From the NCBI GenBank assembly GCA_903862885.1, contig CAIOZU010000001.1, positions 1-40,870 of the forward strand: DNA of 40,870 nucleotides, given 5' to 3'. The translations under genes were made by a program, and so were the position numbers. Shown in pieces: positions 1-40,870 of the stretch (its first letter is position 1; every line of letters begins with the position of its first letter). The notes under the pieces are model-generated. The model saw nothing but the letters and a program-made list of their open reading frames with translations. It made no database searches and was not told where the DNA came from. The stretch comes from an uncultured Pseudomonadota bacterium. GTDB lineage: Bacteria; Pseudomonadota; Gammaproteobacteria; Steroidobacterales; Steroidobacteraceae.

Positions 1-499
1 CTGGAACGACGTTGAGGTCTACCGAAAGTCGACCGGCACGGGCCAACCGACACCGTAAACGCGGGGTTTCTATGGGAGTTCCGAGGTCAGGGCGTAGTAT
101 CACCAGCAGTACCTCGCGAAGAATCCAAATGGCTACTGCGGGATCGGGGGATGCGGAGTTCCCTTTAAATCTGCGGAGTGACCGGTGGGGGAGAAGGCGT
201 AGCGGCTGGCGTGCCCCGGATTCCATCAGCAAGCCAAGGGATTACCTATTCATGAGGTTCTCTTTCCCGAGTTGCGCGATATTCAACTGGACGACGAGCG
301 AAATGTCGTCGGTATGACCTGGCAATCGCCTGAGCTTGCCGTGCTCCTCAAAACGCGCGATCGAATGATTGAGGAGTTACACGCTGGTCTCGACTGACGC
401 GGGTGATCGCATCGAACGTCGATAGAGTGATTGAGTGTGGTTCGGGGGCTGCGTTCTACACCGCCGCCCCCGACCCGTTAGTTACCCTTCAGGCGGACT
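1..499. other. Gene-poor left edge with a possible 3' gene remnant
   Basis: No complete gene is supported here. On the plus strand one frame stays open from about 200 to the TGA near 397 and ends in a protein-like stretch (ELRDIQLDDERNVVG, then LLKTRDRMIEELHAGLD). It has no convincing start or ribosome site and is preceded by an in-frame stop near 196. It could be the tail of a decayed gene. I do not recognise the family. Confidence 0.2.
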
Positions 500-2101
500 T
501 CAGGGTATTGCGAAATCATCGAGCAAGATCAGACCGATCGGCGCTCCGCCATCTACGGCGTCACGCGCAACGGCGGTATAGATGCCACGGTTCGCGACCC
601 TGATCGTCGCTGGACCGATGACCGCGGTCTGGGTGCCGGCCGACGTCACGGTGACATCGTATGAGCCGGCCGCCAGGCTAAGGAAGCCTGTGAAGTCCTT
701 GAACTTCACCGACGTCAAGACGGGGGTGGCCGTCGCGATCCCCGCGTTGGGGGCCGTCAGATAGACGTCGACGTCCCCTGCGGTCGGTGAGCCGTGGACC
801 ACTCGAATTTTAGCTTGCGTCGCCAGTCGACGCCGATCATCGGTCGTGACCAGAGGCTCAATGGTGGCCAGCGTGCCGACCGCGTAGACGGAGTACTGAC
901 GCCCTGCAGCCAGTGTCAGTGGGGTATCGATGACCACCACACTCGAGTTACTGGCAGGCGTTACCTGGACACTCTGGAGAAACGTGGGAGGGAGTGACAA
1001 GTAGTTGGTGAAGTGAGAAAAGGCCAGCGAAGACACGACGGGCGAGTCGAAGCTACTGTTCGCATACACGTTAACCGCCGGTGCATCGGCAACGTCGTGA
1101 ATGACGCGAACCGTGGCGGGCGTGCCGACGTCTAGGATCTGGCTATTATTGCCAGCTGCATCGGTGACTGCGAGCGTGATGGGGGCCGATCCGGGGCCCG
1201 TATTTTGCTCTGCAACGACCAAGAGGTCGGCGCCGGCGGGCAGGGACACTGAGCCCGAGTCGAACACGACCTCTGTCGGCTGCCCGGCGACCGTCACCCG
1301 GATCTGGTACGTACCCGCTGGCACCGACACCGGTCCAAGCGTGCCCTTGAAACTGAAGGTGCCCAGTGGCGTTGCCTCGGCTAAAGCCGCCGTTGGCGCA
1401 GTCACGTACACGTCCACGGATGGCGCATTAGGTGCGGCATGGAAGACCTGCACGCGCGCTTGGGTGGAGGTGACCGGTGGCACGGGTCGAGTGAAGATCT
1501 GGGGCCCTAGATTAGCCACAGCGCCTTCGGCAATGACGACGTACTGTGTATCTGCTTCCAGAGGCAAGTCGGTCGGCGCGACGACAGTGGTTGGAGAGCC
1601 GGGGGTCCGCGCCTGTACCGAGACGCTGTGCGTGCCAGGCGTCAAGACGGCAACGCGGCTGCCCTGACCGAAGTCCAAATTCGAGATCGCTTTGACGCCG
1701 TCTAAAATGACATCGACCGCGGGTGCGTCAGGCGAGGCATGCAGCACTTGAACGTAAGTGGCGAAGACTCTGATCTGAACCGACGCGGTGAGGTCGGCCG
1801 ATGTCGCGGTGATCGTTACGGTGCCGGGGCCTACGCCGGTCACTAATCCCGTGGAGCTGACCGTGGCGACCGCTGTTGCCGACGAGAAATACTTCAGGCC
1901 GGTTGATTGCGCAACGATCTTCCCGTCCGAGTCCGTTCCGCTCACGGTCAGTTGCGAGGTCGCGCCGATGGCGATGCTGGAGTTGGAGGCGGCTACGGCG
2001 ATCGACACCAAGTGAGAGGAGGAGTGGTGGCATCCCGCTAACCCGATAACAAGTCCTAACATAGCGGCCACCACCGCCATGGACTTCCGAATAATTTGCA
2101 T
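500..2101 (-). CDS. DUF4397-repeat lipoprotein with N-terminal Ig-like (BIG2) domain
   Basis: A 533-residue predicted lipoprotein. A charged start (MQIIRK), a hydrophobic stretch and a lipobox L21-A22-G23-C24 predict lipidation at Cys24. Residues about 30-112 form an Ig-like group 2 fold with the usual ending (VTGVGPGTVTITATSADL). The rest is four beta-rich DUF4397 modules starting near residues 115, 215, 330 and 430, each opening with a V-x-V-x-H-x-(S/A) pattern such as QVLHASPDAPAVDV. The family is extracytoplasmic and has no known enzymatic role; surface display or cell-envelope binding is inference. The start is supported by AGAGGTGT just upstream of the ATG. It is read alone; the next gene on the same strand is katG, more than 500 bp upstream. 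Confidence 0.85.
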   Translation of the reverse strand: MQIIRKSMAVVAAMLGLVIGLAGCHHSSSHLVSIAVAASNSSIAIGATSQLTVSGTDSDGKIVAQSTGLKYFSSATAVATVSSTGLVTGVGPGTVTITATSADLTASVQIRVFATYVQVLHASPDAPAVDVILDGVKAISNLDFGQGSRVAVLTPGTHSVSVQARTPGSPTTVVAPTDLPLEADTQYVVIAEGAVANLGPQIFTRPVPPVTSTQARVQVFHAAPNAPSVDVYVTAPTAALAEATPLGTFSFKGTLGPVSVPAGTYQIRVTVAGQPTEVVFDSGSVSLPAGADLLVVAEQNTGPGSAPITLAVTDAAGNNSQILDVGTPATVRVIHDVADAPAVNVYANSSFDSPVVSSLAFSHFTNYLSLPPTFLQSVQVTPASNSSVVVIDTPLTLAAGRQYSVYAVGTLATIEPLVTTDDRRRLATQAKIRVVHGSPTAGDVDVYLTAPNAGIATATPVLTSVKFKDFTGFLSLAAGSYDVTVTSAGTQTAVIGPATIRVANRGIYTAVARDAVDGGAPIGLILLDDFAIP

Positions 2102-2647
2102 ACACCTCTAAAGAAATAGAAAAAGGTAATCAATCGAGCACGACGCCCTGAGCAGACTTTGGTATTTTTGCCCTTCAGTGCCAAATTATTAAAATTTGTT
2201 CACGTTTTGTCAATGTAATTCTTCAAATAGACCTGTGCAAGTCCTGTACAACTGGCAAGTCCTGTCCAAAGCGGTCGTTTGACCTCCTGAGGCAGCTCCC
2301 AAAGCCCCATCCCATGCGAGGCAAGGGATGCGAATGGGGCGCACGCACACAGCTGACACCTGCGCTGTCGACTCTCCGGTGCAATGCCATGGCGTCGTCT
2401 ACCCGTGCGGTGAGCCGGTGGTGCGTGCCTGAATACGAATGGGCAGAGACAGAAGATCGCGCTGCAGAGCCCTGCCACCGACAAACGCCGTTTCCATCCG
2501 TGAGGTCGCGAAACGGTCAGCGCCCGCGTGCAAGGCGCTTGTGCCATCGGCTGCGCGTGGCCCAACCCGTCGCCGGTCCTTGTTTCACCGACATGACGGG
2601 CTTGATTTGGCTTGGCTGCGGCGGCGTTTACCTGCGATCGTGTGCGC
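2102..2647. other. Intergenic region with an 18-nt-period direct repeat
   Basis: No gene is supported here; open frames on both strands are compositionally poor and lack ribosome sites. An AT-rich block at about 2180-2225 lies upstream of the leftward lipoprotein gene and may carry its promoter. A direct repeat (CAAGTCCTGTACAA at 2238-2251, CAAGTCCTGTCCAA at 2256-2269) has a period of 18 nt and could be a paired operator, though nothing identifies a binding protein. Confidence 0.35.
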
Positions 2648-5378
<2,731 letters not shown>

Positions 5379-7952
5379 ATGACTTCTAAAACGTCACTGG
5401 CCGGTCTCAGTCGCCAGGTGGCCGCTGCGCGTTTGGCAACGGCGGGCTATAACGAGTTGCCGACGCCCGATCAGCGGGGGCCGTTGCGCATTTTGGCTCA
5501 GGTGCTCAAGGAGCCCATGTTCGCGCTTCTGATCGCCGGTGGCATCGTCTATCTCTTGCTGGGGGATCGACTCGAGGCGATTTTGTTGCTGATCTTTGCC
5601 TCCTTGTCCGTTGTGATCACTTTGGTACAGGAATGGCGCAGCGAAAAAGTATTAGATGCGCTTCGTCAGCTCGCAAGCCCACGAGCACTGGTGATCCGTG
5701 ACGGACATCGTCTGCAAATCCCCGGACGTGAGGTGGTGCCAGGCGATTTACTGGTGCTGTCGGAGGGTGAACGGGTGCCGGCGGATGCGGCCTTGCTGAC
5801 CGCCGATGATCTGATGGTAGATGAGTCTTTACTCACGGGAGAGTCTTTGCCGGTCTTAAAAAAATCGGACGCGACCCACTATCTCATGACCACCCTCGAC
5901 GTGCAGCCAGCGGCACTGACGCAGAATAACGTGTTCGCGGGCACGCTCGTTGTGCGTGGCGCCGGCAAGGCCATGGTCTATGGGACGGGCGCGCAAAGTG
6001 AAATGGGAAAGATCGGCAAAGCGATCGGTTCAATTGACACCGAGCAGCCGCGACTCCATCAGGAGCTGCGGTGGTTGGTTCGTGACTTTGCGATCGTCGG
6101 CGCCCTGACCGGATTACTGTCAGTCCTGTTATTTGGGCTGTTGAGGGGTTCGTGGCTGCAGGGCCTGTTGGGTGGCATTGCGCTTGGCATGTCGATGTTG
6201 CCTGAGGAATTTCCGCTGGTGGTGACGGTCTTTATGGCGATGGGTGCGTGGCGCATCTCTCAGGCGAGAGTGCTGACTCGTCGTGCGAGTGCCGTCGAGT
6301 CACTGGGTTCGATCACCGTGTTGTGTACGGATAAGACAGGGACACTCACAGAAAATCGCATGCGTGTGGTGTCGGTTAGTGGATCCACAGGGCCGCTCAG
6401 TGCTTTGGGGTTGCTGCCGCTGCCCGCGGTGTCGCGCGACGTGTTGGCGACTGCGGTATGGGCTTGCCAGCGAGATCCTGTTGATCCCATGGATGTGGCC
6501 TTATACGCCGTGGCGACCGACCGGCAAGAGGTTCGTGAGTCCTTAAGCGACACCCTTCGCTTAGTGCGAACCTACGGCATCAGTCCCCAGTTAAGTGCAG
6601 TCGTCAATGTGCTGGTAGATGACTCAAGCCGTGACCGATTTGCGGTTGCCAAAGGGAGTATCGAGGCGATCGCGCAGCTGTGTCGGATGCCCTCCGCGGA
6701 CTATGCAGAGGTGCTTAAGCAGATGGATGTCGTCGCCGCTCAGGGCATGCGAGTGCTTGCTGTCGCGCGGGCCGATATCCTCATGGGCGCTCAGCAGACA
6801 GAGTTGCCCGATTCGCCGACCGAATTTCGTTTTAGCTACTTGGGTTGTGTCGCTTTTGCAGACCCGGTGCGTGCCAGTGTGGCCGCCGCGGTGGCCGAGT
6901 GCCATTCCGCAGGGATACGTGTGGTGATGGTGACCGGGGATTATCCGGCGACGGCGTGCGCGATCGGTCGGCAAGCGGGTCTTGACGTCTCGCGCTACCT
7001 CACGGGGGATGAGCTCGAGGCGCTCAGCGACGCGGAGCTCACAGAGCGTGTTCGCGCCACATGCATCTATGCCCGCGTGCGGCCGCATCAGAAGCTCAGG
7101 ATTGTGCAGAGTCTGAAGGCCAATGGTGAGATCGTGGGCATGACCGGTGATGGCGTCAATGATGCGCCGGCGCTTAAGGCGGCACATATTGGTGTGGCGA
7201 TGGGGGGTCGGGGTAGCGATGTGGCGCGTGAGGCGGCCGCTTTGGTGTTGCTCGATGATGATTTTGGCTCCATCGTTAAAACGATCCGTCTCGGTCGCCG
7301 GATTTACGACAATCTGCGCAAAGCCGTTGAATACATTATTGCGGTACATATTCCTATTGCTGGCATCGCGATGTTGCCCTTGCTATTTGGATTGCCACTG
7401 ATGCTGGCGCCGATTCACATTGCTTTTTTGGAAATGATCATTGATCCAGCGTGCTCTATGGTGTTTGAGGCGGAGAGCGAGGAGCGCGATGTGATGCATC
7501 GGCCGCCCCGCGGCGCCACGGTGCGGCTGTTGATACCGCGGCGCATGGTGTGGGCGCTGATTCAGGGTGGGGTCGCGTTCATGGTGGTGGCTGGTGTGCT
7601 ATTCACAGCGGTCGCGATGAAGATGCCGGAGCCTGATATGCGCGCGTTGGTGTTTGCGTGTCTTGTGCTCATCAACATGGGGCTCATTATTGTGAACCGT
7701 TCCTTTGAGTCCTCTCTTTCGGAGGCACTGAGGCGGCCAAATAAGGTGCTGTGGTTGCTACTCGCGGGGGTGGTCTCCTTGCTCGCGGTCAGTTTGGCGT
7801 GGCCGCCCGCGCGGACTTTATTTCGCTTTGGACGCTTACATGGGGATGACGTCGCTGCCTGTCTGGTGATTGGGGTATTGAGTCTGCTTGGACTCGAGTG
7901 CATCAAATCACTGTGGTTTCGTGTGCCTAAGAGGGCAGCGGACGCGACCTAA
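5379..7952 (+). CDS. Cation-transporting P-type ATPase (P2 class)
   Basis: An 857-residue ATP-driven cation pump of the inner membrane. Domain order is typical: an N-terminal cation-ATPase domain (about 5-70), an actuator domain with LLTGES near 155, phosphorylation motif DKTGT with D318, the nucleotide-binding domain, hinge TGDGVNDAP near 588-597, and six C-terminal membrane segments. Segment M4 carries PEEFP in place of the PEGLP of classic calcium pumps, and M6 carries EMIIDPACS. The transported ion therefore cannot be fixed by eye; calcium/PMR1-like or another divalent cation are candidates. The frame has a stop at 5367, so the ATG at 5379 is the only usual start. The nearest GGAGG lies about 20 nt upstream, which is too far for a normal Shine-Dalgarno. 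Confidence 0.93.
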   Translation: MTSKTSLAGLSRQVAAARLATAGYNELPTPDQRGPLRILAQVLKEPMFALLIAGGIVYLLLGDRLEAILLLIFASLSVVITLVQEWRSEKVLDALRQLASPRALVIRDGHRLQIPGREVVPGDLLVLSEGERVPADAALLTADDLMVDESLLTGESLPVLKKSDATHYLMTTLDVQPAALTQNNVFAGTLVVRGAGKAMVYGTGAQSEMGKIGKAIGSIDTEQPRLHQELRWLVRDFAIVGALTGLLSVLLFGLLRGSWLQGLLGGIALGMSMLPEEFPLVVTVFMAMGAWRISQARVLTRRASAVESLGSITVLCTDKTGTLTENRMRVVSVSGSTGPLSALGLLPLPAVSRDVLATAVWACQRDPVDPMDVALYAVATDRQEVRESLSDTLRLVRTYGISPQLSAVVNVLVDDSSRDRFAVAKGSIEAIAQLCRMPSADYAEVLKQMDVVAAQGMRVLAVARADILMGAQQTELPDSPTEFRFSYLGCVAFADPVRASVAAAVAECHSAGIRVVMVTGDYPATACAIGRQAGLDVSRYLTGDELEALSDAELTERVRATCIYARVRPHQKLRIVQSLKANGEIVGMTGDGVNDAPALKAAHIGVAMGGRGSDVAREAAALVLLDDDFGSIVKTIRLGRRIYDNLRKAVEYIIAVHIPIAGIAMLPLLFGLPLMLAPIHIAFLEMIIDPACSMVFEAESEERDVMHRPPRGATVRLLIPRRMVWALIQGGVAFMVVAGVLFTAVAMKMPEPDMRALVFACLVLINMGLIIVNRSFESSLSEALRRPNKVLWLLLAGVVSLLAVSLAWPPARTLFRFGRLHGDDVAACLVIGVLSLLGLECIKSLWFRVPKRAADAT

Positions 7953-7986
7953 GGTGTGCGCGCAGATGAGAGGTGTCGTCGGGCGC

Positions 7987-9126
7987 TCAGCGGGTGGGGT
8001 AAGCACTCATATAGGCCACCCAGGCGAGCATCAGGCTGAGGGCACAACTGATCATCATGTGGTGGACACCCAGCGCCTGGTAGACGTGACCCGCCATGGC
8101 GGGACCTACAATCGATCCCATGCCGAGCACCGCTGCGGGTAGCGCCGCGGCATGGCCGGTGATATCGAGCCGTGCCACGAGGCTTAAGCTAAAGGTCAGT
8201 ACAAAAGTGGCTAAGGTCACGAATAACGTGGCACCGACAGCAAAGCCCACGGGTGTTGGCCAATAGCTAATTAAAAATAGACCCGCCAATACACTGATGA
8301 ACGCCAGGGTCATGGGGACTCGTCGGGCACCGATGCGACCCCACTCACCGGTCACCAGTGCCACGACGCTGCTGGTGGCGACGGCGATCGCCAGCACCGT
8401 GCCCGAGTACTGCGGAGTAAGACCCGCCTGCAGGGCCACACGGTCCAAGAAAGACCACGCGCCGGTGATCCCAAGATACGCCCCCATGACAGCGCCTAAG
8501 GCAAGGACCACGGGCAGATGACGATGAGTGTCTGTTGCGCCTCGTTGAACCGCAGCGCGCGGGGGCGTGAGGGAAGCGCGTTTCGGCAGCAGTGCCGCGG
8601 TCAGGGCGACGAGGGCATTCGTGGCCAACAGCAGCACGAAGAGCGGCACTTTGTCGCCACCAGGACGGGCCAGTAAGGGCATCACAGGCAGTAACAGCAC
8701 GCCCGGTGCGCTCCCCAGTCCCCATTGCCATGCAAAGGCGCGACTGGGGTTGCTGCTTTGTGCCAGCAGGGCAATCATCAGCGTATAGACGCCGCCAAAC
8801 CCGAGTCCGGAGAGCGTGAAGACCGTCATCAAGGCGGCGACCGATTGACAGTTGATCGCGGCCGCTAAGGCGCTGCCACCGATTAACAAAAAGACCGTGG
8901 TCGCTGCTCGAAGCGGTGACCAGCGCAACCAGAAAGGAGCGCTGAGCGCGATCAGTGTGGCGCCGATGCTGTAGCAGGCGCCAATATCACCTAATTGGCT
9001 ATCGGATAAACGGTGTGCAGCGGCCAAGGCACTGAGCAGCAGCGGCATGGCGGTACGCACCGAAAAATGGGTGCTGGTGAGTGCCGCTGCACACCATGCG
9101 ATTTTAAGTTCGCTGGGCTGGTTCAT
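7987..9126 (-). CDS. MFS transporter
   Basis: A 379-residue integral membrane protein with about twelve hydrophobic segments and the two-halved layout of the major facilitator superfamily. The first half has the small-residue helices GDIGACYSIGATLIAL and LSGLGFGGVYTLMIALL; the second has GAVMGAYLGITGAWSF. The substrate cannot be told from sequence. It ends 59 nt upstream of the start side of the APC permease region and shares its strand with that permease and with the cupin, so the three may be co-transcribed. It converges with the P-type ATPase, leaving 34 bp between stops. Confidence 0.85.
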   Translation of the reverse strand: MNQPSELKIAWCAAALTSTHFSVRTAMPLLLSALAAAHRLSDSQLGDIGACYSIGATLIALSAPFWLRWSPLRAATTVFLLIGGSALAAAINCQSVAALMTVFTLSGLGFGGVYTLMIALLAQSSNPSRAFAWQWGLGSAPGVLLLPVMPLLARPGGDKVPLFVLLLATNALVALTAALLPKRASLTPPRAAVQRGATDTHRHLPVVLALGAVMGAYLGITGAWSFLDRVALQAGLTPQYSGTVLAIAVATSSVVALVTGEWGRIGARRVPMTLAFISVLAGLFLISYWPTPVGFAVGATLFVTLATFVLTFSLSLVARLDITGHAAALPAAVLGMGSIVGPAMAGHVYQALGVHHMMISCALSLMLAWVAYMSAYPTR

Positions 9127-9185
9127 GGGAGCTCAGCACAGAGTGCGCGAGTGCGGTGTCGAGTGCAGTCGCGTGGCGTACGTGG

Positions 9186-10601
9186 TCAGTGGAGTTCAGA
9201 TCGGTAGTCGGCCGACTGATCCCGTGTTACGCCGGCGAGCACGGTGCTCATGGGCCGCGTACGCACCCAACCGTACCAGCCGATGCCGACGAGGAGATAA
9301 AGAACAAAGTAGAGCGGAAATACATCGAGAGGGGCAGCGGGGCGTGGCCAGACCGTGGCAATCATGGGCGGGATCATGCAGGCGATGGCCAGCGCAGAGA
9401 TGCACATGCTCGATAAGGTGAGCTTGCCAATGCGCTTTAAATAGACGGGTGCCGCCAGTGACACGGCCACATACACGACCAGAAAGCCATAAGTCGCGAT
9501 GGTGCTTAAGTCATTAAAGATGTCGAGTACCGAAATTCCTTCATGTAACAAAGCCGCCGGCACCAAAAACACCAGTAGGGCTGCGATCGAGACCGCATGA
9601 TGCGGTGTGTCATTGGTCAGGTGGGCTTTGGCGAGTTGCGGATGCAAGATCCCATGCCGACCCATCGTGAAAATGATGCGAGCGCCCGCACTGATGCTGG
9701 CTAAGGTGCACGCGAATAGACTGATGACCGCGCCGATCGAAATCAGTACGCCCAGCATCGGTTGGCCGATGCTGGCTGATAAATCATTGAATGGCGCAGT
9801 GCTGTCGCCCAATGCAACCGGCAGACCCTTAAAGCCCAGCACCGCGATATACGCAGTGACCATAAAAAATAGGCCGCTGATAATCGCAGACAAAATAACT
9901 GAGCGTGGAATCGTTCTGAGTGGATTGCGTGCCTCCTCACCTAAGGTGGTGGCGCTCTCGAAGCCTACATAACTAAAGAAGGCAAGAATCAGTCCTGCTT
10001 TGAGGCCGTGTAGATCTAAATGCGATACGTCCAGCTGGCTCGTGTCCAGCGCACTGCCATGTTTGTCGACGATGAGTACGCCGACTACCAGGATCAGCAG
10101 CATCGAGGCAACTTCCAGTATGAGCATGACGCGCGTGGATAAATTGACATCTCGATAGGCGGTCCACCACGCGAGTCCTGAGCCAATGGCGAACAAGACC
10201 AGTGGCGGTGTGTGCCACTGCAGCGTATCCAGCAGTAAGCCCGCGTAATTGACCGACGCCGATAGAACAGACGAGGCGGTCAATAGGTACGCCAGAATCA
10301 GACACCAGCCGGTGACAAAGCCTACGTTGATGCCAAGCCCTCGGGTCACGTAGGAGTACAGCGATCCCGGCGTGGCCGATCGTTTAGCGAATTGGTTGAT
10401 GTTAGTGCCCACCAGCACCAGTCCAATGGTCGCGAACAGGTAGGCAAGCCACGTGGCAGGACCTGCGGAGGCGAAGACCAAGGGGACGATGACGACCGGG
10501 GTGAGCGTCGGTGAGATGTTGGCCACCGACTGCGATAGGGTCTCTGGAAAACTGAGACAAGTGGCTCGTAGGCCATAGTGGCCTTTGCTGGGGGTGCTCA
10601 T
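9186..10601 (-). CDS. APC-superfamily amino acid/amine permease
   Basis: A 471-residue inner-membrane permease of the amino acid-polyamine-organocation superfamily with about twelve membrane segments. The N-terminus has the helix-1 unwound motif region (SQSVANISPTLTPVVIVPLVF). The segment FFSYVGFESATTLGEEARNP in the middle is the family's helix-6 signature followed by the conserved E-E-x-x-x-P loop. The substrate is unknown. It lies between a cupin (93 nt upstream) and an MFS transporter (59 nt downstream), which suggests a small uptake/catabolism unit for an amino acid or amine. Confidence 0.9.
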   Translation of the reverse strand: MSTPSKGHYGLRATCLSFPETLSQSVANISPTLTPVVIVPLVFASAGPATWLAYLFATIGLVLVGTNINQFAKRSATPGSLYSYVTRGLGINVGFVTGWCLILAYLLTASSVLSASVNYAGLLLDTLQWHTPPLVLFAIGSGLAWWTAYRDVNLSTRVMLILEVASMLLILVVGVLIVDKHGSALDTSQLDVSHLDLHGLKAGLILAFFSYVGFESATTLGEEARNPLRTIPRSVILSAIISGLFFMVTAYIAVLGFKGLPVALGDSTAPFNDLSASIGQPMLGVLISIGAVISLFACTLASISAGARIIFTMGRHGILHPQLAKAHLTNDTPHHAVSIAALLVFLVPAALLHEGISVLDIFNDLSTIATYGFLVVYVAVSLAAPVYLKRIGKLTLSSMCISALAIACMIPPMIATVWPRPAAPLDVFPLYFVLYLLVGIGWYGWVRTRPMSTVLAGVTRDQSADYRSELH

Positions 10602-10694
10602 CAGGACTCTCTGTGCTGTGGGTCGGTCGATCTCAAGAAACGAGTGCTAGCCGATGGCAGCGACGGGCGTCTGGCTGATGTGCGTCGCGCGCAC

Positions 10695-11051
10695 TCAGTG
10701 TCCTAAACCAAAGACATAGTATTTGCGGATGGTCTCGTGCACCGTCCAAATGCCTTGTGCACCGGCTTCCACAACAAACACATCGCCGGCTTTGAGTTCT
10801 ACGGGTGGCTGGCCCTTCACTTCGATGGTGCAGCGGCCGGCTAATAAGTGACAGTACTCCCACGCGTCGTATTGAATGGACCACACGCCGGGACTGGATT
10901 CCCAGATGCCTGCCAACAGCTTGCCGTCGTCTGAGGTGTGTAGGTTCCACGTCTTCGTGTGCGGATCGCCACTGACCGCGGTGCCGGGCCATGGTGCATC
11001 GGTCTCTAGGGGTGCGGAGAGCGTTTTAAAGTCAAGCACTCGATTGGCCAT
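10695..11051 (-). CDS. Cupin domain protein (Cupin_3/DUF861-like)
   Basis: A small single-domain cupin of 118 residues. The beta-barrel motifs are visible: EYCHLLAGRCTIEV for motif 1 and ELKAGDVFVVEAGAQGIWTV for motif 2. The tail (TVHETIRKYYVFG) is typical of Cupin_3 proteins related to EutQ and ureidoglycine aminohydrolase. Such proteins often sit next to APC permeases in amine catabolism, as here. Enzymatic activity is not shown by the sequence. It is probably the first gene of a leftward cupin-permease-MFS unit. Confidence 0.8.
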   Translation of the reverse strand: MANRVLDFKTLSAPLETDAPWPGTAVSGDPHTKTWNLHTSDDGKLLAGIWESSPGVWSIQYDAWEYCHLLAGRCTIEVKGQPPVELKAGDVFVVEAGAQGIWTVHETIRKYYVFGLGH

Positions 11052-11121
11052 GAATTTCCCTTTACCCGTTAAAATGAGGCGTTTTAGTGTGTGGACGCGT
11101 GGTCTACGCTGAGACGGTACC

Positions 11122-11469
11122 GTGTCAAGGCGTAGAGATCAACTGCCGCCATCCGCGCCTGTGTCAGGAGTCGGGCGTGCGCGTCCCCTTTTTGTGTTGC
11201 GGGGGGCTTCGCTGAGTGCCCCTGTTGGCACGGTCGGCCTACCCTGCAACGCCGTGTGCTTGACGCGACAGACCCCCATCACCGGGTATGAGGGTTGGGG
11301 TGAGAGTGATGTGGAAGAAAGAGATGCGGCATTAGAGCGTGTCTATCCGGATCGTGCCGCCGCAAAGCCATTGGCCCACCAGGCACGACACGGGCTGCTA
11401 GCCAACGGCCGCACCGAGTCTGAGCACGTAAAGACCTTAAGCGCGTGGCTGTTGGCGAATGCCGCCTAA
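11122..11469 (+). CDS. Hypothetical ORF, weak support
   Basis: A 115-codon GTG-started frame in an otherwise empty 470-bp interval between two leftward genes. The C-terminal half (EERDAALERVYPDRAAAKP, then EHVKTLSAWLLANAA) looks like a soluble helical protein, while the first half is Arg/Pro-rich and looks non-coding. A shorter gene starting near 11310 is possible. I do not recognise a family and no ribosome site is evident. Confidence 0.25.
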   Translation: MSRRRDQLPPSAPVSGVGRARPLFVLRGASLSAPVGTVGLPCNAVCLTRQTPITGYEGWGESDVEERDAALERVYPDRAAAKPLAHQARHGLLANGRTESEHVKTLSAWLLANAA

Positions 11470-11524
11470 GCGTTGAGGAGGCGTGAGCTCAGGTGGTGCC
11501 TTGTTCTGAACGTAGTTGACTCGT

Positions 11525-12334
11525 TCAGTGTGTTTTTTTGTCATCCAGTGGAAAGCTCGATGCGCCACCGGATTCTAAGGCGCGGCCATCGCTCGGCGGC
11601 GTCGGTGCGCTGGGGGCACTGTCGCGGGTCGCTGGGGTGCTCTTAGCGCTGGGTGTCGTCCCAGTCACATGCTCAAGTTTTTGTAGCAAGGGGCGCGCGC
11701 TGGCCGGTGCCATCGGACCACCGGCCGCCATGATCTCGGAGCCCAAGATGCCCGGGTGCTGATAGTAGCTTTCATTGGCAGAGCCATCGATGGTGATGAT
11801 CGAACCATCGATCGCCACCCCCGCAAACAATCCCTTCGAGCGTGAGTAGCAATAGACTTCTGACAGTCCAATGTCGGTTGCGGCAGACGCCTGCCGGCCG
11901 ACCGGGCCTGCGGCCACTGACGCGTCCACTCCTAAGGTGAGCTTGCCGCCGGTGACGCCTTCTAGGCTTCGGCGGGTGGTGAAAATCAAAATAATGTCGC
12001 TGGTTTGGATGCCGGCTTGAAAGCCGATGCTGCCCCCTGCCAAGTTAATGAATACGGGGTTGCTCCAGTGGCCGTTGGTGTCGCGTGCGGACAGCACTCC
12101 TTTGCCACCACGACCCCCAAAAATCATACTGACCTTGACGACGGTGGGCAGCACCGCGATGGCTTCCGCGCGTTGTAGGAGCCAGTTGGGAACCGAGGAG
12201 TCAGGCATCGACTGTGTGTCGTTTAAGACGGCCGTGGCATCCGCCAGTCGGGCGTCTTCGCGGGTGCCGGCCAGCGCACTGGTGGTCAGGGCGAGGGATA
12301 AAACGACGGTCATGAGGCGGTGATGAATAGACAT
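11525..12334 (-). CDS. SYLF/YSC84-domain lipid-binding protein, secreted
   Basis: A 269-residue exported protein. The N-terminus is a signal peptide (MTVVLSLALTTSALA) ending near residue 23. The body is a SYLF (YSC84, formerly DUF500) domain: VLPTVVKVSMIFGGRGGKGVL, the glycine-rich AGGSIGFQAGIQTSDIIL and the region FAGVAIDGSIITID are all family landmarks. Eukaryotic SYLF domains bind phosphoinositides; the bacterial role, probably periplasmic, is not established. The C-terminal about 55 residues are low-complexity Pro/Ser/Thr. The ATG at 12334 is preceded by GGGAG at a good distance, better than the in-frame TTG two codons upstream. Confidence 0.88.
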   Translation of the reverse strand: MSIHHRLMTVVLSLALTTSALAGTREDARLADATAVLNDTQSMPDSSVPNWLLQRAEAIAVLPTVVKVSMIFGGRGGKGVLSARDTNGHWSNPVFINLAGGSIGFQAGIQTSDIILIFTTRRSLEGVTGGKLTLGVDASVAAGPVGRQASAATDIGLSEVYCYSRSKGLFAGVAIDGSIITIDGSANESYYQHPGILGSEIMAAGGPMAPASARPLLQKLEHVTGTTPSAKSTPATRDSAPSAPTPPSDGRALESGGASSFPLDDKKTH

Positions 12335-12455
12335 GAGCAACTCCCTGCAGGTGGTCTTAATAAGAAGACTCGAGGCACCTAAAATGGTTCCCTATCATAG
12401 CAGTGAATGGCTCCGTTTCCTCCTCAGCGGTGTTCGTGCGGTGGCGCACTTTGGA

Positions 12456-13385
12456 TTAGACGGGCGTGGCGGTTGGGCGCTTCTGGCCCACTTCGAGATT
12501 TAAAATGCCTGCCACAATGAGTGCCATGCCCAACCACTGGGGTGTAGTGAGGCGCTCATCCAATAGCCAGATGCCAAGAAAAACAGTGATGGGGGGTCCC
12601 ACGGTGCTCACGATGGCAGCGCGCGGTGCACCCAATCGACGCACGCCCTCGGCGATCGCGAGCATGGGCAGCACGGTGCCGAGCACTACAAGGCAGGCCA
12701 TGACCGTTGTGCCGGTGGGGTTCCAGACCCTGACCGATGCGTCCGATACGATTAAAAAATGTCCAAAGAGGCAGGCGGTGGCGGCTGACAGCGCAAAAAA
12801 AGTAAAGGCGATGCTGCCAAGGCGCGGGGTATATCGGTCGCTGACCAGATAATAGAAGGCGGAGGTCAGCGCACCGGCCAACACAAGCCCCGCACCGGTC
12901 AGGTTGCTTTTAAATACGCGCATATCGAGGCCAGTGACCACCATTAAAATGCCGGCATAGGTGAGTGCTAAGGCAATTAAGACGTGGGTGGCGGGGCGTT
13001 CTCGATAGATCAGTGCATACAGAATCACGATCATAGAGGGGTAGGAGAACAGCAACACGCGCTCCACACTCGCATGGATCAGGACGAGCGCCTGAAAATC
13101 GAGCAGCATGCCGACGTAATAGCAGAGGATACCGGCGAGTGCCGCGGCGGCGATGGCTCGGCCATTGAGTTGACGTAATGACCGCCAGCCGATCGAATGG
13201 ATGGTCCACAAAGCGATCAGCGGTAAGGCTAAGAACGCGCGGGTGGTGATCACCGCGTTGACGGTCCAGCCATCGGCATACAGCAGTTTGGCAAACACGC
13301 CTTTGCAGGCAAAGCCAGCCGCGCCGATAACGGTCAAGGCAATGCCAAGCACCGCATCGCCCGGTGCTCTAAGGATCGGTTTCAT
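12456..13385 (-). CDS. EamA/DMT-family transporter
   Basis: A 309-residue protein with ten hydrophobic segments in two EamA repeats. The second repeat ends in the usual FLGIWLLDERLTTPQWLGMAL, which matches the conserved (L/G)-x-x-E region. It is a drug/metabolite transporter, probably an exporter, with unknown substrate. Its ATG overlaps the stop of the upstream nitroreductase gene by 4 nt (ATGA), so the two are translationally coupled. Confidence 0.88.
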   Translation of the reverse strand: MKPILRAPGDAVLGIALTVIGAAGFACKGVFAKLLYADGWTVNAVITTRAFLALPLIALWTIHSIGWRSLRQLNGRAIAAAALAGILCYYVGMLLDFQALVLIHASVERVLLFSYPSMIVILYALIYRERPATHVLIALALTYAGILMVVTGLDMRVFKSNLTGAGLVLAGALTSAFYYLVSDRYTPRLGSIAFTFFALSAATACLFGHFLIVSDASVRVWNPTGTTVMACLVVLGTVLPMLAIAEGVRRLGAPRAAIVSTVGPPITVFLGIWLLDERLTTPQWLGMALIVAGILNLEVGQKRPTATPV

Positions 13386-14065
13386 GGTGGGGCAGCGTCC
13401 GTGTGCCAGGTGGTGAAGGCCTGCGCATCGATCCGTCCAGGGCGATAGTCATTGACGGACGCCTGAGGATCTTTATACCCCAGTGCCATGCCGCACACTA
13501 AGCGCCGCTCTAAGGGCACCTCAAGATGAGACTTAATGATTCGATGAAAAGGCAGCCAAGCCGCCTGCGGGCAGCTAGCCAACCCGTGGCCTTCGGCGGC
13601 CAACAGCACTGACTGAATGAACATGCCGGTGTCGAGCCAACTGCCCACGGTGAGCGCAGGGTCGAGAAAAAAGAACACCCCGACGGGTGCATCGAAGAAG
13701 CAAAAATTGCGCAGTTCCTGGGCCTGTGAGCGCACATGATCGCCTTTGATAATCCCTAAGCGGCTATACAACCCCCAGCCACACGCGCGACGTCGTCCGA
13801 TGTAAGGCTCATACCACGTGGTGGGGTAATAGGCGTACTCGGGGGTGTGTGCATCGGTGGGGCCTCTGGCCGCCTCCGTGACGGCGGTGACGATGGCATC
13901 GCGCACCGTGCCTTGGGTGACATGCACTTCCCATGGCTGAATATTGCTGCCGCTGGGCGCGAAGCGGGCCGCATCCAAAATAGAAGCGATTAAAGTCTTG
14001 GGCACCGCGTCGCGTAAAAACGCACGAGTCGAGCCGCGGTGGGTGAGGGCCGTGATGACATCCAT
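13382..14065 (-). CDS. Nitroreductase-family oxidoreductase
   Basis: A 227-residue FMN-dependent nitroreductase-family enzyme, cytoplasmic. The N-terminal R-G-S-T-R-A-F motif binds FMN phosphate, and APSGSNIQPWEVHVTQG is the second conserved FMN-binding segment. SWLDTGMFIQSVLLAAEGHGL followed by CPQAAW is the dimer-interface/FMN region. The substrate is unknown. It is the first gene of a two-gene leftward unit with the DMT exporter at 13385. Confidence 0.9.
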   Translation of the reverse strand: MDVITALTHRGSTRAFLRDAVPKTLIASILDAARFAPSGSNIQPWEVHVTQGTVRDAIVTAVTEAARGPTDAHTPEYAYYPTTWYEPYIGRRRACGWGLYSRLGIIKGDHVRSQAQELRNFCFFDAPVGVFFFLDPALTVGSWLDTGMFIQSVLLAAEGHGLASCPQAAWLPFHRIIKSHLEVPLERRLVCGMALGYKDPQASVNDYRPGRIDAQAFTTWHTDAAPP

Positions 14066-14253
14066 TGGGGATCCTCAGTGTCGTTCCAACGCATCCAGTG
14101 TCGTTCAGCGTCATCCGACGTCTCGGGGCGCCGGCGGCGTGGGGCGGCATTTTGGCACAAAACGCCCTGAGCGAGGCACGCATACGCAGAGGTGAAGGGG
14201 CTTTGCCTGTTATCATAAGATGTTCCTGTCCGCTCCTCGGATTCCCCTCACCG
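14066..14253. promoter_or_regulatory. Divergent promoter region between the nitroreductase gene and ppc
   Basis: This 188-bp gap separates the leftward nitroreductase-DMT unit from the rightward ppc gene. It contains a short direct repeat (CAGTGTCGTTC at about 14077 and 14097). No strong -35/-10 pair stands out. The region also reads open in the ppc frame, so a longer ppc start cannot be fully ruled out. Confidence 0.3.
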
Positions 14254-16971
14254 ATGTATCGCCACACCATCCAGTTTCCTGCCAAAGATGAGCCGCTGCG
14301 TGATGACGTGCATGCCTTGGGTGCGCTGGTCGGCGAGATTTTGCTTGAACAATGCGGCAGCGTCTGTTTTGAGCGCGTAGAAGGCGATCGCGTTGCGGCC
14401 ATTCGCCGTCGCGATGGCGAGGCGGACGGGGAGGCGGAGCTGCTCAGTCGAACGACGGGTCGTGAGCCCAGTGAAGCGCGCGATCTGGTGCGCGCGTTCT
14501 CCACTTGGTTTCAGGTAGTGAACTTAGCGGAAAAAGTTCATCGTATTAGGCGCCGGCGAGAGTATCTGAATCACTCTGATCAGCCGCAGCCGGGTGGACT
14601 GGAGGAGGCGCTCGCGGCCATGGTGGCGGATGGCGTGACGCGCGCGGACTTAGATCAGCTACTCACGTCGCTGGTGATTTACCCGGTGTTTACTGCGCAT
14701 CCGACCGAATCGACGCGTCGCACGATTTTGCGTAAGCAACAGCGGGTGACTGACTTGCTGTTGGATCGCTTAGATCCGTCGATGACCCCAATGGAGCGGC
14801 GCGCCAGTTGGGAGCAGATTCGAACGGAGCTGACGTCGGGTTGGCAAACCGAAGAACATCCGCGCAATCGCTTGACCGTTGATGATGAGCGCGAGCACGT
14901 GCTGTTTTTCTTGGCGGAGATCTTGTATCGCCTGGTGCCGGGTTTTTACGAAGGCTTAGCAGCGGCCATTGAGAAAACCTTTCATACCCCAGTGGCGGTG
15001 AGCGAGCTTCCAAGGATTCTGCGTTTTGGTTCGTGGGTCGGCGGCGATATGGATGGCGCGCCCGATGTGCATGCCAAAGTGATTCGTGAAACCTTACAAC
15101 GGCAACACGTGGTCATTCTGAAAAGCTATTTTCAAGAAGTCGAACGGCTCGGCGAAAAACTCTCCCAAAGTGCCACGCGAGCAGGCGTCTCGAGTGCCTT
15201 ACACGCCAGAATCAATCAGTATGTAGCGGCGTTGCCCGAGGCGCGCGAAAGCGCGCCCGCACGCCACGATTCGATGCCTTATCGGCAATTTTGCTCGCAG
15301 ATTGCACTGTTGCTGAAGAACACCTATGAAGGCCTGCCGCACCGCTATGAGTCGGCGGCGCAGTTGGCTTCGGATCTGCAGTTGATGGCGGATAGTTTGG
15401 CTGCCCACCGCGGTGGCAACGCGGGCTTGTTTTATGTCCATCGCTTGCTGCGACGTCTCGACACCTTTCAATTTTATTTAGCGACCCTCGATGTGCGTCA
15501 GCACACCGAGGTGCATCGCTCAGTCGTCGGTCAAGGTTTGGGTGATGCCCATTTTGCTACGCGCTCCCCCGCGGAGCGTTTGGCGCGCCTGCGATTGGCG
15601 CTTGAGAACGATGAGCCACCGAGTGTGCTCCTAGACGCGGCGGGCCGTCGCAGCTTGGCGGTGTTTGAACAGATTATGCAATCCCGACACCGCTATGGTC
15701 GCGACGCGATCGGTGATTATGTGATCAGCGGCGCGGAAGGGGCGGATGATGTGTTGGCGGTGCTGTTATTGGCGCGCTGGGCGGATGTCATCGATAAGCG
15801 CACCGCTCAGGTACCGCTGGATGTCACGCCGTTGTTCGACTCAATGAGTGCGCTGACCGACAGTGGCGTCATCTTGCGCACGCTCTTGGCAGAACCGAGC
15901 TATCAACGTCATTTGCAGGCACGTGGCCAGCAGCAGCGGGTGATGGTCGGCTATGGCACCAGCAAAGAAGGGGGTTTGATCGCCTCCCGTTGGGCTTTGT
16001 ATCAGGCGCAGGCACACATGATGGCGGTGGCTCAGGAGGCCGACGTCTTACTCACCATCGCCCATGGTCGAGTGAGTGCGACCAGCCGAGGTGCCAGTCG
16101 GGTCGCGACGCTCTTTAAGTCCTCACCACCCGGCAGTTTTTCGGGTGTGCTGCGAGCCACCGAGCAGGGGGATGTGATTCATCAGCACTATGTGCTGCGA
16201 CCGATTGCCATGCGCAGTTTGGAGCAGGCCTTCGGGGCCGCCAGTCAGGCGCTCGCCGCGCGTGTGATACCCGCGCCGCGTGCGGCTGCCTTTGTGACTG
16301 CTTTGAATACCTTGAGTGCGATGAGTGCGCAACTCTATCGAGCGCGAGTGCACGAGGCCCCAGGGTTCTTTGAGTATTTTCGTGCAGCCACCCCGATTGA
16401 TGTGATTGAGCGCATGCAAATTGGATCACGGCCGACGGCGCGCGTCGGTCGGGTCGGTATGGATGCGCTGCGGGCAGTGCCCTTTGGGTTCGCGTGGAGC
16501 CAGAGTCGGCACTTTTTGTCGGGCTGGTTTGGGGTCGGCGCGGGTTTAGAGGCGGTCGCGGCTAGCCAGGGCGCGAGTGTCTTGCAGGCGATGCTGGTCG
16601 AGGATCCTTTGTTTGCTGCTCTGTTCGATGAAGTCGAATACAGTGTGGCGGTTGCTGATATGCAAATTGCCGCGTGGTACACAGCGCTGGCGGCGCCCGA
16701 GCAGCAACATCATTATGCGGCCATCTTGACTGAGTACCAACGCACGCGAGACTGGGTGTTACGTCTGAAGGGCGAGCAGGCCTTGTTAGATCGGGATACC
16801 AGCATCCAGCGGGCGATGAAGCTTCGAAATCCTTACATCGACCCGATGCATTTGATGCAAATTGACTTGCTGCGCCGTTGGCGCGCGTCAGGTAGTCCGG
16901 TGGGCGATATGCAAGAGGCGCTGATCGCCAGTGTCGGGGGTATCTCGCAGGGTTTGCAGGCGACCGGCTGA
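14254..16971 (+). CDS. ppc: Phosphoenolpyruvate carboxylase
   Basis: Forms oxaloacetate from PEP and bicarbonate, refilling the citric acid cycle. It is 905 residues from the ATG at 14254, chosen because the family N-terminal core (DEPLRDDVHALGALVGEIL) starts just after it; upstream in-frame sequence is not PEPC-like. Catalytic landmarks are present: FTAHPTEST with the active-site His, GSWVGGDMDGAPDV, DVRQH, the lysine of GYGTSKEGG, and HGR. Two loops deviate from the E. coli type: GYSDSAKDAG reads GYGTSKEGG, and the glycine loop after HGR (usually GGSIGRGG) reads VSATSRGA, though the Arg stays in register. The C-terminus GLQATG approximates the usual QNTG. It converges with sdaA with 6 bp between stops. 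Confidence 0.93.
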   Translation: MYRHTIQFPAKDEPLRDDVHALGALVGEILLEQCGSVCFERVEGDRVAAIRRRDGEADGEAELLSRTTGREPSEARDLVRAFSTWFQVVNLAEKVHRIRRRREYLNHSDQPQPGGLEEALAAMVADGVTRADLDQLLTSLVIYPVFTAHPTESTRRTILRKQQRVTDLLLDRLDPSMTPMERRASWEQIRTELTSGWQTEEHPRNRLTVDDEREHVLFFLAEILYRLVPGFYEGLAAAIEKTFHTPVAVSELPRILRFGSWVGGDMDGAPDVHAKVIRETLQRQHVVILKSYFQEVERLGEKLSQSATRAGVSSALHARINQYVAALPEARESAPARHDSMPYRQFCSQIALLLKNTYEGLPHRYESAAQLASDLQLMADSLAAHRGGNAGLFYVHRLLRRLDTFQFYLATLDVRQHTEVHRSVVGQGLGDAHFATRSPAERLARLRLALENDEPPSVLLDAAGRRSLAVFEQIMQSRHRYGRDAIGDYVISGAEGADDVLAVLLLARWADVIDKRTAQVPLDVTPLFDSMSALTDSGVILRTLLAEPSYQRHLQARGQQQRVMVGYGTSKEGGLIASRWALYQAQAHMMAVAQEADVLLTIAHGRVSATSRGASRVATLFKSSPPGSFSGVLRATEQGDVIHQHYVLRPIAMRSLEQAFGAASQALAARVIPAPRAAAFVTALNTLSAMSAQLYRARVHEAPGFFEYFRAATPIDVIERMQIGSRPTARVGRVGMDALRAVPFGFAWSQSRHFLSGWFGVGAGLEAVAASQGASVLQAMLVEDPLFAALFDEVEYSVAVADMQIAAWYTALAAPEQQHHYAAILTEYQRTRDWVLRLKGEQALLDRDTSIQRAMKLRNPYIDPMHLMQIDLLRRWRASGSPVGDMQEALIASVGGISQGLQATG

Positions 16972-16981
16972 GTCGACTCAG
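16968..16981. other. 14-bp perfect palindrome spanning two convergent stop codons
   Basis: CTGAGTCGACTCAG holds the TGA of ppc and the TGA of the converging sdaA. It is too short and lacks T-runs, so it is not a clear intrinsic terminator. Confidence 0.5.
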
Positions 16982-18348
16982 CACTCCGGTACGTTCACCG
17001 CAAGACCGCCTTGCGAGGTTTCTTTGTAGATGGCGGACATGTCCTCGCCGGTTTGTCGCATGGTGGCAATCACTTGGTCGAGGGACACTTTGTGCGTGCC
17101 ATCGCCGTGCATGGCCAAGCGAGCGGCGTTGATCGCTTTGACGGAGCCCATGGCGTTTCGCTCAATACACGGGATCTGCACCAAGCCCGCGATCGGATCA
17201 CAGGTCAAGCCGAGATTGTGCTCCATGCCAATCTCAGCAGCGTTTTCAATCTGCTCGTTGCTGCCGTTCAGTGCCGCCACCAGACCGGCGGCGGCCATCG
17301 AGCAAGCAACGCCCACTTCGCCTTGGCAACCCATTTCTGCACCTGAAATCGAGGCGTTTTTCTTGTACAGCATGCCGATGGCGGCACTGACCAGCAGAAA
17401 GCGAATCATGCCCTCATCTGAGGCGCCGGGCTCAAAGCGGTGGTAGTAAGCGAGCACCGCTGGAATGATGCCGGCGGCCCCATTGGTGGGTGCGGTGACC
17501 ACGCGGCCACCGGCCGCATTTTCTTCGTTGACCGCCAAGGCATAGGCATTCACCCAGTCCATGGCATACATCGGGGAGGTGGGGTTCGCCTCATTCAATT
17601 GGCGACTGAGTTTGGGCGCTCGACGCCGCACTTTTAACACGCCGGGCAAAATGCCTTCCGCCGCGAAACCACGTTCCATGCACGATTGCATCACATGCCA
17701 GAGCTTCATCAGGTGGGCAATGGTGTGCTCTTTCGGTCTAAAGGCGGTTTCGTTGGCCATCACCAATTCATGAAGCGCCAGATTATTTTCCTTGGCGACA
17801 CTCAGCAGTTCTGAGCCGGAATGAAAGTCATAAGGGATGTGCACTTTGATGCCGACCGCCGAGGGTGAATCGAATTCGTCTGAGCGCGAGATGAACCCGC
17901 CGCCGAGGGAGTAATACTCTTCACGCAATAGCACCTCACCACTGAGTCCCAGTGCGGTGAAGCGCATGCCGTTGGAGTGGCTCGGTAAGGTTTGATCGCG
18001 GTGCCAGAGCACATCCATGGGTTCATCAAAGTGAATGAGCTTTTCACCTGCCAGCAGCAGCTGCTTCAGATGGCGAATGCGTTGCAGCGTGGGCTCGACG
18101 AGGGTGGGGTCAAGCTCGTCTGGGGCGTGTCCTTCAAGGCCTAATAAGATCGCCAGATCCGTGCAATGTCCGCGGCCGGTGAGTGCCAGCGAGCCGTACA
18201 ACTGGGCGCCCACTTGGGTGGTGCTCTCTAGTAAGCTGCGATCGCGCAGGGTGTGGGCAAAACGGCGCGCAGCATTCATCGGACCCATGGTGTGTGAGCT
18301 TGAGGGGCCGATGCCAATTTTGAAAATATCCAGCACGCTGAGTGTCAT
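16978..18348 (-). CDS. sdaA: L-serine ammonia-lyase (single-chain, iron-sulfur)
   Basis: Converts L-serine to pyruvate and ammonia; 456 residues from the preferred ATG at 18348 (an in-frame start 12 codons upstream precedes the family N-terminus [18 protein letters not shown]). The beta domain is at about 5-160 and the catalytic alpha domain at about 190-456. Cluster-binding cysteines appear in [15 protein letters not shown] and [12 protein letters not shown]. The protein ends in Cys (LAVNVPEC). In the type 2 L-serine dehydratase of Legionella the C-terminal Cys folds back to occupy an iron site, and this sequence keeps that feature. No good ribosome site is visible. Confidence 0.95.
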
Positions 18349-18524
18349 GGGGGGGAGTGTGACCGGCTTAGCGGTATCCCGCAATTGCCATCGCTCGCCA
18401 GTCGGCGGACGCTATATCCCTCAAGGTTCGTTGGCCACCGGAGTGGGGTGGGATAATTTAGTGAGGCCTAGGGGGTGATCGCCGATACACTGGGTATCGG
18501 CAGTCGCCTGTCTGTGAGGTGCGT

Positions 18525-19100
18525 GTGAGTTCATCGTCTGAGCGGGCTGTGTGCGTGTATTGCGCCGCGAGTACGCGGGCTGATCCGGCTTTTTATGCGG
18601 CGGCCGCTCGGCTGGGTACGCTGTTGGCGGAGGATGGGCGGGTGGTGGTGTATGGCGGCGGCCGCTACGGCTCGATGGGTGCCCTAGCGGAGGGTGCGCT
18701 CGCTGCCGGCGGTCGGGTGATCGGGGTAATGCCACGCTTTCTGCAAGATTTGGAGGTGGCGCACGAACACTTAAGCGAGCTGCACATTGTTGAGGACATG
18801 CGCTCGCGCAAACATCAGATGATGCTGCGCAGTCGCGCGGTGGTGGCGTTGCCCGGGGGCTATGGCACCTTAGAGGAGCTGCTCGAGGCCATGACTTTAA
18901 AGCGCCTCGGTGTCTATGGTGGGCCGATCGTGATGGTCAATACCCGGCAGTACTTCGATCCTTTGCTCAGGATGTTGGAGTCCGCCGTAGCAGAGCGATT
19001 TTTGGAGGACACGCATCGAGCGCTGTGGCAGTGTGTGGCTACACCGGATGAGGTGATTCCTTTACTCAATGCCTGTGCTTACGCGCAGAGTGTATTTTAA
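18525..19100 (+). CDS. LOG-family protein (Rossmann-fold, nucleotide 5'-monophosphate nucleosidase-like)
   Basis: About 191 residues. The lysine-decarboxylase-like PGGYGTLEE motif and the glycine-rich VVYGGGRYGSMGALAEGAL loop define the LOG/TIGR00730 family. Characterised members cleave nucleoside monophosphates such as cytokinin ribotides or AMP/purine nucleotides; older databases call them lysine decarboxylases, which is a misnomer. The GTG at 18525 has TGAGG six bases upstream; a GTG at 18519 is in frame and also possible. The 3' end is followed closely by the DUF4404 gene, so it likely heads a rightward operon. Confidence 0.88.
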   Translation: MSSSSERAVCVYCAASTRADPAFYAAAARLGTLLAEDGRVVVYGGGRYGSMGALAEGALAAGGRVIGVMPRFLQDLEVAHEHLSELHIVEDMRSRKHQMMLRSRAVVALPGGYGTLEELLEAMTLKRLGVYGGPIVMVNTRQYFDPLLRMLESAVAERFLEDTHRALWQCVATPDEVIPLLNACAYAQSVF

Positions 19101-19128
19101 CAGCGGTCACACCGCATTCGAGGGCACT

Positions 19129-19374
19129 GTGTCTGCATCATCACTGCAATTGTTATTAGCCAAACTGCATGCGCAGTTAGCGCAGCATCCGACCCTCAGT
19201 GCGGAGGAGCGGCGTCTGATCGAGGTGGTGGTGGCGGATTGCGAGCAGATCGATCGGTCAGGCGACACCCGTCAGGGGCTCATTGAGCTCGCCCTGCACT
19301 TCAGTGTCAAACATCCCACCGTCGCCGCGAGTTTGCGTGAGTTGATGGATCTGTTGGCACATGCCGGGGTGTGA
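19129..19374 (+). CDS. DUF4404 family protein
   Basis: A small helical protein of about 81 residues (LLLAKLHAQLAQHPTLSAEE, then HFSVKHPTVAASLREL and LMDLLAHAGV), matching the DUF4404 pattern of a charged helix pair and a conserved (E/K)HPT motif. Function unknown. The frame is open from an ATG at 19069 inside the LOG gene, but the GTG at 19129 has GAGGG close upstream and starts exactly where the domain begins. It sits between the LOG and GNAT genes. Confidence 0.75.
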   Translation: MSASSLQLLLAKLHAQLAQHPTLSAEERRLIEVVVADCEQIDRSGDTRQGLIELALHFSVKHPTVAASLRELMDLLAHAGV

Positions 19375-19390
19375 GAGTGTGCGTGAGCCG

Positions 19391-19870
19391 ATGCGCTTAC
19401 GAGTCGGGGTGGCGGAGGATCTCCCCTTTGTGATGGCAACCGAGCGTCTGCCAGGTCACGAGCGCTTGACGGCGCAGTGGTCACTCGAGGCGCATCGGCA
19501 GGCGCTGGCCCAAGACGACACCCGTTATCTGCTCGCGCACCGCCCGCGTGACGGTGAGGTAGGCTTTGTGATCTTGCAGCCGGTGGCGGATCGCCATGAG
19601 GGCACTAAATTAAAGCGCATTTGTGTCAACCCACCTGGGCAGGGACTCGGTGCCTTGGTGCTGCGAGCGCTCATGGACTGGGTGTTTGTTACGCTCCCCA
19701 CCGATCGACTGTGGCTCGATGTGTTTACTCACAACGAGCGCGCGAGGCGCGCCTACCGACGGGCGGGGTTCACCGAGGATGGTCTTTTGCGCGCCGCCTA
19801 TCGACTCCCGGATGGTGCCACCGCAGATCGGGTGATCATGTCGGTGCTGCGTTCGGAGTGGTCCGCTTGA
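19391..19870 (+). CDS. GNAT-family N-acetyltransferase
   Basis: About 159 residues from the ATG at 19391. The acetyl-CoA binding segment (CVNPPGQGLGALVLRAL) is motif A, and NERARRAYRRAGFTEDGLLR is motif B with the typical R-R-A-Y-x-x-x-G-F. An N-acyltransferase of unknown substrate. An in-frame ATG at 19361 would overlap the DUF4404 gene. The stop overlaps the TTG start proposed for the next gene. Confidence 0.85.
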   Translation: MRLRVGVAEDLPFVMATERLPGHERLTAQWSLEAHRQALAQDDTRYLLAHRPRDGEVGFVILQPVADRHEGTKLKRICVNPPGQGLGALVLRALMDWVFVTLPTDRLWLDVFTHNERARRAYRRAGFTEDGLLRAAYRLPDGATADRVIMSVLRSEWSA

Positions 19871-20571
19871 GACGCCTGCGGTGCGTGTGGCTTTGCGCGC
19901 TCGGTGTGCTGTCGGTGGGTCAGGCGGCACCCCCTGCGGTGGCTGATGACTGGCCGCCGACGGTGGTCACGCACTTGGCCACCGACCACCCGTGGGTGGC
20001 GCTCACCTTCGATGCCTGTGAAGCCGGTGAGCGTGTGCGGCTCGATCAGGGCATCACGGCATTTTTATTGGCGCATCAGATTCCCTTCACGGTGTTCATG
20101 GGCGGTCGATTCGCGAGAGACAATCAAGACGCGGTGCGCGAGCTCGCAAAAAGTCCCCTGGTATCTATTCAAAACCATAGCTGGAGCCATCCTCGTGACA
20201 TGCGTCTGCTCTCGGATGAGGCGGTACGTATCGAGGTGAGTCGGGCGCAAACTCTGTTGACAGAGATGACCGGCAAGCCACCGTCGATGTTTCGTTTTCC
20301 TGGTGGGCATGCCGATCAGCGAACCGTTGATCTGGTGCGGGGTATGGGTCTAGAGGTGGTGCATTGGCGTTGGCCGGAGGGGGATCCTGACCCACGCATT
20401 GAAGCGGAGGCGTTGGTGTCGCAGACCTTAGAACGCACGCGCGCCGGCGACATTCTGATCTTTCATATCAATGGCCGCGGTTGGCACACCCTAGAGGCAT
20501 TACCGCGTCTCATTGAGGGCTTAAGCGCCCGAGGCTTTGAGTGGGTGCTGTTGGATCCCACGCGATTTTAA
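19867..20571 (+). CDS. Exported polysaccharide deacetylase (NodB-fold)
   Basis: About 234 residues. The start is inferred as TTG at 19867, overlapping the GNAT stop (TTGA) and giving MRRLRC followed by a signal peptide ending near GQAAPPAVADD; the frame upstream is only antisense/shadow sequence. The NodB homology domain has VALTFDACEAG (first catalytic Asp), NHSWSHP (the His-x-x-x-His metal pair) and FRFPGG. The TFDAC variant of the usual TFDD is typical of one bacterial subgroup. It likely deacetylates a cell-wall or surface glycan in the periplasm. Last gene of the LOG-DUF4404-GNAT-deacetylase run. Confidence 0.85.
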   Translation: MRRLRCVWLCALGVLSVGQAAPPAVADDWPPTVVTHLATDHPWVALTFDACEAGERVRLDQGITAFLLAHQIPFTVFMGGRFARDNQDAVRELAKSPLVSIQNHSWSHPRDMRLLSDEAVRIEVSRAQTLLTEMTGKPPSMFRFPGGHADQRTVDLVRGMGLEVVHWRWPEGDPDPRIEAEALVSQTLERTRAGDILIFHINGRGWHTLEALPRLIEGLSARGFEWVLLDPTRF

Positions 20572-20766
20572 AGCGCAAGCGGTGATGCGGACTTCAAGTC
20601 CTCTATAGTCCACACCAACTCATTGATATGATTCAGTTATCTACCATAGAATATGGGTATAGGTAACCGGATGTGTAAGACAGGTGGGCCTATCGACGTC
20701 CCCCCTGAAAGGCGTCCCGACAAGCGCTAGCGTCTGACCGATGGCAAGGAGGTTGGACGTGATGGC
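20572..20766. other. Intergenic spacer left of the IS remnant
   Basis: No gene is seen. It includes a short inverted repeat GGACTT-C-AAGTCC at about 20590, then AT-rich DNA. I looked for a tRNA because of the TTCAAGTCC string; the flanking arms do not pair. Confidence 0.25.
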
Positions 20767-21018
20767 GTGACGATCCGCCACATTGAGCCTAGGAAGCCAA
20801 ATCAAAACGCCTACATCGAATCGTTTAATGGGCGACTGAGCGATGCGTGCTTGAACGAAAACGGGTTCGTCAGTGTGGCGCAAGCGCAGCGGACGATGGC
20901 GGCGTGGCGATACGAATTTAACGAGGACAGACCGAAGAAAGCACTTGGCGGTATGACCCCTACCGAGTACGCGAGACCAATGACTCAAAGAGCAGATATA
21001 TTAACGGTCAGACTCTAG
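20767..21018 (+). pseudogene. IS3-family transposase (OrfB) C-terminal fragment
   Basis: About 83 codons matching the end of the IS3-type integrase core: IEPRKPNQNAYIESFNGR with the last catalytic Glu, then ACLNENGF and YEFNEDRPKKALGGMTPTEYA. The rest of OrfB (two catalytic Asp) and OrfA are absent, so it cannot transpose. The bases after the stop (GACTCAAACAGGGGGG near 21030-21046) look like the terminal sequence of an IS3-group element. A remnant of a decayed insertion next to the hydantoinase gene. Confidence 0.85.
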
Positions 21019-21108
21019 ATGCCCTCAGGACTCAAACAGGGGGGGCGTCGGCGGTAGTCAACATCCCACTGTTTATATGCGTCGCAGGGCGATAGCGCAG
21101 TGGAGCGT

Positions 21109-21164
21109 GACATAGTGTGTGACACGGTGTTTGACACGGTGTTTGCCTCGGTGTTTGACACAGG
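21109..21164. repeat. 12-nt tandem repeat (about 4.6 units)
   Basis: Units GACATAGTGTGT, GACACGGTGTTT, GACACGGTGTTT, GCCTCGGTGTTT and a partial GACACAG run head to tail from 21109. They lie just past the IS3 remnant and downstream of the leftward hydantoinase gene. Non-coding in appearance; function unknown. Confidence 0.8.
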
Positions 21165-21257
21165 GGCTCTAAAAAAAGTACGCAGTAAAAATATTTTGTA
21201 GCAAGCGTGGATGACGGCGCAGACGATTATTTTTTATGTGGTGTGTTGTAAAAGTGT

Positions 21258-23468
21258 TTAAGTAAAAGTCTTTGGCTGGGACTGTCCCGCTAGCGGGCGA
21301 CCGGTGGCGGTGGCGCGCACGATGGCCTCGGCCAAATAATCCGGTGCGGCGGCTGTCTCTGCGCGTCGCTCGGTGTGTGACAGCGTGACGTGGGGGTCGC
21401 TCGCTCCCGCCCGCAAAGCGGCGTCGAGTGCTAACGCGTGCGCGCGTTCGCGCGCGTGCGCGATGGCTTGATCTGCATCCGCAAAGTCGATGCTGCCTTT
21501 GGGGTCATGTACCCGAAAGACTTTGAATGTCGGTTGATTAATGACGATGTCGACCGTCTGTGAGACGACACCGGCCACGGCACCCACCGCGTTACACACG
21601 GCGGCATGCTGAGGAATAGACAGCGGGGTCGCAAGCCGACTCGCCACCAGTTCGTAATAAGCCCCGACGGGTGCGCCGATGGCCACCAGCGGGCAGGCCA
21701 GTTCAATGCGCGCATTCACTAAAGAAGAAAAGCGCTTACCGGCCACCACATCGTAGATCAGCGGATCGCCGAGGAGGCCAAAACGTCCGGCCTTCGCTTC
21801 GATCGCCGGGTCTTGGGCGAGGGCGGTCTCTAAAATGATGCGCCCCGAGGCTTGCACGACGTGCTCGTAGACGCGCTCACACAGGATGTCGGCTGTGACC
21901 GCGCTGCGCGCTGCGCGCGCATTGCGCTCTTCGATGGTTAAGATGTGCGCGCCTAAGCGCGCCGCTTCCGCATTCCAGCCGGTTTGGCGGCCCATTACAT
22001 GCATGGCATCACTCGGTGTGAACGCGGCGATGGTAGCAAGTCCGGCATCGGCTAAGCGACGTAAAGCCTGTAGGCCCGCAAGGCTGTTGACCAGTGTGGA
22101 TGCCTTGACCGGATGCGTCTTAAGCGCCTCCCACACGCGCCGATCGAGTCCGTCGATGTGGCTGGGTGCATCGCGTCCGGGATTGCGGAAAGCGAACTGG
22201 GTAGGGAAGTCAGGCAGCGTCTCTTGCTGTGCCAGTAAGCGCAGTTCGGCGAGGATCAGAGGCGCTTGATGAGCGAGTAGGCTTAAGGGCATTGCTTTTC
22301 TGGGGCCGACTAACAGTCGACCGTCACGCGCAAAGCTCACCTCGCTGTCGCCACCCAGCCCGGTGGTTCTGACATCCACCGCCTCGACCATCGTTCGCCA
22401 GCCACCGATTAACGCACCGTCCGCGCTGATCACCGGTCGGCCGCCGCGCACCACCGCCACATCGGTGGTGGTGCCACCCATGTCCGAGACGATGAAATCC
22501 TGAAGACCGGTTAAGAAGCCGGCACCGACTACGCTCGCGGCAGGGCCTGAGAGGACGGTTTCGACCGGATATTCCAGCGCCAAACTCGCCTGCATCAGCG
22601 AGCCATCGCCTTTCACAATCATCAAAGGCGCGGTGATGGATTCAGCGGCGAGCACCTGGGTGAGGGCTTCTACCAGATGGCGAATCTGAGGGGTGAGACG
22701 TGCGTTCAAGGCCGCGGTCAGTGCGCGTCGGGGCGCGTCTAATTTAGAGCTGAGTTCATGCGCGCAGGTCACTGATTGATTCGACAGGGTGCGGACGCGT
22801 TCGCGGGCGCGCAACTCGTGACTGGGGTTGCGTACGGAGAAGTGACTGGCGATGGCGAAGGCCTCCACCTGCGAGGCATAGCGTTTGACTGCCTCATCAA
22901 TCGCGGCTTCATCCAGTGGGTGCGATTGATCGCCGGTGGCGTCGTGCCCACCGGCGATGCGCACAATGACGCCGCCACGTTCTTTGGCGAGCCCTGAGCG
23001 CTCAACCATGGCGTCATCAAAACCAATCAGTAAGGTGCAGATCGGGCTGAAACGATTCTCGACCACCGCGTTGGTCGCGAGTGTGGTGGAGACCGACACC
23101 AAACTCACGTGGTGGCGTTCTGCACCTGCCGGTAGCGCCGACAACACGTTGCGCATGGCGTTGCCGATGCCAATGGCCAGATCCCAGTGCGTCGTGAGGG
23201 CTTTGGCGGTGGCCACCACCCGTTGGCTTGCATCCAGTAAGACCGCGTCCGTGAACGTGCCACCGGTGTCGAGACCGAGCCACAGATCGTGGGTGGGGCG
23301 CTCGGGTGACGAGAGGTCATTGGGCGTCACAGCAGCGTGGCTCATGAGAGGGTCCAGGGCATCGTCAGCAAGGGTAATCGGGCGCATGAAGCCGCCCGCC
23401 ACAGCGTCCATTGAAGGGCCTGTCGCGCCCGAGCGGCGATCAGAACAGATGCTAGCATGCGACCCCAA
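21258..23468 (-). CDS. Hydantoinase A/oxoprolinase family protein
   Basis: Up to 736 residues; an ATP-dependent amide-ring hydrolase of the HyuA/oxoprolinase family with an actin-like (ASKHA) fold. Landmarks are LWLGLDTGGTFTDAVLLD (N-terminal phosphate loop), SVSTTLATNAVVE, the LSGPAASVVGAG segment and DMGGTTTDVAVV (second phosphate loop). The true start is uncertain: in-frame ATGs occur at codons 20, 28 and 42, and the domain begins only near codon 62, so the N-terminus may be about 40 residues shorter (start 23345). Partner HyuB is not adjacent, so the substrate is open (hydantoin, oxoproline, N-methylhydantoin or acetone-type activities occur in the family). Confidence 0.88.
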   Translation of the reverse strand: MGSHASICSDRRSGATGPSMDAVAGGFMRPITLADDALDPLMSHAAVTPNDLSSPERPTHDLWLGLDTGGTFTDAVLLDASQRVVATAKALTTHWDLAIGIGNAMRNVLSALPAGAERHHVSLVSVSTTLATNAVVENRFSPICTLLIGFDDAMVERSGLAKERGGVIVRIAGGHDATGDQSHPLDEAAIDEAVKRYASQVEAFAIASHFSVRNPSHELRARERVRTLSNQSVTCAHELSSKLDAPRRALTAALNARLTPQIRHLVEALTQVLAAESITAPLMIVKGDGSLMQASLALEYPVETVLSGPAASVVGAGFLTGLQDFIVSDMGGTTTDVAVVRGGRPVISADGALIGGWRTMVEAVDVRTTGLGGDSEVSFARDGRLLVGPRKAMPLSLLAHQAPLILAELRLLAQQETLPDFPTQFAFRNPGRDAPSHIDGLDRRVWEALKTHPVKASTLVNSLAGLQALRRLADAGLATIAAFTPSDAMHVMGRQTGWNAEAARLGAHILTIEERNARAARSAVTADILCERVYEHVVQASGRIILETALAQDPAIEAKAGRFGLLGDPLIYDVVAGKRFSSLVNARIELACPLVAIGAPVGAYYELVASRLATPLSIPQHAAVCNAVGAVAGVVSQTVDIVINQPTFKVFRVHDPKGSIDFADADQAIAHARERAHALALDAALRAGASDPHVTLSHTERRAETAAAPDYLAEAIVRATATGRPLAGQSQPKTFT

Positions 23469-23533
23469 GAGGCGCTGAGTAAATTATTTGAATCAACAGG
23501 TTAGCGTAACTAACCACACCCCGCCGCAGGTCC

Positions 23534-24469
23534 TTATAGGCCCCGCGAGAAGAGCACGCGGCTGTTGACGATGAGGATGCCCACCAACACCAATACCGCA
23601 CCCACCCCAAATCGTGCCTCGATGACTTCACCGAGTACGACGTGACCCAACAGCACGCCACATAAGGGGGTGAGCAGCGACAAGAGCATCAAGCGCGAGG
23701 TCAGGTAGCGGCGCAGGAGTCGATACCAAACGATATAGCTGATGATCGCGATGGCAATCGTTTGAAACAACACGGAGGCGATCGCGCGTGTCGAGACGAT
23801 CAGGTGCATTTGATCGGTGGCGTAGGCGAATGCGCTTAAGGTCACGGCGGCCATCCCCACTTGATAGAGCACGATCTTAGCCGTGGAGGCGTGACTGATG
23901 CGACCGCGACGCAAGGCAACATTGCTCGCTCCCCACGCCGCACCGGCGAGCAGTGCTAACCCATCGCCGATAAACAGGTCGAATATAGGTTTTTCACTGT
24001 AGGACATAAAAGCCACGGCAATCCCGGCGACCGCGAGTAGTACGCCCACCCACTGGCGACCACTCAAGTGTTCTTCTGGCAAGAACTGCAGGCCAAGGGC
24101 GGTGAAAATCGGCGCCGAGTAGAGAAACACTACGGTGTGTGCGGCGCTGGTGTGCCTTAGTGCCTGGCCCACTAAAACAAATTCGATAGAGAATAAACAC
24201 CCGAGCAATAGACCACTCGGCAGTGCGCCATCTGAAAACAGCGTCTTCCCTTCTTGTCGCCAGACCACCCAGGCAAAAAAAACACTGGCGCCAGTAAAAC
24301 GCATCGCCAGTTGTAGGGTGGGTGTGATGTCGGCGGCAACCGCTTTGATGGCCACTTGCTGAAAGCCCCACGCGAGGCACAGCCCCACCACCAAGCACGT
24401 GGCCGCTAGATCCAGCGGACGCCGCGTGGGGGTGGCAGTGGATGTCGTGGGTGGGGAGGTAGCGGACAT
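23534..24469 (-). CDS. EamA/DMT-family transporter
   Basis: A 311-residue membrane protein with ten hydrophobic segments in two EamA halves; GLCLAWGFQQVAIKAVAAD in helix 1 and FLPEEHLSGRQWVGVLLAVAG closing the first repeat are typical. Probable metabolite exporter, substrate unknown. It is a distant paralogue of the DMT protein at 12456-13385. It lies between the hydantoinase gene and the lasso operon with gaps of 65 and 110 bp, and is not clearly part of either. Confidence 0.87.
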   Translation of the reverse strand: MSATSPPTTSTATPTRRPLDLAATCLVVGLCLAWGFQQVAIKAVAADITPTLQLAMRFTGASVFFAWVVWRQEGKTLFSDGALPSGLLLGCLFSIEFVLVGQALRHTSAAHTVVFLYSAPIFTALGLQFLPEEHLSGRQWVGVLLAVAGIAVAFMSYSEKPIFDLFIGDGLALLAGAAWGASNVALRRGRISHASTAKIVLYQVGMAAVTLSAFAYATDQMHLIVSTRAIASVLFQTIAIAIISYIVWYRLLRRYLTSRLMLLSLLTPLCGVLLGHVVLGEVIEARFGVGAVLVLVGILIVNSRVLFSRGL

Positions 24470-24579
24470 AGGGGTGTGACAGCGGATCCGTGGGGGAGGT
24501 GGCCTTAGGGTCGGGTGATCTTAAGGCATGGGGGTCACGGACTGCTCGCCGATCGACGGGCTCCCAGGCCTAGGTCTGC

Positions 24580-25854
24580 TCAGTGGTGGTGATGCGGCGG
24601 TGGGTGATCGCCATGGATCCAGTGCTGCACCTCGGAGAGCCGACGCGTCTCGGCATGCGCTTCGGGGTTCTGTTGCACAGCGAGCATGCTAGGTAAGCGG
24701 TGTGTGATGAGCGACCACCATTTGCGTGGATAGCCTAAGTAAATCAGTGGTGAGTTGACCGGGGTGCCAAACAGACTGGCGAGTGTTACCCGACTCGGGA
24801 ACACTTTTGATAATACAAAAGCGAATCGTGCGCGCCACGAGGCTTTGTCATCCAGCATCTGTGTCAGTCGCGTATCGCTTCGGGTGTCATAGTCTCTCAG
24901 CATCAACAAAGAGGCCGACTCAATGATCATGGGCAGCGAGGCGTCTTCGATCGGTCCCGCGTCCTGCCAGTCGATGGGCTGCGGTCCCCAGTAACGCTCG
25001 GTCATCTTCAGTGTCAGGACGCTGCTTTTAATCCAGTTCCCCGCATGGGCGCTTTGCCAGAACCCAGGCCAGTCGATGCGCTCACGCTCCAGTAGATAGG
25101 CGATGTCACTTAAGATCAAAGGCCCGTTATCAAACTGGTGATGATCGACCGCATGGACAATCAAATGCAGTAGTAAATCGGTTGGTGCTAAAAAGCGCAG
25201 GGTGTCCGTGCCCATAGAACGCGTGATACTGCGCTCCCACAATCGGGTCTCCTCAAGCGCATCCGGTTCATCCAAAGCAACCATACCGGGGTGCAGTAAT
25301 TGCGCATGGATTTCTACATTGGCGCGTCCAGAAGCTGACAGCAGCGGCGGTAAATGTTGCGCGAGCTTCATATAAGCCAGCGGATCACCGGGGTACTTTT
25401 CATTGCGCTTTAAGCCGCCATTGAGGGCTGCTTGATAGGCCGCAAGTACTTGCTTTTTATGGACCAATACATCCAGATCCCTGAGCGGTCGTAACGCCGC
25501 CTTCGGATAGCTATGAAAGGCCAAAAACGAGCCTTTGAGTGACAGATGCGCGATGCCGGCGTCTTCTAGGACGCGATGCAGCACGGTCAGTTCGCGTTGC
25601 AGTTCTAAGGCGCGCAGGGTAGCGCGCTTGAAGCTTGCCTCGAGCAGGGCCCGAAACGGTGCCGGGATCGTAAGCAATGCGTGGTGGTGTTGCAGTTGCC
25701 AGTGCAGCAGCGGCGCGATGCGATGTGACTTGATGGTGGATTCGATGGCGGCCCAATCGGTGGCATCTAGGGCTGCGATCGCGGCCTGATCCACCGACCG
25801 GGTCGGTGAGAGCATATCGAGCACCAGCGCGTGGCGAGTGGCTGGGGCGGTCAT
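24580..25854 (-). CDS. Lasso-cluster nucleotidyltransferase-like protein (PF14907)
   Basis: A 424-residue protein of the NTP_transf_5 family. The nucleotidyltransferase core is SLKGSFLAFHSYPKAALRPL followed by RDLDVLV, where the D-x-D pair would bind metal; helical regions surround it. The C-terminus is His/Pro-rich (HPPPHHHH). Members occur in lasso-peptide clusters that also carry an HPr-kinase-like enzyme; in the pseudomycoidin system the homologue was reported to add hexose to the phosphorylated C-terminal Ser. A similar tailoring role here is inference. It is the last gene of the leftward B1-B2-D-nucleotidyltransferase operon, with a 4-nt ATGA overlap with the ABC gene. Confidence 0.88.
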   Translation of the reverse strand: MTAPATRHALVLDMLSPTRSVDQAAIAALDATDWAAIESTIKSHRIAPLLHWQLQHHHALLTIPAPFRALLEASFKRATLRALELQRELTVLHRVLEDAGIAHLSLKGSFLAFHSYPKAALRPLRDLDVLVHKKQVLAAYQAALNGGLKRNEKYPGDPLAYMKLAQHLPPLLSASGRANVEIHAQLLHPGMVALDEPDALEETRLWERSITRSMGTDTLRFLAPTDLLLHLIVHAVDHHQFDNGPLILSDIAYLLERERIDWPGFWQSAHAGNWIKSSVLTLKMTERYWGPQPIDWQDAGPIEDASLPMIIESASLLMLRDYDTRSDTRLTQMLDDKASWRARFAFVLSKVFPSRVTLASLFGTPVNSPLIYLGYPRKWWSLITHRLPSMLAVQQNPEAHAETRRLSEVQHWIHGDHPPPHHHH

Positions 25855-27596
25855 AGCGGGCGTCCTTGTTGTGCCTTGACTTCAGCCCAGCTGCCGTGGG
25901 CGATGACTTGGCCATGGTCTAAAATAATTACCTGATCGGCGTGTTCTAAGGTGGGCAAGCGATGGCCGATGAGAATCACGGTGAGATCGCCGTGCAGTTG
26001 CTCGATCGCATCACGGATGCGCGCCTCATTGTCCACATCGAGCGCGCTGGTGGCTTCATCGAGAATCAATAGGGTGGGTTTTTTTAGCAGCGCACGCGCC
26101 AAAGCCAGTCGTTGGCGTTCGCCACCCGACAGCAGCACCCCGCCATCGCCGATCACCGTTTGCAGTCCCAACGGTAGCTGAAATACAAAGGCGGCGGCGG
26201 CTCGCTTGAGTACGTCGGCTAACTCGGTGTCGGTTGCCTCCGGGTGACCCCAGCGTAAGTTGTCGGCGACCGTCGCGTGGAATAAAAACACTTCCTGTGG
26301 GACATAAGCGACGGAGGCGCGCCAGTGCATACGGGCGCTGTCGGTGAGTAACTGATCGTCCACCCGCACTGTGCCGTGGTCGGCGGTGATTAAACCCATG
26401 AGTACATCGGCGAGGGTGCTTTTGCCGGCGCCGGATGCACCCATGATCGCGGTGGTGGTGCGCGCCGGGAAACGTAACGACACCTCCCGCAGCGCCGGTC
26501 TGTCACGATCGGGGTAGGACACGCTCACTCGCTCGAGCGTTATATGGGTGCTTAACAGCATCGGTGGTGGCGTGCCAGTGGTGGTGGGCTCAGCGTGCGC
26601 AGTCGCCTCGTCGAGCAGTTGGTAAGCTTCTTGTGAGGCCGGCAACGCTTGCAACCCGTTTTGATACAGCTGCTGGGCTTGGGTAAATAAGGGGATGAGT
26701 CGACTGAAAATGAACACCAGAGTCAGTAAGGTGGGTGCCGGGGTGTTTAAAAAAGTCAGACCGATGTACAGGTAGACGGCCAGTAAAATCGCGCCACTCA
26801 GTTGCAATAAGGCGCGCGATAGACTGCTGTTGCGGGTGAAATCGGTTTGTTGCTGGCGAAGTACATCCGTGGTGGCAGCGAACTCAGCTACCAAGCGTTG
26901 CTCGGCGCCTAAGATTTTGGCGAGCTTCATGCCGCCTAAGCTTTCATGGGCGCGCGCTTGTAAGGCGCGACTGGCCTCCCCCAGTTTTTGGCCTAGTCCA
27001 AAGGCTGCCTTGCGTTGTCCGGCGAGTAACCGCATGCATACACAGCCACTGACTAGGGCAATCGTCGTCATGCTGATCGATAGTGAAAAAGCGGCGATTA
27101 AGTAGGCAAAGATGGTGGTGAGGGTGCTGGTTAAGGAGATGGAATAGTTAAAGCCTTGGCCGACACGACTGATATTAGACAAGATCAAGTTGGCGTGATC
27201 GGATTGACGTTTAGAGGAAAGCCAACGCCAGTCTGAGCGCATCAGCGCATTAAAGCAGCGCACCCGCAGTCGATCCACCAGCTGCAGCTGTAAGCGATTT
27301 GACAGCTTGTCTTGCGTGAACTGCAATAGGCTACGACAGGTCACCAGCGCGGCAAACAGCGTCAGCAGGGCGGCGGTGCTTAACGGAATATGCAAGGTCG
27401 TCAGGGTCAGTTGAATGGCGTGCAACAGGCCGGTCGCTGTTTGGCTGCCGCCTTGTAAGAGGCTCAACAAGGGCACTAACAGCAAGATGCCGATGCCCTC
27501 TGACAGGCTAGTCAGTAGCATCAGGACAAAGAGCGTGAGCGTACCGGTCACCGACACATCGACCCACAGGCGTCTCAAGGGGAGCGCTTGACTCAT
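25851..27596 (-). CDS. Lasso-peptide ABC exporter (D protein)
   Basis: A 581-residue half-transporter with membrane and ATPase domains fused. Six membrane segments cover about 15-310. The nucleotide-binding domain has Walker A GASGAGKST, Q-loop VPQEVFLF, signature LLSGGERQRLALARALL, Walker B LLILDEATSALD and the switch His in IGHR. It exports mature lasso peptide and provides self-protection in known systems. The ATG at 27596 overlaps the B2 stop by 4 nt, marking tight coupling; the frame extends 13 codons upstream, without support. Confidence 0.93.
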   Translation of the reverse strand: MSQALPLRRLWVDVSVTGTLTLFVLMLLTSLSEGIGILLLVPLLSLLQGGSQTATGLLHAIQLTLTTLHIPLSTAALLTLFAALVTCRSLLQFTQDKLSNRLQLQLVDRLRVRCFNALMRSDWRWLSSKRQSDHANLILSNISRVGQGFNYSISLTSTLTTIFAYLIAAFSLSISMTTIALVSGCVCMRLLAGQRKAAFGLGQKLGEASRALQARAHESLGGMKLAKILGAEQRLVAEFAATTDVLRQQQTDFTRNSSLSRALLQLSGAILLAVYLYIGLTFLNTPAPTLLTLVFIFSRLIPLFTQAQQLYQNGLQALPASQEAYQLLDEATAHAEPTTTGTPPPMLLSTHITLERVSVSYPDRDRPALREVSLRFPARTTTAIMGASGAGKSTLADVLMGLITADHGTVRVDDQLLTDSARMHWRASVAYVPQEVFLFHATVADNLRWGHPEATDTELADVLKRAAAAFVFQLPLGLQTVIGDGGVLLSGGERQRLALARALLKKPTLLILDEATSALDVDNEARIRDAIEQLHGDLTVILIGHRLPTLEHADQVIILDHGQVIAHGSWAEVKAQQGRPL

Positions 27597-28099
27597 GGGG
27601 TGTTGGCGACGGACTGCTTGGGGCTTGTGAAACAACCGACGACGGTAAAGCTTTCAAAGCCATCGCCGCCGGTGACTCGAATGCGTCCCGCCGCGACCCA
27701 GGCGTGTGCTTTCATCTCAGCGGTGTCTTTGTCTTTCATGAGGCCAAAATAGATCGCGTACGGAATACCATACAGGCCGAGTAGCAGACGGGCGGTGATG
27801 GCTTGCGGAAAACAATTGGAATCCCACGGTGTGTAGCGGGCGATGGTCTTGACGGTACGACCGATCAGCAAGGCACACTGTTCTTGTTGAGCGCTCAACA
27901 CGGGTACCCATGCGCCGGTGCCGGACCAGGTCCCCAAATGTGGTGCCAAACGTCGGAATGAAAAGGTGAAGATAAAGGCCTTGGCGATACCCAGCACCAT
28001 CCACACCGGCGCATACCAGAGCTGTGAGAACAGAGGCTGGCGGCGAAAACTCGCTGTCTTACGGCCAATCAGAGCAAGCAATGCGGGGCGATAGGCCAA
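27593..28099 (-). CDS. Lasso leader peptidase B2 (transglutaminase-like)
   Basis: A 168-residue PF13471-type protein that removes the leader peptide. The Cys-His-Asp triad is visible: C96 in DSNCFPQA, H132 in AHAWV and D146 in TGGDGFESFTVVG. The basic, partly hydrophobic N-terminus (about 25-50) is common in split B2 proteins. It works with the separate B1 protein encoded 23 bp upstream on the same strand and needs it to recognise the leader. Stop overlaps the ABC gene start. Confidence 0.93.
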   Translation of the reverse strand: MAYRPALLALIGRKTASFRRQPLFSQLWYAPVWMVLGIAKAFIFTFSFRRLAPHLGTWSGTGAWVPVLSAQQEQCALLIGRTVKTIARYTPWDSNCFPQAITARLLLGLYGIPYAIYFGLMKDKDTAEMKAHAWVAAGRIRVTGGDGFESFTVVGCFTSPKQSVANTP

Positions 28100-28122
28100 T
28101 GGGAACCATCCTTCAAAGACGC

Positions 28123-28419
28123 TTAGCCGATCACCAATAAATTATTTTTTTCCATCGTCTGAAGGAAGGTCAAGACATCGGCTTCGCACTGTGCGGGGGT
28201 GACGGCGTACTCCTCACAGAGGGCGGCGCTGATCGCTTGTCCGGTGGTGGGCGTAACGAGCAGTGCCCAAATCGTTGGGCCGACCCCGCTTAAGCCATAA
28301 TAAGTGCCTTTTTCGATGCTCATCATGACCAAGTCGCCGTCCATATCGGTGCCGATCAGATCGGGATGACGAGACACAAGGGTGAGCAGAGTGAGATTGG
28401 TGGTGGATGGGTTATTCAT
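28123..28419 (-). CDS. Lasso leader-binding protein B1 (PqqD-like RRE)
   Basis: A 98-residue stand-alone RiPP recognition element of the PqqD fold: three N-terminal strands (DLIGTDMDGDLVMMSIEKGT, then YYGLSGVGPTIW) followed by three helices (TTGQAISAALCEEYAV, then EADVLTFLQTMEKNNLL). It should bind the conserved Tyr-x-x-Pro leader segment found in all four precursors of this window and hand them to B2 and the cyclase. The ATG at 28419 is preferred over a GTG five codons upstream. It is the first gene of the leftward operon. Confidence 0.9.
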   Translation of the reverse strand: MNNPSTTNLTLLTLVSRHPDLIGTDMDGDLVMMSIEKGTYYGLSGVGPTIWALLVTPTTGQAISAALCEEYAVTPAQCEADVLTFLQTMEKNNLLVIG

Positions 28420-28534
28420 AGTGTGACACCGCACTGAGGGGCGAGCGTTGTTCCTGCTTTACTCTATACGCTTGATCTGCGATTGTGCCTCACCGCAACG
28501 TTTTCCCCTCAACTGAAACTGGCTGGATGTGACC
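28420..28534. promoter_or_regulatory. Divergent control region between B1 operon and kinase 1
   Basis: The two lasso transcription units start back to back across about 115 bp, so both promoters must lie here. No textbook -35/-10 pair is obvious on either strand; ACTCTATACGCTTG near 28461 is the most promoter-like stretch. Confidence 0.35.
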
Positions 28535-29464
28535 ATGTTCACGAAAAATGCGAAAGCCAGTCGGTACGGCGCCTATGACTTGGTGATTCAGAGCGAGCTC
28601 AACTTGCCTGAGTTGCCTGTGCGGGCCGATGGTTTAGAGGCGGATGCCATCGATGTGCAGGTTCAATTTGGATCGATCGATGTCGATCGCTTGCAGGGGG
28701 GTGAGCAGATGTCGCCGACCTTATGGGTCGCGCGTCAGCAGCTGTGGATGCGTATCCCCGAGGTCGGTCAGTTTCTGATCTCTAACGGCCAGACGATCTT
28801 GATCGACCCGGTGCCGGGGGTCGATGAAGACAGCATTCGTTTATTCCTTTTAGGCTCCGCCTTTGGGGCACTGTTGTTTCAGCGTGGCTTGTTGGTGATG
28901 CATGGCAATGCCATTCAAATCAAAGACCAGTGTTTGATTTGCGTGGGCCGCTCTGGGGCGGGCAAGTCGACGACTGCCGCGGGCTTCATGCAGCGTGGCT
29001 ACTCGGTGCTTGCGGATGATGTGGTGCCGATTAATGGCGCCTGTCAAGCGCTCCCTGGCTTCCCGCGCATCAAGCTGTGGAAGGATGCGGCGGAACAGTT
29101 GTCGGTGGGCACGGATGCGCTGCGTCGTATTCGACCCACCTTGGAGAAGTTTAATTTGCCGTTGGAGCGCGCTTTCTCCTTGCAAAAGTTGCCGGTTCGT
29201 TGGATTTATATTTTAGATCCTACGGACGAGGTGAGCGAGATCACGATCACGCCCATTCAGGGAATGAATCGCTGGAAGCCCCTGCAAAACAACACCTATC
29301 GATCGCATTATTTAAAAGGGATGCGCCTGCAGGCGGAGCACTTGCAGTTATGTGGGCTACTCGCCAGTCGTATTCATTTGGCTCGCGTCAGGCGACCCAC
29401 CGCGGGATTTGAGCTGGAGGCCTTGGTTGATGCGATTTTAAAGGATGTGAGCGAGCAGTCGTAG
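28535..29464 (+). CDS. Lasso-peptide kinase 1 (HPr kinase/phosphorylase-like)
   Basis: A 309-residue protein of the HPr-kinase C-terminal family found in lasso clusters (PadeK type). Walker A GRSGAGKST lies at 138-146, preceded by the conserved MHGNAI (122-127) and followed by LADDVVPIN with D161-D162. HPr-type bacterial regulators are longer and have an N-terminal domain not seen here. In paeninodin biosynthesis the homologue phosphorylates the C-terminal Ser of the precursor; all four precursors in this window end in Ser. The ATG at 28535 with GGA upstream is preferred over the GTG at 28529. Convergent with the Cys-rich precursor, with a palindromic terminator between. Confidence 0.9.
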   Translation: MFTKNAKASRYGAYDLVIQSELNLPELPVRADGLEADAIDVQVQFGSIDVDRLQGGEQMSPTLWVARQQLWMRIPEVGQFLISNGQTILIDPVPGVDEDSIRLFLLGSAFGALLFQRGLLVMHGNAIQIKDQCLICVGRSGAGKSTTAAGFMQRGYSVLADDVVPINGACQALPGFPRIKLWKDAAEQLSVGTDALRRIRPTLEKFNLPLERAFSLQKLPVRWIYILDPTDEVSEITITPIQGMNRWKPLQNNTYRSHYLKGMRLQAEHLQLCGLLASRIHLARVRRPTAGFELEALVDAILKDVSEQS

Positions 29465-29510
29465 CGGGCACGGTGTGGTGTGCGGGCGAAGTACGCTGTC
29501 GATTTCGGAC

Positions 29511-29540
29511 AAAAAAAAGCCACGGCATGCCGTGGCTTTT
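29511..29540 (-). terminator. Palindromic intrinsic terminator
   Basis: A perfect 26-bp palindrome (29515-29540) with core GCCACGGCATGCCGTGGC is followed, in the leftward direction, by eight T residues (29518-29511). It lies 19 bp past the stop of the small precursor gene and should end that transcript strongly. In the rightward direction four T residues follow, so it may also stop kinase 1 transcription. Confidence 0.9.
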
Positions 29541-29559
29541 CGCGTTAAGCGAATGCTGC

Positions 29560-29697
29560 TTAGCTGCAGGCTTCCCAATCTTCGCAATTCTTCTTGCAGA
29601 CGCCGCTCTCGGTCTCGTTGAGATCCAACTCAACCAATTGAGGGGCCGCATAAACCTTCGCGCCGGTGTGAGCCAAAACAATGTCTTGTGTGTTCAT
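29560..29697 (-). CDS. Lasso-peptide precursor A1 (Cys-rich core)
   Basis: A 45-residue ORF with an excellent ribosome site (AAGAAGGATGATGAC before ATG). The leader contains Y16-A-A-P19-Q-L21, the Tyr-x-x-Pro-x-Leu motif recognised by B1, and T29, the usual Thr at -2. Cleavage after E30 would give the 15-residue core SGVCKKNCEDWEACS, with Ser1 and Glu9 able to form a 9-residue ring; a G1-Glu8 alternative (Thr at -3) is also possible. Cys4 and Cys8 would lie in the ring and Cys14 in the tail, allowing a disulfide. The core ends in Ser, the expected kinase target. It sits between kinase 1 and cyclase 1. That it is a lasso precursor is family inference; ring and disulfides are predictions. Confidence 0.85.
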   Translation of the reverse strand: MNTQDIVLAHTGAKVYAAPQLVELDLNETESGVCKKNCEDWEACS

Positions 29698-29942
29698 GTC
29701 ATCATCCTTCTTAAGTCAACGTATTCAGTGATCGCCTTTAAGCGGTATCGCCGGGTGGCGATCTCCACATTTCCCTGTATGTCCCTAAGCCATTTCCCTA
29801 GGCCTTCGGTTCCGGTTTTTTCCAGTGCCTTGAGTGGTACTGGACCGAGTCGCCTTAGCCCTTGATGTGCATGATGGAGATTCGTGAGGAAGCACCCCAC
29901 CCCCGGATGGGGGCTGAGGCCAGCGATTGTGAAGGCGTTCAC
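29694..29942 (-). CDS. Uncharacterised small ORF overlapping the A1 start
   Basis: An 82-codon frame whose TGA overlaps the A1 ATG (ATGA). The C-terminal half is hydrophilic and helical in appearance (LEKTGTEGLGKWLRDIQGN, then RYRLKAITEYVDLRRMMT). I do not recognise it. It could be a translationally coupled small protein, or a chance frame in the 5' leader of A1. A small perfect hairpin (ATCGCC-ACCC-GGCGAT) lies in this stretch near 29747-29762. Confidence 0.25.
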   Translation of the reverse strand: MNAFTIAGLSPHPGVGCFLTNLHHAHQGLRRLGPVPLKALEKTGTEGLGKWLRDIQGNVEIATRRYRLKAITEYVDLRRMMT

Positions 29943-30112
29943 AGAGGGTCCGCCGAGACCACAGATAACTTTTCTTACATATCAATGACTTATGATTTTA
30001 TCCGAGCGCACTTCCTGCAAAAGAAAAGCGCGTGATGCACGCAGGAACCCTCAAAAAGGGTCCTTAGGGCGGTCGGGGGTGCCTGAGGCGTCGAATCGCG
30101 CGGCGAGTGCGT
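29943..30112. other. Spacer between cyclase 1 and the A1 region
   Basis: AT-rich DNA at about 29960-30010 is a plausible promoter region for A1. Near 30048-30064 GGAACCCT and AGGGTCC form an imperfect hairpin past the cyclase 1 stop, without a long T-run. Confidence 0.3.
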
Positions 30113-31807
30113 TTATTCGGCGTGGAGCCAACGGTTGAGCCAGCGCAGTCGCTGGGCGTGGTTCTCTAGGCAATAGGCTAGCGTGCCCTCACTCCGAGCA
30201 TGGGCGGCGACTTCTAGGTGCTGTTGGAGTCGTGTGCGGTCAATCAGTGGCTCTAAGGCGGGGTGCAAGTTCGCTACTTCTCGCTGTGCCAGGGCGAGCA
30301 GTTGCGGTACTTGCTTGGCGGGTGCTTGACGTGCGAAGGGTTTGCCGGTGAGTGCTTTGCTTGGGTTCCACGTGATCTCGTGAGGCACCACCGCTTCTAT
30401 CGCGCGGCGATGTAAGTAGCGACCCAAGCCCTTCGGCCCACACTTTTCAATGCTCGGTGTTGAGAGATACTGTTGAACGAGGCGGGTGTCTAACAGGGGC
30501 CATTGGTAGTTCACGCCGAAGGCGGCCGCCATCACGGTGCACGCTTCCCCTCGAGAGTCGATGTGCGCTTTATCGAGCAGATGATCGATGAGGTAGTGAT
30601 TGACCGATCGATAGGGGGCATCGCGTCGGGCGGTGGCGATGTATCCCTCATAGAGCCCCTGCTGGGTGAGCACGTCATCGCGCACGATGCGCTGTTGCCA
30701 ACGGGCCTCCCATTCGATGTGATAGTCCGCTCGATGTGTAGCGACCTGTCGGCGCGTGCCAAGCGCTTTCGCAAAGCGCGCGGCGCGGGTGAGTGGGTTG
30801 CCGGGTAGTACGTCCCAAAGCCCCCGATAGTTGCCCGTGTCAGCGAATTCGTGGCGCACCAGATGGGCCCCGTGGGTGGCGGCCTCATCGCCTCCAAAGC
30901 CTGAAAATAGCGTGCGAATCCCATGAAACTGACATTCTTGGAACATCGGTAACAGATAAGTGCTGAGCGAGTTCTCGTGCGGATAGCCAAAGTGTCGGAT
31001 CCCCTCATCGACGAACTGATCGATCCGATCGTGGGTGGGTTGGGCGCTGATCACATGATTGAGGTAAATGCCTTTGCTCAGACTGGTGGCAAAAATGAGT
31101 GCCGGTTCATGTGCAAAGAGCGTGTATGAAAAGCCATGCAGCTGACGATCCGGCTCACCTAAGAAATCGCACAAATAAGCGGTGATGGTGCCGGAGTCGA
31201 TGCCGCCACTGTTTTCCGTGCCCATCGGCGCATGGCTGTCCATGCGGCAGCGAATCGCTTCCTCTAACACCTGTTGATAAGCCTCCACCCAACGGGCGTC
31301 GCGACGCGTGGCGTACGGCGCATCGTCTTGCCAGTGGTGGTAGCGCCACTCACGCATCTGGCCTTCGGCATTGATCAGTAGACAGTGGCTCGGCGCCACC
31401 TTGAACAATTCGCGGTAAGCGGTTTTTCTATGATCGGCTGAGATCTCAGTCAAAAAGCGCGCGATCCATTCGGGGTCGGGCGTGAAAGCCAGTGGGCATT
31501 TCTTTTTTAGATCCACCGCATTGAACGCGTGATAGAGCGTCCGGTTGACGAGGCGGTAATACAGGGGCTTCACCCCAAAGGGGGAGCGCGCCAAAAAAGT
31601 GCTGTGGGATTCGTGGTCTTCGATGACCAACGCGAAGTCACCGATCAGATGTTCTGGGGTGGCGGTGCCCCATTGGCGCCAAGCGGCGAGCACCACGCGG
31701 CTGGTCTCAGCAATCGGGTTGAGAGCGCTGTCGGCCACGAGGCCTAGCGTCTTGTGCAGCGCTTTTAGATTATGGATCTGGCCACTGAAATGAAGGGTCA
31801 CCGGCAT
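30113..31807 (-). CDS. Lasso cyclase 1 (asparagine-synthetase-like C protein)
   Basis: A 564-residue ATP-dependent macrolactam synthetase. The N-terminal glutaminase-like domain has FSGQIHNL and LARSPFGVKPLYY but starts Met-Pro, so the nucleophilic Cys2 of true asparagine synthetases is missing, as expected for lasso cyclases. The PP-loop ATP-binding motif SGGIDS is at 200-205. It adenylates the ring Glu/Asp side chain of the core and joins it to the N-terminal amine. It is visibly paralogous to the cyclase at 38808-40565 (both have RYHHWQD, GTENSGGIDS and RYLHRRAI). No clear ribosome site precedes the ATG. Confidence 0.92.
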   Translation of the reverse strand: MPVTLHFSGQIHNLKALHKTLGLVADSALNPIAETSRVVLAAWRQWGTATPEHLIGDFALVIEDHESHSTFLARSPFGVKPLYYRLVNRTLYHAFNAVDLKKKCPLAFTPDPEWIARFLTEISADHRKTAYRELFKVAPSHCLLINAEGQMREWRYHHWQDDAPYATRRDARWVEAYQQVLEEAIRCRMDSHAPMGTENSGGIDSGTITAYLCDFLGEPDRQLHGFSYTLFAHEPALIFATSLSKGIYLNHVISAQPTHDRIDQFVDEGIRHFGYPHENSLSTYLLPMFQECQFHGIRTLFSGFGGDEAATHGAHLVRHEFADTGNYRGLWDVLPGNPLTRAARFAKALGTRRQVATHRADYHIEWEARWQQRIVRDDVLTQQGLYEGYIATARRDAPYRSVNHYLIDHLLDKAHIDSRGEACTVMAAAFGVNYQWPLLDTRLVQQYLSTPSIEKCGPKGLGRYLHRRAIEAVVPHEITWNPSKALTGKPFARQAPAKQVPQLLALAQREVANLHPALEPLIDRTRLQQHLEVAAHARSEGTLAYCLENHAQRLRWLNRWLHAE

Positions 31808-31945
31808 GGGGGTCTCGCGGGTCGGCGTGAAGAAGCATTCGTGAACGGGCGTTGTGGGTAGCGCTTAGGGGGTCACCCTAATGGGTTAAGCCCGCGCCGT
31901 ATGCGATCTGTCTCCAACATCGGCGTGAAAACTGAAGGGACGGCC

Positions 31946-33511
31946 TCACCAGGGGCTCGGTTTGTAGTCTTTTAGGAACTGACCCCAGATGGCTTGGCCG
32001 CTCCGTTGGCCGACGAAGATCGGGTCTAGGATCCGGGCGGCGCCATCGATGATATCGAGGGGTGGGGCGAAGCCGAGGTCGGCCTTGCGGCTCGCGTGGT
32101 GGACGGGATCCTCGTCCGTGACCCACCCGGTGTCCACCGCATTCATATGAATGCCGTCTTTCACAAAATCCGCGGCGCTGGTGCGGGTCATCATATTGAG
32201 TGCCGCTTTGGCCATGTTGGTGTGCGGGTGCTTGTCGGTTTTGGTGGTGCGATAGAACTGTCCCTCCACCGCGCTCACATTGACCACGTGTTTATGGGCG
32301 CCCGGTGTTTTTACCATCAAGGGCTTTAGTCGTGCCGTCAATAGATAAGGTGCAATGGCATTGACCAACTGCACTTCAAGGAGCTCTGGGGTCTCCACCT
32401 CATGCAAGCGCAACCGCCAACTGTTGATTTCTCGCAGATCCACTTGCTGGCGATCCTCGTCATATAAGTCCGTTGGGAAGAGCGCCTCACTGCGGCTAAA
32501 ATCTTCATCTAAGTAGCGGCGCTGCGAGAGGGCGGCGCTGTGCAGTATGCCCTCACCCTGCGCGAGGCCCGTGAGACCCGTCAAGCCAGTGAGGCCCGTG
32601 AGACCCATGAGTGCGCCTGATGGGTGGGAGGGGTCATGACGCAAGGTATGTTGTAAGGCGTGGTGTTGTCTTAAAGGACCCCGCAGCGCAGCGCAGAGTG
32701 CACGCGCTGGGGTGTGTTCTTGTGCAAGCAGGTGCTCAAAAAACCCCGCCGGTCGGCGTACCGTTTGGCAGGCGTTGTTGATCAAGTAATCCAGTCGCGG
32801 CAGTCGCTCTATTAGGAAGCGCGTGAAGAGCTCAACGCTGGGTGTGTGCCTGAGATCTAGGCCATGGATGTGGAGTCGATCACTAAAGGTCTCAAAGTCC
32901 GCTTCTTTGGCATAACGCGTGGCCGCATCGACGGGGAAGCGGGTGGTGACCACCACCTGAGCGCCGGCTCGCAGCAGTTTGAGTGCCGCCATAAACCCAA
33001 TCTTCACGCGCGCACCGGTGATCAGCGCGGTGTGACCAGATAAGTCGGCGGTCTGGGAGCGTTTGGCGTAATTCAAGTCGCCGCAAGGCTCGCATAAGGC
33101 ATCGTAGTAGCGGTGTAACTGGTTAAACGCTTGTTTACAGATGTAGCACGTGCGTCCTTGTTGCAGTGCCGGTGGCGCCACATGCGCGGTAGGGGGTCGT
33201 TCCAGCCACAGCGGCGCATAGGGGGTTTGTTGGCGCTGACGCCTGAGGCCGGTCTGTGCGATCACCTGCCGATCGTGTTGCTGCGAGGCGGCCCGTTCCG
33301 CGCGTCGAAAGGCCTTGGCCATTTTGACAAGACTGACTTTTTCTGGCTTGGCGACAAGACCAGCTAAGGTCAGTAATTCGCGGCGTTGGGCTTGGCTTAG
33401 GTGGGTGAGACAGCCACGATCCGCATCGATGCGTCGCAAAACCCGAAGGCACGCCTCGAGGTCTAGATCATCGAGTTTGGCATGGAGGTCGGGCGCTGTC
33501 ATAGGCGTCAT
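31946..33511 (-). CDS. SDR-fold protein with N-terminal Zn-ribbon-like extension
   Basis: A 521-residue cytoplasmic protein. Residues 1-115 are helical and Arg/Gln-rich with no recognised domain. A four-Cys cluster C122-x2-C125 and C140-x2-C143 (CYICKQAF and LCEPCG) looks like a zinc ribbon. A Rossmann fold begins at about 160 (TALITGARVKIG, TGxxxxIG). LDYLINNAC keeps the NNA motif, and VVNVSAVEG offers the SDR Ser. Where the catalytic Tyr-x-x-x-Lys is expected the sequence reads THTNMAK-like (TNMAK), so the Tyr is replaced by Thr. A (GLT)n run is encoded near 32564-32607. It is not a standard lasso gene; its link to the cluster is positional only. Confidence 0.8.
   Translation of the reverse strand: MTPMTAPDLHAKLDDLDLEACLRVLRRIDADRGCLTHLSQAQRRELLTLAGLVAKPEKVSLVKMAKAFRRAERAASQQHDRQVIAQTGLRRQRQQTPYAPLWLERPPTAHVAPPALQQGRTCYICKQAFNQLHRYYDALCEPCGDLNYAKRSQTADLSGHTALITGARVKIGFMAALKLLRAGAQVVVTTRFPVDAATRYAKEADFETFSDRLHIHGLDLRHTPSVELFTRFLIERLPRLDYLINNACQTVRRPAGFFEHLLAQEHTPARALCAALRGPLRQHHALQHTLRHDPSHPSGALMGLTGLTGLTGLTGLAQGEGILHSAALSQRRYLDEDFSRSEALFPTDLYDEDRQQVDLREINSWRLRLHEVETPELLEVQLVNAIAPYLLTARLKPLMVKTPGAHKHVVNVSAVEGQFYRTTKTDKHPHTNMAKAALNMMTRTSAADFVKDGIHMNAVDTGWVTDEDPVHHASRKADLGFAPPLDIIDGAARILDPIFVGQRSGQAIWGQFLKDYKPSPW
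32564..32607. repeat. 9-nt tandem repeat encoding (Gly-Leu-Thr)n
   Basis: About five 9-nt units in the SDR-like gene encode GLTGLTGLTGLTGL. The unit is in frame, so copy-number change would lengthen or shorten a loop without breaking the protein. Confidence 0.85.
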
Positions 33512-33701
33512 TGTAGGCGCGTCCGGCCTTAGGCGGCGGGTCCGTGGCGATGGATAGCGCCGGTGTTGAGTGGCTTTTCGGTCGCCACCTGATCGCTAAA
33601 GGCTGTCAGCGGCTGAGTGGGTGTGATAGCGTCGCGAGCCCACCAGCTGCGTCTTGGAGTGCGCCTATGAAGACTCCGTAGGCCTCTGCCTTGCCCCCCA
33701 G
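33512..33701. other. Spacer upstream of precursor A2
   Basis: No gene is assigned. A leftward frame ending at 33529 (WWARDAITPTQPLTAF in its middle) looks mildly protein-like and could be the tail of a lost gene. No promoter or ribosome site for A2 is seen. Confidence 0.2.
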
Positions 33702-33854
33702 ATGATCGATCACCTGCCTCATGACGCGAAGTGGAGGAGGCCCTATCAAGCACCTCAGGTGCAGCTGCTTTCGATGGGGTACACATTAAGTAAAATCCAA
33801 TCCGTACTCGAATTTTTTACCACCGATGGCCGGGCCTTAGGTGTTACTAGTTAA
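33702..33854 (+). pseudogene. Lasso-type precursor A2, probable 5'-truncated duplicate
   Basis: A 50-codon frame whose 3' part from P14-Y15 onward is nearly identical to precursor A3. The leader keeps Y15-Q-A-P and T28 at -2; the predicted core starts SKIQSVLEF (Ser1-Glu8 ring) and ends RALGVTS, one residue different from A3 (Leu for Ala). The N-terminal leader differs completely, and the ATG has no ribosome site or promoter, whereas A3 has both. It is therefore more likely a silent copy left by a duplication than a working gene. If it is expressed, the product would still have all recognition residues. Confidence 0.55.
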
Positions 33855-33899
33855 CCCTCTGGACGTGGTGACCGCCGCCGGACTTCCAGTCGGCGGTAT
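33742..33899 (+). repeat. 158-bp direct duplication, copy 1
   Basis: Matches 34993-35150 at a constant offset of 1251 bp with no indels and eight substitutions that I count. It covers the conserved part of the leader, the entire core, the stop and about 45 bp beyond, including a small hairpin (GCC-g-GACT/AGTCGGC). Confidence 0.95.
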
Positions 33900-33942
33900 G
33901 GAGTGTCTGCTCGGTTGGCGCACTCACTGTGCGTCGCTGCGA

Positions 33943-34287
33943 TCAGTCGCGATCCGTCATATGAAATTGATGTAAGAGCCGGTGTAGGACGGGGGCCGCC
34001 AAAATGCCGGTAGTCACCAAGAGCACCAGCCCGCAATACAAGGCATAACAGCCCGCAAAGAGCTTGGCCGCATCCGAGTGCATGGTGTCCACTGGACCCA
34101 TCCCACCCATCAGCATCGCGGCATTCACAAACGCATCCACAAAGGATAGGCCTTCTAGCCAGTGGTAGCCCAAGATGCCGACCATTAAGGAGCCACTCAT
34201 CAGGAGGGAGGCGAGTACCCCATGCCGCAGTAAGCGGCGGATAAAAAAACGAGAGGAGGCGATGGGGTGGTGTCTTTTTTCGTACAT
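33943..34287 (-). CDS. Two-helix membrane protein with ion-channel-like pore segment
   Basis: About 114 residues from the ATG at 34287. Two membrane helices (about 22-42 and 76-99) flank a re-entrant-like segment NAAMLMGGMGPV (about 55-66), the layout of two-helix potassium channels. The filter is not the canonical TVGYG, so ion selectivity and even channel function are inference. The basic N-terminus (YEKRHHP, RFFIRRLLRH) is cytoplasmic by the positive-inside rule. It lies between the two precursor copies but is on the opposite strand. Confidence 0.65.
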   Translation of the reverse strand: MYEKRHHPIASSRFFIRRLLRHGVLASLLMSGSLMVGILGYHWLEGLSFVDAFVNAAMLMGGMGPVDTMHSDAAKLFAGCYALYCGLVLLVTTGILAAPVLHRLLHQFHMTDRD

Positions 34288-34483
34288 AGGCGCAGCTCGC
34301 GGGGTGAGTGTCGTGGCATCCAATGGTCAGTCAGTCAAGGCGCACGTGCATGCGACGCCTTAAAGAGTGTTCTACCATCGCATGGCCGTGGCGTCGATGG
34401 TCTTGTCGATGGTCTTTGAGGGATGCGACTCCATCCGCTGCCGGTGGGTGGCGTGGGTTAGTCGGTGACGTCACGGCAGACGG

Positions 34484-34683
34484 TCAGCGCTTAAAGTCAA
34501 CACGGAACACCGTGCGATCACAGGCGCTGTCATTCCATGCCTCATGCTCCATGGTGTCATCAAAGACCAAGCAGCGGCCTTCCGCCAGGCTCGGGTCTCG
34601 GCGCCCACTCTCAGGCCACAGCCCGCCGGGATGATTAAGCCGAGATGACAGCGCAGCACCGTGCTGCTGTAGCCGCTGTGTGC
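34484..34683 (-). pseudogene. Aspartyl/asparaginyl beta-hydroxylase remnant, frameshifted
   Basis: The C-terminal part of an AspH-type Fe(II)/2-oxoglutarate hydroxylase (PF05118) is readable in two frames. The first gives AHSGYSSTVLRCHLGLIIP and GCGLRVGAETRAW, with the conserved LR-x-HL-x-L and the RVG-x-E motif. A one-base shift near 34585 then continues EGRCLVFDDTMEHEAWND and RTVFRVDFKR to a TGA at 34484. Iron-binding His residues (HLG and HEAW) are recognisable. The 5' part is cut by a stop at 34684 and no start is present. It is a dead gene, probably a former tailoring enzyme. Confidence 0.85.
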
Positions 34684-34816
34684 TTAGATGCAGGTATCAG
34701 GCGCTCACCAGGAAAAGCCGGCCGTGGTCATGCTGGGTAAGGATTCAATGGATGAGTGGTGTGGGGACACACGGCGCAATGGCGCGTGAGTTCTGAGCTC
34801 AGACGTTTTGTCCAAG

Positions 34817-34845
34817 TTGACATGAAGTGCGACGGTGTATATAAA
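34817..34845 (+). promoter_or_regulatory. Near-consensus sigma-70 promoter upstream of precursor A3
   Basis: TTGACA (34817-34822), a spacer of exactly 17 nt and TATAAA (34840-34845). Transcription would start near 34852, leaving a 5' leader of about 77 nt before the A3 ATG. Confidence 0.85.
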
Positions 34846-34928
34846 CGCGAATTGTGAGCATTTTGGTGCTGCGCGCGCCAAATGGTTTTCGTGTCTAAAA
34901 TAATGCTTAAATCCGAGGCGTATGAGAT

Positions 34929-35105
34929 ATGACCCGTCAGACAGCAGCCGATAGTGCGGCTTTGCAAAGCACCGACCAGCGCGTCGGTTTGCCTTATCAG
35001 GCACCTCAGGTGCAGCTGCTTTCGATGGGGTACACATTAAGTAAAATCCAATCCGTACTCGAATTTTTTACCACCGATGGCCGGGCCGCAGGTGTTACTA
35101 GTTAA
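34929..35105 (+). CDS. Lasso-type precursor peptide A3
   Basis: A 58-residue ORF with GAGG about ten bases before the ATG and a near-consensus promoter further up. The leader has Y23-Q-A-P26-Q-V28, and T36 sits 13 residues after the Tyr, exactly as in A1. Cleavage after L37 gives a 21-residue core that begins SKIQSVLEF and ends GRAAGVTS: Ser1 and Glu8 can form an 8-residue ring, and the C-terminal residue is Ser. An acidic Asp at core position 13 is outside ring range. The adjacent operon reads in the opposite direction, so A3 is likely monocistronic. Ring position is predicted, not shown. Confidence 0.8.
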   Translation: MTRQTAADSAALQSTDQRVGLPYQAPQVQLLSMGYTLSKIQSVLEFFTTDGRAAGVTS

Positions 35106-35150
35106 CCCTCTGGACGTGGTAACCGCGGCCGGACTCTCAGTCGGCGGTAT
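34993..35150 (+). repeat. 158-bp direct duplication, copy 2
   Basis: Counterpart of 33742-33899. Copy 2 carries the intact gene A3. Confidence 0.95.
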
Positions 35151-35590
35151 CGTCGGGAGTCGAGAGGATGCCTCGTTCCAGAGGCATGACTGGGTTTAAT
35201 GGCGGTCAGGGAGGGGGCCTAGGTCCGGCTTCGGTGTCTTTTTTTTAAGCAAATTGCAGTCGCTGACCGGGCGCGCAACGCGCCCCTGTCTCATCGGCGC
35301 TCCTCAACCGACCAGTCGCTTGTCAATCAAACGCGTCCCGACACACGAGTGTCCGACACACCGGCACCCAACAGACAGGGTCTTGCTCACCATCTTCGGT
35401 GTCCATGTGGCTGCTCTCATTGATTCGCTTTGGAGCGAAGTGCGGAGGGTCGCGGCACCCCCGTGTTCTTTTGTGCGCTCTCGTAGATGGGTCGCATCGC
35501 TCATCTGATCGCGCCGTCTAAAGGTCTCGAGCACCGCCTTGGATTATGCTCGGGTAGGCGGTTATCTGGTCGAACCTGACGTCCTGTGAG
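35106..35590. other. Intergenic region between A3 and the ATP-grasp gene
   Basis: No supported gene. After the A3 stop comes the hairpin shared with copy 1; it has no T-run. A T-tract at about 35239-35246 follows GC-rich sequence and could serve as a weak terminator. Open frames here are short and lack ribosome sites. Confidence 0.3.
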
Positions 35591-36862
35591 TCAGTGATCT
35601 CGGCTTGACCCTTCCGCCGCCAAGACACCGCCTCGCTGTCCTTGCACCGCTGACAGACCCCAACCGCTATTGCCCTCAAGCAGCACAGGCCCGCTGGGGG
35701 TGAGCACCCAATCCCAGGCAATGGATGCGATGTCCGGGAATAATTGTTGGGCGTGGAGACTGTGCGAGACCACACTTGCCCAATAGGGCAATTCACCCAG
35801 CCTTTGCTGTTGTAGCTCAATGCGCGCCAGTGCCTGCTCATAGAGCCCACTCCAGTGGACGGAGCGAATCGGTGGACCCACCCGCCCCTGATGGGGTTCA
35901 ATAGGCAAGATCACATAAAGCGTCTCGCCCTTATCCCTGCGTCCGGCGGGTATCTCTAAAAAAGCGTCTAAGGTCTGCGGTGTGGAGTCCCTCCCAGAGG
36001 ACCAGGTGGTGATCAAGCGGACGGTGATAATTTCTTCTGGGCTGATCGATAGAGGGGCAAGGAGCGGGTGATCCAGCAGACAAGGCTGTATGAGTGACTG
36101 ATCAAGAGCGCACAGCGCGCGCCACGCCGCTTCGACGGCCTCGCTGTCCACTAATTCTTGCCCCGTGAATAGCCGCCCTTGTAGGCCGGTATGGCTTCGC
36201 CACACCGCAAAGGCCCCACGTCCTTGATTGCCACTGTTGGTTTTGCAAAACGCCCGTGGCGTGTCACCCAGTAACTCAGAGAGTGTGGGTGTGGCCTCGC
36301 GGGCGGGGCGGGCGAGGGTGGGGACCATCGGCACTCCGTGTGCGCTCAACCAATCGGCCAGTGCCGTCTTGTCTTGCATGCGTTGCAACGACGAGGCGTA
36401 AACGCCTCGTGCGTGATTGCGCCACGCGTGATACGCACCGGTCTCTTGTCGGTACACATAGTCGAGTGCGCGTTGGGGGTCACGATACAAGCGAAAGGCA
36501 TAGGCTTCGCTCGCAGGAATACACCACGCCAGACCGAGCCACAGGAGACGACGCGCTTGGCAAGCAAGTGAAATGCCTTCGTGTGCGGCAATCGAAGGCC
36601 CTACCCGTTTCACCACGCGCAGGGTGTGCGGCACCAGATGGAGGAACTGCCAACGAAGCCACAGCAGCACCTGTACTACCAGCCAAAGGCCGCGTGGCCA
36701 GTGCTGACCGCTGTGCCACCAAAACTGGCGGTGTAAACGCGCCCGTGGGTCTTGGCTAGACCCGAGATAGCAAGGACTCATGAGCCCCCCGGGCAGTCGA
36801 CGCCGCAGCAGTTCGCGTGTCAGCACCCGGCCCCAGCGGCGAAGAGCGGGGCGGGCGATCAT
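35591..36862 (-). CDS. ATP-grasp protein (ATPgrasp_ST-like)
   Basis: A 423-residue protein. A hydrophobic/Trp-rich helical N-terminus (about 45-125) precedes an ATP-grasp fold of the sugar-transferase-associated type (PF14397): FCKTNSGNQGRGAFAVWR supplies the lysine and glycine-rich loop, EEIITVRLITTW the central strand, and VLLEGNSGWGLSAVQG the metal-binding Glu/Asn near the C-terminus. ATP-grasp enzymes join a carboxylate to an amine, thiol or similar group through an acyl phosphate. It directly follows the sulfotransferase stop with no gap, so it belongs to the kinase 2-sulfotransferase-ATP-grasp operon. A role in peptide tailoring is inference. Confidence 0.8.
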   Translation of the reverse strand: MIARPALRRWGRVLTRELLRRRLPGGLMSPCYLGSSQDPRARLHRQFWWHSGQHWPRGLWLVVQVLLWLRWQFLHLVPHTLRVVKRVGPSIAAHEGISLACQARRLLWLGLAWCIPASEAYAFRLYRDPQRALDYVYRQETGAYHAWRNHARGVYASSLQRMQDKTALADWLSAHGVPMVPTLARPAREATPTLSELLGDTPRAFCKTNSGNQGRGAFAVWRSHTGLQGRLFTGQELVDSEAVEAAWRALCALDQSLIQPCLLDHPLLAPLSISPEEIITVRLITTWSSGRDSTPQTLDAFLEIPAGRRDKGETLYVILPIEPHQGRVGPPIRSVHWSGLYEQALARIELQQQRLGELPYWASVVSHSLHAQQLFPDIASIAWDWVLTPSGPVLLEGNSGWGLSAVQGQRGGVLAAEGSSRDH

Positions 36863-37717
36863 CTAAAGGCTCTGACCGTTCGCATCTAAATAACCAAAGC
36901 GCTGCATCACCTCGCCGTGCGCTTCGATGAGCCGCGCTACTTGATCGGCCGTCAATTGGGTGCGCCAGTTGCCGCTTTGCCCTTGACGAAAAAATCGCTC
37001 GGCTTTGTTCGGTTTTTCGCGAAACGGATTCGCAGATTCTTGGCGACGCAGTTCCTTAAAGTCACTGAAGCGGATCGCTTTATCGATGCGCGCTTCATCA
37101 CTGGGCAGTTGCAGAAAGCGCACCGCGCCGCTGAAGGTAGGCGTCGGTGACTGCAGCATGTCCTCGTAGCGGATGACATGACAGTTCAGTCCCGGGGAAT
37201 CGACCCAGCTTCGTACATGATCAGACCACGACAGCAGCTGCTGGCGCACTTGATTGAAGAGTTTTTTGCGGCCCCAGCAGAAGGCATTATCCGGATCGCC
37301 CATCCATCGAATCGCCTCATCTACGCTAACGTTCGAGTGCTGGGCGTACGAGGGCGCCACATCCAGTGGATTGCGGATGATGTACAGCGCACCTAAGGTG
37401 CCACCTTGACTGACCAAAGGTTCGCCATCAGCGGTGAACGTATAGGCATCGTGAATCTTGTGGTAGCCGATCTCCGGATCACGCGTCGACCAGCGATAGA
37501 CCGCCGGGCGCAGCTGGTCGAGATCGTCGTGGGAAAAATCTGCGCTATCAAAACCCAGGACTTCATCAAGCCATCCGCGGCTGCTCGCAATCTGTCCGGT
37601 GGACAGTGCATTGATATCCACCGGCTGGTCGGCATCCTCAATGAGATTTTGCATAAAGCTTCGAAACCAGGTGTTGCCTGATTTGGGATAAGACGCCAGC
37701 CAGTAAATGCCGCCCAT
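36863..37717 (-). CDS. Sulfotransferase-family protein
   Basis: A 284-residue PAPS-dependent sulfotransferase-fold protein. The 5'-phosphosulfate loop is WLASYPKSGNTWFRSF at the N-terminus, and the 3'-phosphate-binding motif is YIIRNPLDVAPSYAQH near 112-127. The C-terminal part (RRQESANPFREKPNKAERFF, then GNWRTQLT) matches the family's K-x-x-F-F-R-x-G-x-x-G-x-W region, here FFRQGQSGNW. The acceptor would be a hydroxyl or phenol; Ser, Thr and Tyr occur in the nearby precursor cores. Two bases separate it from the kinase 2 stop. Confidence 0.92.
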   Translation of the reverse strand: MGGIYWLASYPKSGNTWFRSFMQNLIEDADQPVDINALSTGQIASSRGWLDEVLGFDSADFSHDDLDQLRPAVYRWSTRDPEIGYHKIHDAYTFTADGEPLVSQGGTLGALYIIRNPLDVAPSYAQHSNVSVDEAIRWMGDPDNAFCWGRKKLFNQVRQQLLSWSDHVRSWVDSPGLNCHVIRYEDMLQSPTPTFSGAVRFLQLPSDEARIDKAIRFSDFKELRRQESANPFREKPNKAERFFRQGQSGNWRTQLTADQVARLIEAHGEVMQRFGYLDANGQSL

Positions 37718-37719
37718 GC

Positions 37720-38619
37720 TTAAGGGTGCTCCGCGATGTCGGCTAAGAGTGCATCGATCAGCGGCTCGAGATCAAAGGCGTCGTCAGGGCGCACGACTCG
37801 CGCCAGATGGATGCGTCCAGCGAGCGTGCCACACAGCGCCAGATGCTGGGTTTTTAAAGCAAGCTCCGTCATGAAGCGAATGCGATAGCTTTGGTTGGCG
37901 AGTGGCGTGAAGCGGTTCATGCCATAAATGGCTTCGATGCGCGGCACCTCGGCGCGGCGGCGCTCTAAGGTGTACACCCACCGTACCGGCAGGGCCCGTC
38001 GGGGGCCTGGGTGCACGATGGGGACGTTAAAGCGCTCGGTGTGAGGACGAATGCGTCGTAAGGCGCTACTGTCCCACTGCAGTTTATCGAGCACATCTTT
38101 CCAGAGCTTCAGACGAGGCGCCCCCGGCACCACCTCGCAGGCGGCATTGATCGGTACCACATCATCGGCGATGGCCTCGTAGCCGCGTTGCATGAAGCCT
38201 GCAGCGAGGGTTGATTTGCCGACACCGGATTGGCCCACACACACCAGGCACTGATCGCCAATACGAATGGCGTTGCCATGCAATACCAAGTGCCCGCGCT
38301 GAAACAGTAGGACCCCGATGGGCGAGGCGAGTAAAAACACACGCAGACTGTCCTCATCGATGCCGGCTGCTGGATCGATCACGATCTCACGACCCTCACG
38401 GATCAGAAAGTGCGCCACGGAGGGCACATGCAGCCACAGGCTTGTGGCATTCACCCACAGAAAAGGACCAATGGGCTGCCCATCGGGGAGCCCGTCGCGA
38501 TCGATCGCGCCGTAGCGGATGACGATGGCAGGTAGGGTGGTGTCGTGCTCGGTGGCCGGGGCGAGCTCCGGTAACAGCAAATCACTGTGAATCAGCAGGT
38601 TATAAGCGCAATACGCCAT
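37720..38619 (-). CDS. Lasso-peptide kinase 2 (HPr kinase-like)
   Basis: A 299-residue paralogue of kinase 1. Walker A GQSGVGKST at 129-137, LHGNAI at 113-118 and ADDVVPIN with D152-D153 align residue for residue with kinase 1, as does the run GFMQRGY between them. The N-terminus (YCAYNLLIHSDLLLPEL) also matches kinase 1 (YDLVIQSELNLPEL). It heads the leftward operon kinase 2-sulfotransferase-ATP-grasp and diverges from cyclase 2. Expected to phosphorylate a precursor hydroxyl, most likely the C-terminal Ser; having two kinases suggests different substrates. Confidence 0.9.
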   Translation of the reverse strand: MAYCAYNLLIHSDLLLPELAPATEHDTTLPAIVIRYGAIDRDGLPDGQPIGPFLWVNATSLWLHVPSVAHFLIREGREIVIDPAAGIDEDSLRVFLLASPIGVLLFQRGHLVLHGNAIRIGDQCLVCVGQSGVGKSTLAAGFMQRGYEAIADDVVPINAACEVVPGAPRLKLWKDVLDKLQWDSSALRRIRPHTERFNVPIVHPGPRRALPVRWVYTLERRRAEVPRIEAIYGMNRFTPLANQSYRIRFMTELALKTQHLALCGTLAGRIHLARVVRPDDAFDLEPLIDALLADIAEHP

Positions 38620-38807
38620 GGGGTTCGTTCAATCTATCCGCAATGAAGCCCATCCGTCCGCCCCGTCTCCGATCGATCGCATCGGCGGTGTCTTAGGCGG
38701 CATCTGGATCGTCGAGTGCTCACGTGTAAAAGCATAGCGTAATCAAAGCGTCGTCTGCTTTCAATTGATGGTTGTGCGTCTCAGCCATCTCTTTTACAGT
38801 GCTTTTC
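38620..38807. promoter_or_regulatory. Divergent control region between kinase 2 and cyclase 2
   Basis: This gap of about 190 bp must contain promoters for the kinase 2 operon and for cyclase 2. The AT-richer stretch 38720-38800 is the most likely location; no clear consensus pair is seen. Confidence 0.4.
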
Positions 38808-40565
38808 ATGACGCACTCACAGATGACGGATAGTCTCTCGGTCGATATGGTAGGGCAGATCCATAATCTGGACGCCGTGCGTGGCCAGTTAGCGGTCGCT
38901 GAGACGGATGTGGCATCGGTGTTGCACCATGCCTGGCGACGGTGGGGTGTGCGGATGGCCGAGCACCTGATCGGTGTATTCGCCTTGGTCATCAAAGACG
39001 AGTCACAAAAGCTGACTTATCTCGCGCGCGATGCCTTGGGGGTGAAGCCGCTTTTTTATCGTATCGATCAGGGTGCGCTCTGCTATGGCTGGAGCGTGCC
39101 TGAGTTGGTGAGCCGAAGCAGCGCCCAGCCACTGACCAAAGACATTGATTGGGCGGCCGCTTATCTGCTGGGACTGTCCTTTAGCCAAACCGACACCGCT
39201 TACCGAGAAATAAAAAAATTGCCCGCGGGTCACTGGATGACCCTTGATGCGAGGGGGCAAGCGGTGATCTCTCGATACCACCACTGGCAGGACAATCCAC
39301 CGATGGCCAGTCGACGCGATCCGCGCTGGGTCGAGGCCTATCGCGAGGTCTTAGAGGAGTCCATTCGTTGTCGGATCGACCCCGATGCGCCGATCGGCAC
39401 CGAAAACAGTGGCGGCATTGACTCCGCCACCATCACCGCCTACCTCGCGCGCTTGCTCGGTGAACCCGGAGACCGATTGCATAGTTTTGGCTTTGCATTT
39501 GCAGAACAAGAGCCCGCTTACATTTTAGAGACCAGTCAGGCGTCGAATATATGCCATAACTATCTCATCACGGGTCGTCAGCAGGCGGTACACACCGCGG
39601 CCGCGCGCGGTCTGGCGGCCTTTGGGTATCCGGTGGAGCACGGTAATTCGATTAGCCATACGTTATTTTATGAGGAGTGCCAACGGCGCGGGATCCGTTC
39701 GCTGCATTCAGGCTTTGGTGGCGATGAAATCGTCACCAACCAAGGCCATCATCTGCGCTTTGAGTTGTTAGACCAACAGCAGTACGCGGGTCTTTGGAAC
39801 ATCTTACCGGGGAATCTCCTCACGCGTGCCCTGCGCCTGATCAAGGCGGTCGCCTTCCAGCCGCCCCGACCCGCCTATAACCGCTCGTTTTTTAGGGCGT
39901 GGAATCAGCGCTGGCCACATCAGTTGCTGCGACCGGAGGTAGTGCAGCGCCTGCAACTCTATGAGCGCTATATGGAGACGGCGATTTTTGATGCGCCTTT
40001 TAGGCGCATCAATGACTGGGTCTTGCAGTACCACTTGCAGCGTATGCAAATCGCTGCTCGCTTAGAGAGTTGCACGGTGGTCGCGGCGAGTTATGGTATT
40101 GATTATCGTTGGCCGCTCTTCGATGCACGGCTGATTCAGCAATACCTGTCGACGCCAGGTATTGAGAAGGTTGGCCCAAACGGCATGGGTCGTTACCTGC
40201 ATCGGCGCGCCATTGACGGCGTCGTGCCTCATCGGGTGGCGTGGAAGCCGAGCAAAGACATGGGCTATGCGCAATTGATCACACGAGCGAATGCCGAGGG
40301 GGTCGCTCGATTGGCTGAATCGGTGCAGTCGCTTGAGGAGGGGCTACACCCTGACTTAGAGGCCTTGGTGGATCATGATAAATTCAAACAACAACGGGCC
40401 AAAGCCAAACAAGGCGCCGTGGACGATGCCTTTGGTTTTGCGTTTATAAAATCAAGCAGTGCGCTTTTGACGCTTAACGCGTGGTGGCTCAGCGAGAGCG
40501 GGGCAGTGGGTGGCCGCTGGGTAAGGGGAGTGCTTAGCTTGAACACCAAAGGGAATTGCACCTGA
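38808..40565 (+). CDS. Lasso cyclase 2 (asparagine-synthetase-like C protein)
   Basis: 585 residues from the ATG at 38808; in-frame ATGs at 38772 and 38823 are alternatives. Domain order equals cyclase 1: glutaminase-like N-domain (VGQIHNLDAV, LARDALGVKPLFY) without a catalytic Cys2, then the synthetase domain with SGGIDS at 201-206. It forms the macrolactam between residue 1 and the ring Glu. The last residues (LSLNTKGNCT) are read from DNA that is, on the other strand, the decayed second copy of the A4 core repeat, so its 3' end may have been reshaped by that duplication. Convergent with precursor A4. Confidence 0.92.
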   Translation: MTHSQMTDSLSVDMVGQIHNLDAVRGQLAVAETDVASVLHHAWRRWGVRMAEHLIGVFALVIKDESQKLTYLARDALGVKPLFYRIDQGALCYGWSVPELVSRSSAQPLTKDIDWAAAYLLGLSFSQTDTAYREIKKLPAGHWMTLDARGQAVISRYHHWQDNPPMASRRDPRWVEAYREVLEESIRCRIDPDAPIGTENSGGIDSATITAYLARLLGEPGDRLHSFGFAFAEQEPAYILETSQASNICHNYLITGRQQAVHTAAARGLAAFGYPVEHGNSISHTLFYEECQRRGIRSLHSGFGGDEIVTNQGHHLRFELLDQQQYAGLWNILPGNLLTRALRLIKAVAFQPPRPAYNRSFFRAWNQRWPHQLLRPEVVQRLQLYERYMETAIFDAPFRRINDWVLQYHLQRMQIAARLESCTVVAASYGIDYRWPLFDARLIQQYLSTPGIEKVGPNGMGRYLHRRAIDGVVPHRVAWKPSKDMGYAQLITRANAEGVARLAESVQSLEEGLHPDLEALVDHDKFKQQRAKAKQGAVDDAFGFAFIKSSSALLTLNAWWLSESGAVGGRWVRGVLSLNTKGNCT

Positions 40566-40722
40566 AGTGGATTCGGATGCAAAGGACGCCTTACCTGCTG
40601 TACCGAGCGTAACCGGCAGGGGGTTAGCTGAGGCCATACTGAATTCCACCTGAAGTGGATTCGTTTGCATAGGGCACCTTTATACTTGCTGTACCGAGCG
40701 TAACCGGCAGGGGGGTTAGCTG
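40534..40722. repeat. Tandem duplication of the A4 core-coding segment (about 91 bp x 2)
   Basis: Leftward reading: copy 1 (40722-40624) encodes PLPVTLGTA and the A4 core through its stop; copy 2 (40630-40534) repeats it as NPLPVTLGTA then GKASFASESTSGAIPFGVQ. Copy 2 has one C fewer in the poly-C run, three bases fewer in the core and extra bases before the original stop, so it is out of frame with A4. Its own frame (ATG at 40670) lacks the Tyr-x-x-Pro leader. Confidence 0.9.
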
Positions 40723-40827
40723 TGGCGCTTGGTACGGCGTCTTCATCCAACGGGTTGTCGCGCCGGTGATGGCGGGTGCGGCCTCTAAGGTTGCCGAATC
40801 GCGACGAGTGCTCAGCATCATGTTCAT
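40624..40827 (-). CDS. Lasso-type precursor peptide A4
   Basis: Up to 67 residues; ATGs at codons 1, 3, 4 and 28 are possible, with AGAGG about 12 bases before the first. The leader has Y32-Q-A-P35-Q-L37. T46 at -2 and cleavage after A47 give the 20-residue core SIKVPYANESTSGGIQYGLS, with Ser1-Glu9 able to close a 9-residue ring and Ser at the C-terminus. If T43 were the -2 residue, the core would start with Gly but have no acid at 7-9, so T46 is favoured; the Tyr-to-Thr distance is then one residue longer than in A1-A3. It converges on cyclase 2. Confidence 0.75.
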   Translation of the reverse strand: MNMMLSTRRDSATLEAAPAITGATTRWMKTPYQAPQLTPLPVTLGTASIKVPYANESTSGGIQYGLS

Positions 40828-40870
40828 TGGCTTTATTGGCCTCTGTCTCTACCGGAGTGGCAAAAAAAGA

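Follow-up and report, generated by a model that had tools for sequence, protein, structure and literature searches.

Clusters of the paeninodin and pseudomycoidin type contain A, B1, B2, C and D genes, and one cyclase per cluster is usual, without this being a formal definition. The window analyzed here, a stretch of 40,870 nucleotides which is one whole contig of a 73-contig assembly (completeness estimate 99.31%), contains two cyclases. This raises the question whether one set for leader binding, cutting and export can serve two cyclase-kinase modules. From the sequence, we consider it fairly probable that it does, giving three types of lasso peptide that carry a tag at the C terminus. The sharing of B1, B2 and D is suggested by gene counts, leader likeness and synteny.

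Gene content of the locus and of the assembly

The features of the locus are as follows.
24580..25854, minus strand: NT, nucleotidyltransferase (PF14907, E 9e-41; the only copy in the genome)
25851..27635, minus strand: D, ABC exporter (PF00005 and PF00664; start codon uncertain)
27593..28099, minus strand: B2, leader peptidase (NF033537, 80.6 bits, cut-off 33; the only B2 in the genome)
28123..28434, minus strand: B1, PqqD-like RRE, leader-binding protein (NF033536, 81.7 bits, cut-off 80; the only PqqD match in the genome)
28529..29464, plus strand: K1, HPr-kinase-like, module 1 (PF07475; H125, K146, D163, D164)
29560..29697, minus strand: A1, precursor, core SGVCKKNCEDWEACS (Ser1, Glu9, three Cys)
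30113..31807, minus strand: C1, lasso cyclase, module 1 (PF00733; SGGIDS and GGDE intact; long branch)
33702..33854, plus strand: A2, precursor, core SKIQSVLEFFTTDGRALGVTS (Glu8; alternative TTG start at 33654 possible)
34929..35105, plus strand: A3, precursor, core SKIQSVLEFFTTDGRAAGVTS (Glu8; 3' part a duplicate of A2)
35591..36862, minus strand: GRASP, ATP-grasp protein (PF14397; the only copy in the genome)
36863..37717, minus strand: ST, sulfotransferase (PF00685; YPKSGNTW, RNPLD; directly downstream of K2)
37720..38619, minus strand: K2, HPr-kinase-like, module 2 (PF07475 above cut-off; HGN, GKST, ADD)
38772..40565, plus strand: C2, lasso cyclase, module 2 (PF00733; SGGIDS and GGDE intact; start codon uncertain)
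40546..40623, minus strand: partial tandem copy of A4, core-like GKASFASESTSGAIPFGV... (from repeat families D2/D3, pairwise alignment and frames)
40624..40827, minus strand: A4, precursor, core SIKVPYANESTSGGIQYGLS (Glu9; convergent with C2)

B1, B2, the ABC exporter, the nucleotidyltransferase, the sulfotransferase and the ATP-grasp protein are thus present as one gene each, and there are two lasso-type cyclases, two HPr-kinase-like genes and four precursors. The sequence-only reading had listed one B1, one B2, one exporter, two cyclases, two kinases and four precursors, and every one of them was recovered where it had been placed; NT, the ATP-grasp protein and the sulfotransferase had not been mentioned there as members of the set. 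No internal stops were found in the locus genes. GC3 ranges from 0.60 to 0.69 except in A2 (0.53) and A3 (0.51), and is 0.65–0.69 in four genes from the left part of the window. A promoter scan gave 3 matches against 7.4 from shuffles, which is no excess.

As expected for a lasso cluster, a B1 RRE and a B2 transglutaminase-like peptidase are both found with model scores above cut-off, and the stretches NCFPQA and HAWV are both there in B2. The ORF of D as listed overlaps B2, and the protein shares 57% identity with a Dechloromonas D that adjoins B2 and NT; NT homologues adjoin D/B2 in relatives.

In the whole-assembly search, B1, B2, NT and PF14397 were each found once, and kinases and lasso-type cyclases twice. 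A third cyclase match reaches 76 bits and is weak and Asn-synthase-like; beyond these, the search of the 73 contigs (99.3% complete) turned up nothing more of the B1, B2, kinase, lasso-type cyclase, NT and ATP-grasp families in question. These counts bear on the explanation that two adjacent lasso clusters, both once complete, are seen here, with the second B1/B2/D beyond the contig end, unassembled or recently lost. The contig stops 43 bp after the ORF of A4, the last precursor, and the view of the module 2 neighbours stops with it. Moreover, B1 directly adjoins the C2-type cyclase in Methylobacter and Dechloromonas, unlike in this locus, so common descent would lead one to expect a B1 in the vicinity of C2. 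However, the position beside C2 is occupied by K2, and no second B1, B2 or NT was found in any of the 73 contigs at 99.31% completeness, including the second B1/B2 set which the sequence-only reading had named beforehand as the finding that would speak against it. Two clusters are therefore rather unlikely in our view. Assembly may nevertheless have collapsed a second B1/B2 of almost the same sequence, which counts against the shared-set reading.

Four precursors of three core types

A strict motif scan of the window gave four matches, exactly A1 to A4, and none in its left 24.6 kb. In 200 dinucleotide shuffles of 24580–40870 the mean was 0.11 matches (0.01 for Ser-ending ones, maximum 1), so four strict matches against 0.01 per shuffle place the precursors far above chance. 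The same scan on 51 related loci gave 14 matches, 9 of them Ser-ending. All four precursors have a YxxP leader, Thr at -2, a core residue 1 within Gly/Ser/Ala/Cys and Glu/Asp at position 8–9, and the spacing from the YxxP Tyr to the Thr is 13 or 14 residues in each. The leader motif, the Thr ahead of the inferred cut, Ser1 and Glu8/9, as proposed from the sequence alone, hold in all four (Glu8 in A2 and A3, Glu9 in A1 and A4), and so do the three core types, namely SGVCKKNCEDWEACS, SKIQSVLEFFTTDGRA[L/A]GVTS in two copies, and SIKVPYANESTSGGIQYGLS. In addition, the C-terminal residue is Ser in four of four cores, which had not been noted before; Ser at this position is what kinases of the PadeK type phosphorylate.

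A2 and A3 are 95% identical over 160 nt, from just 5' of the YxxP codons to past the stop, while their leader sequences upstream of the duplicated part are dissimilar. A1 lies between K1 and C1, and A4 and C2 are convergent, as are precursor and cyclase in Methylobacter. The partial A4 copy, a fifth precursor-like element that the earlier reading did not mention, has no YxxP of its own and its frame continues beyond the expected end; it is probably decayed.

No cyclase adjoins A2 and A3. Some precursors, such as these two, might stay uncyclised and be released as linear phosphorylated peptides, similar to the LPP family of Bacillota, whose clusters have kinase-type machinery and a YxxP leader and lack a cyclase, as described in the available part of PMC13381572. 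We regard this as very improbable: Thr-2, Ser1 and Glu8 are retained in A2 and A3, and no signal-peptidase-like frame was noticed in the locus by inspection without a model search.

Cyclases, kinases and tailoring genes

PF00733 scores above cut-off and SGGIDS is present in both C1 and C2, as in Asn-synthetase-like lasso cyclases. NF033535 is the best NCBIfam match of both, yet at 191 and 187 bits against its own cut-off of 525. The two proteins share 44% identity, while C2 is 61–62% identical to a Dechloromonas cyclase. In the cyclase tree C2 forms a group with the Dechloromonas and Methylobacter proteins that leaves out C1 (support 98/94), and the topology test disfavours uniting C1 with C2 (p-AU 0.035); thus C1 and C2 are not a recent local copy of each other, and a recent local duplication was rejected.

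The terminal branch of C1 is long (1.08, versus 0.39 for C2). By alignment, C2 continues at its C terminus past the point where related cyclases stop, and in its final codons it overlaps antisense with the partial A4 copy. The long C1 branch, the broken frame of that copy and the extension of C2 into it could indicate one working single-cyclase cluster plus a decaying or otherwise used paralogue, with C1 or the A4/C2 end no longer productive. This is quite improbable, since the reading frames of both cyclases and both kinases are open and their motifs intact, and A1 and A4, each beside one cyclase, are complete in leader and core.

K1 and K2 share 54% identity and both keep HGN, GKST and ADD. 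The reported His-Lys-Asp-Asp order is found in both, with residues read in order rather than aligned to PadeK, and the precursors carry the C-terminal Ser of the kinase subgroup in four of four cases; K1 and K2 are likely C-terminal Ser kinases. The kinase tree did not settle how the two are related. A PDB sequence search with K1 returned ABC transporters (E 0.0007) and HPr kinase (0.0017).

ST matches distant sulfotransferases in the PDB sequence search (best TEG12, E 9e-13). The locus points to a conserved gene pair, kinase and then sulfotransferase: in all 22 related loci with an ST match, the two genes share a strand and K comes first. Tyr is doubtful as a general sulfation target, because three of the four window cores (A1, A2 and A3) contain no Tyr; several relatives' cores are also without it. 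No sulfated lasso product is named in the portion of the review literature searched. A GRASP homologue was matched in 27 of 51 related loci. The predicted structure of the window's GRASP (pLDDT 89) gave only distant ATP-grasp enzymes as fold matches, RimK, D-Ala ligases and an ATP-grasp peptide ligase, with TM by query at most 0.37 among the 50 matches listed. Between C1 and A2 lies a short-chain dehydrogenase gene, which was rejected as a tailoring enzyme (matches in 0 of 51 related loci).

In the shared-set reading, which we prefer, the single B1 would present the YxxP leaders of A1–A4 to the single B2 protease, which would cut after the residue following the conserved Thr. K1 and K2 would phosphorylate the C-terminal Ser, probably at the precursor stage as in paeninodin, and the two cyclases would join Ser1 to Glu8/9 in cores of different types. 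The Cys-rich A1 is the most likely substrate of C1 and A4 that of C2, with A2 and A3 assigned to neither. Once phosphorylated, the peptides may receive additional groups from the one NT, the one ST and perhaps GRASP, and the sole exporter D would release the whole product set. The cyclase-precursor pairing, each chemical step and the export are predicted from the genes. The neutral masses predicted for the macrolactams before tailoring are 1639.643 for A1 (free thiols), 2237.169 for A2, 2195.122 for A3 and 2052.016 for A4, with +79.966 for phosphorylation and another +162.053 for a hexose. More tentatively, and with somewhat more doubt than belief, we propose a hub-and-spoke organization in which a B1/B2/D/NT hub serves several cyclase-kinase spokes, each specialised by core type.

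If one RRE, protease and exporter set does feed two cyclases, leader recognition is naturally separated from core folding, which is the division required to mix cyclases in lasso peptide engineering. Under a hub-and-spoke organization, the cyclase rather than the RRE would decide which core gets tied, and new products would come via added spokes and duplicated core cassettes. The locus also lends itself directly to testing which cores each cyclase accepts where one B1/B2 is shared.

Related loci and known systems

A cyclase profile of two rows recovered no relatives, while a six-row alignment did. In 196 relatives of the genome, a cyclase match at E 1e-40 was found in one, the window's own, and in none of the other 195; an even phylum draw of 398 genomes gave five at E 1e-50, own included. 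Cyclase matches in plasmid records are all below 60% identity, with the best rows at about 25%. The same gene families recur near the cyclase in relatives. A single cyclase is seen in 49 of the 51 related loci over the stretches examined, which agrees with the earlier statement that one is usual. One related locus (L014) has two kinases beside one cyclase, so kinase number need not track cyclase number.

Among 39 other genomes, four (G604, G621, G622, G624) have at least two cyclase matches above 200 bits and one B2, while six (G605, G607, G609, G615, G617, G623) have two B2 matches and one such cyclase match. The latter indicate that other cyclase types escape the 200-bit threshold, and the counts are rough. 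The earlier proposal of a shared set gains from the whole-assembly asymmetry and the common leader motif, but loses its uniqueness, as four of 39 other genomes also have more strong cyclase matches than B2 genes.

In the Coxiellaceae MAGs among these (G621, G622, G624), a B1/B2/D/K/ST set has no cyclase match in the stretches read, and the >200-bit cyclases lie on other contigs. A hub-and-spoke organization may be spread across the genome in some Coxiellaceae and Magnetococcales MAGs. Methylobacter (L019, L020), Azospirillum (L024) and Dechloromonas (L018) share the families C, B1, K, ST and GRASP in varying part, each with a single cyclase match versus two here. L019, L020 and L024 have Ser-ending precursors by the strict scan, as in this locus, and in Dechloromonas B2/D/NT lie on a separate contig.

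According to the accessible parts of PMC9266682 and PMC13381572, a kinase acts on the C-terminal Ser and PsmN is linked to the addition of a hexose; the motif [Y/W]xxPx[L/V/I/A/F/Y] for the RRE and several precursors in one cluster are also described there. The LPP family of Bacillota has the YxxP leader, RRE and kinase-type tailoring in common with this locus but no macrolactam cyclase, as far as its description in PMC13381572 was available, while two are present here. The paeninodin/pseudomycoidin-type clusters (PadeK/PsmK, PsmN) likewise have a kinase, a nucleotidyltransferase (a likeness by gene type) and a precursor C-terminal Ser, according to the part of PMC9266682 consulted. In contrast to them, this locus has two cyclases, two kinases and four precursors of three types, and also a sulfotransferase and a PF14397 ATP-grasp protein.

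Locus layout and copy numbers

The window is one complete contig (named C1 in the assembly, not to be confused with cyclase C1) of a 2.79 Mb genome in 73 contigs, and the assembly is 99.31% complete with 0.44% contamination. The genes of the lasso-peptide locus are arranged as follows.

Features of the locus from left to right (source of assignment in brackets)
From 24.6 kb rightward, minus strand: nucleotidyltransferase NT (PF14907), ABC exporter D, leader peptidase B2 and PqqD-like RRE leader-binding protein B1, in this order (Pfam/NCBIfam)
After B1, plus strand: HPr-kinase-like protein K1 (Pfam/NCBIfam)
After K1, minus strand: precursor A1 and lasso-type cyclase C1 (C1 by Pfam/NCBIfam)
31946–33511, between C1 and A2, minus strand: short-chain dehydrogenase (Pfam/NCBIfam)
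After the dehydrogenase, plus strand: precursors A2 and A3
After A3, minus strand: ATP-grasp protein GRASP (PF14397), sulfotransferase ST and HPr-kinase-like protein K2 (Pfam/NCBIfam)
After K2, plus strand: lasso-type cyclase C2 (Pfam/NCBIfam)
Right end, after C2, minus strand: precursor A4

All of these frames are free of internal stops, and K2 and ST are separated by only two bases. The dehydrogenase has Cys in a stretch at its N terminus and also carries a short LTG repeat, and no match to it was found near any of the 51 related cyclases described below. Just after A1, at 29518–29537, an inverted repeat and the T run behind it form a likely terminator; it was read from the sequence and is absent from the scan listing.

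The sequence-only reading had noted one B1/B2 set beside two cyclases and two kinases, and this asymmetry is borne out by the whole assembly, which contains one B2, one PqqD/B1, one PF14907 protein, one PF14397 protein, two HPr-kinase-C proteins, and two lasso-type cyclases in addition to one Asn-synthase-like match of 76 bits. A second transglutaminase match, on contig C53, is weak (under the Pfam cut-off) and, at a threshold of E 1e-5, is not picked up by the lasso B2 model. Sulfotransferase-family matches number eight, one of them on the window contig. Since the counts hold in the whole assembly, the asymmetry does not, within the limits of the assembly, arise from where the window ends, with the caveat that only 43 bp of contig follow the A4 ORF.

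Precursors and the copied cassette

Precursors were searched with a strict pattern: YxxP, Thr 12–17 residues past the Tyr, Gly/Ser/Ala/Cys two residues on, Glu/Asp at core position 8 or 9, and a stop. In the window it returned exactly A1–A4, all four with Ser as the last residue, and nothing in the remaining 24.6 kb. When the 16.3-kb region was dinucleotide-shuffled 200 times, the mean was 0.11 matches per shuffle (0.01 Ser-ending). By these sequence statistics, A1–A4 are real precursors. Over the 51 related loci (846 kb) there were 14 matches in 13 loci and nothing in most of the loci; nine matches end in Ser (L019, L020, L022, L024, L027, L028, L039, L049 and L054), and the other five are read as chance. 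A looser scan adds Ser-ending candidates, such as one ahead of the second cyclase in a Magnetococcales MAG (L013), together with many others that are chance-like.

As reported (PMC9266682), the Ser that ends the precursor is the residue phosphorylated by PadeK-type kinases, and the attachment of a hexose to this phosphate has been linked to the nucleotidyltransferase homologue PsmN. Both K1 and K2 have the H, K, D and D of the reported motif in order. In 22 of 22 related loci with an ST match (among L018–L068), a kinase on ST's own strand precedes it by no more than 120 bases, and because of this constant position ST most likely works on what the kinase makes, or at a later step.

A2 and A3, which are of one core type, have 160 nt in common at 95% identity (33740–33899 and 34991–35150), beginning shortly ahead of the YxxP codons and taking in the core, the stop and the stretch that follows. 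The cores are one residue apart (Leu to Ala), and the leader sequences upstream of this cassette are unlike. Beside A4, a partial tandem copy of the leader end and core (40546–40623) has a broken frame and no YxxP; part of it lies antisense to the final codons of C2, and the tail of C2 exceeds the ends of related cyclases. Taken together, the core with either the leader motif or the end of the leader would have been the copied unit twice in one locus, and one copied cassette looks decayed.

Related loci and the two cyclases

A pattern-based scan with a six-row alignment over a collection with a single genome for each species (84,980 by its description) gave 51 loci encoding a cyclase relative. 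Among them, tblastn with the window proteins (E 1e-4) matched B1 in 35, K in 34, B2 in 27, GRASP in 27, ST in 22, D in 21 and NT in 11, many loci being cut by contig ends and distant homologues being missed. With flanks of at most 10 kb, 49 of 51 loci have a single cyclase match. The exceptions are a Legionellaceae MAG (L057) with three adjacent cyclase-like frames, of which the two tested both best match NF033535, and a Coxiellaceae MAG (L047) with two. In another locus (L014, ~5450–6090, genome G196), repeats occur in frames between B1 and B2, and two kinases lie beside one cyclase.

We also searched the 39 genomes behind related loci, counting cyclases above 200 bits, which is clear of many Asn-synthase-like matches at ~140–192 bits. 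Cyclase and B2 matches are both present in 39 of 39. Two or more cyclases with one B2 occur in G604 (Magnetococcales; second cyclase cut by a contig end) and in three Coxiellaceae genomes (G621, G622 and G624). In G598 the numbers are equal, two and two, and the second cyclase matches at 204 bits. The reverse, two B2 and one cyclase, is seen in six genomes (G605, G607, G609, G615, G617 and G623), so other cyclase types escape the threshold and the counts are rough. The B2 stretches of the three Coxiellaceae genomes (L081, L084 and L090) contain B1, B2, D, two K and one ST, with NT in two of three, and no cyclase match within the stretch. Their cyclases above 200 bits are on contigs other than that of B2, two of those inspected adjoin GRASP (L079 and L083), and weaker cyclase-like matches on the B2 contig are ~48 kb (G622, 162 bits) and ~363 kb (G621, 158 bits) away. 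This suggests, for genomes of unstated completeness, that a B1/B2 set apart from a cyclase is not peculiar to the window.

In a cyclase tree of 24 rows, C2 groups with Dechloromonas (92/85), Methylobacter joins them (98/94), and C1 branches as the sister of all four (99/98); a topology that forces C1 and C2 into one clade loses 14.7 log units (p-AU 0.035). Provided that the tree is not blurred by transfer, the C1/C2 split thus predates the split of C2 from its Dechloromonas and Methylobacter counterparts, and C1 has changed faster since. Compared with a Dechloromonas MAG, the window's B2 shows 62% identity and its D 57%, but B2 has equal or greater likeness to Halochromatium (66%) and UBA3588 (67%). 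An older complement of B1/B2/D/NT with C2/K2/ST/GRASP and an extra C1/K1/A1 module would be compatible with these data, which are no proof of it; the kinase tree did not help on this point. Elsewhere in the tree, cyclases from Chloroflexota MAGs (L023 and L026) cluster with one from Azospirillum (91/86) in a region made up mainly of Pseudomonadota, which points to either inter-phylum transfer or misbinning.

Proposed working and known systems

That one processing set serves two cyclase modules, as the sequence-only reading proposed, is the best-supported reading, drawn from gene counts, leader likeness and synteny. The common leader motif would be bound by the one B1, each precursor brought to the one B2, and the products carried out by the one exporter, while different cores would be finished by each module's own cyclase and kinase. 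A1 probably belongs to C1/K1 because it lies between them, and A4 to C2/K2 because of its position and because Methylobacter precursors are likewise convergent with the cyclase. NT, ST and GRASP, with one locus copy each, could act on all precursors. The confidently predicted GRASP model (pLDDT 89.4) best matches ATP-grasp enzymes in PDB, e.g. RimK and D-Ala ligases, too distant to name a substrate.

In the accessible parts of open-licence papers, a weak basis for absence, neither two lasso cyclases on one B1/B2 nor a PF14397 ATP-grasp with lasso clusters was found reported. Firmicutes lasso clusters with a sulfotransferase or nucleotidyltransferase gene are mentioned in the available part of a review (PMC8498205). 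Several precursors with divergent cores and one leader motif per lasso cluster, as well as the discrete-RRE motif [Y/W]xxPx[L/V/I/A/F/Y], have already been published, as seen in the portion available of PMC13381572.
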